Part shown: in pieces, positions 1 through 45,892 of the stretch
How the letters are laid out: each line of letters begins with the position of its first letter
Numbering within the stretch: position 1 is the first letter of the stretch
Assembly: GCA_001767435.1 (NCBI GenBank)
Contig: MEKT01000039.1
Coordinates: forward strand, 1-45,892
Source of the DNA: Acidobacteria bacterium RIFCSPLOWO2_02_FULL_65_29
GTDB lineage: Bacteria; Acidobacteriota; Vicinamibacteria; Vicinamibacterales; CAVVIG01
Direction of reading: 5' to 3'
DNA: 45,892 nt
Translations under genes and position numbers: made by a program
Notes under the pieces: generated by a model
Told to the model about the DNA's origin: nothing
The model's input: only the letters and a program-made list of their open reading frames with translations
The model's database searches: none

Positions 1-1998
1 GTCGCCGGCGCGCTGCGCGTAGCCCTCTTCGAGCACTTTCGCGCCCTCGTTGGCCAGCGCCGTCATGATGCGGGCGAGTATCTCATCGTCGGCGATCGGC
101 TTGCGCATGATGCCGCGCTTCGCGGCGGCGTCGGCGGCCAGCTGTTCGATGAGCGGATCGGGAATGCGCTCCCGGCTGCCGGCCTCGTACTTGTACCAGC
201 CTGCGCCGGTCTTCTGGCCGTATCGTCCCATCGCGAACAACCGATCTGGCACCTCGGACTGTGGACCCTCCGCGCGCGTTTTGCCAATCGAGGCGAGGTA
301 CTGACGGATGCGCGCGCCGACGTCGATGCCCGCGATGTCCTGCATGCCGTAGGGCCCGACCGGCAGGCCGAACGTGGTCATCACGCGATCGATCTGCGGC
401 ACGCTCGCGCCTTCCTCGAGCAGCAGATACGCCTCGCGCATGTAGTAGGCGAGCATGCGGTTGGCCACGAACCCGAAGCAGTTGCCGACGACGACCGGCA
501 CTTTACCAAGGCGCTTCCCGAGCTTCACGGACGTCGCGATCACGGACGTGCTGGTCTCGCGCCCACGGACGATTTCGAGGAGCTTCATGATGTTCGCCGG
601 GCTGAAGAAATGATGCCCGATCACCTGGCCCGGCCGGCCGCTCGCGGTCGCGAGCTCATCGATGTCGAGCGTCGACGTGTTCGACGCGAGCACGCACTCG
701 GGTTTCGTCACGCGGCCCAGTTCGGCGAAGGTGGCCTTCTTCAAGTCCATATTCTCGAAGACGGCCTCGACGACGATGTCGACGGTGTTGAAGGCGTCGT
801 AGCTGGTCGTGGGCGTGATGAGCGCCATGGTTTTGTCGAAAGCGTCGCGCGTCATCTTTCCTTTCGCGACGCTCGACTCGTAGTTCCTGCGGATCGTCGC
901 CAGCCCGCGCTGGAGCGCCGCTTCGTCAACCTCCTTGAGGAGGACCGGGATACCGGCGTTGGCGTACGACATCGCAATGCCGCCGCCCATGGTCCCCGCG
1001 CCGACGACCGCGGCGCGTGTGATGTCGAGGGCCGGCGTGTCTTTGGGCACGTCGGGCACCTTGGCCGCTTCGCGCTCGGCGAAGAACATGTGCCGGAGCG
1101 CTTTCGATTCATTGGAGACGACGCAGTCGGCAAACAGCTCGCGCTCGCGGAGCGAGCCGGCGTCGAAGGGGAGCGTCATCGCGGCTTCGATTGCGCTGAC
1201 GGCCACGTAGGGCGCGACGGCGCCTTTGGCGATCCTGGCGAGGCCGGTCTTCGCGCGTTCGCAAGCGTCGAGTCCGGCTTTCGCCTGTCCGGGCGTGATG
1301 GGGATGTCGCGGGTCTTTCGTCTCTCGCGCGCGGCCGCGCGCGCCTTGGCGAACGCGATCGCGCCGGCGAGCAGGCGACCCGCCCCGAGCCCCGTCGACG
1401 GGCCCGCCCCGAGCGCCGTCGAGGGGCCCGCCCCGAGCGCTGTCGAGGGGCCGTCCACGAGCAGGTCGATGATGCCCGAGGCGTAGGCCTTGGGCGCCGG
1501 CACCGGCTTGCCGTCGGTGCACATGGAGAGGGCGACCTCGGCGCCGGCCAGCCGTGGGAGCCGCTGCGTGCCACCCGCGCCGGGAATGATGCCGAGCAGC
1601 ACTTCAGGCTGGCCGACGCTCGCGCTTTTCGCGGCGATGCGGTAGTGGCACGCCATGGCCAGCTCGAGGCCGCCGCCGAGCGCGTTGCCGTGAATGGCGG
1701 CCACGAGCGGCTTGGCCGCGTCCTCGAGGCGCCTGAGCATGGCGTGCGAGCGCGCGGACCGGGTGAGCGACTGGTCCCTGGTCTTGAGCGTCTTGAAGAT
1801 CTTGATGTCGGCGCCGGCCACGAAGGTCGTTCCCGCGCCAATCAGCACGATGGCATCGACGCCGGCGTCGACGTTCGCGCGTGCGACCGCCTCGTCGATC
1901 GCGTCCCACACGCCCGCGCCCAACGCGTTGACCGGCGGGTTGTCGATCGTCAGCACAGCGACGCGATCGTGCACTTCATAGTGAACAAATTCGCTCAT
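1..1998 (-). CDS. fadJ: FadJ-like multifunctional enoyl-CoA hydratase / 3-hydroxyacyl-CoA dehydrogenase (3' end beyond the window)
   Basis: This is the alpha-type trifunctional enzyme of beta-oxidation: hydration of enoyl-CoA, then NAD-dependent oxidation of 3-hydroxyacyl-CoA, in the cytoplasm. Translation from the ATG at 1998 stays open for 666 codons to the window edge. The N-terminal crotonase domain shows an HGNALGGGLELA oxyanion-hole motif and the second acid in QPEVLLG followed by PGAGGTQR. The 3HCDH Rossmann fold begins with VVGAGTMGGGIAMSY near residue 330 and continues through SNTSTLDI and GHHFFSPA. The linker between the domains contains a repeat-derived octapeptide array (1380-1458). 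It lies 115 bp downstream of the acyl-CoA ligase on the same strand, so all three minus-strand genes probably form one operon. The C-terminus is outside the window. FadB and FadN are alternative names; the family assignment is firm. Confidence 0.93.
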   Translation of the reverse strand, partial: MSEFVHYEVHDRVAVLTIDNPPVNALGAGVWDAIDEAVARANVDAGVDAIVLIGAGTTFVAGADIKIFKTLKTRDQSLTRSARSHAMLRRLEDAAKPLVAAIHGNALGGGLELAMACHYRIAAKSASVGQPEVLLGIIPGAGGTQRLPRLAGAEVALSMCTDGKPVPAPKAYASGIIDLLVDGPSTALGAGPSTALGAGPSTGLGAGRLLAGAIAFAKARAAARERRKTRDIPITPGQAKAGLDACERAKTGLARIAKGAVAPYVAVSAIEAAMTLPFDAGSLRERELFADCVVSNESKALRHMFFAEREAAKVPDVPKDTPALDITRAAVVGAGTMGGGIAMSYANAGIPVLLKEVDEAALQRGLATIRRNYESSVAKGKMTRDAFDKTMALITPTTSYDAFNTVDIVVEAVFENMDLKKATFAELGRVTKPECVLASNTSTLDIDELATASGRPGQVIGHHFFSPANIMKLLEIVRGRETSTSVIATSVKLGKRLGKVPVVVGNCFGFVANRMLAYYMREAYLLLEEGASVPQIDRVMTTFGLPVGPYGMQDIAGIDVGARIRQYLASIGKTRAEGPQSEVPDRLFAMGRYGQKTGAGWYKYEAGSRERIPDPLIEQLAADAAAKRGIMRKPIADDEILARIMTALANEGAKVLEEGYAQRAGD
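1380..1458. repeat. In-frame 24-bp tandem repeat in the fadJ linker
   Basis: Three near-identical 24-bp units, rich in CCCGAGC and GTCGAGG, encode three copies of GPSTALGA (the third reads GPSTGLGA) on the minus strand. They lie between the crotonase and dehydrogenase domains. The unit resembles the half-sites of the hairpin repeat at 12970-13061, so the two probably belong to related families. Confidence 0.85.
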
Positions 1999-2025
1999 CG
2001 CCTCTCCGAGTCACTCTTCAAGATG

Positions 2026-2100
2026 TGAACCTCGCGATCGACCGCACCTCGCGATTGCACCGAACCTAGGGATGGTACCGAACCTCGCGATGGCTCCGCA
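2026..2100. repeat. Imperfect tandem repeat, CGAACCTCGCGAT family
   Basis: The gap between the acyl-CoA ligase and the fadJ-like gene is filled by about four imperfect copies of a 17-20 bp unit (ACCGAACCTCGCGATGG and variants). The reverse complement of the same unit, GCGAGGTTCGG, builds the signal-peptide region of the gene starting at 39438. I see no promoter or terminator in this gap. Confidence 0.75.
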
Positions 2101-2113
2101 CCGTCACGATCTC

Positions 2114-3781
2114 TCAAGGCTTCTGTCCGAGCTCGTCGCGCAGCACGCGGTAGAGGATCTTGCCGACCGCGCTCATCGGCAAGTCGTTTCGGAGCTCGAC
2201 CTGCCGCGGCACCTTGTAGGGTGCCAGCTCGCCCTTGCAGTGCTCGATGAGGTCGGCCGGCATCGCCGAGGCGCCCTCCTTGAGCACCACGCAGGCCTTC
2301 ACGACCTCGCCGTGATACGCGTCGGGCATACCGATCACCGCCACGAGCCGCACCGAGGGATGCATGTAGAGCACGGTTTCCACTTCCGACGGATACACGT
2401 TGAAGCCGTCCACGATGATCATGTCTTTCTTCCGCTGGACGATCGAGCAGAAGCCGTCTTCGTCCATCCGGGCGATGTCGCCAGTGTAGAACCAGACGCG
2501 GCCGTCCTCGCCGGTCCTGAGCGCCCGCTCGGTCTCGTCCCGACGCTGCCAATAGCCCTTCATGACCTGCGGGCCCGCGATGCACAGCTCCCCGGCTTCG
2601 CCGAGCGGCAGCTCGCGCGTGCCGGTCTCGACATCGACGATCTTGATGTCGGTGTCTACCACAGGGATGCCGATCGCACCGGGCTTGCGCGCGGCCAGCT
2701 GTGGCGTCGTGTGGGTCACCGGCGAGGTTTCAGACAGACCGTACCCTTCGCTCAGGTTGCGTCCGAAGGCGCGCTCCCACTGGTCGATGACTTCGACCGG
2801 GCACGGCGCGCCGCCGGTGTTGAACGTGCGCACGTGCTCGAGGCCGAATTCCTTCACGCGGGGATGATTGAGGAGCGAGACGAACACCGTCGGCACCGCC
2901 GGAAAGTAGGTCGGCCGGTACTGCTTGATGGCCGCCAGCACCTGTTCGACATCGTACTTGGGCAACAGCACCTGCAGGGCGCCCACCCAGACGCCCTTCA
3001 TCATGCCGACGGTGAAGGCGTAGATGTGAAAGTACGGGATGACGAGCAGGTAGCGCGCCTCGCCGCGCTCCCGCGAGCGGTACATGAACGCCTCGGTCTG
3101 GATCACATTGGCGAAGAGGTTCCCGTGCGTGAGCATCGCGCCCTTCGGCGTGCCGGTGGTGCCGCCTGTGTACTGCAGGACCGCCAGATCGTCGGACGCG
3201 ATCGGCACACGGATCACCTGCGGCGCCTGCACGCCGTGGGTGAGATCGAGGAGATCGGTGAGGGCCACGGTGCCCTCCACGCGTGGCGGAGCGGCGGCGG
3301 CCGGTGTGTACTCCGCGAGCGAGGTCACGATGATCCGCTCGAGGCTGGTCCGGTCGCGGACGCCGAGCGCGAGCGGCGCCAGCGCGTCGAGCGTGATGAG
3401 AAACCGCATGCCCGAATCGGTCGCGACCATCAGCACTTCGCGCGCCGTATAGGTCGGGTTGATGTTGACGACAATCGCGCCGTGGCGGAGCACCGCGAAC
3501 GCGGCGATGATGTACTGCGGGCAGTTGGGCAACATGATGCCCACGCGGTCGCCCTTCGCGAGGCCGAATCCCGCCAGAGCCGTCGCGAACCGATCGGATC
3601 GATCCTTCAGCTCCCGAAACGTCAACGTGGCGCCAAAAAAGGCCGTGGCCTGATGGTCGGGCACGTCGATGGCGGCCGTGTCCAGAATGTCGTGGAGCGG
3701 CCGCCGCGGGTACGCCATGTGATGCGGCACCCAGTAGTCGTAGTGGTTCAGCCAGGGTCGGGAGGAGTAGGGTGAAGTCAT
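2114..3781 (-). CDS. fadD: Long-chain fatty-acid--CoA ligase (class I adenylate-forming enzyme)
   Basis: This enzyme activates free fatty acids to acyl-CoA through an acyl-adenylate, feeding beta-oxidation. The 555-residue protein carries the full set of adenylate-forming motifs in order: YTGGTTGTPKG (P-loop), GYGLSETSP, YTGD, KDMIIVDGFNVYPSEVE and a C-terminal GKIL with the catalytic lysine. The ATG at 3781 overlaps the stop of the upstream SDR gene as ATGA (3778-3781), which implies translational coupling and decides the start; the longer open frame to 4411 is only read-through antisense to nothing conserved. Length is normal for the family. Chain-length preference cannot be read from the sequence. 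Confidence 0.94.
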   Translation of the reverse strand: MTSPYSSRPWLNHYDYWVPHHMAYPRRPLHDILDTAAIDVPDHQATAFFGATLTFRELKDRSDRFATALAGFGLAKGDRVGIMLPNCPQYIIAAFAVLRHGAIVVNINPTYTAREVLMVATDSGMRFLITLDALAPLALGVRDRTSLERIIVTSLAEYTPAAAAPPRVEGTVALTDLLDLTHGVQAPQVIRVPIASDDLAVLQYTGGTTGTPKGAMLTHGNLFANVIQTEAFMYRSRERGEARYLLVIPYFHIYAFTVGMMKGVWVGALQVLLPKYDVEQVLAAIKQYRPTYFPAVPTVFVSLLNHPRVKEFGLEHVRTFNTGGAPCPVEVIDQWERAFGRNLSEGYGLSETSPVTHTTPQLAARKPGAIGIPVVDTDIKIVDVETGTRELPLGEAGELCIAGPQVMKGYWQRRDETERALRTGEDGRVWFYTGDIARMDEDGFCSIVQRKKDMIIVDGFNVYPSEVETVLYMHPSVRLVAVIGMPDAYHGEVVKACVVLKEGASAMPADLIEHCKGELAPYKVPRQVELRNDLPMSAVGKILYRVLRDELGQKP

Positions 3782-4551
3782 GCGATTGTCCTGCCTCCGT
3801 CGACGACGATGACCTGGCCGGTGATGTAGTTCGAGGCGTCGGCGGCCAGAAACACCGCCACGCCTTTCAGCTCGCCGGCCTCGCCGACGCGCGGAATGGG
3901 GCTGTAGGCCTTGATGTGCGGCTCCACTTTCTCGATGGCCGGATCGGCCAGGCGCGAGTGGAAGAAGCCAGGCGCGATGGCGTTCACGCGAATGCCGCGG
4001 CCGCCCCACGTCGCGGCCAGCTCGCGCGTCAGGCCCATCAACCCGGCTTTGCTCGCCGCGTAGCCGACGTAGTGCGGGCCGTGGACCGAGGCGTGCAGGC
4101 CGGCAATCGACGCGATATTGATGATGCGGCCCCACCGTCTCGTGAGCATGTCGCGCCCGGCGGCCTGCGAGAACAGGAACGCGCCGGTCAGGTTCGCGTC
4201 GATCACCTTGTGCCACTTGTCGAGCGGCATCGTCTCGGGCTCGTCGCCCCACGTGAGTCCCGCGTTGTTGATGAGGATGTCGACCTTGCCGTACGCCGCA
4301 ATCGTTTGATCGACGACCGCCTGCACCTCGGTCGGCTTCGAGACGTCGCAGAGGACGCTCTCCACACTGAATCCCCGCTCGCGCATCTCTTTGACGGCGG
4401 GCGTCAGCCATTCGTCGCGGCGCGCGCAGAGCATGAGCCGCGCGCCGGCCTCGGCCAGCCCTTCGGCCATTTCCTGACCGAGACCGCGTGAGCCGCCGGT
4501 GACGATCGCGACGCGGCCCGTGAGGTCGAACAGCTGGTTGATGGTTGGCAC
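3778..4551 (-). CDS. SDR-family NAD(P)-dependent oxidoreductase
   Basis: A classical short-chain dehydrogenase/reductase of about 257 residues. Visible motifs are the cofactor loop TGGSRGLG (near residue 18), the NNAG motif (near 95), catalytic Ser in INIASIAG (about 148) and the YAASK motif (Tyr about 164, Lys about 168), then the usual RVNAIAPGFF and a C-terminal VVDGG. The frame can be extended to a TTG at 4593, but that start lies inside a heptamer repeat array and would add a non-conserved tail, so I prefer the GTG at 4551; neither has a clear Shine-Dalgarno. It is first in an operon with the acyl-CoA ligase and the FadJ-like gene, suggesting oxidation or reduction of a fatty-acyl or alcohol intermediate. 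The exact substrate is unknown. Confidence 0.9.
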   Translation of the reverse strand: MPTINQLFDLTGRVAIVTGGSRGLGQEMAEGLAEAGARLMLCARRDEWLTPAVKEMRERGFSVESVLCDVSKPTEVQAVVDQTIAAYGKVDILINNAGLTWGDEPETMPLDKWHKVIDANLTGAFLFSQAAGRDMLTRRWGRIINIASIAGLHASVHGPHYVGYAASKAGLMGLTRELAATWGGRGIRVNAIAPGFFHSRLADPAIEKVEPHIKAYSPIPRVGEAGELKGVAVFLAADASNYITGQVIVVDGGRTIA

Positions 4552-4582
4552 GTTTTGTAGTGGCTTATACTGCTGCGTGGTG

Positions 4583-4775
4583 TGAACAGTCAACAGTCGA
4601 CAGTCAACAGTTCACAGTTGACACCTAACACGAGTTGACAGTTGTTGACGGTCGACAGTCAACAGTGCGGAATCCACCGCTATCAGCGCGAGTCGGTCAG
4701 CACGGTGTGAGTCCTCTGAACTCTCTGAACGGTCAACTGTGAACTCTCGACTGTGAACTGTCGACTGTCAACTTG
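4583..4775. repeat. Inverted arrays of GTTGACA/ACAGTCA heptamers
   Basis: The divergent SDR/acyl-CoA dehydrogenase intergenic region holds two blocks (about 4583-4668 and 4730-4775) of imperfect 7-bp units such as ACAGTCA, ACAGTTC and ACAGTCG. The second block is essentially the reverse complement of the first, so the pair could fold into a long hairpin. The units contain TTGACA hexamers on both strands, which look like -35 boxes, but I cannot identify matching -10 boxes. The same family recurs at 17325-17354 and 43699-43774. Confidence 0.85.
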
Positions 4776-4780
4776 ACCCT

Positions 4781-6589
4781 ATGGCGCAGGCACATCAGAC
4801 CGTCCGAGGCGGCCAGTTTCTCGCGAGCGACGTCGGACCGAACGACGTCTTCACGCGCGAGGACCTGACCGACGAGCAGCGGTTGTTCGGGCGCGCCGCC
4901 AGCGAGTTCATGCGCGGCGAAGTCGTCCCGCGCGAGGCGCGGCTGTATGCCCACGACTGGGATCTGACGCGCGAGCTGCTCCGAAAGGCCGGCGATCTCG
5001 ATCTGCTGCGGCTCGAAATCCCGGAAGCGTACGGCGGCCTCGGCCTCGACAAGGTCAGCTCGGCGTTTGTCGCCGAGTCGATGGCCGTCAATCCCTCGTT
5101 TGGCGGCTCGATTGGCGCGCACACGGCCATCGGGACGCTGCCGCTCGTCTATTTCGGGACCGACGCACAGAAGGCGAAATATCTGCCGAAGCTGGCGAGC
5201 GGCGCGCTCATCGCCGCCTACGCGCTCACCGAGCCGCAAGCGGGCTCCGACGCGCTCGCCGCGAAGACCACCGCGCGACTCACCGACGATGGCCGGTACT
5301 ACGTGCTGAACGGCCAGAAGATGTGGATCACCAACGGCGGGTTCGCCGATCTGTTCACGATCTTCGCGAAAGTCGACGGCGACAAGTTCACGGCGTTTCT
5401 CGTCGAGCGCGGCATGGGCGTGGTGTCGGGCTCCGACGAGAAGAAGCTCGGCCTCGACGGATCGTCGACCACGGCCCTGATGCTCGACAACGTGAAGGTG
5501 CCGGTCGAGAACGTCCTTGGCAGAATCGGCGAAGGCCACAAGGTGGCGTTCAACGTGCTCAATTTCGGGCGTGTCAAGCTCGGCGCGCGCAATATCGCCT
5601 GCGCCAAGATTGCGCTCGCCCACGCGGCGGGCTACGCGAAGGAACGGCGGCAATTCGGGCGGGCCATCTCGGAGTTCGGGCTGATCAAGCGGAAGCTGGC
5701 CGAGATGTCGATCCGGTGTTACGTCGGCGACGCCATGGTCTACCGGGCGCTCGGCGACGTCGATCGCGCGCTCGAGGCGGTCGATCCGCACGACAGTGCC
5801 GCGGTGCTCACTACCATCGAGGGCTTCGCCGTCGAATGCTCGATCAACAAGGTCTACACGAGCGAAGCCCTCGCTTTCGCCGTCGACGAGGCGCTGCAGG
5901 TCTTCGGAGGCAACGGGTACTCGCGGGAGTTCCCGGCCGAGCGCGCGTACCGCGACGCGCGCATCACGCGCATCTACGAGGGCACGAACGAAATCAATCG
6001 CCTGATCATTCCCACGCGGCTGCTCAAGCAGGGACTTGCGGCCGGGGGCTCGGGGCTCAGGGCAGAGGGCAAAGGGCAAAGGGCGGAGGGCTCGGGGCGC
6101 GGGGCGAAGGGCAAAGGGCAAAGGGCAGAGGGCAAAGGGCTCGGGGCTCGGGACGGGGTGGTGGCCTCCGAACGTTCGCTCCTGGGCCACGCGAAGCGGC
6201 TTGCGCTCGGACTGCTGCGCGAAGCGGCGGACACGTATGGTGGCGGGCTGAAGGAGGAGCAGGAGGTGCTCGCCGACATCGCGGACGTGATCATCGATAT
6301 TTACGCCATCGAGAGCGCGGTGGCGCGAACCGAGAAGATGTGCGCCGCGCAGGGAGACGACGCTCTTGCCGGGTTGGCTGTCGACGCCACGCGCGCGTAT
6401 GCGGGCGACGCCGCCGATCGGATCGCGCGCGCGGCGCGACAGGTCGGGCGCGCGCTCGCCGCGCGCGACCGGGGGGCGTCGCTGGCGGATCTGTCGGCTC
6501 CCATCGCGGCCTTCGGGGGCATCGAGGGCATCGCCGCACGCCGCCGAATTGCTGACGCCGTCGTCGCGGGGGGCAAACACCCCCTGTGA
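4781..6589 (+). CDS. Acyl-CoA dehydrogenase (VLCAD/ACAD9-like, with C-terminal extension)
   Basis: This FAD enzyme makes the first double bond in beta-oxidation. The 602-residue protein has the N-terminal helical domain, the middle domain with YALTEPQAGSDA and GQKMWITNGG, and a C-terminal domain with RIYEGTNEINR, whose Glu (about residue 400) is the expected catalytic base. A further helical region follows to residue 602, as in the very-long-chain type. Residues about 421-458 are encoded by a purine-rich heptamer array and form a Gly/Lys/Arg/Glu-rich linker between the catalytic core and this extension. The ATG at 4781 directly follows a repeat array and has no visible Shine-Dalgarno. It is divergent from the ligase/SDR/fadJ operon and completes the pathway except for a thiolase. 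Confidence 0.93.
   Translation: MAQAHQTVRGGQFLASDVGPNDVFTREDLTDEQRLFGRAASEFMRGEVVPREARLYAHDWDLTRELLRKAGDLDLLRLEIPEAYGGLGLDKVSSAFVAESMAVNPSFGGSIGAHTAIGTLPLVYFGTDAQKAKYLPKLASGALIAAYALTEPQAGSDALAAKTTARLTDDGRYYVLNGQKMWITNGGFADLFTIFAKVDGDKFTAFLVERGMGVVSGSDEKKLGLDGSSTTALMLDNVKVPVENVLGRIGEGHKVAFNVLNFGRVKLGARNIACAKIALAHAAGYAKERRQFGRAISEFGLIKRKLAEMSIRCYVGDAMVYRALGDVDRALEAVDPHDSAAVLTTIEGFAVECSINKVYTSEALAFAVDEALQVFGGNGYSREFPAERAYRDARITRIYEGTNEINRLIIPTRLLKQGLAAGGSGLRAEGKGQRAEGSGRGAKGKGQRAEGKGLGARDGVVASERSLLGHAKRLALGLLREAADTYGGGLKEEQEVLADIADVIIDIYAIESAVARTEKMCAAQGDDALAGLAVDATRAYAGDAADRIARAARQVGRALAARDRGASLADLSAPIAAFGGIEGIAARRRIADAVVAGGKHPL
6042..6155. repeat. In-frame GGGCAAA/GGGCAGA/GGGCTCG heptamer array
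   Basis: Roughly sixteen 7-bp units occupy the acyl-CoA dehydrogenase reading frame. Because 7 is not a multiple of 3, three units give a 21-bp period and a heptapeptide repeat of the type GKGQRAE. The same family is found in frame at 26209-26277 and 35989-36036, and between genes at 38797-38815. Confidence 0.9.
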
Positions 6590-6640
6590 ATTTGAGGATT
6601 TGAGGATTTGAGGATTTGAGAATTTGAGGATTTGAGGATC
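6590..6640. repeat. TTTGAGGA octamer tandem array
   Basis: Immediately after the acyl-CoA dehydrogenase stop there are about six copies of TTTGAGGA, with one variant TTTGAGAA. It abuts the broken end of a transporter fragment. Confidence 0.9.
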
Positions 6641-6735
6641 TAATCCCGAGCGCCCTTGAGCAGCTGGCGGTCGAAGAAGTTCATCAGGTTGGTGCCGAAC
6701 AGCACGGCCAGCGCGTAGCCGGTGCGTCGCTCGGG
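6640..6735 (-). pseudogene. N-terminal remnant of an MFS transporter
   Basis: The minus strand encodes RTGYALAVLFGTNLMNFFDRQ followed by LLKGARD and a stop at 6640. The first transmembrane helix with the NxxNFFDRQ motif is typical of the first helix of Spinster/ACS-type major-facilitator transporters. The frame breaks exactly where the octamer array begins, so the remaining eleven helices are missing. No start codon with a ribosome site was found upstream. It is a fragment, not a functional gene; family identity rests on about 25 residues only. Confidence 0.5.
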
Positions 6736-6966
6736 TGCTTCGGTGCTTGGGTCGGGCCGCGGGTCTTCACTCGGCGTTATATGTCGTACCCCTGTTGGCG
6801 AAGACGACGTGACGAAGCTTCACGCCTGGATGCGTGGGGTGTGAAGTTGAAATCCGCCGCTCGACCCTCCGCTCGGTGCCCGCGATCACGAAATTCAACT
6901 CTCGCTCGTCATGGACTCGCTCCAGGGTCGCCGACTCCGCCGGATCGCGGGGCAAAACCTGAAGCC

Positions 6967-7029
6967 AAGCGGCCCAACAGCATCGTGCAAGGCCGCCTGA
7001 TTGGCGTCGGTGCGCAGGTCAGGTGGTGA
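6967..7029 (+). pseudogene. Extreme C-terminus of a TonB-dependent receptor (fragment 1)
   Basis: The frame encodes KRPNSIVQGRLIGVGAQVRW and a TGA. This matches the end of the intact receptor at 34040-34099 (RPNSILQGRIIGVGATVRW) and is almost identical in DNA to the fragment at 23397-23456. The preceding residues show no resemblance to a receptor, so only the last beta-strand survives. Confidence 0.75.
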
Positions 7030-7040
7030 GGAACGCAGCG
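6970..7040 (+). repeat. 71-bp direct repeat, left copy
   Basis: By eye, 69 of 71 positions match 23397-23467. The identity runs past the stop codon (TGA here, TAA in the right copy) into non-coding GGAACGCAGCG, so it reflects recent duplication or recombination and not just protein conservation. Confidence 0.85.
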
Positions 7041-7048
7041 GCGAACGC

Positions 7049-7094
7049 GGGGTCAGAGTGGGGTCGGAGTGGGGTCAGAGTGGGGTCAGACCCC
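7049..7094. repeat. GGGGTCAGAGT tandem array ending in a palindrome
   Basis: Four copies of an 11-bp unit, GGGGTCAGAGT, end in the palindrome GGGGTCAGACCCC. A three-copy version lies at 26870-26904, again just upstream of the TTCAAA palindrome of a TonB receptor unit. Confidence 0.9.
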
Positions 7095-7104
7095 GCGACC
7101 TGAG

Positions 7105-7197
7105 TTCAAAACTTTGAATCTGGGTCGTGTTCTCCGGTTCCCGACGGTTTTGCGACGGTTTTGTGCCTTGACAGGCCTGGCCACGCGAGCATAGGCT
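7105..7197 (+). promoter_or_regulatory. Palindromic operator-like site plus sigma70-type promoter for the OMP/TonB-receptor unit
   Basis: The inverted repeat TTCAAAACTTTGAA lies at 7105-7118. Fifty bases further on, TTGACA (7168-7173) and TAGGCT (7192-7197) are separated by 18 bp. The same arrangement occurs at 26917-27018 and 30946-31028 upstream of the other two receptor genes, which raises confidence that it is a shared control region. The regulator is unknown. Confidence 0.6.
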
Positions 7198-7279
7198 TTC
7201 AGCCATCATACCGCTGCCTAATTTAACCTGATACCGCGACGTCGATTCCTACCGATTCCGAAAAAGGAAGGAGTGAGAC

Positions 7280-7987
7280 GTGACGAGGTGTGGTGTCCTT
7301 GCGTGCATGCTTGCAGTCTGCACCCTTGGCTTAGCGCAGCCTGTGGTGGCGCAGAACAACGCCGGGGAGCTGTCCGTAGGCTACTCATTTCTGGCCAACG
7401 ACGACCTGGCCGTGAACCAGAAGAATCTGCCTTTGGGTTTCTTCTTCGATTCCGCTTTCGAGCTGAACGACTGGATCTCCATCGCGGGCGACCTGACCGG
7501 TCATTTCAAGCGTGGCATCGAGCCGAGCGCCTCCTTGGACCGAGTGGTCCCGCCGATTCAGACCCAGGACTTTCAGGCGTTTTCGTTCAACCGGCCGGAG
7601 ACCGGGTTCTGTTCGCCTCGTCTTCAGGACTGCAAAGTCCACATCCAGACGATCAGCGCGGTTGGCGGCCCGCGGTTCCATGTGCCGGCCGGGCGCGCGA
7701 GGCCGTTCGTCCATATCATGGCGGGGGCGACCCGCTCGCTCCGGAAGATCGAATTCTTCGGCCACACTTCGACAAATCTCACCATCCAGCCGGGCGGCGG
7801 GATCAGCGTCGACGTGACAGACTTCACGGCTATACGCATCCAGGGCGATTATCGGCGCGTATTCTTCCCCGAGCCCGACCAGACCAAGCCGGGAGACTTC
7901 CCCTCGCTGGTGAGTAAGGATGGCGCCGATTATCAGGATTTCACGATCTCTGTCGGTGTGGTCTTCAAGCTCGGTGAACGGCCGTGA
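7280..7987 (+). CDS. Outer-membrane beta-barrel protein
   Basis: A 235-residue exported protein of unknown specific function. It starts at a GTG preceded by GGAAGGAG at 6 nt. A signal peptide ends near VVAQ (residue 25), followed by alternating hydrophobic strands (ELSVGYSFL, ISIAGDLTG, FTAIRIQGDYR) and a C-terminal strand FTISVGVVFKL, which looks like an outer-membrane insertion signal although it is followed by GERP. Two cysteines in a mid-loop (FCSPRLQDC) could form a disulfide. It lies 56 bp upstream of the receptor gene and probably shares its transcript. It is similar in layout to, but not clearly homologous with, the barrel gene at 30216. Confidence 0.8.
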   Translation: MTRCGVLACMLAVCTLGLAQPVVAQNNAGELSVGYSFLANDDLAVNQKNLPLGFFFDSAFELNDWISIAGDLTGHFKRGIEPSASLDRVVPPIQTQDFQAFSFNRPETGFCSPRLQDCKVHIQTISAVGGPRFHVPAGRARPFVHIMAGATRSLRKIEFFGHTSTNLTIQPGGGISVDVTDFTAIRIQGDYRRVFFPEPDQTKPGDFPSLVSKDGADYQDFTISVGVVFKLGERP

Positions 7988-8043
7988 CCCCGTTAGGTTT
8001 TCGACGACATTCTTGGCTCGCTTTCAAGCAGGGAGGTAAAGGC

Positions 8044-11000
8044 ATGAGATCCGGGAAGGCTCTCGTCGCTGTTTCGTGCCTGTTGTTGGTGCCCGCCACG
8101 GCGGCGGCCCAGAGCTCAATTGCCGGCCGAGTCACCGACAACACCGGCGGCGTGCTGCCGGGCGTGACGGTAGAGGCCGCCAGCCCCGCGCTCATCGAAG
8201 GGACGCGCGCGGCTGTCTCCGACGGCAATGGTCAGTACCAGATTACCGATCTTCGGCCCGGGGTCTATAAGGTCACCTACACGCTGACCGGGTTTACCAC
8301 GCAGGTGCGCGAGGAGCTCCAGCTCCCGGCCGACTTCGCGATGACCATCAACATCGTCATGTCGGTTGGTGCCGTCGAAGAGACCGTGACGGTCTCGGGC
8401 TTATCGCCCGTGGTCGACACGCAGACCGTGCGCCGCACCGAAGTGCTGTCGCGCGAGCTGCAGGAAGAGCTTCCCACCGGGCGCGCCCTCTGGTCGTACG
8501 CGGTGCTCATGCCGGGCGTCCGGATTGGCCGGCCCGACGTGGGCGGTACCTCCGGGCACCAGCAGGTCGGCATAGAGGGCGCCGGGGCCGCGGGGGCTCA
8601 ACGGGACAGCGTGTACGAGATCGATGGCCTGGACATCAGCATGTACATCGGGGACAACTGGATGCCGTACCTCAACCCGATGCTGATAGCCGAAACGTCG
8701 TTCACCACCGCGGGGATCGGCGCCGAGTCGCAGCGCGGCGGCGTGCGCATGAACATGATCCCGAAGGAAGGTGGGAACAGAACCAGCGGCAGCTTCTTCC
8801 TCGGCGGCAGCCCGTCGCCCGGCTGGCAGTCCGATAACTGGACCGAGCGGCTAGGCGATCTCGGGGTCCAGTCGAAAAAGGCGGGCGACGCGCGGGACGG
8901 GATCCCGCACATCGACAGGCTCTACGATCTCAACTTCGAGATCGGCGGCCCAATCTTCCAGGATCGCTTGTGGTATCACGCCTCGTCGCGCCGCCTCGTC
9001 GTCAACAACCAGGTGCTCAACAGCGTGAAGCGCGACGGGAGCAAGGGGCTCGACACCAACAGCTTGACGGACGCTGGCGTGCGCCTGACCTGGCAAGCCA
9101 GCCCGAGCAACAAGCTTTCCGCCGGGTTCGACAAGCTGCGGAAGCGGCGGTTCACCCAGCACGAGGCGGGAACGGACGTGGATACGGCGTCGACGTCCTG
9201 GACCTCCCCCCACTACGACACCGGGACAGCGAAGTGGACGTCGACGGTCACCAATCGCCTGTTGGCCGAGTTCGGCTTTTCGCTGTCGTACCAGGATTGG
9301 GACCCGAGCTATCAGGAGGGCATACGGCGGCAAGTGCCGGCCGCGTTCGAGCCTTGTTTCGCCACGCCGTGCTTTCCGGCCGTCGGCTCACCGGCCGCTC
9401 TCGCGCAAATGGACCGCGACGGCTGGTACGGCGTCGTCAATCGCAACGACGCATGGCTGGGCCTGCAGTACGGTGCGGCCGCCAACGAAACAGAAAACTA
9501 TCCGCATGCGTGGAGTTACAAAGGGTCGGTTTCGTACGTGACCGGCTCGCACAATATCAAAGTGGGGTTCCAGAACAAGTGGGGGAACCAGCGGCGTAAC
9601 CGAAACAACAATGCCAACCTCATCCAGCTCTATTCCAGTGCTCCGAGCCCCTTTGGCCGGCAGCTGGACTTCGTGGATGCCGATCATTTCGGCGCCGCCC
9701 AGAGCCTGGCCCGCGGGCTGCCGCCGGGCCTGATCGGCACCCCCAACCAGGTCACTGTCTATAACAACCCGGTGACCGCGCGGGGTGACGTCGAGTACGA
9801 CCTGGGCATTTTTGCGCAGGACTCGTGGACGGTGAACCGGTTGACGATCGGCTTAGGCCTGAGGATGGACCTCGCGCAGCCAGGGGTGCCTGAAAGCCCG
9901 AACCTCCTCGGCCGGTTCAAACCCGCAAGCACGTTTGCGGCAGTCGACCTGCCGCGCCTGGGCCCGGACTTCAGTCCGCGGCTGAGCGCGGCGTATGACC
10001 TGTTTGGCAACGGGAAGACGGCGCTGAAGGCCGGCTGGAACCGGTACATGTCGGTTATCGCGGACGCCATACCGAACCGCTTTGCGCCGGCGTTTTTGGC
10101 GCAAGAGAACCGGCCCTGGTTCGACCTTGCCCTCAACCCGGCCACCGGCGCACTCCATCCCGGCTGTACTCTTGCCAACCCCGCGACGTGCCCCAACCCG
10201 TATGGAACCAATGGCGACGACATCGCGCAGGACTGGGAGATTGGCCCGACCGCCAATCGCAACTTCGGCGTCCGGGCGACCAACCGGATCGACCCGGACA
10301 TCCAGCGGCAGTACAACGACCAGTGGTTGGTGGGCGTCCAGCACGAGCTCATGTCGGGCGTGTCGGTCAGCGGGACCTACCGCCGCCGATCCGACAAGGA
10401 GGTCTGGACTGCCAGCAGTTTCGGCGTGCTGCAGACGTTGGGCGACAACGTGCTACGGACCTCCGAGAGTTTCACCGGCTCCTCGGACGTCGCCCGTCCG
10501 GCCCCATACGCCGGGTCGATCCGGATCTTCAACATCGACCCTGCGCAGCGTGCGGCTCTCGATGTGCTGGATCGGAACGCGGCTCCTGGGTCGTACTCGT
10601 TGGTCTACGGCAGTTTCGATGTGGCCGTCAGTGCCAGGCTGCCGGGCGGGGGGAGACTCGTCAGCGGCTGGACGGTCGACAGGACCGCCGAAGACAAATG
10701 TCAGGACGTGCTGGACCGGGGTGACGATCCGAACGACCTGCGGTTCTGCAACCAGAATGCGTATCCGCATCCGTACGTGCACGAGATCAAGCTCTCGGGC
10801 AGCCTGCCGTGGTCCCTGCCCAAGGTGGGCGAGTTCAACACGGGCTTCGCGATCCTCGGCGTGCCCGGCGATGGGCTGGGCGAAGCGCTCAGATACAGCA
10901 ACAGCACCGCGATCAACAACCAGACGAGGTACCAGGGACCGTTCTACACAGTGGAGAACTGCGTGGCGCCGTGCGTGCTCAACGGCCGCATGGTAGGGGG

Positions 11001-11313
11001 CGCGACGGTCGGCACGAGCCCCTCCCAGTTCGATGCCACCATGCTGCCCGTGGACAGCGTGAAGTTCTACCCGAGGCTGACGCAGGTCGACTTCAACATC
11101 GCGAAGGTCTTCCGCATCGGGAGCTGGCGCTACGATGTACGCTTGGAGGCCTTCAACCTGTTGAACAACTCCGCCGATCGGACCCACGCCGGGGCGGCTC
11201 TCAACCGCGGCTTGGGCACGTCCGTGGGCGCACAATCGTTGACGCTCTACGAGCGAGCGACCAATATCATCGACGCGCGCGTCCTCCGCTTCGCCGTGAC
11301 CGGGCGCTTTTAG
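8044..11313 (+). CDS. TonB-dependent receptor with N-terminal carboxypeptidase-regulatory-like domain (receptor A)
   Basis: A large outer-membrane transporter of about 1089 residues of the Oar/SusC-like type used for import of oligomeric nutrients or siderophores. The ATG at 8044 has AGGGAGG upstream and starts a signal peptide ending in TAAAQ; the frame is open to 7984 but that start would bury the signal. The Ig-like CarboxypepD_reg domain (SIAGRVTDNTGGVLPGVTVE...) spans about residues 24-110, then VEETVTVSG resembles a TonB box. The plug covers about 120-255 and the barrel runs to the terminal ARVLRFAVTGRF. It shares general architecture with receptors B and C but is about 110 residues longer. 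The substrate is unknown. Confidence 0.92.
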   Translation: MRSGKALVAVSCLLLVPATAAAQSSIAGRVTDNTGGVLPGVTVEAASPALIEGTRAAVSDGNGQYQITDLRPGVYKVTYTLTGFTTQVREELQLPADFAMTINIVMSVGAVEETVTVSGLSPVVDTQTVRRTEVLSRELQEELPTGRALWSYAVLMPGVRIGRPDVGGTSGHQQVGIEGAGAAGAQRDSVYEIDGLDISMYIGDNWMPYLNPMLIAETSFTTAGIGAESQRGGVRMNMIPKEGGNRTSGSFFLGGSPSPGWQSDNWTERLGDLGVQSKKAGDARDGIPHIDRLYDLNFEIGGPIFQDRLWYHASSRRLVVNNQVLNSVKRDGSKGLDTNSLTDAGVRLTWQASPSNKLSAGFDKLRKRRFTQHEAGTDVDTASTSWTSPHYDTGTAKWTSTVTNRLLAEFGFSLSYQDWDPSYQEGIRRQVPAAFEPCFATPCFPAVGSPAALAQMDRDGWYGVVNRNDAWLGLQYGAAANETENYPHAWSYKGSVSYVTGSHNIKVGFQNKWGNQRRNRNNNANLIQLYSSAPSPFGRQLDFVDADHFGAAQSLARGLPPGLIGTPNQVTVYNNPVTARGDVEYDLGIFAQDSWTVNRLTIGLGLRMDLAQPGVPESPNLLGRFKPASTFAAVDLPRLGPDFSPRLSAAYDLFGNGKTALKAGWNRYMSVIADAIPNRFAPAFLAQENRPWFDLALNPATGALHPGCTLANPATCPNPYGTNGDDIAQDWEIGPTANRNFGVRATNRIDPDIQRQYNDQWLVGVQHELMSGVSVSGTYRRRSDKEVWTASSFGVLQTLGDNVLRTSESFTGSSDVARPAPYAGSIRIFNIDPAQRAALDVLDRNAAPGSYSLVYGSFDVAVSARLPGGGRLVSGWTVDRTAEDKCQDVLDRGDDPNDLRFCNQNAYPHPYVHEIKLSGSLPWSLPKVGEFNTGFAILGVPGDGLGEALRYSNSTAINNQTRYQGPFYTVENCVAPCVLNGRMVGGATVGTSPSQFDATMLPVDSVKFYPRLTQVDFNIAKVFRIGSWRYDVRLEAFNLLNNSADRTHAGAALNRGLGTSVGAQSLTLYERATNIIDARVLRFAVTGRF

Positions 11314-11318
11314 CCATG

Positions 11319-11386
11319 CTTGCACGACCGGAGCGTGTACGAACCTGTCGATTTCTGCCGTGCAACCACGGCTTAGCCGCGGCCGC
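11319..11386. repeat. About 69-bp inverted repeat, left copy
   Basis: This stretch matches the reverse complement of 11664-11732 at roughly four positions in five by eye, including GTGCAACCACGGCTTAGCCG against its GTGCGACCACGGCTTAGCCG partner. The right copy lies inside the CRTAC1 reading frame, between its signal peptide and first propeller repeat. Confidence 0.75.
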
Positions 11387-11400
11387 GAGAGCGGCCGCGG
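11377..11400 (+). terminator. Very stable GC hairpin downstream of receptor A
   Basis: CCGCGGCCGC and GCGGCCGCGG form a perfect 10-bp stem closed by a GAGA (GNRA-type) tetraloop, 64 bp after the receptor stop. There is no T-tract, so it may stabilise the transcript end or be part of the surrounding repeat instead of acting as an intrinsic terminator. Confidence 0.4.
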
Positions 11401-11405
11401 ATCTA

Positions 11406-11463
11406 CTAACGAAGGTCCGCCGCACGCGCTGGCACTCGTCGGTTTGAGGCGGAGCTTCGTTAC
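11406..11463 (-). repeat. GTARCGAAGCT...CGTTAG hairpin element
   Basis: The ends (CTAACGAAGGTCCGCC and GGCGGAGCTTCGTTAC) pair with each other. Read on the minus strand the element shares its first 30 or so bases (CGAAGCT, CGCCTCAAACCG, CGAGT) with the element at 42530-42596 inside the TMTC-like gene, so both belong to one family. Confidence 0.7.
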
Positions 11464-11564
11464 AAGCCGTCTCATCATTCTGGCTTTCCTCGGACCCTGG
11501 GGGAGGCGCCCGCCTCCTCCAGGCTCCGACGTGCTTCCTTCACCCGGCGTACTCTAGTGGCTTC

Positions 11565-13520
11565 ATGAACGGGCGCTTGTGCTCCAGCGCAACCGCTGGA
11601 ATTCTCCTTGTCGTTCTTGGCTCCGGAGGGCCCGGCGTCATATCCGGGCAACCGCCCGGCAACGCGGGCGCGGCTAAGCCGTGGTCGCACGGCGGAATTC
11701 GACACGCTGGTACGCAATCGGGCCGTGCGAGCACGGCTAGTGAAGCGTGGTTTACCGATCGGGCCAAAGAGGCGGGGCTCGACTTCGTCCACTTCAACGG
11801 GATGTCGGGCGAGCTCTATATCAGCGAGATCATGGGCGCGGGCGGCGCCCTGTTCGACTTCGACAACGATGGCGACCTCGACATCTATCTCGTGCAGGGC
11901 CAGACGCTCGGCCCGGGAAGGATATTGGATGACGCCCTGGTCGCGCCCCAGGCGTCGCTGCCGCTGACGGATCGGTTGTATCGGAACGACCTCGTGGTGC
12001 ACGCCGATGGGACTCGCACGCTGCGCTTCACGGACGTCACGAAAGGGAGCGGCCTGGTTGGGCGCTCCTACGGCATGGGCGTCGCAGCGGGTGACTTCGA
12101 TAACGACGGCCGGGTCGACCTGTATCGGACCGCTTTGGGGCCGAACCAGCTGTTTCGCAACAATGGCGACGGGACGTTTACGGACGTCTCAGACCGAACG
12201 CGCACGAGCGACCCCCGGTGGAGTGTGTCGGCGTCGTTCGTCGACATCGACCGCGATGGCTGGCTTGATCTCTACGTCGGCAACTACCTCGACCACAGCG
12301 TCGACGAGAGGATCCGCTGCTACACCCGCACGGGTAAGAGGGACTACTGCGGGCCCCGGAGCTACACGCCCGTTCCAGACCGGTTGTATCGAAATCGTCG
12401 GGACGGGACGTTTGTCGACGCGACCGCCGAGGCGCAGGTGGCGCGTGAGTATGGTCCGGCGCTCGGGGTTGTGGCGGCTGACTTCAATGCCGACGGCTGG
12501 CCGGATATCTACGTGGCCAACGACGGCGAGCCGAACCTCTTGTGGATCAATCAGCAGAACGGCCGCTTCCGAAACACCGCGCTCCTGGCCGGTGCGGCGC
12601 TCAACGGCCTCGGCAGCGCCGAGGGCAGCATGGGGGTTGACGCTGGCGACTTCGACAATGACGGAGACGAGGACCTCTTCATGACGAACCTCGTCGGGGA
12701 AACCAACACCCTCTACGTCAACGACGGCTCGGGCCTCTTCGAGGATCGGACCGCGCGGGTGGGCCTCGGGGTCCCAAGCCTGCCCTACACGGGATTCGGG
12801 ACGGCGTGGTTCGACTTCGACAACGACGGCTGGTTGGACCTGCTGGTCGCGAACGGCGCGGTCCGGATCCTGGAAACCCTTTCCCGCGCGACGGATCCGT
12901 TTCCGTTGCACGAGCGCAACCAGCTGTTTCGCAACCTGGGCACGGGGCCGTTCGCGGGGTCCCCAGCGCGCCCTTCGACCCTTCGACAAGCTCAGGGTCG
13001 CCCCGAGCCAGGTCGAGGGACGACGAGCTCAGGGCGTCCTGAGCCTGCCGAAGGACGGCAGCCGCGCTGGGGTGCCTTCGAAGACGTCACGGCGCGAGCG
13101 GGCGCCGTGTTCGAGCTGTCGGAGGTCAGCCGCGGCGCGGCATTCGGGGACGTGGACAACGACGGCGACGTCGACGTGCTGGTGACGAACAATAACGGTC
13201 CGGCACGCCTGCTGATCAACCATGTCGGCCAGCGCAACCGTTGGGTTGGGCTGCGGCTGGTCGGGGGACCGGAGCGCCGAGATATGCTGGGCGCGAGAGT
13301 GGGCGTCTTTCGTAACGAGGGCCCGCCGCTTTGGCGTCGCGCGCGAGCCGACGGGAGCTATGCTTCGGCGAACGATCCACGGGTCCTGGTGGGCCTGGGC
13401 AGTGCGACGACGGTTCCGCGCATCCGCGTAGTGTGGCCGAGCGGTCGTGCTGAAGACTGGACGGACGTTGCGGTTGGACGGTGGATCACGCTGACAGAAG
13501 GCAGCGGGGTGGGCCGTTGA
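11565..13520 (+). CDS. CRTAC1-family FG-GAP / ASPIC-UnbV beta-propeller protein (copy A)
   Basis: An exported 651-residue protein. A signal peptide (residues 1-29) is followed by a repeat-derived stretch, then integrin-like FG-GAP/VCBS repeats with Ca-binding DxDxDG loops (DFDNDGDLD, DIDRDGWLD, DFDNDGDED, DFDNDGWLD, DVDNDGDVD), and a C-terminal ASPIC/UnbV domain with RWVGLRLVG, LGARV and RIRVVWPSG. Such proteins are probably extracellular Ca-stabilised adhesion or scaffold proteins. About 36 residues (near 466-500) are encoded by a hairpin repeat and are missing in paralogue B (21429-23231). It is followed by the TPR gene with overlapping ends and then the copper-monooxygenase gene. No clear ribosome site precedes the ATG. 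Confidence 0.9.
   Translation: MNGRLCSSATAGILLVVLGSGGPGVISGQPPGNAGAAKPWSHGGIRHAGTQSGRASTASEAWFTDRAKEAGLDFVHFNGMSGELYISEIMGAGGALFDFDNDGDLDIYLVQGQTLGPGRILDDALVAPQASLPLTDRLYRNDLVVHADGTRTLRFTDVTKGSGLVGRSYGMGVAAGDFDNDGRVDLYRTALGPNQLFRNNGDGTFTDVSDRTRTSDPRWSVSASFVDIDRDGWLDLYVGNYLDHSVDERIRCYTRTGKRDYCGPRSYTPVPDRLYRNRRDGTFVDATAEAQVAREYGPALGVVAADFNADGWPDIYVANDGEPNLLWINQQNGRFRNTALLAGAALNGLGSAEGSMGVDAGDFDNDGDEDLFMTNLVGETNTLYVNDGSGLFEDRTARVGLGVPSLPYTGFGTAWFDFDNDGWLDLLVANGAVRILETLSRATDPFPLHERNQLFRNLGTGPFAGSPARPSTLRQAQGRPEPGRGTTSSGRPEPAEGRQPRWGAFEDVTARAGAVFELSEVSRGAAFGDVDNDGDVDVLVTNNNGPARLLINHVGQRNRWVGLRLVGGPERRDMLGARVGVFRNEGPPLWRRARADGSYASANDPRVLVGLGSATTVPRIRVVWPSGRAEDWTDVAVGRWITLTEGSGVGR
11664..11732. repeat. 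About 69-bp inverted repeat, right copy (in frame in CRTAC1-A)
   Basis: This is the inverted partner of 11319-11386. It encodes the low-complexity stretch between the signal peptide and the first conserved motif (WFTDRAKEAGLDFVHFNG). The two copies enclose a 277-bp segment including the start codon. Confidence 0.75.
12970..13061. repeat. In-frame REP-like double hairpin in CRTAC1-A
   Basis: CTTCGACAAGCTCAGGG pairs with the following CCCCGAGCCAGGTCGAGG, and GAGCTCAGG pairs with CCTGAGC; both are typical halves of the widespread CTTCGACAAGCTCAGG extragenic repeat. Here it is translated into the STLRQAQGRPE and SSGRPEPAEGR type peptide. The paralogue B sequence passes directly from RRTG to GFEEVTDRAG, marking an empty site. 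Confidence 0.9.
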
Positions 13521-15199
13521 GCGGTCTCGTGGTGGCGTTTGTGCTGCTCGCACTGGGCCACGGCCGCGCGGCGAGTGTCGCCACGCACAGCACCGCGGCG
13601 CAGGTGATTACGGCTGAACCGACCCTCCTGCCGGTCGCGCTGCCCGACCTCAGTGGCATGCACGCGTCGGTCCGGGAGCAGCTTCGTGAGGCGTACGCCT
13701 CGCTGATGACGCTGCAGCCAGAGACTGGCGTCGAGCCGCCTGTTTCAGAGCCGCCACGAGGCGACCGCAGCGAGGCCTACGGGGAGTTGGGCAAGCTCTT
13801 GATGGCGGCGAAGTCTCTGGACGTGGCCGAGCGCTGCTTTCGGAATGCGCAGACGCTCGCCCCAGACGATTTCCGCTGGCCCTACTACTTGGGACACGTC
13901 TTCATCAGCCAAGGGGAACTGTCAAGAGCGGTAGAGCGCTTCGAGCAAGTGCTCCGCCTCCGTCCCACGGATTTCCCGACGCTGGTGTGGCTCGGTCATG
14001 TCCACATCGAGTTGGGTCAGCCGGAGGCGGCCGAGCCGGTCCTGACCAGGGCCCGCGCCCTCGGTCCAGACACCGCGGCCGTGTTGTACCAACTGGGCAG
14101 GGCCAGCCTTGCGAAGAGAGACTACGCGGCCGCCGTGCGGCATCTGGAAGAGGCCGTGCGGCTGAACCCCGCTGCTGTGGTCATCCGCAACCCTCTGGCG
14201 ATGGCCTATCGTGGCCTCGGCGATCTCGAAAAGGCGCAGTCCAACCTCGACCGAACCAGGGGTCGCGCGGGTCCCGGGGCGGCCGTGACGATGCCCGATC
14301 CGTTGATGGCCGAGGTGAGCACTGTGCTGCGGAGCCCAGAAGTCCACGGGGAGCTCGGACAGCAGGCCAGTGCCAGGGGAGATTGGCCGGAGGCCGCGAG
14401 GCAGTTCCGGAGGGCCATTGAGCTGTCGCCGGACAACGCGATCATGCGTCTGAACCTCGCCTTGACGTTGAACCGCATGGGCGAGGCGCGGGCCGCGCTG
14501 ACCGAGCTCGACGCGGCGATTCTCGCGGATCCCTCTCTCGCCAGCGCCTACTTCGTGATGGGTACGCTGCTGGAGCGGAGTGGCCGCGATCAGGAAGCGA
14601 TCGATCGGTATGCCGCTGCCATCATGCGCGACCCCGGGTTCCGAGTGGCGCACCTCAGGCTCGCCGACGCGCTCCGCCGAATCGGCCGCCTCGAAGCATC
14701 ACTGTCGTCCTACCAGCAGGTTCTCGAGCTCGAGCCGGATAGTCAAGAGGCGCGCTTCGGCGAAGCGATGGCCCTTGTGCGCCTGTCGCGCCACGCGGAC
14801 GCCCGGGAGCGCTTCCACGGTGCGATGAGCGTCCATCCTGACCAGCCGGCGTTCCCGCAGGCGCTGGCGCGTCTCCTGGCCGCGTCTCCCGACCCGCAGG
14901 TGCGCGACGGCCAGCGGGCACTCGACTTGGTGCAAGCGTTGGCGAAGGAGCAGAAGACCACGAGCGTGGCCGAAACGATGGCCATGGCGCTCGCGGAGGT
15001 TGGTCGCTTCGCGGAGGCGGTCGAGTGGCAACGCCTGGCGATGTCGGTCGCGGTGGAGGCCGGACACCCTGCCGCCGCGCAGCGGATGGCTGCCAACCTG
15101 GCGCTTTACCTGCGACACGAGCCCTGTCGCACGCCCTGGCGAGACGATGATCCAGAATACAGGCCGGGCCCTGAAGTAGAACCAGGGCTTCTGCGATGA
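13481..15199 (+). CDS. Exported TPR protein (copy A)
   Basis: A protein of about 572 residues made almost entirely of tetratricopeptide repeats after an N-terminal hydrophobic segment (LVVAFVLLALGHG). It is likely a periplasmic or surface scaffold. Conserved features shared with the paralogue at 19810-21432 are an N-terminal PVALPDLS motif, a DDFRWPYYLGH motif after the first repeat and the C-terminal NLALYLRHEPCRTP motif. The GTG at 13481 gives a basic n-region (RRQRGG) to the signal peptide. The alternative TTG at 13517 overlaps the CRTAC1 stop as TTGA, mirroring the GTGA overlap in the paralogous module; the choice is unresolved. It ends with ATGA overlap into the copper-monooxygenase gene (15196-15199). 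Confidence 0.88.
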   Translation: MDHADRRQRGGPLSGLVVAFVLLALGHGRAASVATHSTAAQVITAEPTLLPVALPDLSGMHASVREQLREAYASLMTLQPETGVEPPVSEPPRGDRSEAYGELGKLLMAAKSLDVAERCFRNAQTLAPDDFRWPYYLGHVFISQGELSRAVERFEQVLRLRPTDFPTLVWLGHVHIELGQPEAAEPVLTRARALGPDTAAVLYQLGRASLAKRDYAAAVRHLEEAVRLNPAAVVIRNPLAMAYRGLGDLEKAQSNLDRTRGRAGPGAAVTMPDPLMAEVSTVLRSPEVHGELGQQASARGDWPEAARQFRRAIELSPDNAIMRLNLALTLNRMGEARAALTELDAAILADPSLASAYFVMGTLLERSGRDQEAIDRYAAAIMRDPGFRVAHLRLADALRRIGRLEASLSSYQQVLELEPDSQEARFGEAMALVRLSRHADARERFHGAMSVHPDQPAFPQALARLLAASPDPQVRDGQRALDLVQALAKEQKTTSVAETMAMALAEVGRFAEAVEWQRLAMSVAVEAGHPAAAQRMAANLALYLRHEPCRTPWRDDDPEYRPGPEVEPGLLR

Positions 15200-17286
15200 G
15201 CCGTGCCGCGCGTTTCGGCGCTTCGCGATCGATCCTAACGGCGGGATTGTGTCTCGCGGCCGGTGTGCTCGCGGCAAGCGACGCTCCTGGCGCGGCTGGG
15301 CAAGCGCGAGCTGAAGCCGTCACCTTCAGCCGCGATATCGCGCCCATCCTGTTCGAGCACTGTGTGGTCTGCCACCGGCCAGGCGCGGTGGCACCAATGT
15401 CCCTGATGTCCTATCAGGACGTCCGGCCGTGGGCTCGGGCCATCGGAGAACAGGTCAGCTCGCGGAGAATGCCACCCTGGAAGCCCGAGCCCGGCTATGG
15501 CGGCCCGTTTGTCGGTAGCCGCCGGCTGAGTGACGAGCAGGTCGCGCGCATCCAGCGGTGGGTGGCCGAGGGCGGCGTTGAAGGCAATTCCGCCGATCTC
15601 CCTCCAATGCCGGAGCGGCCCGCCGGGTGGCGCCTCGGCAAACCGGACCTCGTCCTCGAAATGCCGCTCTACACGCTTCCGGCTAGCGGAAAGGATGTCC
15701 TCCGCAAATTCGCGATCCCGATTCGGATCGCCGGCACCAGGTATGTGAGAGGGCTGGAGTTTCAGCCGGGGAATGCCAGAGTCGTGCATCACGCGAACAT
15801 GAAGATCGATCCCACAGGGACCTCACGCAGGCTGGACGACGCCGACGCGGAGCCAGGCTACGAAGGGGTGACGCCGTTCGCCGCCCGGTTCCCGTCAGGC
15901 TACTTCCTCGGCTGGACGCCCGGGCAGCTGCGGCCTCTAGCTCCCGACAGCATGGCCTGGCGTTTGGACCCCGGGGCTGCCATGCTGCTCGAGCTCCACC
16001 TGACGCCAGGCGAACAGCCGGAGCGCGTGCAGAGTCGGATCGGGTTCTTCTTCACTGACGCGGCACCCACACGCATCCCGGCCACCATCAGGTTGGGCCG
16101 GCAGAATCTCGACATCCCGGCAGGCGCGAGGGAATATGTGAGCCGTGATCGCTATGTCCTGCCGGTGGACGTCGAGGTGTACGGGGTCCAGCCGCACGCG
16201 CACTACCTGGCCAGGGAGGTCAAAGGATTCGCCACGCTCCCCGATGGGACGCGGACGTGGCTCATCTACATCAATGATTGGGATTTCGACTGGCAGGACT
16301 TCTACGCGTACGCAAAGCCGTTCGTCCTTCCCAAGGGAACCGAGCTCGCGATGGAGATCACGTACGACAACTCCGCCGGCAACCGGCGCAACCCGCATTC
16401 TCCGCCGAGGCGTGTCAGCTGGGGTCAGAAGTCCTCGAACGAGATGGGGGACTTGTGGATTCAGGTCGTGCCGCGCAAGGCCGCGGATCTCGCAATCCTC
16501 AACAACGACCGCTGGCCACGAGAGGTGGCCGAAGATATCGTGGGATTCGAGATGGTTTTGGAAGAGGACCCGGATCAGGTGATGCAGCATGACGAGGTGG
16601 CGCTCCTGTACCTGCAAGTCGGGAAAGTCGCGGAGGCCGTGGCGCACTTCAGGGAGTCGGCGCGATTGCAACCAGAGTCCGCAGTCGCGCAGTACAACCT
16701 GGGAACCACGGTGTTGCGGCTGGGAGATGCCGAGACGGCCATTCGCCACCTCGAACAGGCGCTACGGCTGGACCCCGAGTATGTCCGGGCGCACAACGAC
16801 CTGGGCGCGGCGCTGCGATTGCAGGGGAAGTCGGCAGAGGCCATTCGTCATTTCCGCCAGGTACTGCTGGCACGCCCGGACGAAGGCGACGCGCTCTACA
16901 ACCTGGCGAGCGCGCTGACGGTGGAGGGTGAGCTCGAGGAGGCGATCATCTACTATCGACGCGCCCTCCAGGTTCAGCCGGATGCCTCGGCGGCGCTCGC
17001 GGAGCTCGCGTGGCTGCTGGCCACACACCCGAACGCGAGATTCCGGGACCCGAGTCAAGCCGTCCGCCTGGCGGAGCGTGCGTCTCGCGTGACCCAGCGT
17101 CGGGACGCCGCCGTTCTCGACGTGCTGGCCGCGGCCTACGCCGTGGCGGGCCAATTCGACCGAGCCGTAGCGGCGGCTCGCGCGGCGCTCGCCGTGCTCC
17201 CTGCCAGCCAGAGTGAGCTTGCCGCCTCGATCCAGCGCCGCCTGGATCTCTACACGACGGGCCGTCCGTACCGCGGGCCACGGTAG
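15196..17286 (+). CDS. Cytochrome c / PHM-type copper monooxygenase / TPR fusion (paralogue A)
   Basis: A 696-residue exported protein with three parts. First, after a signal peptide, a monohaem cytochrome c-like domain with C56-V-V-C59-H60 and a likely distal Met92 in MPPWKP. Second, a copper type II monooxygenase (PHM-like) core in which all six expected ligands are present: H198-H199 (VVHHAN), H268 (LELHLT), H334 and H336 (QPHAHY) and M417 (NEMGDLW). The spacings (69, 66 and 81 residues) are close to those of peptidylglycine monooxygenase (64, 70 and 70). Third, TPRs from about residue 455 to the end. Apart from the haem cysteines and one in the signal peptide there are no cysteines, so the disulfides of animal PHM are absent. 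It is coupled to the TPR gene by an ATGA overlap. The substrate is unknown. Paralogues start at 36716 and 39438. Confidence 0.88.
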   Translation: MSRAARFGASRSILTAGLCLAAGVLAASDAPGAAGQARAEAVTFSRDIAPILFEHCVVCHRPGAVAPMSLMSYQDVRPWARAIGEQVSSRRMPPWKPEPGYGGPFVGSRRLSDEQVARIQRWVAEGGVEGNSADLPPMPERPAGWRLGKPDLVLEMPLYTLPASGKDVLRKFAIPIRIAGTRYVRGLEFQPGNARVVHHANMKIDPTGTSRRLDDADAEPGYEGVTPFAARFPSGYFLGWTPGQLRPLAPDSMAWRLDPGAAMLLELHLTPGEQPERVQSRIGFFFTDAAPTRIPATIRLGRQNLDIPAGAREYVSRDRYVLPVDVEVYGVQPHAHYLAREVKGFATLPDGTRTWLIYINDWDFDWQDFYAYAKPFVLPKGTELAMEITYDNSAGNRRNPHSPPRRVSWGQKSSNEMGDLWIQVVPRKAADLAILNNDRWPREVAEDIVGFEMVLEEDPDQVMQHDEVALLYLQVGKVAEAVAHFRESARLQPESAVAQYNLGTTVLRLGDAETAIRHLEQALRLDPEYVRAHNDLGAALRLQGKSAEAIRHFRQVLLARPDEGDALYNLASALTVEGELEEAIIYYRRALQVQPDASAALAELAWLLATHPNARFRDPSQAVRLAERASRVTQRRDAAVLDVLAAAYAVAGQFDRAVAAARAALAVLPASQSELAASIQRRLDLYTTGRPYRGPR

Positions 17287-17324
17287 CGAAGCCTCACCTC
17301 GAACCACGGTTTTCGATTCCCTGT

Positions 17325-17444
17325 AGTCGACAGTCGACAGTTCACAGTCGACAGGTTTTTCACAATGCTGTAGTGTCCGCCTTTAGGCGGACCGGGCGCG
17401 AAGTCCGGCTAAAGCCGGACACTACGTGCTACGGCGTTGTGAAA
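17325..17444. terminator. Nested palindromes between convergent genes
   Basis: After a short ACAGTCG heptamer run (17325-17354) come two hairpins, GTCCGCCTTTAGGCGGAC (17375-17392) and GTCCGGCTAAAGCCGGAC (17403-17420). They are enclosed by longer arms, TTTTTCACAA...GTAGTGTCC and GGACACTAC...TTGTGAAAA. The position between the stops of the monooxygenase (17286) and GT39/TPR-1 (17450) suggests a bidirectional terminator, but the same palindrome family also occurs in frame at 19070-19087, so it is primarily a repeat element. Confidence 0.65.
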
Positions 17445-17449
17445 ATGCT

Positions 17450-19840
17450 TTAGCGGGCGGCGCGTGCCGCGCGCAAGCGCCGTTCCATCTCCGGGTTCCC
17501 GGGCGCAAGGCGCGTCGCCTCTTGATAATGTTGGATCGCGTCCTCCAGCTTGTCCTGGATCTGAAGGGCCATCGCGAGGTTGCCGTGCGCCTCGGCGAAC
17601 CCTGGCGTCAGCCGGATCGCCTGCCGAAAATGGTTGACCGCGTCATCGAGCTGGTTCTGCCGCGCCAGCATGACGCCCAGGTCATTGTGCGCGCTCGCTG
17701 ACTCCGGCACGAGCTCGACCGCGCGACGGGAGTGGATCAGGGCCTCGGCGAAGACTCCCGCCTGCTCGAGCGTGGACGCGAGGTTCATGTGCGTATCCGC
17801 CAAGTCGGGCTCGATCGCCAGGGCTCGCCGAAACAGCTCTATCGCTTCGTCGAGTCTGCCCTGCGCCGCCAGGAGCAGACCAAGATTGTTGACGGCTTCG
17901 ACGCCATCGGGGCTGAGCTCGATCGCCCGGCGATAGTGATCGGCCGCCTCCTCGGTCTGTCCGAGCGCCGCCAGCGCGTTCCCCAGATTGAGGTGCGCCT
18001 CGGTCAACCCCGGCTCGATCCGCACCGCTTCCCGAAACTGAGCGGCGGCGTCCACGATCTTCCCCTGGGCCATGAGCGCATTCGCGAGGTTGTAGTGGCT
18101 GTCGGCGTCGTTCGGGGCGAGATCCAGCGCCGTCCGATGCTGAGCGATCGCCTCGTCCAACTGCCCGTTGGCCGCGAGGGCGGTGCCGAGATTGCTGTGC
18201 GCGAGGGCGTCGTTGGGGTCGCGCGCCAGCGCCGCGCGATAGAGCACGATGGCCTCGTCGAGCTTGCCCTGCGCCTGAAGCTCGGTGCCGACATTGGCCT
18301 CCGTGATGGCCCGCATCTCCGCCATCGAGTAGATGGGCCAGTTGCAGAAGGCGGCGAAGACGATTGCCGCTGCCGGGCCCGAGACCAGCCGCCGCGGTGT
18401 CGCCTGCAGGAGCCGGCCGGCGTTCGCCACCCCCGCCGAGGCAAAGAGGATCAGGAACGGCACCAGCGGATACCGGTATCTCGCCATGACGGCGAAGGCG
18501 ATGAGCGCCAGCACATACGCGGCCGGCAGGAGATACAGCAGCGTCAGCTCGGCTCGTCGTTGCCACGTTGCCCAAATGCCGAACAAGGCCAGGGGCGCCA
18601 GGACCCCGAAGTGCCAGACCCGGCTGGCGACGCGCAGCAGGACCGACCAGTCGGCGTAGCTGAGCTGATCTTCGGTGTCGGCCACTTCCGCCGCGTTCCA
18701 GGCCAGCATGATCTTTCGCCCCATCAGCTCGAGCCAGTCTCCCGGCTGCGTCCGGATGTATTCGAGCGCGCGCCACGTCCAGTACCGGGATACCTCGGCC
18801 GGGGTCATCTGTCGGCCCATCGCCTGCTGGGCGAGTTCCATGGCGTCTTGACGCTCGTACTTGGGATCGCCATGACCGAATCGCAACGGCTCGTACGTGC
18901 CTGAGGCGGTCTCATTGTTCCCGATGTAGAAGTTCGGACCGAACTGCGACGTCGTCAGATGAAATTCACCGCTGACGAGTTTGTTCCGTGCCGCAACCGG
19001 CAGCAGGACGATCGCCAGCCCCAGGACGAACGCGCCCGCCTCGGCCATGCGACTCAGTCTCGCTGTGGTGTCCGGCTTTAGCCGGACCTTGGGGCGGAGC
19101 ACGATCCACAAGACGATCACTGCCACGAAGACCATCGCGTTCTCGCGGGAGAGCGCGAGGCCTCCCATGGTGAGACCGAGCGCGAGCCAGATCCTGCTTG
19201 AGCTGCCCCGAATCCGGCTAGAGCCGGATCCTACATTTGGAGGTGTTGAGCTGTGGCCCGCCTGACCTCGCTGCCCTGCCTGCCTTGCCTGTTGTGCCAG
19301 CCCGATGAGCAGGCTCAGCAGCGCGAGCGCCAGGCACAACAGGAACGCGTCCAGCACCGATTTCTGAATCAGGCCGTCGAAGAAGATGGCGGGAGCATAG
19401 AAGGCCAGCATCAGCCCGGCGGCGATTCCGGCCGGCTTCGAGAACAGACGCCAGGCGGCCAAGGCAAGCCACACGCAGGCGAGCGAGCCGATGACGGCCT
19501 GGCACAGCCGTACGGTCATCGGCGCCTCGCCGAGCAGCGTGTACACGAGCGCGAGGAAATAGGGATAAAGCGGTGCCTGGTAGAAGACGTCGCTGCCGAT
19601 CCAATCGCCGGCCGCGATCTGCTGCGCCCATGCGTGGTAGCTCTGCGCGTCGCCCATCAAGAGCGTGAAGAACGGCGCCCGTCGAATCTGGAACAGATGC
19701 ACCAGGCGGACGGCCAGGCTGACGAGGAAGATGGCAACCGCGAAGGGGAGGAAGGTTCCTTTTGGCGTCAGGGCGATCGTGGATTGAGAGGGGACGCTGG
19801 CGGGGGCGGTCAAGCAGGCTCCCTCAAAGGTGTTCGACAC
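17450..19840 (-). CDS. GT39-type membrane glycosyltransferase fused to TPRs (GT39/TPR-1)
   Basis: A 796-residue protein. The N-terminal half has about ten hydrophobic helices of the GT-C (PMT/ArnT-like) type, including RRAPFFTLLMGDAQSYHAWA, whose Asp in the first outer loop is the usual catalytic/metal site, then [14 protein letters not shown] and [15 protein letters not shown]. From about residue 500 there are roughly eight canonical TPRs. By family it should transfer a sugar from a polyprenyl-phosphate donor to an exported acceptor, with the TPRs choosing or docking the acceptor; this is inference. The GTG at 19840 overlaps the upstream TPR gene by 31 bp; a TTG at 19813 overlapping the TGA is an alternative. 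Repeat-encoded insertions lie in two loops. Confidence 0.88.
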   Translation of the reverse strand: MSNTFEGACLTAPASVPSQSTIALTPKGTFLPFAVAIFLVSLAVRLVHLFQIRRAPFFTLLMGDAQSYHAWAQQIAAGDWIGSDVFYQAPLYPYFLALVYTLLGEAPMTVRLCQAVIGSLACVWLALAAWRLFSKPAGIAAGLMLAFYAPAIFFDGLIQKSVLDAFLLCLALALLSLLIGLAQQARQAGQRGQAGHSSTPPNVGSGSSRIRGSSSRIWLALGLTMGGLALSRENAMVFVAVIVLWIVLRPKVRLKPDTTARLSRMAEAGAFVLGLAIVLLPVAARNKLVSGEFHLTTSQFGPNFYIGNNETASGTYEPLRFGHGDPKYERQDAMELAQQAMGRQMTPAEVSRYWTWRALEYIRTQPGDWLELMGRKIMLAWNAAEVADTEDQLSYADWSVLLRVASRVWHFGVLAPLALFGIWATWQRRAELTLLYLLPAAYVLALIAFAVMARYRYPLVPFLILFASAGVANAGRLLQATPRRLVSGPAAAIVFAAFCNWPIYSMAEMRAITEANVGTELQAQGKLDEAIVLYRAALARDPNDALAHSNLGTALAANGQLDEAIAQHRTALDLAPNDADSHYNLANALMAQGKIVDAAAQFREAVRIEPGLTEAHLNLGNALAALGQTEEAADHYRRAIELSPDGVEAVNNLGLLLAAQGRLDEAIELFRRALAIEPDLADTHMNLASTLEQAGVFAEALIHSRRAVELVPESASAHNDLGVMLARQNQLDDAVNHFRQAIRLTPGFAEAHGNLAMALQIQDKLEDAIQHYQEATRLAPGNPEMERRLRAARAAR
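19070..19087. repeat. GTCCGGCTTTAGCCGGAC palindrome in frame
   Basis: The palindrome encodes part of the peptide PKVRLKPDTTA in a loop of GT39/TPR-1. It is identical in type to the intergenic palindromes at 17375-17420. Paralogue GT39/TPR-3 has no insertion at this loop. Confidence 0.85.
19212..19229. repeat. ATCCGGCTAGAGCCGGAT palindrome in frame
   Basis: This palindrome lies in the loop following the LLIGLAQ helix of GT39/TPR-1. The same loop in the two paralogues carries the unrelated GGGCAAA heptamer array (26209-26277 and 35989-36036), so the loop tolerates different repeat families. Confidence 0.8.
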
Positions 19841-21432
19841 GGTTTGCGCTGTTCGTACAGTGCAAGGTTGCGGGCCATGAGTCGGGCCAGGTCAGCACGC
19901 CCAGCCTGCTCGGCGGCGGCGATCGCCCGATGCTGCCAGCTGACGGCCTCGTCGTACCTCCCCAACTCGGCCAGCGTCATGGCCATCGTCTCGCGGACAT
20001 CACCGCGCGGCGGTCCTTTGAGCAGCTCTTGCATCAGCGCCATCGCCTGATGCCCATCGCGAACCTGATCGTCTGGAGCCGCAGCGAGAAGGCGGACCAG
20101 AAGGTCTGTCAGCTCCGGTTCGTCCGGATGAACGCGCCTGGCCTCGCTCAGCCGGTCTCGGGCTTCCCGATAACGCTCCAGATGAACCAGCGTCATCGCG
20201 TACATCACCCACGCCTCGGCGAGGCTCGGATCGAGCTCGACGATGCGCTGGAAGTGGGGCAGCGACTCCTGAAGACGCCCGGTGACGCGCAGGGCCTCGG
20301 CCAGACCGAGCCGCGCCTCCAGATAATCCGGCTGGTACTTCACGGCGGCCGCGAAGCGCTCGATCGCCTCGGCATGGCGGCCCTTCAGATTGAAGACCAT
20401 GCCGAGGCCGAAATGCGCCCTTGGGAACTCTGGCGCCAACCGCAGGGCCCGTTCGAACTGCTGTACGGAGCCGGCCGTGTCGCCCGCCATGAACAACGCG
20501 GTACCCAGCCTGTGGAACAGCCCCGGGTCATCCGGTGCCAGCTCCAGACCTTTGCGGAACAGATCGGCGGCCTCCTTCACCTGCCCGCTTTCCAGCGCTC
20601 GCAGCCCTTGGGTCTCGTAGGTCAACGGGCTGTGCAGCACGGCCTCGTAGGTCTCCATGAGCGGATCGTGCGGGACCGGCCGCCCGCTTCCCCGCCGCTC
20701 CACGTGCGTTCTGGCCCGATCAAGCTGGCCTAAGCCGCGGTAGGCCGCCGCCAGGGAGTAGTGCAGGCCGAGTGCCCGCGGCTCCGCCGCCAACGCCCGC
20801 TCCAGATAATCGATGGCGCGTGCGAGATCGTGTTTCGTGAGGGCCGCACGCCCGGCGCCCGAGAGTGCCGCGGCGGAGCTGGGATCCCGCGACAAGGCCT
20901 GAAGGAACAACGGCTCGGCTTGGTCCGGCCGGTCCTGATCGAGGTACATCTCCCCGAGCCAGATCAGCGTCGGCGTGTCCGCCGGCTGCAAGCCCAGGGC
21001 CCGCGAGAAGAACTCAGCCGCCTTGGCCGCCTCTCCCTTGATCCGGTAGAGGTGCCCGAGATAGTAGGGCCATCGGGCATCGTCTGGGACCAACGCCTGC
21101 GCGGTCAGATAGCAGGACGCCGCCGCGTCGTAGTACTCGACGGCCATCAGAATCAGGCCCAGCTCTCCGTACGCATCGCCGAGCTCGGCGGGCGGCGTGG
21201 TCCGGCCCTCGAGTTTGGCCATCAGTGTCGAGTGCCGCTCGCGCACCTGCGCTTGAACCGACGTGGCCAGTCGCGACACGTCGGGCAGCGCGACGGGTTG
21301 CGCCGCCTCGGCCCCTCTTTGCCGAGAGCCTGGAGCAGAGACAGATGTCGCCAAACCGTCGTCGGGAGCACACCCGCCGGCCAACGTGGCGAGCACGCAC
21401 GTCAGGGCCATGAAACCGGCACGGCCCGTCAC
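19810..21432 (-). CDS. Exported TPR protein (copy B)
   Basis: A 540-residue paralogue of the TPR gene at 13481-15199, with the same PVALPDVS, DDARWPYYLGH and C-terminal NLALYEQRKPCRTP motifs. The N-terminus MTGRAGFMALTCVLATLAGGC ends in a likely lipobox (LAGGC), so this copy is probably lipid-anchored. About ten TPR units fill the rest. The GTG start at 21432 overlaps the CRTAC1-B stop by 4 bp (GTGA, 21429-21432). The end overlaps the GT39/TPR-1 gene, so the three genes form one translationally coupled unit. Confidence 0.9.
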   Translation of the reverse strand: MTGRAGFMALTCVLATLAGGCAPDDGLATSVSAPGSRQRGAEAAQPVALPDVSRLATSVQAQVRERHSTLMAKLEGRTTPPAELGDAYGELGLILMAVEYYDAAASCYLTAQALVPDDARWPYYLGHLYRIKGEAAKAAEFFSRALGLQPADTPTLIWLGEMYLDQDRPDQAEPLFLQALSRDPSSAAALSGAGRAALTKHDLARAIDYLERALAAEPRALGLHYSLAAAYRGLGQLDRARTHVERRGSGRPVPHDPLMETYEAVLHSPLTYETQGLRALESGQVKEAADLFRKGLELAPDDPGLFHRLGTALFMAGDTAGSVQQFERALRLAPEFPRAHFGLGMVFNLKGRHAEAIERFAAAVKYQPDYLEARLGLAEALRVTGRLQESLPHFQRIVELDPSLAEAWVMYAMTLVHLERYREARDRLSEARRVHPDEPELTDLLVRLLAAAPDDQVRDGHQAMALMQELLKGPPRGDVRETMAMTLAELGRYDEAVSWQHRAIAAAEQAGRADLARLMARNLALYEQRKPCRTPLREPA

Positions 21433-23231
21433 CGTCCTTCACCTTCCCTCAACGTCGTGTACCGATCGGCGGGCACCTCGGACCACGTTTCCACACGCCC
21501 GCTCGGCCAGGTGACCCGAACCCGCACGAGATCGGCGGACTCGCCCAGGCCGACGAGCACGCGCGGATCGTTCGCCGACGCGTAGCTCCCGTCGGCCCGC
21601 GCGCGGCGCCAAGACGTGGAGCCGTTCGTCCGCATGACGGCCACGCGCGCGCCGAACATGTCACGGGGCGCGGGCCGACCGACCAGCCTCAAGCCCAGCC
21701 AGTGGTTGCGACTGCCGATCTGGTTGATGAGCAGTCGAGCGGGCCCGGCCGCATTGCCGATCAAGACGTCCACGTCGCCGTCGTTGTCGATATCGCCGAA
21801 CGCTGCCCCGCGACTCACTTCCGACAGCTGGAACACCGCACCGGCGCGGTCCGTGACCTCCTCGAATCCTCCGGTGCGCCGGTTGCGGAACACCTGGTTG
21901 CGCTGCTGCAGCGGAAAGGGATTGTCGGGGCCGAGCGCCTCCAGATTCTGCGTGACGTAGCCGTTGACGGCCACGATGTCCAGCCAGCCGTCGTTATCGA
22001 AGTCTATCCAGGCGGTACCGAAACCGGTATAGGGAAGGCTCGGAACGCGGATGCCCTGCCGCGCGCTCTGGTCCTCGAATAGGCCCGTGCCGGTGTTGAC
22101 GTGGAGCGTGCTGGCCTGACCGGTCAGCTCCGTGATGAACAGATCTTCGTCGCCGTCGTTGTCGAAGTCGCCGGCGTCGACCCCCATGTTCGCCTTGAGC
22201 TCTCCGTTCGCACCCACCGCCACGCCCCATAACAACGCCATGTTTCGAAAGGTGCCGTCCTGCTGGTTGATCCACAACTGGTTTTCCTTCTGGTCATTGG
22301 CGACGAAGATGTCGATCCACTGGTCGCCGTTGAAATCGGCCGTGGCGACGCCGAGCGCGGGCCCGAACTCCCGCGCCAGGCCGGCGGCGGCGGTCACGTC
22401 CACGAACGTCCCATCGCCCCGGTTCCGATAGAAGCGACTCGGCTGCGCGCGATGCACGTCGGGCGGACAGTAGTCCGGCGGCCCGGAACGGTTGAAGCAC
22501 GACGTGGCCGCCTCGAGCGTGTAGCTCAGATAGTTCCCCACGAACAGATCGAGCCATCCGTCCCGATCGATGTCCACGAATGAGGCAGAGACGCTCCAAG
22601 AAGACGGATTGTCGGTTCCGGATCGCGACGAGATGTCGCTGAAGGTGCCGTCGCCCTTGTTCCGGAACATCTGGTTGCGCCCGAATCCGGTGAGATACAG
22701 GTCGACCCAGCCGTCATTGTCCACGTCCCCGGTGGCCACGCCCATGCCGTATCCGCGGGGATTCAGTCCACTGTGCTCGGTCACATCCGTGAAGTGCAGG
22801 CTCGCTCGCTCTCCGTGGCCCCCCAAGTCGTTCCGATACAGCCGATCCGTCAGCGGCCCTTTCGGCGGAGCGAGCAACGGCTGCCCGGTCCCGAGCAACC
22901 CTCCCTGCACGAGGTAGACGTCGAGGTCGCCATCGTTGTCGTAGTCGAACATCGCGACGCCGGGCCCCATGATCTCGGGTTGATAGAAGCGCCCGGACAT
23001 GCCGTTGAAATGGACGAAGTCGATCCCCGCCGCCGCCGCCCGATCGACGAACCACTCCCCGTTGGGCGCATCCGGCCGGACGGCGGACGCTCGGTCCGCG
23101 GCGTTCGAGGGTCGCGGTTGTTCCGCAGCTGGCGCGGCGGGCCTGGACGTGCAGGAGGCCGCTCCGCCACACAGGACCAACAGGAGGAACAGCGGCGCGC
23201 CGGGCGAACGGTCTTGCGGTCTCACGCGCAC
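21429..23231 (-). CDS. CRTAC1-family FG-GAP / ASPIC-UnbV protein (copy B)
   Basis: A 600-residue paralogue of 11565-13520 on the opposite strand. The N-terminus LFLLLVLCGGAASC reads as a lipoprotein signal. Propeller repeats carry Ca-loop motifs (DYDNDGDLD, DVDNDGWVD, DIDRDGWLD, DFDNDGDED, DIDNDGDVD) and the ASPIC/UnbV domain ends in RVRVTWPSG. It has neither of the two repeat insertions of copy A and so records the ancestral form. It is first in the CRTAC1 > TPR > GT39/TPR unit. GTG codons at 23231 and 23225 are both possible starts, and neither has a strong ribosome site. Confidence 0.9.
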   Translation of the reverse strand: MRVRPQDRSPGAPLFLLLVLCGGAASCTSRPAAPAAEQPRPSNAADRASAVRPDAPNGEWFVDRAAAAGIDFVHFNGMSGRFYQPEIMGPGVAMFDYDNDGDLDVYLVQGGLLGTGQPLLAPPKGPLTDRLYRNDLGGHGERASLHFTDVTEHSGLNPRGYGMGVATGDVDNDGWVDLYLTGFGRNQMFRNKGDGTFSDISSRSGTDNPSSWSVSASFVDIDRDGWLDLFVGNYLSYTLEAATSCFNRSGPPDYCPPDVHRAQPSRFYRNRGDGTFVDVTAAAGLAREFGPALGVATADFNGDQWIDIFVANDQKENQLWINQQDGTFRNMALLWGVAVGANGELKANMGVDAGDFDNDGDEDLFITELTGQASTLHVNTGTGLFEDQSARQGIRVPSLPYTGFGTAWIDFDNDGWLDIVAVNGYVTQNLEALGPDNPFPLQQRNQVFRNRRTGGFEEVTDRAGAVFQLSEVSRGAAFGDIDNDGDVDVLIGNAAGPARLLINQIGSRNHWLGLRLVGRPAPRDMFGARVAVMRTNGSTSWRRARADGSYASANDPRVLVGLGESADLVRVRVTWPSGRVETWSEVPADRYTTLREGEGR

Positions 23232-23261
23232 GGCGCCATATCATGACACGGGACCACCCCG

Positions 23262-23456
23262 GTCGGCTCGAAAGTCACCAGGACGTTTACGGTGGGCCGC
23301 GCTCGCGTGAGCCCCGCCCTGGAACTCTTCAACATACTCAACCCCGACAACATCGTCAGCGTCGTGACGAACAATTACGCGTCGGCATCGTACAAACGGC
23401 CCAACAGCATCGTGCAAGGCCGCCTGATTGGCGTCGGTGCGCAGGTCAGGTGGTAA
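23262..23456 (+). pseudogene. C-terminal remnant of a TonB-dependent receptor (fragment 2)
   Basis: The frame reads KVTRTFTVGRARVSPALE, then LFNILNPDNIVSVVTNN and ends RPNSIVQGRLIGVGAQVRW. This lines up with the last 62 residues of receptor C (KVTRTFRMGRVAVLPTLEAFNVNN and onward). Nothing upstream continues the barrel; the adjacent bases belong to the upstream region of divergent CRTAC1-B. A broken receptor, about 6% of the original length. Confidence 0.85.
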
Positions 23457-23467
23457 GGAATGCAGCG
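23397..23467 (+). repeat. 71-bp direct repeat, right copy
   Basis: This is the partner of 6970-7040, differing by two transitions as read here (stop-codon base and one base in GGAATGCAGCG). Together they bound a 16.4-kb block. Confidence 0.85.
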
Positions 23468-23477
23468 CTTGAAGCTC

Positions 23478-23632
23478 ATTGCAGGTCGCAGATTGCAGAT
23501 GCAGATTGAGTGAGAGAACCGCGGCATGCGGCCGATTGGAGTTTGTGTCCAAACATTCAATCGCGCAATAATCGGCAATCTGGAATCAATCTGAAATCTG
23601 CAAATCTGAACTCTGAACTGATCTGCAATCTC
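23478..23632. repeat. ATCTGAA/ATCTGCA heptamer arrays in inverted orientation
   Basis: A short run in one orientation (GCAGATTGCAGATGCAGATTG, split near 23484-23507) faces a longer run of ATCTGAA and ATCTGCA units at about 23577-23630 in the other orientation. The second run ends immediately before the TTG start of the GT2 gene. I see no promoter inside it. Confidence 0.75.
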
Positions 23633-23633
23633 G

Positions 23634-24422
23634 TTGAAAGTCTCCATCGTCATCCCCGTCTACAACGAGCGTCCCACGCTTGCCGAGGTCATCCGGCGCG
23701 TCGTCGCCGCACCGCTGCCTCCGGGATGCGAGCGGGAAGTGATCGTGGTCGACGATGGCTCGACCGATGGGACGGGCCCGCTCCTCGACCGCCTGCTCGT
23801 GGGCGGCATCGTGGTCGCCCATCACTCTGTCGTCAACGTCGGCAAGGGCGCCGCGCTTCGAGCAGGCATCGCGCGCGCGACAGGCGACATCATCATCGTT
23901 CAGGACGGCGACCTCGAATACGACCCCAGGGACTACCTGCGAATTCTGGCGCCGATCGTCGACGGATCGGCCGAGGTCGTCTTCGGGTCTCGTTTCATGA
24001 AGGACGTCAGAGCGGCGAACGTCAAAGGCGTGAAATGGCCGAACTGGATCGCGAACCGCATCCTGACAATTGCCGCCAACCTGCTGTTCGGCGCTCGAAT
24101 CACCGACGAAGCGACTGCCTACAAGGCCTTTCGTGCAGCCGTCATCAAGAGCATCCATCTCCGCTCGGTTCGGTTCGAGTTCTGCCCGGAGGTCATCGCC
24201 AAGCTTCGGCGGCTGGGCTACGTCATTCACGAGGTGCCGATCGGTTACAACGCGCGCAGCGTCCAGCAGGGGAAGAAGATCCGGTATCGCGACGGCCTCG
24301 AGGCGTTGTGGACCCTTCTGAAATACCGCTGTGTGTCGCGTCGGTCCTTCACCGTCGGGATTATGCCGGTCACGGCCGAGGGCGCGGCGACAGCCGATCG
24401 CGGAGCTGACGCGCGGCCGTGA
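23634..24422 (+). CDS. Glycosyltransferase family 2 (DPM1/polyprenyl-phosphate sugar synthase-like)
   Basis: A cytoplasmic 262-residue GT-A enzyme: [11 protein letters not shown] at the start, [20 protein letters not shown], the metal-binding QDGDLEYDP motif, and FGSRF. The lack of transmembrane segments and the overall length match dolichol-/polyprenyl-phosphate mannose or glucose synthases. The only in-frame start after the upstream TGA is TTG at 23634, directly abutting a heptamer array and lacking a Shine-Dalgarno. It converges on and overlaps GT39/TPR-2 by 53 bp. Inference: it makes the lipid-linked sugar used by the neighbouring GT39 enzymes. Confidence 0.9.
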
Positions 24423-26847
24423 GGTTCTGCCCCGCCTGGGCGAAGTCGGGCCGCAAGGTGAGCGCCCGCTCGAACATGTCGATCGCTTCGTCCAGCCGGC
24501 CCAACGACCCGAGCGCGATCCCCAAATTGTTGTGCACGTCGACCGAGTCGGGCATCAGATCGAGCGCGGCGCGGAGCTCGACAACGGCCTCTTCAGTACT
24601 CTCCCCCTCGAGTAGCAGCGTCGCCAGGTCGTAGTGCGCCGGACCGTCCCGCGCGTCCAGTCGCAGCGCTTGCCGTAAGGACTCGATCGCCTCGTCTCGT
24701 TGTCCCATTTCGGCGAGCGCGTTCGCCAGGTTCCGGTGAGTTCTCGCCGCATTCGGATCGAATCCGAGCGCTTTGCGGAATTCGGCGATTGCGTCGTCGA
24801 ACCGACCCACGTCGCCGAGCGCGATGCCGAGGTTGTTATGCAGCTCGGCCGAACCTGGCGTCGATTGCAGGGCGAGCCGGAAGTGCTCGGCGGCGCTCGC
24901 CGCTTTCCCCTCGCGGAGTAGTGCGTTCGCCAGGTTGTAGTGCGCGCTGGCATAGACTGGATCGACGGCGAGCGCGCGTTCGTAGTGTTCGATGGCCTGG
25001 CCGGTCGAGCCTTTGGCGGCCAGCGCAGTCCCCAAGTTGTTGAGAGCCGGCGCGTGGTCGGGCTTCAGCGTGAGCGCAAGCTGGTAGTGGACGATGGCGT
25101 CGTCGACGCGGCCGTCGGACTGAAGCGCGGCGCCCAGATTGTGCTCGGTGATGGCGCGCATCAGCTCCGGCGAAAGCACCGGCCAGTTGGTGAAGACGAT
25201 GGCCGCGATCAAAACCGCGACGGTCAGCGCAAACTTTCTTCCACTTGCGCTGGGGCCCCACCCCCAGCGCGTTCTTACGCTGATGCCTCGCGGCAGACCG
25301 CTCGGCATGGCCGCAGGCGCTTTTCCAGTTGCGCCGGCCGCAGGCGCGTCCGACGGTGCCCCGTCAGCCGCTCCGGCACCTGCCAGAACGTTCGGCAAGG
25401 CGGTTAGACCGGCGGCGGCGAACAACATCAGAAACGGAACCAGCGGAAAACGGTAGCGCGCATAAATGAAGAACAGCAGGACGCTGGCGGCGTAGGCGGC
25501 CGTCATAGCGTAGAGCACCCACAACCTGCGTCGATCGGGCCAGGTGACGAACAAGCCTAAGAGCGCCAGCGGCACCAGCACCCCGAAGTGGCCGACGAAG
25601 GAACCCAGCCGGACGGGCGTGGACCAGTCGGCGTAGCTTTCCTGGCTCTCGGTGTCGAGCATCTCGGTCGCGTTCCAGAGGAGCACGAATTTTCGGGCCA
25701 TCAGCTTCGACCACGCCCACGGCTGCGACGTGATGTAGGCGAGCGCGCGATCGCTCCAGTACTGTGATACCTCTGCCGGGGTCAGCCGGCGTTCCATCGC
25801 GTGTTCGGCCAGCTCGATGGCATCCTGCCGCTCATATTCGGCCGAGCCTCGCCCGACGCGCAGCGACTGCGCGGTGCCGTCGGCGTAGGTGTTATTCCCC
25901 AGGTAGAAGTTCGGCCCGAACTGAGACGTCGTCACGTAGAAGCCGCCGCCGACGCGGCTGTTCCGGACGGCGACGGGGAGCAGCACGATGGCCAGGCCGA
26001 CCAGAAACATGCCCGCCTCCCGCATGGGGCTTGCCCAGAGCGAGGCGGGACTAGACCTCGGGGCTCGAGGCTCGGGGCCTGGCGACGGGGACCTCCGCCT
26101 CATCAGGATCCACACGAGAATCACCGCGACGAACACCATCGCGTTCTCGCGCGTGAGGGCCAGGCCGCCCATCGCGAGCCCGAGGCACAACCAGGTCCGG
26201 CTAAAATTACCCTCTGCCCTTTGCTCTCTGCCCTCTGCCCTTTGCCCTCTGCCCTTTGCCCTGAGCCCCGAGTCCCCGCCTCCGCTCGCCTGATCGCTGG
26301 GCGAGCTGCGGCGGGCAGGCCGAGTCGCGACCTGTCCCGGCGCGACGATCCGGCTCATCAACCAGAGCGCGAGACAGACGAAGAACACATCGAGCACTGA
26401 TTTCTGGATCAGGCCGTCGAAGAAGATCGCCGGCGCATAAAGGGCGAGGGCCAGGCCGGCGATGAGACCGGCGGTCTTCGACCACAGCCGCCAGGCCGTG
26501 AGCCCGAGCAGTGTGCACGCGGCCGCTCCGACCACGGCCTGGCAGATCCGGACAATGAGTAGGTCGTGACCGGCGACAGCGTAAATCGTTGCGAGAAAAT
26601 AGGGATAGAGCGGCGCCTGGTAGAACACATCGCCGCCGAGCCAGTCGCCGTTCGCGATACGCTGGGCCCAAGCGTCGTAGCCCCGAGCATCGCCCATCAG
26701 AACCGAAAAGAAGGGCGCCCGGCGAATCTGCCAGACATGCACCAGCCGGACGAACAGCGCGACCAGGAAAATCACTGACGCCGGCAGGGCAAACGAGCCA
26801 TTCCGTGGCGCGGCGCGCATGTCGGGCTGGTGTCCGGACGGTTTCAT
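24370..26847 (-). CDS. GT39-type membrane glycosyltransferase fused to TPRs (GT39/TPR-2)
   Basis: An 825-residue paralogue of 17450-19840 and 34203-36566, closest to the latter. The first helices carry [20 protein letters not shown] with the outer-loop Asp, followed by [14 protein letters not shown] and [17 protein letters not shown] last helix (about 530-555, [16 protein letters not shown]) leads to eight or nine TPRs. Three repeat-encoded insertions sit in loops: the GQRAEG array, a Pro/Arg-rich stretch near 26038-26100, and the RGISV...RWGWGP element before the last helix. Starts at ATG 26847. Its upstream region is shared with the divergent receptor B promoter. Confidence 0.9.
25241..25330. 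repeat. GCGCYGGGG-CCCCAGCGC hairpin element (in frame), copy 1
   Basis: GCGCTGGGG and CCCCAGCGC pair across a six-base loop, followed by CTTACGCTGATGCCTCGC and GGCATGGCCGCAGGCGCTT. On the coding strand it gives RGISV.TRWGWGP. Nearly the same element lies at 35102-35205 at the equivalent site of GT39/TPR-3. Confidence 0.85.
26209..26277. repeat. In-frame GGGCAAA/GGGCAGA heptamer array, copy 2
   Basis: About nine 7-bp units on the minus strand encode [13 protein letters not shown] in a loop of GT39/TPR-2. The junction AGGTCCGGCTAAAATTACC beside it is identical in GT39/TPR-3. Confidence 0.9.
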
Positions 26848-26869
26848 TGTCGCCTGAGGGTAGCACTGT

Positions 26870-26904
26870 GGGGTCAGAGTGGGGTCAGAGTGGGGTCAGA
26901 CCCC
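26870..26904. repeat. GGGGTCAGAGT array with terminal palindrome, copy 2
   Basis: Three units end in GGGGTCAGACCCC, 12 bp before the TTCAAA palindrome. The layout matches 7049-7094. Confidence 0.9.
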
Positions 26905-26916
26905 AACCGAGGCGAG

Positions 26917-27018
26917 TTCAAAACTTTGAATCGGTGTGCTGGGTCCGCCCGTCCGGACGATTTCCGACCGTTTCACGACCGTTTCGGATTGACTTCACCT
27001 ATACCGGGGGGTTACCGT
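26917..27018 (+). promoter_or_regulatory. Palindromic operator-like site plus promoter for receptor B
   Basis: TTCAAAACTTTGAA (26917-26930) is identical to the site at 7105. TTGACT (26989-26994) and TACCGT (27013-27018) are 18 bp apart. The sequence before the -35 (two GACCGTTTC/GACGGTTTT-like copies) also resembles the 7141-7165 region. Confidence 0.55.
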
Positions 27019-27146
27019 GAGGCGTTTCATACAGTTACCAGCCGACAGCCTTCCGTTTTCCTTCCGCTTTCGCCCGTCTTCTTCTTTCCAACTCGAGCTC
27101 GCGCGTAGTGTCTCGCTCTGGTCGCAGCAGTGAAGGAGGCATGAAG

Positions 27147-30077
27147 ATGGCCCGCAGAATGGCATTCGCGTCGGTGGTGTTGGCTTGCCTGGTGGCATGG
27201 CCTGGGATCGCGCGCGCGCAGAGTGCGATTGCGGGGGTGGTCAAGGACACGACGGGCGCGGTGCTGCCCGGCGTGGGGGTCGAAGCGAGCAGCGATGCGC
27301 TGATCGAAAAAGTCCGCACGGTGGTGACCGATGAGACGGGACAGTACCGGATCGTCGATCTTCGCCCCGGGACCTACGTGGTGACGTTCATCCTGCCGGG
27401 GTTCAACACCGTCAGACGGGAAGGCATCGAGCTCGGCGCCGACTTCACGGCATCGATCAACGTCGAGATGCGAGTGGGTGCTCTCGAGGAGACCGTGACG
27501 GTCTCCGGCCAGACGCCCATTGTCGACGTTCAGAGCACGGCGCGGGCGCAGGTGCTGAGCCGCGAGATCCTGGATGCGGTGCCCGCCGGCCGGAGCTACC
27601 AGGGCTATGCCCAGATGGTGCCCGGCATCGCCCTGAGCAGTCCCGATGTGGGCGGCGAGGCGTCGATGCAGAACACCTACATGTCGGTGCACGGCGCGAG
27701 TGCCGCGAACGTGACGATGCAGGTGGACGGCCAGATGATCAACGGCCTACAGAGCGACGGCGCAGTCCAGACCTACTTCAACAACATGATGAGCGAGGAG
27801 ATGTCGTTCCAGACCGCAGGCATCGGGGCCGACGTGTCGGGCGGCGGCGTGCGGGTGAATATGATTCCGCAGACGGGCGGCAACCGGTTTGCGGGCGCGT
27901 TTTTCGGCTCGTGGGCACCCGGCGAGTGGCAGAGCGACAACCTGACGGCACAGCTGCGCGGACAGGGACTCAGCGCCCAGTCGACGGTTCTCAAGCTCTG
28001 GGACTTCAACTTCTCGGAGGGCGGCCCGATCAAGCGAGACAAGCTCTGGTTCTTCTTCTCGGCTCGCCATTGGGGGAATTACGCGACGGTGGCCGACACG
28101 TTCTACTCGGCGGACTACGGGAAATCGTTCGCACCGACCAGCGGACCCGTGGGCGTCGACGATCAGTACATCCGCAGCGCCCTGCTCCGGATGACCTGGC
28201 AGATGACGCCGCGGATGCGGGTGTCTGCGTACAACGACCAGGTCGATAAGTACCGCGGGCACAACATGAGCGCCGGCCAAGATCCGGCGACGGCGGCGCG
28301 CAACTGGTACACACCCCATTACTACACGGGCGCCGCGAAGTGGACGATGACGGCCAGCGACCGGATGCTGTTCGAAGCGGGCTACTCCACCAACATCGAG
28401 TTCTACGCGAACCATTCGGTCGATCCGACGGTGCCCAAGGAACGCGGCACGGCCGCGTGGTACGCCACGCCGGTGAAAACGGACCTCAATCTGGGCACGA
28501 CCTGGTTCGCCGCCGCCGACACGTTCCAGGGACCCGAGCGCTACGTGCTGCAGGCGTCGATGACCTATGTGACGGGGACGCACAATATCAAGACGGGGAT
28601 TCAGCGGACCTGGGGCCCCTTCAACCACACCGAGGACCGCAACGCCGACCTCGTCCAGCGCTATCGGAGCGGTGTGCCCGACTCGGTCACGGTGTACAAC
28701 ACCCCTCGATGGTGGCAGGAACGGCTGAACAACGACATCGGTCTCTACATTCAGGACTCGTGGACGCTCAAGCGTCTGACCCTCAATCCGGGGCTGCGCT
28801 GGGAATATCTCAACGCGCAGGTCACGGGAACGGTCGCCGGGGCTGGTCGCTTCGTGCCGGAGCGCAGCACACCCACTGTGGAGAACCTCCCGAATTGGAA
28901 GGACTTCTCGCCGCGCTTCGGGATCGTGTACGACCTGTTCGGCAACGCGAAGACCGCCATCAAGGGTACGTTCAGCCGGTACAACGGTTCCAGCACGACG
29001 GGGTTTACCGACGACTACAACCAGCTGGGCACCGGCAATACCGCGGTGTTGAGCTGGCGGGATCTCAACGGCGACGACATCGCGCAGGGCGAGTTCGGCT
29101 GCGTGTACCTCACGCCTGGGTGCGAGATCAATCTCGCCCAGCTGCCGAACAATTTCGGTGGGCTGGTGGCGCTCCGCACGCCGGACCCGAACTTTCCGCG
29201 CCCCTATAACATCGAGACCAGCGTGAGCGTGCAGCACGAGGTGCTGCCGCGGGTATCGGTGACGGCGTCGTGGCACCACCGCACGTTCCACAACCTGGAC
29301 ATCACCGACTACACCTTCCGCACGCCGAGCGACTATACGCCGGTGACGGTCGTGAGCCCGGTCGACGGCGAGGTGTTCACGGTGTACAACATCGGTGCCG
29401 CGGCGAACCGCGAAACACAGCGAGTGGACCGAGCCAGCCCGGATCGGCAGCAAGTCTACGATGGGGTCGAGCTCGACTTCAACGCGCGGCTGCCTGGCGG
29501 GGCGCTGCTGTTTGGCGGCGTGACGAGCCAGCACACGCTGACCATCAACTGCGACCAGCCGGACAACCCGAACGCACTGCGCTTCTGCGACGAGCGTGAA
29601 CGACCGAACCCCTTCCGCACGCAGGTCAAGGCCGCCGGCTCTTACACCTTGCCGTGGGGAGGGGTCCAGGTGGCCGCCTCGCTCCAGAGCCTGCCCGGTG
29701 CCGCGTTGCTGAGCAACTGGAACATCGGACGGACGACCCGGTACGCCGCCAATTGCTCTGCCCCGTGCACGCCCGGGGCGTTGGTGGTTCCGGGGCTAAC
29801 GACGGCGTCTCTGGTTGTGCCCCTCATCCCTTCCGGGTACGAGTTCATGGACCGCTTCAACCAGTTCGATCTCAAGCTCGCGAAGCTGTTTACCGTCCGG
29901 GGCGTACGGCTGACAGGCCAGTTCGAGATGTTCAACGCGATCAACGCGAGCCCCGTGCTCGCGCTGCGCAGCGGCACCACGACGGGCGGCACGTACTTCG
30001 GGACGCCGGCGTACCATCAGCCGGGCGACATCCCGCAGGGCCGGCTCTATAAGGTCGGGATGCAGATTAAGTGGTGA
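27147..30077 (+). CDS. TonB-dependent receptor with carboxypeptidase-regulatory-like domain (receptor B)
   Basis: About 976 residues. The ATG at 27147 has AGGAGG seven bases upstream; an ATG at 27141 is too close to it. The signal peptide MARRMAFASVVLACLVAWP ends at ARAQ. The Ig-like regulatory domain (SAIAGVVKDTTGAVLPG) covers about residues 25-110, followed by the TonB-box-like LEETVTVSG, a plug with VRVNMIPQTGGNRFAG, and the barrel ending in LYKVGMQIKW. It resembles receptor C along its whole length, indicating tandem duplication. A small outer-membrane barrel gene follows after 138 bp. The substrate is unknown. Confidence 0.93.
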   Translation: MARRMAFASVVLACLVAWPGIARAQSAIAGVVKDTTGAVLPGVGVEASSDALIEKVRTVVTDETGQYRIVDLRPGTYVVTFILPGFNTVRREGIELGADFTASINVEMRVGALEETVTVSGQTPIVDVQSTARAQVLSREILDAVPAGRSYQGYAQMVPGIALSSPDVGGEASMQNTYMSVHGASAANVTMQVDGQMINGLQSDGAVQTYFNNMMSEEMSFQTAGIGADVSGGGVRVNMIPQTGGNRFAGAFFGSWAPGEWQSDNLTAQLRGQGLSAQSTVLKLWDFNFSEGGPIKRDKLWFFFSARHWGNYATVADTFYSADYGKSFAPTSGPVGVDDQYIRSALLRMTWQMTPRMRVSAYNDQVDKYRGHNMSAGQDPATAARNWYTPHYYTGAAKWTMTASDRMLFEAGYSTNIEFYANHSVDPTVPKERGTAAWYATPVKTDLNLGTTWFAAADTFQGPERYVLQASMTYVTGTHNIKTGIQRTWGPFNHTEDRNADLVQRYRSGVPDSVTVYNTPRWWQERLNNDIGLYIQDSWTLKRLTLNPGLRWEYLNAQVTGTVAGAGRFVPERSTPTVENLPNWKDFSPRFGIVYDLFGNAKTAIKGTFSRYNGSSTTGFTDDYNQLGTGNTAVLSWRDLNGDDIAQGEFGCVYLTPGCEINLAQLPNNFGGLVALRTPDPNFPRPYNIETSVSVQHEVLPRVSVTASWHHRTFHNLDITDYTFRTPSDYTPVTVVSPVDGEVFTVYNIGAAANRETQRVDRASPDRQQVYDGVELDFNARLPGGALLFGGVTSQHTLTINCDQPDNPNALRFCDERERPNPFRTQVKAAGSYTLPWGGVQVAASLQSLPGAALLSNWNIGRTTRYAANCSAPCTPGALVVPGLTTASLVVPLIPSGYEFMDRFNQFDLKLAKLFTVRGVRLTGQFEMFNAINASPVLALRSGTTTGGTYFGTPAYHQPGDIPQGRLYKVGMQIKW

Positions 30078-30084
30078 ATTAGTG

Positions 30085-30122
30085 GCTAGTCGTTAGTCGA
30101 TAGTCGATAGTCGTTGGTCATG
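30085..30122. repeat. TAGTCGT/TAGTCGA heptamer array
   Basis: About five 7-bp units follow the receptor B stop. The family returns in an inverted pair at 34104-34224. Confidence 0.85.
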
Positions 30123-30215
30123 GTCGTCGGCCCGTTGCGGTGGCTGGCGGCCATGACCGTGGTTTACACCTTCTTGCGTCACTTGCTCAAAATCTCACAA
30201 CTTGGAGGAGCCATC

Positions 30216-30836
30216 GTGCGACGAACGCTTGCGAGTGTTCTCGTAGCCATCGTTGTGTGTGCGGCTGTGCCAGCCTCCGCACAGGGCGCGGCCGGTGCAG
30301 GGAAGCTGGAGCTCACGATTGTTCCCGGCGGATGGCTGTCCTTCACGCAAGGCGAAGAACGCCCTGAGCCCGGGTTCGGCCAGTCCCTTGCCGGCGGGAC
30401 GTTCACGGTGAACTGGAGCATGGTGGGCATCGAAGCCGAGCTCTTCGCGGCCCCGGGGCGCCCGCAAAACCTCGATTTCGGCACGAGATCTGTCAACCAG
30501 GGATCGCCCATGGTCGTCCTCGATTCCGTCAACCTGGTCGTTCCGCTGGCCGGCAACAGTCGCACAGCTGTTCCATACGTCACGGGAGGCCTCGGCGAAG
30601 TCACGATCATGCGGACCAGCGACAACGTGCTCCAGCCTGATACCGAGACGTTGACGGCCGGCAGCTTCGGCGGCGGCGTGAAATGGTACACGGAGGGCCG
30701 CTGGGGTTTTCGCGGCGACTACCGCTTCACCGCGGTCCGATCCAAGTTTGATGCGCCCGGGTCGTTCTTCGGTCGAGAGTTCCGGAAGTCGCACCGCATT
30801 TACGGCGCGCTCGTGGTGAAGCTGATAAGCCGCTAG
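30216..30836 (+). CDS. Outer-membrane beta-barrel protein
   Basis: A 206-residue exported protein. The GTG at 30216 is chosen because GGAGGAG lies 5 nt upstream and the signal peptide MRRTLASVLVAIVVCAAVPASAQ follows directly; the longer open frame to 30114 would start in a repeat. The mature part alternates short beta-strand-like segments (GTFTVNWSMVGIEAELF, AVPYVTGGLGEVTIM, GFRGDYRFTAV) and ends in RIYGALVVKLISR, consistent with an eight-stranded barrel. It lies downstream of receptor B, as the 7280 gene lies upstream of receptor A, hinting at an accessory role. No specific function is recognised. Confidence 0.8.
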   Translation: MRRTLASVLVAIVVCAAVPASAQGAAGAGKLELTIVPGGWLSFTQGEERPEPGFGQSLAGGTFTVNWSMVGIEAELFAAPGRPQNLDFGTRSVNQGSPMVVLDSVNLVVPLAGNSRTAVPYVTGGLGEVTIMRTSDNVLQPDTETLTAGSFGGGVKWYTEGRWGFRGDYRFTAVRSKFDAPGSFFGREFRKSHRIYGALVVKLISR

Positions 30837-30854
30837 GCGGGTCTGAAGACCCGC
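30837..30854 (+). terminator. GCGGGTC-TGAA-GACCCGC hairpin
   Basis: A perfect 7-bp stem with TGAA loop starts at the stop codon of the barrel gene and is followed by ACTACA. The same form (GCAGGAC-TGAA-GTCCTGC then ACTACA) lies after the gene ending at 41288. No T-tract; it is either a terminator or a mobile palindrome that prefers gene ends. Confidence 0.5.
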
Positions 30855-30945
30855 ACTACATTCTGAGTCTCGCCGCGCCAGCCGGATGGCCCAGTTTCCG
30901 GTCCTTCGCACTTTCTTCGGGTTTCCGAGTCCCGCTTAACCCGAA

Positions 30946-31028
30946 ATTCAAATCGTTGAATGTGACCGAGTAAACGACGGTCTGCTCAGCATTTCGCATT
31001 GATCGCGGCGCGGCAGTAGAGCTACGTT
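30946..31028 (+). promoter_or_regulatory. Palindromic operator-like site plus promoter for receptor C
   Basis: ATTCAAATCGTTGAAT (30946-30961) is a variant of the TTCAAA palindrome. TTGATC (30999-31004) and TACGTT (31023-31028) are again 18 bp apart. The rest of the 338-bp gap (30837-31174) holds the hairpin above and nothing else I recognise. Confidence 0.5.
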
Positions 31029-31174
31029 GAATTTGCCCCTTCTCCCGAGTTCATGTCGGGTATCCGTAGGGTGGCCACGTCGGCGATCGAACGACATCCC
31101 AAGCAACGCAGTCATCGGGCGGGGCCGGATTAATAGCGTCCGGCGCTTCGGTTAACGCGTCAAGGAGGAGATTG

Positions 31175-34099
31175 ATGTTCAGGAGATTCACGGTCGCATT
31201 CATCACGTTGGTGTGCCTGATGGCACTGCCAGGTGTCGCGCACGCGCAGAGCGCGATGGTTGGACTCGTCAGGGACACATCAGGCGCGGTCCTGCCCGGC
31301 GTCACTGTCGAGGCGTCGAGCGATGCTCTTATCGAAAGATCGAAGGCTGCGGTCACCGACGGCGAAGGCCGTTACAACATCCCGGACCTCAGACCCGGCT
31401 CCTACATCGTCACCTTCTCCCTGACTGGCTTCTCGACGTTCCGGCGCGAGGGGATCGTGCTTCCGGCCGAGTTCACGATGACATTGAACGCGGACCTGCG
31501 AGTCGGTTCACTCGAGGAATCCATCACCGTCACGGGCTCCTCACCCACGGTCGACGTGACAACCGCCGTGCATACCCAGATCCTGAACCGCGAGGCCATC
31601 GACGCTATTCCGACAGGACGGACCATCCAGGGGATGGGCCAGCTCATCGTCGGGATCAGCCTGAGCCTGCCCGACACGGGCGGCGCGCGCGCCATGCAGC
31701 AGACCTACATGTCCACGCACGGGATGACGACGGCCAACACCACGGTGCTGGTCGACGGTCAGATGGTGAACGGGCTGCAGGGCGACGGCGCGATTCAGAG
31801 CTACTTCAACGACTCGATGAGCCAGGAAGTCAGCTATCAGACCTCCGGCATCGGCGCCGACACCCAGGCCGGCGGCGTCCGCCTGAACATGATTCCGCGC
31901 GAGGGCGGCAACCGGTTCAGCGGCGATGTCAAGTCGGCGTATCGGCCGGGCGACTGGCAAGGCGACAACCTGACGCAGCGGCACAAGGACAAAGGGCTGC
32001 GGACCGGGAACGCGACCGATCGCATCATCGACTTCACGTTATCCGAAGGCGGGCCGATCAAGCGGGACAAGCTCTGGTTCTTCGCGTCGGCGCGGTACAT
32101 CTCGGTGAACAACTTCATCCCCGACACCTTCAACGACGATGGGAGCCTCGGCGTGGACGATCAGTTCATCAAGAGCGCGAACGTGCGCCTGACGTATCAG
32201 ATTGCGCCCAAGCTGAAGTTCTCGGGGTACTTCGACGAGGTGGACAAGTTCCGCGGCCACGACATGCAGGCGCTCTACGATCCGGAGGAGTCGTCGACGG
32301 TCTGGTACTCGCCGGCGTATCACACCATGGCGACCAAGCTGTCGAGCACGGTGTCGAGCCGGATGCTGATCGAAGGGGGCTTTTCGAACAACACCGAGTA
32401 CTACACGAACTCGTATCAGCCGGGAATTACCAAGCTGCGCGGCACGCCCGAGTGGTACTCGACTGTCGGACGGAATGAGCTCGATCTGGGGGGCCGCAAG
32501 ACGGCCACTTTAGCTGAAACGGCGCAGAATCCGAAGCGCCTGGCGTGGAACGCGTCGGCGTCGTACGTGACCGGGTCGCACAACTTCAAGACGGGGTTCC
32601 AGTTGACGTGGGGCCCGTTCACCCACAGTGTCAGCGCGAACGGGGATCTGTATCAGCAGTATCGGAGCAACAGCACGGGCATTCCCTTCAGCGTGCCCAA
32701 TACGGTCGTTGTCCGGAACACCCCGCTGGAGCTGTACGGCGAAGAGCTCGGGCGCGATCTCGGCTTCTTCGCGCAGGACTCCTGGACGCTGAAACGGCTG
32801 ACGATCAACGCAGGCCTCCGATACGAACAGGTCCGGGCGCGGGTGATTGCCAAGGCGGCGCCGGCGGGGCGTTTCGTGCCGGCACGGACCTTCGATGCGA
32901 TCGAGGATTTACCGAAGTGGAACGACTGGGCGCCCCGGTTTGCCGCCGTTTTTGACATGTTCGGCAACGCGCGGACGGCGCTGAAGTACTCGCTGAACCG
33001 GTACAATCGGTCGCGTACGACCGGCATCGCCTCGGAGTACAACCCGCTGCGGTCCGAGACGGCAACCCTGACTTGGAGAGATCTCAACGCCGACGATGTC
33101 GCACAAGGGGAGCGCGGATGTGTGTATCTGACGCCCGGGTGCGAAATCAACTTCAACTCGCTGTCGGCGAACTTCGGCATCGCCGCGCTCAACACCTATG
33201 GGGCGTATCCACGCGAGTACAACGTGGAGCACGGCCTCGAGCTGGAGCACGAGCTGCTGCCGCGGCTGTCGGTGTCCACGAGCTGGTTCCACGGCGACTT
33301 CTCCAACCTGCAGACGACAATCAACCAGACGTGGCAGTTCGACGGCGACCCGCTCTCGAACCCCAACTACATTCCCTACACCGTGTACAACCCGCTGACG
33401 GGCGAGCCGGTGACGATCTACGGGCGGACGGCGGCGGCGCAGGCGGCCGCGACGCGCAACCTGGATACCTACGATCCGAATCGACTGCGGATCTACGACG
33501 CCTACGGGTTCCAGTTCCGGGCGCGGCCGGGCGCCGGGGCGCAGCTGTTCGGCGGATTCGGGTTCGAGCGGCAGCAGGACGTGACCTGCACCGCCCCGGA
33601 TAATCCAAACACGCTGCGCTTCTGTGACGATCGGGAAAACGGTCTCCCGTTCCGCCGGCAGTTCAAGCTGGCCGGATCGTATCCGCTGCCGTACGGCATC
33701 ACGCTCAGCGGGTCGTGGCTGAACGTGCAGGGCAGCACGAGCACGAGGAACCTGGCGATTACGCGCAACTCGACGCGGTATCCGGCGAACTGCCCGGCTC
33801 CGTGTCCCGCGGGCGCAATCATCCTGCCGGCGGCGTTCCAGCCGGCGACGTTCACGCTGCAGCTGATCGATCAGGACACGGTCTACACCGAACGAGTCAA
33901 CCAGCTCGACCTGAAGGTCACGCGGACGTTCCGAATGGGCCGCGTTGCGGTGCTGCCGACGCTCGAGGCGTTCAACGTCAACAACTCGGACGCGGTGGTC
34001 AGCTACGTGTCGACCAACGTCATTGCAGCAACCTTCCTGCGGCCCAACAGCATTCTCCAGGGTCGCATCATCGGCGTCGGCGCGACGGTGAGATGGTAG
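31175..34099 (+). CDS. TonB-dependent receptor with carboxypeptidase-regulatory-like domain (receptor C)
   Basis: About 974 residues. The ATG at 31175 is 6 nt after AGGAGG; a TTG one codon earlier is less likely. The signal peptide MFRRFTVAFITLVCLMALPG ends in AHAQ. The regulatory domain begins SAMVGLVRDTSGAVLPG, the TonB-box-like segment is LEESITVTG, the plug contains VRLNMIPREGGNRFSG, and the last strand is SILQGRIIGVGATVRW. It matches receptor B throughout. Its tail is also the best in-window match to the two receptor fragments at 6967 and 23262. Confidence 0.93.
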   Translation: MFRRFTVAFITLVCLMALPGVAHAQSAMVGLVRDTSGAVLPGVTVEASSDALIERSKAAVTDGEGRYNIPDLRPGSYIVTFSLTGFSTFRREGIVLPAEFTMTLNADLRVGSLEESITVTGSSPTVDVTTAVHTQILNREAIDAIPTGRTIQGMGQLIVGISLSLPDTGGARAMQQTYMSTHGMTTANTTVLVDGQMVNGLQGDGAIQSYFNDSMSQEVSYQTSGIGADTQAGGVRLNMIPREGGNRFSGDVKSAYRPGDWQGDNLTQRHKDKGLRTGNATDRIIDFTLSEGGPIKRDKLWFFASARYISVNNFIPDTFNDDGSLGVDDQFIKSANVRLTYQIAPKLKFSGYFDEVDKFRGHDMQALYDPEESSTVWYSPAYHTMATKLSSTVSSRMLIEGGFSNNTEYYTNSYQPGITKLRGTPEWYSTVGRNELDLGGRKTATLAETAQNPKRLAWNASASYVTGSHNFKTGFQLTWGPFTHSVSANGDLYQQYRSNSTGIPFSVPNTVVVRNTPLELYGEELGRDLGFFAQDSWTLKRLTINAGLRYEQVRARVIAKAAPAGRFVPARTFDAIEDLPKWNDWAPRFAAVFDMFGNARTALKYSLNRYNRSRTTGIASEYNPLRSETATLTWRDLNADDVAQGERGCVYLTPGCEINFNSLSANFGIAALNTYGAYPREYNVEHGLELEHELLPRLSVSTSWFHGDFSNLQTTINQTWQFDGDPLSNPNYIPYTVYNPLTGEPVTIYGRTAAAQAAATRNLDTYDPNRLRIYDAYGFQFRARPGAGAQLFGGFGFERQQDVTCTAPDNPNTLRFCDDRENGLPFRRQFKLAGSYPLPYGITLSGSWLNVQGSTSTRNLAITRNSTRYPANCPAPCPAGAIILPAAFQPATFTLQLIDQDTVYTERVNQLDLKVTRTFRMGRVAVLPTLEAFNVNNSDAVVSYVSTNVIAATFLRPNSILQGRIIGVGATVRW

Positions 34100-34103
34100 G
34101 TTA

Positions 34104-34224
34104 GTCGATAGTCGATAGTCGATAGTCGTTAGTCATTTGTCCTGAAGTCGTTAGTCGTGACGCCGTTGGTCGTCTAGTCGAGGACGCCTTCTCGACTAAC
34201 GACTAGCGACCAACGACTAACGAC
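34104..34224. repeat. TAGTCGT heptamer arrays forming a long inverted repeat between convergent genes
   Basis: Units of TAGTCGA and TAGTCGT run from 34104 to about 34175 and then reappear as the complement (CGACTAA, CGACTAG) to 34224, so arms of about 34 bases could pair. The array runs into GT39/TPR-3: its last residues (KSLVVGR) and TAG stop are repeat-encoded. Confidence 0.88.
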
Positions 34225-36566
34225 TTTTCCTGCCCGACCGCGATCTCGAGATTGCGCTTCGCGTCGAGGAATGTCGGGTCGAGCCGGATGGCTTCGCGGA
34301 AATGCGCGAGCGCTTCGTCGACACGGCCCTGCGAGGCGAGTGCGATGCCAAGGTTGTTGTGCGCCGTGACGGACGCGGGCGCCAGCTTCAGGGCCGCTCG
34401 AAATTCCGACTCGGCCTCCGGCAGCTGGTCCATCTCGAGGAGATCGGTGCCGAGGTCGTAGTGCGCATCGAGGTCGTTCGGATCCAGCTCCACGGCCTGC
34501 CGCAGATAGCCGATCGCTTCCTCACGCCGGCCGAGTGACGAGAGCGCGTTGCCAAGATTCCGGTGCGTCTTCGAGGAGCGCGGATCGGCGGCCAGCGCCG
34601 CGCGAAACTGCTCGACGGCCTCCTCCAGCTTGCCTTCTCTCGCCAGTGCGATGCCCAGATTGTTGCGCGTGCCGGCCGAGTCGGGAATCGACGCGAGCGC
34701 AGTACGGAAGTGGGCGGCCGCTTCCTCGGGCTTGTTCTTCTCGAGCAGTGCATTCGCCATGTTGTAGTGCGCGTCGGGGTAGTCGGGCTGCACGGCGAGC
34801 GCCCGCTCGTAGCTGGCCAGGGCCTCGTCGATCTGGCCGTTGGCGCGAAGCGCGACGCCCAGGTTGTTGTACGCCGGCGCGTAGCTGGGCTGGAGCTCGA
34901 GCGACCGCCGGTAGTGCGCGATGGCCTCGTCGAGCCGCCCCCCGTCCTGGAAGGCGGTCGCCAGGTTGTTCTCGGTCACGGCCTGCATCATGCTCGTCGA
35001 GAGCACCGGCCAGTTCGTGAAGATAGCTGCTGCGATGACGGTCCCTGAGATCGTGACGACGGACCAGCGCCCGCGGCCATGCCGAGCCGCGGCCTGCGCC
35101 AACTTTTTTTCACTTGCGCCGGGGCCCCACCCCCAGCGCGTACTTACGCTGATGCCTCGCCTCGGCTCTGCTTGGCCTCGGCTCGGCATGGCCGCAGGCG
35201 CTTGCCTGTCGCTGAACAAGAACGATCGCGCTCCGGCGATTCCGGTGCCCGCGAAGAGCATCAGAAACGGGACGAGCGGAAAGCGGTACCGCGCAAAAAC
35301 GTAGAACATGATCACGCTGGCCGAATACGCCGCGACCATCACGTAGAACACCCACAGCCGGCGACGTTCGGGCCACATGAGGAAGGCGCCGAAAACCGCC
35401 AGCGGCACCAGGACGCCGAAATGCCCGGCCCATCCGCCCACGCGAAGCGGCACCGACCACTCCGCGTAGCTCTCCTGGCTTTCGGTATCGAGCATTTCGT
35501 CGGCGTTCCAGAGCAGCACGAACTTCCGGCCCATGAGCTTCAGCCACGCGCCAGGCTGCGAGGTGATGAACCCCATCGCGCGATCGGTCCAGTAGCTGGA
35601 GACTTCGGCCGGCGTGAGCGTGCGGCCCAACGCGTGCTCGGCCAGCTCGGTGGCGTCCTGTCGCTCGTACTCTGGCGAGCCGCGGCCGTAGCGGAGCGAC
35701 GCGTAGGTGCCGCCGGATCGCGGGTTGTTCCCGATGTAGAAATTCGATCCGAACTGCGACGTCGTGACGTAGAAGCCGCCGCCGACCGCGTAGTTGCGGG
35801 TTGCAACGGGCACGAGCACGATTGCGAGGCCGGCGAGGAACATCGCGGCGGCCGTTACTCCCCCGACCGTCGGCCGACCAACGAGCGCCCACACGGCAAT
35901 CACCGCAACGAACACCATCGCGTTCTCGCGCGTGAGCGCCAGCCCGCCCATGGCGAGGCCGAGGAATAACCAGGTCCGGCTAAAATTACCCTCTGCCCTT
36001 TGCCCTTTGCCCTCTGCCCTTTGTCCCGGGCCTCTCGCCCCGACCGGGCTCGGCACGATAATCCGGCTCATCAACCAGAGGGTCAGCGACACGAAGAACA
36101 CGTCGAGCACGGATTTCTGCAGCAAGCCGTCGAAGAAGATCGCCGGCGCATAAAGCGCGAGCGCGAGGCCCGCGGCGATACCCGCGCCTCTCGAGAACAG
36201 CCGCGCGGCGGCGGAGCCGACAAGCGCGCAGGCGGCCGACCCGAGGAGCGCCTGCACGACGCGTACGGCGAGCAGGTTGTGGCCGGCGACCGCGTAGATG
36301 ACCCCGAGGAAGTAAGGATAAAGCGGCGCCTGGTAGAACACGTCACGCCCGATCCACTCGCCGCCGGCGATGCGGAGCGCCCAGGCGTCGTACCCGCGGG
36401 CATCGCCCATGAGGACGTCGAAAAAGGGCGCCCGGCGGATCTGCCACACGTGCACCAGGCGGACGGCCAGCGCGACGGCAAGAATCGAGAGCGCCGGCAG
36501 GATGAACCGCGGCGCCTCAGGCGAGGCCGGCGTGTCCGCAACTGATTGACGGCGAGGACGTTTCAT
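34203..36566 (-). CDS. GT39-type membrane glycosyltransferase fused to TPRs (GT39/TPR-3)
   Basis: A 787-residue paralogue of GT39/TPR-2 with the same helices ([50 protein letters not shown]) and eight or nine C-terminal TPRs. It carries the GQRAEG heptamer insertion and the RGISV...RWGWGP element at exactly the sites used in GT39/TPR-2, but lacks the Pro/Arg-rich insertion of that protein (here VGRPTVGGVTAAAMFLAG). The C-terminal tail and stop come from a repeat array. The ATG at 36566 has no obvious Shine-Dalgarno. Predicted role: transfer of a lipid-linked sugar to an exported acceptor; acceptor unknown. Confidence 0.9.
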   Translation of the reverse strand: MKRPRRQSVADTPASPEAPRFILPALSILAVALAVRLVHVWQIRRAPFFDVLMGDARGYDAWALRIAGGEWIGRDVFYQAPLYPYFLGVIYAVAGHNLLAVRVVQALLGSAACALVGSAAARLFSRGAGIAAGLALALYAPAIFFDGLLQKSVLDVFFVSLTLWLMSRIIVPSPVGARGPGQRAEGKGQRAEGNFSRTWLFLGLAMGGLALTRENAMVFVAVIAVWALVGRPTVGGVTAAAMFLAGLAIVLVPVATRNYAVGGGFYVTTSQFGSNFYIGNNPRSGGTYASLRYGRGSPEYERQDATELAEHALGRTLTPAEVSSYWTDRAMGFITSQPGAWLKLMGRKFVLLWNADEMLDTESQESYAEWSVPLRVGGWAGHFGVLVPLAVFGAFLMWPERRRLWVFYVMVAAYSASVIMFYVFARYRFPLVPFLMLFAGTGIAGARSFLFSDRQAPAAMPSRGQAEPRRGISVSTRWGWGPGASEKKLAQAAARHGRGRWSVVTISGTVIAAAIFTNWPVLSTSMMQAVTENNLATAFQDGGRLDEAIAHYRRSLELQPSYAPAYNNLGVALRANGQIDEALASYERALAVQPDYPDAHYNMANALLEKNKPEEAAAHFRTALASIPDSAGTRNNLGIALAREGKLEEAVEQFRAALAADPRSSKTHRNLGNALSSLGRREEAIGYLRQAVELDPNDLDAHYDLGTDLLEMDQLPEAESEFRAALKLAPASVTAHNNLGIALASQGRVDEALAHFREAIRLDPTFLDAKRNLEIAVGQEKSLVVGR
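35102..35205. repeat. GCGCYGGGG-CCCCAGCGC hairpin element (in frame), copy 2
   Basis: This element matches 25241-25330 over its hairpin and the following CTTACGCTGATGCCTCGC, then has an extra CTCGGCTCTGC-like stretch before GGCATGGCCGCAGGCGCTT. Confidence 0.85.
35989..36036. repeat. In-frame GGGCAAA/GGGCAGA heptamer array, copy 3
   Basis: About six units encode [13 protein letters not shown] in the loop equivalent to that of GT39/TPR-2. Confidence 0.9.
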
Positions 36567-36595
36567 GTCCGAGCAGGTCCCGCTATGCTAGCATC

Positions 36596-36715
36596 GGATT
36601 TCGGGATTCGGGACTTGGGACTCGGGGCTCGCCGCCTTCGCGCCGAAGGCGCTTCGGCGTGCCGCGCCGTAGCTCGCCTGCATTCGAAGCGAGCGGAGGC
36701 GGGGGGCTCGGGACC
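36596..36715. repeat. GGGACTC/GGGATTC array plus GTAGCTCGCCTG element
   Basis: A short GGGATTC/GGGACTT/GGGACTC run (36596-36630) is followed at 36668-36710 by an element GTAGCTCG.CTG...GCGAGCG.AGGCGGGG. Both parts recur together, in reverse order, at 43561-43642. The segment is the leader of the next monooxygenase gene. Confidence 0.7.
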
Positions 36716-38797
36716 GTGGACCGGAGAGTAGACAAACATCACGTGGCGTCGAGGACCGAGACGCAAGCACTCGTCAGTGTCGCCCTCCTCCTGACCTGCT
36801 CGTCTGCGCACGCGCAGCCTCTGACCTTCAACAAAGACATCGCGCCGATCGTGTTCGCGCGATGCGCGCCGTGCCACCGGGCCGGAGAGATCGGGCCCTT
36901 CAGCCTCCTCAGCTACGACGACGTGAAGCAGCGAGCCACACTGATTGCCGACGTGACGGCCCGCGGTGTGATGCCGCCGTGGAAGCCGGCGCCCGGCGGC
37001 GAGCCGTTCGCCGACGCGCGGTCGCTCAGGGCCGACGAGCTGAAGAGGCTGCAGGACTGGATCCGGCAAGGGGCTGCCGAGGGCGACCCGCGCGATCTAC
37101 CGCCGGCGCCGCCGGCGCTGACGTCGGGTGGCGGCTGGCCGCTCGGCACGCCGGATCTGATCGTGCAGATGGACCAGGAGTTCACGCTTGCGGCGGGCGG
37201 CGCCGATGTGTTCCGCACGTTCGTGATGCCGATCCCCACGACGGCCGCCCGCTACGTCCGGGCCATCGAGTTCCGTCCTGGCAACGCGCGCGCGGTGCAC
37301 CACGCGAACATCGGCGTCGATCGCACGCGATCGTCGCGGCGGCTCGACGAGCGGGATCCCGAGCCAGGCTACGCGGGAGGCATGGCGCGCGACGCCGTGT
37401 ACCCGCCCGGCTACATGCTCGGCTGGACGCCGGGCCAGCGGCCCAGGCCCTCGCCCGACGGGATGGCCTGGCGGCTCGAGCGCGACAGCGATCTGGTGGC
37501 GGAGCTGCACCTGCAGCCGACGGGCAAGCCCGAGCCGGTGCAGGCGAGCGTCGGTTTCTACTTTACCGACCGCGCGCCGGTGCGCGCGCCGGTCGGGCTG
37601 CGGCTCGGCAGCGAGACGATCGACATCGCGCCCGGCGACGGCCGCTACATGGTGACCGACAGCTACGTCGTGCCGGTCGATGTCGAGTTGCTCGCGATTC
37701 AGCCCCACGCCCACAACCTGGCGCGTGAGATGGAGGCCGACGCCACGCTGCCCGATCAATCGACGCGCAGGCTGATACGGATCGCCGACTGGGATTTCCG
37801 CTGGCAGGACGTGTATCGATACGAGCGGGCCGTCGCGCTTCCCAAGGGCACGACGATCCGGATGCGATTCTCGTACGACAACTCCGAAGGTAACCCGCGC
37901 AATCCGAGCCGGCCGCCCACGCGCGTCGTCTGGGGTCAGAATACCTCCGATGAGATGGGCGATCTCTGGCTGCAGATCGTGGCGCGCGAGGCGTCCGACC
38001 ATGCGCTTCTCAACGCCGATGTCGAAAGCAAACGCGCGGCCGAAGATCTTGCCGCGTACACGAAGCTGTTGACACACGACCCGGGCAATCCTCTGCGGCA
38101 TGACGCCGTGGCGATGCTGTATCTGCAGAGCGGGCGCGCCGCCGAGGCCGCGGCCGCGTTACGCGAATCGCTGGCGCTCAACCCGGAATCGGCGCCTGCC
38201 CACTACAACCTCGGCCTCGCACTCTCGATGCAGCGGCAGTTTGAGCAGGCGCAGGTGGCGTTTCAGGAAGCGGTCCGTCTCGCGCCCGATCACGCCGAGG
38301 CCTACAACAATCTGGGCGCGATGCTGCACTTGTTCGGGCGACTCGAGGAAGCGGCCGGTCAGTACCGCCGTGCCGCCGCGCTCCGGCCTGACAATGCGGA
38401 GGCCCAGAACAACCTGGCGCGCGTGCTGGTACAGCAGGGACGCCCGACCGAGGCGGTCGATCACTTCCGGCGCGCGCTCGCGCTCAAGGACGACTTCGCC
38501 TCGGCGATGTCCGGTCTCGCCTGGATTCGCGCGACCTCGGCCGCGCCGCTTCAGGACGCGGCCGAGGCCGTGCGCCTGGCCGAGCGCGCAGACGCGCTCA
38601 CGGGCCATCGGGATGCGGCGGTGCTCGACGCGCTGGCCGCCGCGTACGCCAATGCCGGATCGTTCGACCGCGCCACAGCGACGGCGAGTCTGGCGCTCCG
38701 AGCGGCGGAATCGGCTCGACTGTTGAATCTCGCGGCGGAGATACGCGATCGTCTGGCGTTGTACAGACAGGGTCGGGCTTTCCAGGCGCCGCGGTGA
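36716..38797 (+). CDS. Cytochrome c / PHM-type copper monooxygenase / TPR fusion (paralogue B)
   Basis: About 693 residues from the GTG at 36716; a GTG at 36743 is an alternative that still keeps the signal peptide (LVSVALLLTCSSAHAQ). The cytochrome domain has CAPCH and a distal MPPWKP Met. All copper ligands are present: AVHHAN, AELHLQ, IQPHAH and DEMGDLW. Four to five TPRs close the protein (from about ALNPESAPAHYNLG). It differs from paralogue A by lacking a neighbouring CRTAC1 and TPR gene; instead a redoxin and a third monooxygenase follow. It should be exported to the periplasm or outer surface. Substrate unknown. Confidence 0.88.
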   Translation: MDRRVDKHHVASRTETQALVSVALLLTCSSAHAQPLTFNKDIAPIVFARCAPCHRAGEIGPFSLLSYDDVKQRATLIADVTARGVMPPWKPAPGGEPFADARSLRADELKRLQDWIRQGAAEGDPRDLPPAPPALTSGGGWPLGTPDLIVQMDQEFTLAAGGADVFRTFVMPIPTTAARYVRAIEFRPGNARAVHHANIGVDRTRSSRRLDERDPEPGYAGGMARDAVYPPGYMLGWTPGQRPRPSPDGMAWRLERDSDLVAELHLQPTGKPEPVQASVGFYFTDRAPVRAPVGLRLGSETIDIAPGDGRYMVTDSYVVPVDVELLAIQPHAHNLAREMEADATLPDQSTRRLIRIADWDFRWQDVYRYERAVALPKGTTIRMRFSYDNSEGNPRNPSRPPTRVVWGQNTSDEMGDLWLQIVAREASDHALLNADVESKRAAEDLAAYTKLLTHDPGNPLRHDAVAMLYLQSGRAAEAAAALRESLALNPESAPAHYNLGLALSMQRQFEQAQVAFQEAVRLAPDHAEAYNNLGAMLHLFGRLEEAAGQYRRAAALRPDNAEAQNNLARVLVQQGRPTEAVDHFRRALALKDDFASAMSGLAWIRATSAAPLQDAAEAVRLAERADALTGHRDAAVLDALAAAYANAGSFDRATATASLALRAAESARLLNLAAEIRDRLALYRQGRAFQAPR

Positions 38798-38815
38798 AGG
38801 GCAAAGGGCAAAGGG
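38797..38815. repeat. Short GGGCAAA array between genes
   Basis: Two and a half heptamer units, directly after the monooxygenase B stop codon. Confidence 0.8.
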
Positions 38816-38832
38816 CGTGCTAGGCTAATTCC

Positions 38833-39441
38833 ATGGGGGAGGGCATGCGACGGCTCATCACATTATTCTGCGCGGCCTTCGCGCTCGCATCCGCGTTGGC
38901 CGCTCGCGCTCCGGAAACCGCTGGCGCGCCGTCCGATCTGCGCCTGCCCGATCTCGATAACCACCTCGTCGATCCCTTCCAGACGGCGCCGGGCGCCAAG
39001 GCGATCGTCTTTCTCTTCGTCAGCGTCGAGTGTCCGATCTCCAACCGCTATGCACCGGAAATGCGCCGCGTGCACGACGCGTTTGCCCCTCGCGGCGTCG
39101 CCTTTCGACTGGTCTACCCGAACCCGGCCGAATCGCCCGCGATGATCCGCGCCCACGTGAAGGACTACAACCTGCCGGGGGGCGCGTTGCGCGACCCGAA
39201 GCAGGCGCTCGCGACGTTCGCGCAGGCGACCATCACCCCTGAGGCCGCGATCTACGACGTGCTGAATCGCCGGGTGTATCTGGGCCGCATCGACGATCGC
39301 TATGTGAGCCTCGGGCTCGAGCGGCCCGCCGCCACGCGCCACGACCTCCAGGACGCCCTCGTGGCCACGCTCGCCGGAACGCGCGTGAGCGCGCCGACCG
39401 CGCCAGCGGTCGGGTGTTACATCGCTGATTTTGCGAGATGA
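38833..39441 (+). CDS. Exported redoxin (AhpC/TSA-TlpA-like thioredoxin fold)
   Basis: A 202-residue protein with a signal peptide ending near ALAARA and a thioredoxin-fold core (KAIVFLFVSVECPISNRYAP). The active-site position reads C-P-I-S, a single-cysteine variant of CxxC, as in peroxiredoxin/redoxin (PF08534) proteins; a second cysteine occurs near the end (VGCYIADF). It could be a thiol reductase, peroxidase or copper-handling factor. It sits between two copper monooxygenase genes and overlaps the second as ATGA (39438-39441), which points to a role in maturing or protecting them. An internal ATG at 38845 with GGGGGAGGG before it may be the true start. Confidence 0.85.
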   Translation: MGEGMRRLITLFCAAFALASALAARAPETAGAPSDLRLPDLDNHLVDPFQTAPGAKAIVFLFVSVECPISNRYAPEMRRVHDAFAPRGVAFRLVYPNPAESPAMIRAHVKDYNLPGGALRDPKQALATFAQATITPEAAIYDVLNRRVYLGRIDDRYVSLGLERPAATRHDLQDALVATLAGTRVSAPTAPAVGCYIADFAR

Positions 39442-41288
39442 TAGGTGCCTTTACGGGGTTCGGTGCATTCGCGAGGTTCGGGGCCTTCGCGAGGTTCGAT
39501 GCGGTCGCGAGGTTCGGCGCGTTCCTGCTGGTGGCGACGGTCGCAAACGCGCAATCGCCCGTCACCTTCTCGAGAGACGTCGCGCCGATTCTGTTCGCGC
39601 GGTGCGCGCCTTGCCATCACCCGGGCGGATCCGCCCCCTTCAGCCTGCTGACCTACGAATCAACGAAACCGCGTGCGAGCCTGATTTCGGCCGCGACGCG
39701 GACGCGCTTCATGCCACCCTGGAAAGCGGAACCGGTCCCAGGCGGTTGGGTGGGGCAGTCGCGCCTGTCGGACGCCGAGATCGGTCTCCTTCAGCGCTGG
39801 GTGGACGGAGGCGCCGTGGAGGGCGATCCGCGCGATCTCCCGTCTCCGCCTCGAATCGCGCCCGGCTGGCAACTCGGCAAACCGGACCTCGTGGTGTCGC
39901 CCGCGCAAGCGTTCACGCTTCCTGGCGGCGGTACCGACGTCTTCCGCATCTTCGTCATTCCGCTGCCGGTCGATCGCGTGCGGTACGTGCGCGGGCTCGA
40001 GTTCCGGTCCGGCAATCCGAGAGTCGTCCACCACGCCAACATCCGGGTCGACAAGACTCGCGCGTCGCGACGCGCCGACGAGGCGGACCCCGAGGCCGGG
40101 TACGACGGCCTGATTTCACGCTCCGCGATGTATCCGGACGGGCATTTCCTGGGCTGGACGCCGGGGCAGGCCGCGCCGATTCTGCCGAGGGGCCTGGCCT
40201 GGCGGCTCGAGGCGAACAGCGATCTCGTCGTCGAGCTGCACATGCAGCCGAGCGGCAAGCCCGAAGAGGTGGAGCCGTCGATCGGGCTCTTCTTCACCGA
40301 CGATCCGCCCGAACGGACGCCGTTGATGCTGCGCCTCGGTCGCCAGAGCATCGACATTCCGCCGGGCGAGGCGCGCTACACGACCACCGATGCGTTCGTG
40401 CTGCCGGTGGATGTGGATGTGGTGGCGGTGCAGCCGCACGCCCACTACCGCGCGCGCGAGGCGCACGGCACCGCGACGCTGCCGGACGGCACGGTGAGGC
40501 GTTTGATCGACATCACCGACTGGGACTTCCGCTGGCAGCACGTCTATCGGTACGCCGCGCCCTTCACGCTGCCGAAGGGCACGAGGCTGGCGATGCAGTT
40601 CGTGTTCGACAACTCCGCCGGCAATCCCCGCAATCCCGACCAGCCGCCGGCGCGCGTTCGCTGGGGCCAGCGGTCGCGCGACGAGATGGGCGACCTGTGG
40701 ATTCAAGCGCTGCCGAAAAACGACGCCGACCTCGACACGCTCGAACGCGCGTTCCGGCCGAAAGTGCTCGCCGAAGACGTGTTCGGCTACGAGCGCGAGA
40801 TCGAGCGCGAACCGACCGACGTCGCGCTGCACGACGACGTGGCGCAAATTTATCTGCAGCTGGGCCGGCCGTTCGAGGCGGTGGCGCATTTCGAGGCCTC
40901 GGCCAGGCTCAATCCCGCGTCGGCGGCGACGCACTTCAACCTTGGTACCGCGCTCGTCGTCGCGGGCCGACTCGACCAGGCGCAGGCGCACTTCAACGAG
41001 GCGCTGTCGATTCGGCCTGGTTACCCGCAGGCGCTTAACAACCTGGGGAGCATCTTCCTGCAGCGCGGCGACGCCGGCGAAGCGCTCAGGCACTTTCGCG
41101 AAGCGATCCGCCTCGAGCCCGCCAACGTCGAGGCGCTCGCCAACCTGGCGAGGGCGCTGGCCGCATCGGGCGATTTCACGGCCGCGATGGATGCCGTTCA
41201 GCGCGCGGCGAAGCTCGCGCCGCCCGAGCCGCTCGCCTCCAGCCTCCGCGAGCAGCTGACGCTCTACCGCCAACGGCGGACGAGATAG
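39438..41288 (+). CDS. Cytochrome c / PHM-type copper monooxygenase / TPR fusion (paralogue C)
   Basis: A 616-residue paralogue. The start is fixed by the ATGA overlap with the redoxin gene. The N-terminus is unusual: GAF(A/T)xF-type hexapeptides from an 18-bp tandem repeat precede a short hydrophobic stretch ending in ANAQ, giving a signal peptide with Arg residues inside it. The haem motif is C56-A-P-C59-H60 with MPPWK downstream. Copper ligands: VVHHAN, VELHMQ, VQPHAH and DEMGDLW. About three TPRs follow (from residue 455 on), fewer than in paralogues A and B. A TGAA-loop hairpin follows its stop. Confidence 0.88.
   Translation: MIGAFTGFGAFARFGAFARFDAVARFGAFLLVATVANAQSPVTFSRDVAPILFARCAPCHHPGGSAPFSLLTYESTKPRASLISAATRTRFMPPWKAEPVPGGWVGQSRLSDAEIGLLQRWVDGGAVEGDPRDLPSPPRIAPGWQLGKPDLVVSPAQAFTLPGGGTDVFRIFVIPLPVDRVRYVRGLEFRSGNPRVVHHANIRVDKTRASRRADEADPEAGYDGLISRSAMYPDGHFLGWTPGQAAPILPRGLAWRLEANSDLVVELHMQPSGKPEEVEPSIGLFFTDDPPERTPLMLRLGRQSIDIPPGEARYTTTDAFVLPVDVDVVAVQPHAHYRAREAHGTATLPDGTVRRLIDITDWDFRWQHVYRYAAPFTLPKGTRLAMQFVFDNSAGNPRNPDQPPARVRWGQRSRDEMGDLWIQALPKNDADLDTLERAFRPKVLAEDVFGYEREIEREPTDVALHDDVAQIYLQLGRPFEAVAHFEASARLNPASAATHFNLGTALVVAGRLDQAQAHFNEALSIRPGYPQALNNLGSIFLQRGDAGEALRHFREAIRLEPANVEALANLARALAASGDFTAAMDAVQRAAKLAPPEPLASSLREQLTLYRQRRTR
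39444..39524. repeat. 18-bp tandem repeat encoding the signal-peptide region
   Basis: About four and a half copies of GGTGCATTCGCGAGGTTC and variants encode GAFTGF, GAFARF, GAFARF, DAVARF and GAF. The unit is the reverse complement of the non-coding repeat at 2026-2100. Confidence 0.85.
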
Positions 41289-41300
41289 CCGGCTCTCTAG

Positions 41301-41318
41301 GCAGGACTGAAGTCCTGC
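41301..41318 (+). terminator. GCAGGAC-TGAA-GTCCTGC hairpin
   Basis: A perfect 7-bp stem 12 bp after the monooxygenase C stop, followed by ACTACA as at 30837-30854. No T-tract. Confidence 0.5.
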
Positions 41319-41353
41319 ACTACACGACGTTTTCAAAGCGCGCTAGAAATGGC

Positions 41354-43564
41354 ATGAAACGCAGCACGAAGCGGATCGGAAAACAGCGCGCGACGCCGCC
41401 CGACGATGGCGCCGTCGCCGTCCGACGGGCGCTGTCGCCAGTCGTTTGGGCCGGCGTGGCGCTCGTTGTCGCGGCCGCTGCCGCGTACTCCAACGGCCTT
41501 TCCGCGCCGTTCATCTACGACGATGAGAGCGCCATCGTCGACAACCCCTACATCCGCCGCTTGTGGCCCTTGACGGCCCTGTGGTCGGCCCCTATTCAAT
41601 CGGCGGTCGCCGGTCGGCCGGTCGTCAGCCTCTCGCTCGCCATCAACTTCGCCGTGGGGGGGCTGGAGCCTTGGGGCTATCACGCGTGGAATCTCTGCGT
41701 GCTCGTGTTCTCCGCTCTGCTGCTCGCCGCCATCCTGCGGCGAGCGTTCGGTCTGGCGGTCGTACCCTCCGCGATTCGCGAGGCGGGCGACCGTCTGGCG
41801 TTCGCGTGCGCGCTCGTCTGGCTCGTGCATCCGCTGCAGACAGAGGTTGTCGAGTACGTCACGCAGCGGACCGAATCGATGATGGGGTTCTTCTACCTGC
41901 TGACGATGTACGCCGCGATGCGATCGATGCTCGATCCGGCGCCGGGCGCGTCGCGCTGGCGCGCGCTGTCGATTGCCGCCTGCGCGATCGGGATGGCGAC
42001 GAAAGAGCCGATGGCGACCGCGCCCCTCATGGTGCTCTTGTTCGACGCGGTGTTCGTTGCCGGCGGATTGGCGCGGGCGCTCCGCGAGCGGACCTGGCTG
42101 TACGCGGGGTTGTCGGCGACGTGGCTCGTCGTGATCGCGCTCAACTGGTCGGGTCCCCGATCGCACAGCGCGGGGTTTTCCTCGGGGGCCGCACCGTGGA
42201 CTTACCTCTTGAACCAGGCGCCCATGCTGGCGACCTATCTAAAGCTCGTCGTGTGGCCGCATCCGCTGGTGCTCGACTACGGATTCCCGCGGACCCTCTC
42301 ACTGGCGGATGTGTGGCTATCCGGTGTGGGGATTGTGTCCCTGTTGTGTGCGACGGCGATCGCCTGGCGGCTCAAGCCGCAGCTCGCCTATCTCCTGACG
42401 TGGTTCTTCGTGCTTCTGGCCCCCTCGTCCAGCCTGGTTCCCGTCGCCACCGAGGTTGGCGCCGAGCGCCGCATGCATCTTCCGCTCGCCGCCCTCGTCG
42501 TGATCGTGGCGGTTGCCCTCCGGCTGCGAGTAGCGAAGCTTCGCCTCAAACCGCCGAGTAACTGGCCTGCGGGCTCGAACGGCGAATCTTCGCTACTAGG
42601 CGGCCGCTTTGCGGCCGGGCTAAGACAGCTTCTAAAGCCGACAACTTGCCTCATTCGCATGGACATCGGCTTTAGAAGATGTCTAGTGGAAGTCGCTTCG
42701 CTTGTCGCCGTCACTGGAGTGCTGATGGCCCTGACGATCCAGCGCAACAGCGAATATCAGAGCGTTTCGGGCATCTGGCAGACCGTGCTGGATCGGCGGC
42801 CGGGAGGCCGCGCGCATTACAACGTGGGAATGGAGCTGAAGGAGTCCGGCCGGCGCGACGAGGCGATGCGGCATTTTCAGGCAGCGGTGGCCGACCTGCC
42901 CGACGCGCACTACGCGATTGCCTTCGAGCTGGCTGCCGACGGCAGGCACGAGGAGGCGATCGACCACTATCGGGAATTCGTCCGGCTGAAACCCGACGAT
43001 TTCAGTGTTCCCCGCGCGTATCACCAGATCGGCCGCGCGCTCATGACTCTCGACAGGCTCGACGAAGCCGCCGGCGCGTTTCGCGAGATGCTGCGGATGT
43101 GGCCGAAGAACGCCGACGGCATCGGCGGGCTGGCCGACGTCGCCATGCGGCAGAGCCGGTTCGACGATGCGATTGCCGGATACGGCGAATACGTGGCCCT
43201 GGTGCCCGGTCATGCCGAGGCCCATTTCAATCTAGGTCTCGCGCTGGCCGCGCACGACCGCGAAGGCGAAGCGGTCGAGCAATTCGCGCGGGCGGTTTCG
43301 CTAGAGCCGAATGATGCGGACATGCGCGAAACGTATGGCCTGGCGCTGGTGTCGACGCGCCGGCTCGACGAGGCCGTCGCGCAGTATCGAGCGGCGCTCG
43401 CGATCGAGCCTGGGCGCGTGAGCACACGCAACGCCCTCGGCGCCGTGCTGGCGGCTCAGGGCAAGCGCGACGAAGCGGCCGCCGAATTCCGCCGCTCCCT
43501 CGAATTGGATCCGGGCAATACGGACACGAGAGCCGTGGCGGCGGCGGCCCTGGGCCCGTCGTAG
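41354..43564 (+). CDS. TMTC-like membrane glycosyltransferase with C-terminal TPRs
   Basis: A 736-residue protein. The first outer loop has the YSNGLSAPFIYDDESAIVDN motif with the paired Asp typical of TMTC1-4 (DUF1736) O-mannosyltransferases, and a later helix has SSLVPVATEVGAERRMHLPL, another family signature. About ten hydrophobic helices precede six or seven TPRs. It is a different branch of GT-C enzymes from the three GT39/TPR proteins. A 155-bp block with three hairpins (42530-42684) is translated in frame between the last two helices. The TAG stop is formed by the GTAGCTCG repeat that begins at 43561. Inferred role: sugar transfer to exported proteins. Confidence 0.87.
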   Translation: MKRSTKRIGKQRATPPDDGAVAVRRALSPVVWAGVALVVAAAAAYSNGLSAPFIYDDESAIVDNPYIRRLWPLTALWSAPIQSAVAGRPVVSLSLAINFAVGGLEPWGYHAWNLCVLVFSALLLAAILRRAFGLAVVPSAIREAGDRLAFACALVWLVHPLQTEVVEYVTQRTESMMGFFYLLTMYAAMRSMLDPAPGASRWRALSIAACAIGMATKEPMATAPLMVLLFDAVFVAGGLARALRERTWLYAGLSATWLVVIALNWSGPRSHSAGFSSGAAPWTYLLNQAPMLATYLKLVVWPHPLVLDYGFPRTLSLADVWLSGVGIVSLLCATAIAWRLKPQLAYLLTWFFVLLAPSSSLVPVATEVGAERRMHLPLAALVVIVAVALRLRVAKLRLKPPSNWPAGSNGESSLLGGRFAAGLRQLLKPTTCLIRMDIGFRRCLVEVASLVAVTGVLMALTIQRNSEYQSVSGIWQTVLDRRPGGRAHYNVGMELKESGRRDEAMRHFQAAVADLPDAHYAIAFELAADGRHEEAIDHYREFVRLKPDDFSVPRAYHQIGRALMTLDRLDEAAGAFREMLRMWPKNADGIGGLADVAMRQSRFDDAIAGYGEYVALVPGHAEAHFNLGLALAAHDREGEAVEQFARAVSLEPNDADMRETYGLALVSTRRLDEAVAQYRAALAIEPGRVSTRNALGAVLAAQGKRDEAAAEFRRSLELDPGNTDTRAVAAAALGPS
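42530..42596 (+). repeat. In-frame GTAGCGAAGCT hairpin element
   Basis: GTAGCGAAG and CTTCGCTAC ends pair, as do inner CGCC/GGCG bases. It is of the same family as 11406-11463 (reverse strand). Confidence 0.8.
42601..42617. repeat. CGGCCGC-TTT-GCGGCCG hairpin
   Basis: Perfect 7-bp stem with a TTT loop, lying between the two larger hairpin elements within the TMTC-like reading frame. Confidence 0.8.
42623..42684. repeat. In-frame AGACAGCTTCTAAAGCCGA inverted repeat
   Basis: AGACAGCTTCTAAAGCCGA pairs with TCGGCTTTAGAAGATGTCT with one or two mismatches around a 24-base loop. It contains the same CTAAAGCCG core as the palindromes at 17403 and 19070. Confidence 0.85.
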
Positions 43565-43642
43565 CTCGTCTGAGGTGCACGCGAGCGTAGGCGGGGGACT
43601 CGGGACTCGGGACCCGGGATTCGGGACTCGGGATTCGAGAGC
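43561..43642. repeat. GTAGCTCGTCTG element plus GGGACTC/GGGATTC array
   Basis: The first part matches 36668-36710 and supplies the TMTC-like stop codon; the second part is about six 7-bp units of CGGGACT/CGGGATT. Confidence 0.75.
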
Positions 43643-43698
43643 TTGAGAGCTGATAGCTGTTTACAGCTGTTTGCGCTTCGGTGTAGCGCACATGCGAA

Positions 43699-43774
43699 GT
43701 TGACAGCCAACAGTTCACAGTTCACAGCAAGCGTCGCCCCGACGGCTGTCGACTGTGAACTGTCAACTGTTGAC
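43699..43774. terminator. Heptamer-built long hairpin between convergent genes
   Basis: GTTGACAGCCAACAGTTCAC and its continuation pair with the reverse-complementary run that ends GAACTGTCAACTGTTGAC, over about 30 bases with few mismatches. It lies between the TMTC-like stop (43564) and the HupE-like stop (43796). It may act as a bidirectional transcription barrier; the units belong to the family seen at 4583-4775. Confidence 0.55.
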
Positions 43775-43795
43775 TACGCCGAACTGAGAAACGCT

Positions 43796-45124
43796 CTAGT
43801 GTTTCTCCGCGATCTCTGCGTGTTCTGCGGTAATCGCCGTCGCGGACTCCCGGCGGCCGAACACGCCGAAGATCAGCCAGGCCAATCCCGCCAGCACCAC
43901 GCCCACCATCAGCCACCGAATCACGATCACGAAGAAGGCCGCGTCGAGGGCCGGCCACTCGAACTGAAATCGTATCAGCCCGTAGTAACGGTCGAGCGTC
44001 CAGTGCCACCCGGTGTGCGCGACGAGCAGCGACAGGATGACGGCCCCCATACGTTCCTCGACGATGAAGCGGAAGAGGAGGAGAAGCGCCGGCACCATGG
44101 CGAGCAGGACGAGCAGCTGGCCGGCCTCGAGGCCGGCGTTGAACGACAGCAGCGAGGCGAGAAAATGTGAGCCCGCAAACTGCATCGAGTCGCGCAGGGC
44201 CACGGCAAACCCGAATCCGTGCGCGAGGCCGAAACCGAACGCGACCATCCACCGGCGCCGCAGACTGGGTGCGATCAGGTTGTCGAGCGCGACGTACAGA
44301 ATCGATGCCGCGACGAGCGTGTTGACGAGCGCCGGAAACCAGATCGCGCCCGGCGTCATGTCGTACGCCGAGGCGATGAGCGCGACCGAATGCGCGATGG
44401 TGAACGACGTCACGATCGCGACCAGCGAGCGAAGCCCGCGGAACGGAACGATCAGACAGAACAGGAACAGCAGATGGTCGGCGCCAGTGAGAATATGGAA
44501 GAAGCCGTCCCGGGCGAACATCCAGGCCGCCTGAAACCAGCGCGGATCGATTCTGACGAGTCCCGGATCGTTGTGCAGCGTCAGCAGGCGCTCCGGGCCC
44601 TCGGGCGGCTGGAACAGGACCGTCGTCTGCACGGTGACGCCGAGCCGAAGAAAGTTGGGATGAATGGAGAACGCCGACCGATCCGACTGAATCGGGTACT
44701 CGAGCAGCACGTCGAGCAGGCCCTGCGCGATCACGAACTCGGTGTCATCGGGTAATCGGGGCCCCGTGACGTGCGCGAGCGCCGCGTCGTACGAGTCAAA
44801 CGATCGATCCGAGGGCAGCGAGGCCACCACGGCGGCAATCCTCGGCGCGTCGAGGCGCCGGTCGCCTTCGAAGACCGCGAGGTCGTCGGAGACGCGCGTG
44901 ACGGCGCCGTCGCGTAGGGGGTCGTCCGCCCTCGCAAGGTCGAGCAGGCCGGGCCCGAGCTCGGGCCACGCCGTTTCGATGATCGAGACGAGCGGCACGC
45001 GCACCATCACGCGCAGCCGGGACCCTTCCGGCCGCATGAACATGCGCACCTGGACGTCGCTTGGCACGTCGTGGGCCGAGGTGACCGCCGTCAGCGCGCC
45101 AAGCGCCAGCGCGGCCGCCGTCAT
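43796..45124 (-). CDS. HupE/UreJ-type membrane protein with N-terminal exported domain
   Basis: About 442 residues. A signal-like segment MTAAALALGALTAVTSAHD is followed by a 180-residue extracytoplasmic domain and then six or seven helices with the HupE/UreJ_2 metal motif HILTGADHLLFLF, plus FTIAHSVAL, GLAHGFGFA and HTGWHW, all with histidines in helices. The family is linked to nickel, cobalt or other metal transport, but no urease or hydrogenase gene is present here. The start is ATG 45124; the frame upstream is a GAAGTGA repeat. The C-terminal TAEHAEIAEKH also looks repeat-derived (CGCAGAACACGCAGAGATCGC). Near three copper enzymes a copper role is possible but unproven. Confidence 0.85.
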   Translation of the reverse strand: MTAAALALGALTAVTSAHDVPSDVQVRMFMRPEGSRLRVMVRVPLVSIIETAWPELGPGLLDLARADDPLRDGAVTRVSDDLAVFEGDRRLDAPRIAAVVASLPSDRSFDSYDAALAHVTGPRLPDDTEFVIAQGLLDVLLEYPIQSDRSAFSIHPNFLRLGVTVQTTVLFQPPEGPERLLTLHNDPGLVRIDPRWFQAAWMFARDGFFHILTGADHLLFLFCLIVPFRGLRSLVAIVTSFTIAHSVALIASAYDMTPGAIWFPALVNTLVAASILYVALDNLIAPSLRRRWMVAFGFGLAHGFGFAVALRDSMQFAGSHFLASLLSFNAGLEAGQLLVLLAMVPALLLLFRFIVEERMGAVILSLLVAHTGWHWTLDRYYGLIRFQFEWPALDAAFFVIVIRWLMVGVVLAGLAWLIFGVFGRRESATAITAEHAEIAEKH

Positions 45125-45135
45125 CCGGAAACGCC

Positions 45136-45179
45136 AAGAGAAGGGAGAAGTGAGAAGTGAGAAGTGAGAAGTCAGAAGC
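45136..45179. repeat. GAAGTGA heptamer array
   Basis: About six 7-bp units (GAAGTGA, GAAGGGA, GAAGTCA) directly upstream of the HupE-like start codon on the minus strand, occupying the place of its ribosome-binding site and leader. Confidence 0.88.
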
Positions 45180-45334
45180 AACCTGCTAAACCCTACAAGC
45201 GTAATAGGATAGCTGGCAAACTGGCAAGTCGGACCGGATACGGTCCGGCCGCCGGTCTGTTGGCCGCCGCGTGCGGCGCGTTCCGTTGTGCGGGAATGTT
45301 GCGCCAGACGCGTTTTTTGTCGCGCGTCCGGGTA

Positions 45335-45340
45335 TATACT
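45335..45340 (+). promoter_or_regulatory. Possible -10 box for the NHL gene
   Basis: TATACT in GGGTATATACTGG lies 62 bp before the NHL start codon. No well-spaced -35 hexamer is seen (TTGTCG is only 12 bp away), so this is weak. Confidence 0.3.
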
Positions 45341-45402
45341 GGCGCTCGGCTTTTTGGAGCCTTGATCCCGATCGGCCGCGCCGATCAGGAAGTGGAGCCT
45401 CT

Positions 45403-45892
45403 ATGAAACGTGTTCAGTATCTGGGCGTGAGCGGCCTTGCGCTGCTCGTGACCGTGGGCGTCGGCGTCGCGGCGCTCAACCGGACGGCCGAGGCGCAGGG
45501 CGCGCCGGCGTACCGCAACGTGCCCTTGTGGCCGCGGCCGTTTGTCGACGACTCGTGGGTCATCGGCTCGGTGACCGGCGTGGCCGTCGACGCGCAGAAC
45601 AACGTGTGGGTCGCGCATCGCGGCAACGAATCGCTCGAAGGCAACGAGCGAGGCTTGATTCCGGTTCCCGGGGGAACAGGCCAGGTGTCTTCAAGCGTCT
45701 GCTGTATGGCCGCGCCGTTCATCCTTCAATACAACGCCGCCGGAAATCTGATCGGCAGCTGGGGCGGCGCGAGCTCTGGCTATCAATGGCCGCAGGCGAC
45801 GGGCGGCATTACCGTCGATGCGAAGGGCAACGTCTGGGTGACCGCCGCCGGCCTCGAGACGCCGCCGCCATCGGCGGCACGCGGACGAGGCG
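45403..45892 (+). CDS. Exported NHL-repeat / beta-propeller protein (5' part only)
   Basis: 163 residues are visible before the window ends. A signal peptide MKRVQYLGVSGLALLVTVGV ends near AEAQ. At least two NHL-type blades can be seen: GSVTGVAVDAQNNVWVAHRG and TGGITVDAKGNVWVTAAG. Such propellers include SMP-30-like lactonases, Vgb lyases and the peptidyl-hydroxyglycine lyase (PAL) domain of the peptide-amidating enzyme. A Cys pair (SVCCM) follows the first blade. TGGAG lies 5 nt before the ATG at 45403. Function cannot be decided from this part. Confidence 0.85.
   Translation, partial: MKRVQYLGVSGLALLVTVGVGVAALNRTAEAQGAPAYRNVPLWPRPFVDDSWVIGSVTGVAVDAQNNVWVAHRGNESLEGNERGLIPVPGGTGQVSSSVCCMAAPFILQYNAAGNLIGSWGGASSGYQWPQATGGITVDAKGNVWVTAAGLETPPPSAARGRG

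Follow-up and report, generated by a model that had tools for sequence, protein, structure and literature searches.

The window analysed here, a 45,892-nucleotide stretch of the genome of Acidobacteria bacterium RIFCSPLOWO2_02_FULL_65_29, holds a block of receptor, CRTAC1 and TPR genes lying between two short direct copies of the end of one TonB receptor gene, receptor R. On the gene order of relatives the position of this block is derived, since both of its flanks have another neighbour there. The explanation we favour, held with about even confidence, is that a native receptor/CRTAC1/TPR cluster was brought into a receptor-rich locus by illegitimate recombination in several steps, and that the block is not a mobile element. 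The features on which the argument turns are as follows.

4781-6589, + strand: acyl-CoA dehydrogenase (ACAD), the last intact gene of the left flank fadB-fadD-SDR-ACAD (Pfam; orthologues with the same neighbours in nine relatives)
6580-6648, no strand: period-8 word array ATTTGAGG at the junction of ACAD and the transporter relic
6659-6722, - strand: 5' remnant of an MFS transporter gene, inverted and cut after about 25 codons (DNA identity to relatives)
6723-6965, no strand: sequence between the transporter relic and the left receptor stub, with a 65-codon minus-strand frame
6966-7040, + strand: left repeat copy, with 20 sense codons from the end of receptor R, its stop codon TGA and 11 bp beyond
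7047-7098, + strand: GGGGTCAGAGTGGGGTCAGACCCC array, a repeat that is dispersed through intergenic DNA of this genome
7280-7987, + strand: first block gene, encoding a small outer-membrane beta-barrel protein (PF13505, E 4e-5, under the curated cut-off)
7984-11313, + strand: receptor A, intact, with CarboxypepD_reg and OMP_b-brl_4 domains (domain matches; orthologue on G024:C333, 73-74% identical)
11565-13520, + strand: CRTAC1a, with FG-GAP and UnbV/ASPIC domains (domain matches)
13481-15199, + strand: TPR protein (domain matches)
15196-17286, + strand: TPR protein with a weak copper-monooxygenase-type match (domain matches)
17450-19840, - strand: membrane glycosyltransferase-like (PMT_2) and TPR protein (domain matches)
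19810-21432, - strand: TPR protein
21429-23231, - strand: CRTAC1b, with FG-GAP and UnbV/ASPIC domains (domain matches; the DNA upstream of it is conserved with G024:C267 to about 23267)
23265-23268, no strand: junction of CRTAC1b upstream DNA with codon -62 of receptor R (alignment with G024:C267)
23268-23456, + strand: right receptor stub, the last 62 sense codons of R and stop codon TAA (profile positions 927-994)
23393-23467, + strand: right repeat copy (match to the left copy)
23634-24422, + strand: family 2 glycosyltransferase (GT2), found directly after an R-like receptor in G022 and G008

Two copies of a receptor end bound the block

The left and right copies are direct repeats, identical at 72 of 75 bases and sharing one exact run of 58 bp. 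The original prediction, which compared 6970-7040 with 23397-23467, gave 69 of 71 matching positions; that figure is correct, and the match reaches four bases further left. As had also been stated, both copies are the ends of broken receptors, the left retaining 20 sense codons and a stop and the right 62 and a stop, and the identity passes the stop codon (TGA on the left, TAA on the right) into 11 bp of non-coding DNA. Over the 60 bp next to the repeat in either direction, the 10-bp steps have 0-5 of 10 bases in common without gaps. Similarity is lacking on both sides of the left copy, which is an island of 75 bp.

A BLAST search of the whole 5.5-Mb, 239-contig genome with the repeat returned 13 matches at E <= 10, among which the two copies scored 136 and 123 bits (E = 3.9e-29 for the second copy). 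The third-best match, at 49 bits and 78% identity over 59 bp, is the end of an intact receptor at 31172-34099, and all others fall below 36 bits. The genome-wide count suggested earlier for the 71-bp sequence gives two near-identical copies only, so the sequence is not spread over unrelated loci, and its reading as a dispersed repeat was dropped. The copies are 4% apart and the nearest paralogous tail 22% apart, which argues that the duplication is recent. A tandem duplication of the whole receptor into two copies is less likely, since similarity ends 11 bp past the stop codon.

Gene order at the flanks in relatives

The 60 relatives searched all belong to genera other than that of the source genome. 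ACAD orthologues were found in nine of 26 other genomes (E <= 1e-180), and in all eight informative relatives the gene is followed on the same strand by the start of an MFS transporter gene; the ninth contig (G022) stops at ACAD. The fragment left of the block had been described as a broken transporter gene, a description borne out by its 78-91% DNA identity with that transporter start in the eight relatives, with the orientation reversed (82-91% over 55-74 bp in six relatives; 78% over 54 and 80 bp in two). The remainder of the transporter has no orthologue in the genome itself, where the best matches are at 27-31%, and Pfam gave no match for the 65-codon minus-strand frame within 6723-6965. 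Abnormally strong conservation of the inverted transporter start was considered and dropped, since the relatives conserve that stretch equally among themselves.

In G016 and G014 at least 13 kb fetched from ACAD onward reaches a receptor/TPR array, with no match to CRTAC1 or receptor A along the way; the frames between ACAD and this array in G016 are catabolic-looking genes. An R/recC-like receptor adjoins fadD in G007 and G021. Because ACAD is followed by other DNA in relatives, the block is not its ancestral neighbour.

On the right, the closest family members of the GT2 gene are in G022 (70%) and G008 (65%); a scan of genome contigs gave 80 named loci that encode this glycosyltransferase, the best at 64%. 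In both relatives with the right flank, again G022 and G008, an R-like receptor ends 141-183 bp before GT2, and the corresponding distance in the window is 177 bp. This receptor has a full 1013-codon frame in G022, and in G008 its frame runs off the contig start. The right stub is thus the remainder of a local receptor that has lost its body. CRTAC1b upstream DNA aligns with the CRTAC1 upstream region of G024:C267 to about 23267 and R starts at 23268, so that the two are joined directly; the junction has neither homology nor a common word and lies about 125 bp before the repeat starts. No fetched relative carries both flanks together, left and right being seen only on separate stretches, and a single-tail empty site was found in none of the fetched relatives, among which none has the two flanks together.

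Gene content of the block

The block is made up of eight contiguous genes: a small beta-barrel gene, receptor A, two CRTAC1 genes and four TPR-bearing genes, one with a PMT_2 membrane domain. It had been predicted to contain one intact receptor (A, 7984-11313) and both FG-GAP/UnbV-ASPIC (CRTAC1) genes, and it does. None of the eight is a recombinase, an integrase or another mobile-element gene, and replication and mobility genes are absent from the block. The widest gap between block genes is 251 bp (11314-11564), which leaves no room for a recombinase gene between them. There is no tRNA or tmRNA in the window, and an RNA element was rejected for lack of any Rfam match in 6500-24000. The GC content of the block (0.661) shows no contrast with that of the flanks (0.668 and 0.657). 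A search of 72,556 plasmid records with receptor A gave no match better than 28% identity, and viral contigs gave none; on these results and the flank-like composition a foreign island was rejected.

One contig of the relative G024 (C333) keeps the order of the first two block genes, the beta-barrel orthologue adjoining that of receptor A, and the start of a CRTAC1 gene, and a separate contig (C267) carries a CRTAC1-TPR-TPR run. Five block genes are 67-82% identical to G024, comparable to the 59-82% of left-flank genes against relatives. CRTAC1b has matches in 17 of 27 genomes, its own included (E <= 1e-60); CRTAC1-TPR pairs are common in the family, and a receptor stands beside the pair in several of the 16 loci fetched from these matches. 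By these comparisons the receptor/CRTAC1/TPR module is native to the family. Inside the block, CRTAC1a (11747-13400) and CRTAC1b (21543-23055) form inverted arms, 73-78% complementary and 8-11 kb apart, a possible substrate for inversion.

Origin of the arrangement

At least three joins are non-homologous: ACAD to the inverted transporter start, the DNA of 6723-6965 to the left stub, and the CRTAC1b upstream region to the right stub. Features of an illegitimate rearrangement scar are present in the direct joining of unrelated sequences at 23265-23268 and in the remnants of lost neighbour genes, namely the inverted transporter start and the receptor stubs. In the explanation we favour, one or more break-and-rejoin events would have taken out the transporter, the DNA that followed it and the body of R, and placed the block there. 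The left 75-bp copy would be a short duplicated patch of the R end, either templated filler or the residue of a second R copy. It lies beside the inverted 64-bp patch of the transporter start, a left scar that would fit repair with copied filler; the shape of the copy is what points to filler, and what is left of a second copy of R would fit just as well. The state of the site immediately before the event is seen in no relative, which leaves the number and order of the steps to guesswork. A comparable stub in G024, whose congener G016 keeps the receptor whole, adds to the case for this explanation; the 239-contig state of the assembly and the absence of lone tails among 38 receptor-like loci in G014 and G007 count against it. 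The 58-bp exact core would allow the 16,427-bp block to be deleted or circularised by RecA-type recombination.

The original prediction had invoked insertion or duplication through recombination between receptor 3' ends. The derived position, the two broken bounding genes and the non-dispersed 71-bp sequence agree with it, and it is supported in part. Its mechanism, recombination between the tails, is no more than possible: the left copy carries nothing of the receptor before codon -20, and the right end of the block joins R outside the repeat. The explicit form of such a proposal is Campbell-type single-crossover insertion, which leaves duplicated target homology at either end of the insert: the block, as a circle bearing an R tail, would have crossed with the chromosomal R tail, leaving one tail per side. 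The direct orientation, near-identity and restriction to two copies of the repeat, together with the derived position, are what it predicts, and 58 exact base pairs are a sufficient length for homologous recombination, so that the core is adequate. Such an insertion would leave an uncut target gene on one side, but the window has no intact gene on either side, only stubs of 20 and 62 sense codons, and the repeat stands off the right edge of the block; two earlier cuts in R would be needed, one on the chromosome (at codon -20) and one on the circle (at codon -62). The one-tail empty site is missing from the fetched relatives, none of which has both flanks, the block brings no replication, mobility or recombinase gene, and the plasmid (at most 28% identity) and viral searches with receptor A offer no carrier. 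We consider this insertion unlikely. A site-specific mobile element that used receptor 3' ends as attachment sites would likewise give a defined block with direct repeats at both ends, the plan of genomic islands flanked by att direct repeats. Here, however, the right copy begins 125 bp outside the block edge, and the 125 bp of R in front of it have no counterpart at the left copy; there is no recombinase or integrase gene nor space for one, no tRNA target and no contrast in base composition, and the genome has two copies only. We regard such an element as very improbable.

The arrangement could also be an artefact in which the 75-bp repeat, a mixture of strains or collapsed receptor paralogs misled the assembler into false joins. 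The source assembly is in 239 contigs, and the other clear stubs come from fragmented assemblies (G024 with 570 contigs, G010 with 450), none having been seen in the 1.19 Mb of G014 and G007. Against a chimera, the join at 23265-23268 offers no common word to deceive an assembler, and the copies differ by three bases, with an exact core of just 58 bp; overall we judge it unlikely, though a serious rival. Short receptor repeats in fragmented assemblies nevertheless serve as a warning of fragile or misassembled places. The favoured multi-step explanation makes the locus, crowded with receptor paralogs, an illustration of how modules are lost and gained, and the structure predicts a 16,427-bp deletion or circle.

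Receptor stubs elsewhere

Other receptor stubs exist. A 65-codon stub on G010:C101 lies upstream of a recB-like receptor, and on G024:C324 (L186, 2200-2620) a phosphotriesterase-family gene is followed by tails of 54 and 12 codons, different in type and separated by about 100 bp; in the congener G016 the receptor is intact, with a tail 91% identical to this G024 stub. On a 994-position profile the stubs start at 924 (G010), 927 (window) and 935 (G024), and other truncated receptors begin at 613 and 627. In G000 and G024 the tail profile gave 58 matches, nine with frames shorter than 150 aa; the head profile gave 95, of which one has a frame this short, at contig coordinate 99. Two of the nine short-frame tails are the window copies, the left of which was sub-threshold at recheck and was kept for its near-identity to the right. 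All seven matches outside the window were fetched, and three (G000:C100, G000:C79:21920 and G024:C412) were dropped when the full-length profile did not confirm them, so that six of the nine stand. An apparent stub on G010:C144 was dropped as a frameshifted receptor.

These tails raise the possibility that the receptor 3' end is a recurrent joint, at which genes repeatedly exchange or lose their bodies but retain the last 55-65 codons, either through a sequence hot spot or because the tail has a use of its own, perhaps as a terminator or regulator. The stubs starting near one point, the position of the G010 stub, also upstream of a recB-like receptor, and the surplus of short frames among tail over head matches favour it. 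Yet lone tails number 0 of 38 receptor-like loci (24 full span and 14 partial by profile) in the 1.19 Mb of long contigs of G014 and G007, so the family does not generally carry such stubs; other truncations begin elsewhere, a variable loop just before profile position 920 starts profile matches there regardless, and the sample is small and post hoc. A recurrent joint is improbable on this evidence, and the stub pattern across genomes may reflect chance, decay or fragmented assembly. Between the window stub and the G010 stub pN/pS is 0.47, similar to stub against intact receptor, and pS is near 0.6, values at which recent truncation and selection on lone tails are indistinguishable. A more far-reaching version, in which receptor 3' ends are exchange joints that leave a 55-65-codon footprint and the block continues to excise and reinsert in circular form by way of the 58-bp core, is distinctly improbable; if true, it would be a recombinase-free, genus-spanning means of swapping receptor/CRTAC1 modules.

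Related systems and other repeats

Among known systems, the SusC/SusD-type receptor shufflons of Bacteroides also rearrange outer-membrane receptor genes, by reversible inversions under a dedicated recombinase, whereas the window block has none. An article on homology-assisted illegitimate recombination (HFIR) describes small variable segments whose loci are particularly abundant in membrane-protein genes (PMC2884548). That process resembles the present case in having one side anchored in shared sequence and the other an arbitrary join; it differs in that its segments measure 20-500 bp against 16 kb here, that a native cluster is involved here rather than clearly incoming DNA, and that the anchor here is putative (PMC2884548). 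A literature search for truncated TonB receptors as remnants and recombination sites found no matching paper, and among the excerpts returned for CRTAC1 or UnbV with TonB receptors nothing was judged to bear on such clusters.

A query with the left junction gave 31 matches in the genome itself, most of them to the GGGGTCAGAGTGGGGTCAGACCCC element; its arrays at 7047-7098 and 26868-26932 each stand upstream of a receptor operon. Arrays of 7- or 8-base words occur at 4585-4632, 6037-6159, 6580-6648, 26207-26278, 34097-34147, 43590-43643 and 45129-45189, each with a word of its own, at sites after stop codons and between and inside genes. Within ACAD an in-frame linker array consists of GGGCAAA-type words, and the linkers of G016, G024 and G026 have CAGCCAC-type words instead. 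Intergenic TAACTGA heptamer repeats are described for Beggiatoaceae, Cyanobacteria and Bacteroidetes (PMC4679880). To the right of the block, two PMT/TPR genes (24370-26847 and 34203-36566) are 71-76% identical over several stretches, with patches at 26110-26264 and 25221-25291 reaching 88-90%, a difference from the background that suggests gene conversion.

Follow-up and report, generated by a model that had tools for sequence, protein, structure and literature searches.

The closest described counterparts of this locus are the SusC/SusD systems of Bacteroidota, in which a receptor-like barrel carrying a CarboxypepD_reg domain is encoded beside helical-repeat surface lipoproteins, with many paralogous loci per genome. 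Both features are shared by the locus described here. Unlike SusC/SusD, the present unit includes a CRTAC1 propeller, its TonB dependence would hold by analogy, and its helical-repeat member is an all-TPR superhelix with no Pfam match to the SusD family and no SusD chain among its top 50 PDB fold matches; homology to SusD finds no support. The CRTAC1/ASPIC-UnbV family, which includes human CRTAC1 (PDB 9etn), resembles the proteins studied here in its FG-GAP calcium-blade propeller and UnbV_ASPIC domain and by direct sequence match, whereas the present loci are bacterial and their CRTAC1 proteins are mostly paired with a TPR protein and often lipid-anchored. Two further comparisons concern enzymes encoded nearby: a monooxygenase with the fold and all six copper ligands of peptidylglycine alpha-hydroxylating monooxygenase (PHM) and dopamine beta-hydroxylase (DBH), to which it adds an N-terminal c-type heme and a C-terminal TPR region, and proteins that, like the TMTC1-4 O-mannosyltransferases, join a membrane GT-C-like N-terminus to C-terminal TPR (17450-19840 and 41354-43564), these being bacterial and the likeness being drawn from architecture alone. 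In the literature searched, itself partial, no description was found of a bacterial CRTAC1 paired with TPR or SusD, and in one study an ASPIC/UnbV gene is merely listed among paralogs (PMC3174227).

The window, meaning the whole stretch of 45,892 nucleotides analysed, contains six genes facing each other as two modules. The plus-strand module A comprises CRTAC1-A (11565..13520), a predicted secreted protein with an FG-GAP propeller (seven DxDxDG-type motifs) and a UnbV_ASPIC domain, TPR-A (13517..15199) and a copper monooxygenase with a TPR tail (15196..17286). The minus-strand module B comprises CRTAC1-B (21429..23231), again an FG-GAP propeller with UnbV_ASPIC, bearing a lipoprotein-type signal and matching the human CRTAC1 structure in sequence, TPR-B (19810..21432), with a lipoprotein signal, and a GT39/PMT_2-like glycosyltransferase with a TPR tail (17450..19840). 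The overlapping stops and starts were read directly as TTGA at 13517, ATGA at 15196 and GTGA at 21432, and the glycosyltransferase overlaps TPR-B by 31 bases (19810-19840); for TPR-A, a start at 13517 is more likely than one at 13481. Directly upstream of module A lies a gene for an outer-membrane receptor-like beta-barrel, hereafter OMP (7984..11313, plus strand).

Domain searches with Pfam agreed with this layout. UnbV_ASPIC was detected in CRTAC1-A and CRTAC1-B at 51.2 and 56.9 bits against a cut-off of 23.4, placing both in the family, together with FG-GAP_3 repeats at 154 and 168 bits, and TPR covered the whole length of TPR-A and TPR-B. The two CRTAC1 proteins are 57% identical over 643 columns and the two TPR proteins 43% over 506 columns. 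The mirror-image arrangement, the paralogy of the first two genes, the RWPYYLGH and PCRTP motifs in both modules and the overlapping genes, all proposed in a preliminary description, are thus upheld. Among homologues, RWP was unchanged in 16 of 16, a C-terminal PCR-type motif was present in 43 of 63, and seven calcium motifs were found in 35 of 48 CRTAC1 proteins. The model of TPR-B (pLDDT 91) is a superhelix made up of TPRs throughout, and OGT and designed TPRs were its top folds in the PDB search.

To follow the pair elsewhere, a profile was built from the window's two TPR proteins, and genes of this PCRTP type are referred to as T; genes were called with codon scores on high-GC contigs. T matched in 19 of 60 related genomes, and all 19 were among the 37 UnbV-positive ones (hypergeometric p ~9e-6, phylogeny ignored). 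In de-duplicated loci with a visible upstream neighbour, a CRTAC1 gene lay directly upstream on the same strand in 50 of 54 cases, 18 of these 50 pairs having overlapping codons. More distant homologues came from scanning 297 genomes across the phylum; by our count of 19 such loci, CRTAC1 was upstream on the same strand in 11 and adjacent in any orientation in 15, so the linkage loosens with distance. CRTAC1-T pairs were also identified in two Planctomycetota loci (L015, L016), and proteins fusing an N-terminal TPR region to FG-GAP and UnbV occur in the same genome as the window. In L023 a single open frame spans CRTAC1-A and T-A, but it was left out of the fusion count because a signal-peptide-like stretch separates the two and the contig is short. 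Across 45 pairs, the CRTAC1 and T trees mirrored each other (Mantel r=0.88, 0/2000 permutations as high), with shared species history and physical linkage both contributing to this value. The association is not obligatory: T without a CRTAC1 neighbour was seen at L059, L139/L140, L141, L146 and L147, and CRTAC1 is also met without T, this genome having 10 UnbV sites and T at only 2.

These observations support the earlier proposal of a conserved, portable CRTAC1-TPR pair. They also bear on the explanation that the window merely holds locally duplicated, common secreted repeat families clustered by chance. All the families are large in these genomes, and the window carries three copies each of the OMP, the glycosyltransferase and the copper monooxygenase, which speaks in favour of this explanation. 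The linkage in 50 of 54 cases, the overlapping genes, the mirrored trees and the specific OMP clade described below speak against it, as does the origin of modules A and B in separate ancient clades. We consider it very unlikely, and an absence of joint function for the pair is largely refuted.

The tree of 45 pairs places T-A in one clade and T-B in another, and recent duplication of the modules was rejected on this ground. The clades also differ in anchoring. By a simple rule with simple start choice, giving rough counts, a lipobox was found in clade B in 33 of 55 T and 28 of 40 CRTAC1 proteins, and in clade A in 1 of 8 of each; none was seen in CRTAC1-A. Both partners therefore appear to switch anchoring together.

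The strongest partner of the pair is the OMP, which the preliminary description did not mention. The protein upstream of module A combines OMP_b-brl_4 (7e-33) and CarboxypepD_reg (1.3e-15), the barrel and CarboxypepD_reg architecture of SusC/Oar-like TonB-dependent receptors. The SusC/RagA model matched it at 2e-4 only, far below its cut-off. Pfam gave no plug-domain family at E<=1e-3 and no TonB motif was detected, so TonB dependence would follow by analogy only. When four T-bearing genomes were searched with an OMP profile, 13 of their 17 T genes had a member of this subfamily no more than 6 kb away, against a chance of 3.4% each, a value that ignores the genomes' shared ancestry; the other 4 of the 17 had none nearby. 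OMP frequency around T peaked at positions -2 to -4 and +1 and ranged from 0 to 9% more than five genes away, leaving aside positions represented by very few genes. A tree was built from 84 OMPs, and in it 31 of 33 T neighbours grouped in one clade (the exceptions being L007_4 and L149_8), which contained 0 of 20 sampled background OMPs, a sample biased toward the canonical family because it was chosen as top Pfam hits. The same clade takes in most OMPs neighbouring the glycosyltransferase and the copper monooxygenase. These largely form one subclade, and module A's upstream OMP groups with it.

We then considered the third gene, defined as a same-strand gene downstream of T within 350 bp. Among 55 pairs, 24 had none, 14 had a gene of another family, 6 a CRTAC1, 5 an OMP and 3 a copper monooxygenase, while T, another TPR gene and GT39 accounted for one each. 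Identified members of the other families were a SurA/DsbA-like gene, which overlaps T in one clade, a VWA protein and a multiheme cytochrome. The preliminary description had the third gene swapped for a different enzyme on a platform that recruits TPR-tailed enzymes. The third gene does vary, but it is mostly absent or unrelated. Nor is it purely random, because copper monooxygenase genes are mildly over-represented around the pair: 14 of 67 loci have one no more than five genes away from T, against ~3.5% expected (an expectation that uses an estimated per-gene density, with several of the 14 loci related). As recruited cargo, the copper monooxygenase is weakened as a candidate.

The monooxygenase of module A carries an N-terminal CxxCH heme motif, a PHM-like domain and the TPR tail. 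Its Cu2_monoox_C score of 20.7 bits lies below the curated threshold of 23, and it is therefore named PHM-like, as a divergent branch. The identity is nevertheless favoured because fold and ligands agree: the 31 best PDB matches to the model (pLDDT 65) are PHM or DBH (best E 6.6e-12), and H198, H199, H268, H334, H336 and M417, which by motif and spacing we take to be the PHM copper ligands (His-His-His; His-x-His and Met), are identical in 46 homologues. The heme motif is kept in 44 of 44 homologues with residues at that position. By sequence and model, the protein is thus a predicted heme-fused PHM-like enzyme with all six putative copper ligands invariant; in the partial literature searched, no heme-fused PHM was found described. 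In the glycosyltransferase of module B, Pfam detected PMT_2 (GT39-like) and TPR.

Both enzymes belong to an arrangement of their own. The window carries three OMPs, three GT39-TPR and three copper monooxygenase-TPR genes; the preliminary description had counted each enzyme once and was silent on the OMP at 7984-11313 and on the extra copies of all three families between 24 and 41 kb. A second GT39-TPR gene (24370..26847, minus strand), 48% identical to the first, is followed by an OMP of the enzyme-associated subclade (27141..30077, plus). The canonical cluster, at 31-43.5 kb, opens with another OMP of this subclade (31175..34099, plus) and continues with the third GT39-TPR (34203..36566, minus), divergent from the second copper monooxygenase (36659..38797, plus), a redoxin-like protein recurrent in such clusters (38833..39441, plus; weak AhpC/TSA match), the third copper monooxygenase (39438..41288, plus) and a protein of TMTC-like architecture with a multi-pass N-terminal region and TPR (41354..43564, plus), which has a GT39-adjacent homologue in L114/L115. 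Of 20 further GT39-TPR loci with visible neighbours, 13 had a divergent copper monooxygenase immediately upstream, among them loci in G005, G008 and G020, all without a UnbV gene. GT39 and the copper monooxygenase therefore form their own conserved divergent cluster, distinct from CRTAC1-T. GT39 adjoins the pair in 1 of 67 loci, this window only, and was rejected as recruited third-gene cargo. Since the enzyme cluster is independent of CRTAC1, we see two systems that draw on one OMP clade and in places lie side by side, with no simple recruitment; with 24 pairs lacking a third gene as well, an enzyme-recruiting platform as first proposed is not supported.

The same data bear on a related explanation, in which CRTAC1-T would present secreted or surface proteins to the TPR-tailed monooxygenase and GT39 for hydroxylation or glycosylation. 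The proximity of the monooxygenase in 14 of 67 loci, its peptidylglycine hydroxylase fold and the TMTC-like combination of GT-C and TPR (PMC7801869) are in line with it, as is a locus from another family (G106:C80) that repeats two CRTAC1-T modules around two copper monooxygenases and an OMP. However, such enzymes are missing at most pairs, GT39 is next to the pair solely in this window, the enzymes cluster together in genomes without CRTAC1, and the 14 loci are phylogenetically non-independent, so we regard this explanation as unlikely. A similarly low probability is given to an assembly or chaperone module, in which CRTAC1-T would act as a scaffold on which envelope metalloenzymes, or the neighbouring barrel, fold or mature. 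Recurrent redox and folding partners, namely the SurA/DsbA-like gene, the copper monooxygenase and the multiheme cytochrome, point in this direction, as do hydrazine-synthase-like genes reported to flank a CRTAC1 gene (PMC12758564). These partners are heterogeneous and absent from most pairs, however, and the genome-wide OMP set far exceeds the set with CRTAC1-T.

The association of CRTAC1-T with a particular OMP receptor family, recurrent in Acidobacteriota, suggests an undescribed surface accessory module. Our preferred reading, held tentatively and with slightly less than even confidence, is that CRTAC1-T forms an exported accessory or binding assembly of a dedicated Oar/SusC-like OMP, to which it hands a ligand, the enzyme cluster being separate. 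The CRTAC1>T pair would be co-translated and exported as a two-protein assembly of a calcium-blade beta-propeller and an all-TPR superhelix, both usually lipid-anchored at the outer membrane and, in the A clade, both released through an ordinary signal peptide. Propeller and TPR coil may together form a physical complex whose docking surface captures a protein, peptide or glycan ligand and passes it to the receptor; capture is proposed because the OMP linkage, the exported nature and the TPR and propeller binding folds fit. In function, though not in family membership, we infer CRTAC1-T to be an analogue of SusD. The copper monooxygenase, redoxin and GT39-TPR genes make up a second, independent conserved cluster, which uses an OMP subclade sister to that of the pair and probably serves ligand processing or modification of envelope components; the interleaving of the two systems gives the window its mirror-image look. 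A bolder proposal, which we judge unlikely, is that Acidobacteriota and some Planctomycetota possess an undescribed outer-membrane system in which a receptor-like OMP works with a calcium-propeller/TPR-coil lipoprotein complex replacing SusD; in some cases a heme-fused PHM-like copper monooxygenase would be linked to it and oxidise imported or surface-bound substrate.

Acidobacteriota are abundant soil bacteria, and their many OMPs and secreted repeat proteins are mostly without an assigned role. The heme-fused PHM-like enzymes, with their intact putative copper ligands, represent a second testable lead, and the loci offer a bacterial setting for asking what CRTAC1-type propellers do. The conserved OMP-CRTAC1-TPR unit itself provides a definite, testable candidate complex that may be the equivalent of SusCD in bacteria other than Bacteroidota.

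The window carries three copies of the copper monooxygenase with a TPR tail (15196-17286, 36659-38797 and 39438-41288). In this heme-fused, PHM-like family the copper ligands are invariant (6/6), and the family is multicopy within genomes of the order Vicinamibacterales, with many members per genome. A canonical version of a conserved enzyme cluster is located at 31175-43564, comprising an Oar/SusC-like outer-membrane protein, a GT39-TPR glycosyltransferase, a copper monooxygenase-TPR, a redoxin, a second copper monooxygenase-TPR and a TMTC-like GT-C/TPR protein; the glycosyltransferase and the first monooxygenase are divergently oriented.

Repeat-like in-frame insertions (TLRQAQGRPEP... and a stretch of 21 residues) were observed in window coding sequences at approximately 12990-13080, ~19100 and ~26250, possibly representing dispersed short repeats translated in frame. 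At locus L023 (G047:C233), a single 975-aa open frame without a stop spans CRTAC1-A-type and T-A-type sequences, separated by a signal-peptide-like stretch.

Elsewhere, the gene next after CRTAC1-T encodes a SurA-like/DsbA-like protein of ~450 aa at eight loci (L055, L075, L076, L077, L082, L084, L085 and L133), overlapping T in several of them. Five loci (L099, L100, L102, L103 and L104) share a conserved three-gene set consisting of a TPR protein (~900-980 aa; partial in L099, 777 aa), a CRTAC1 (~570 aa) and a TPR-FG-GAP-UnbV fusion (~1180 aa). In another family, two copper monooxygenases and an outer-membrane protein lie between two CRTAC1-T modules (L137/L138, G106:C80:103000-138000), an arrangement like that of the window.
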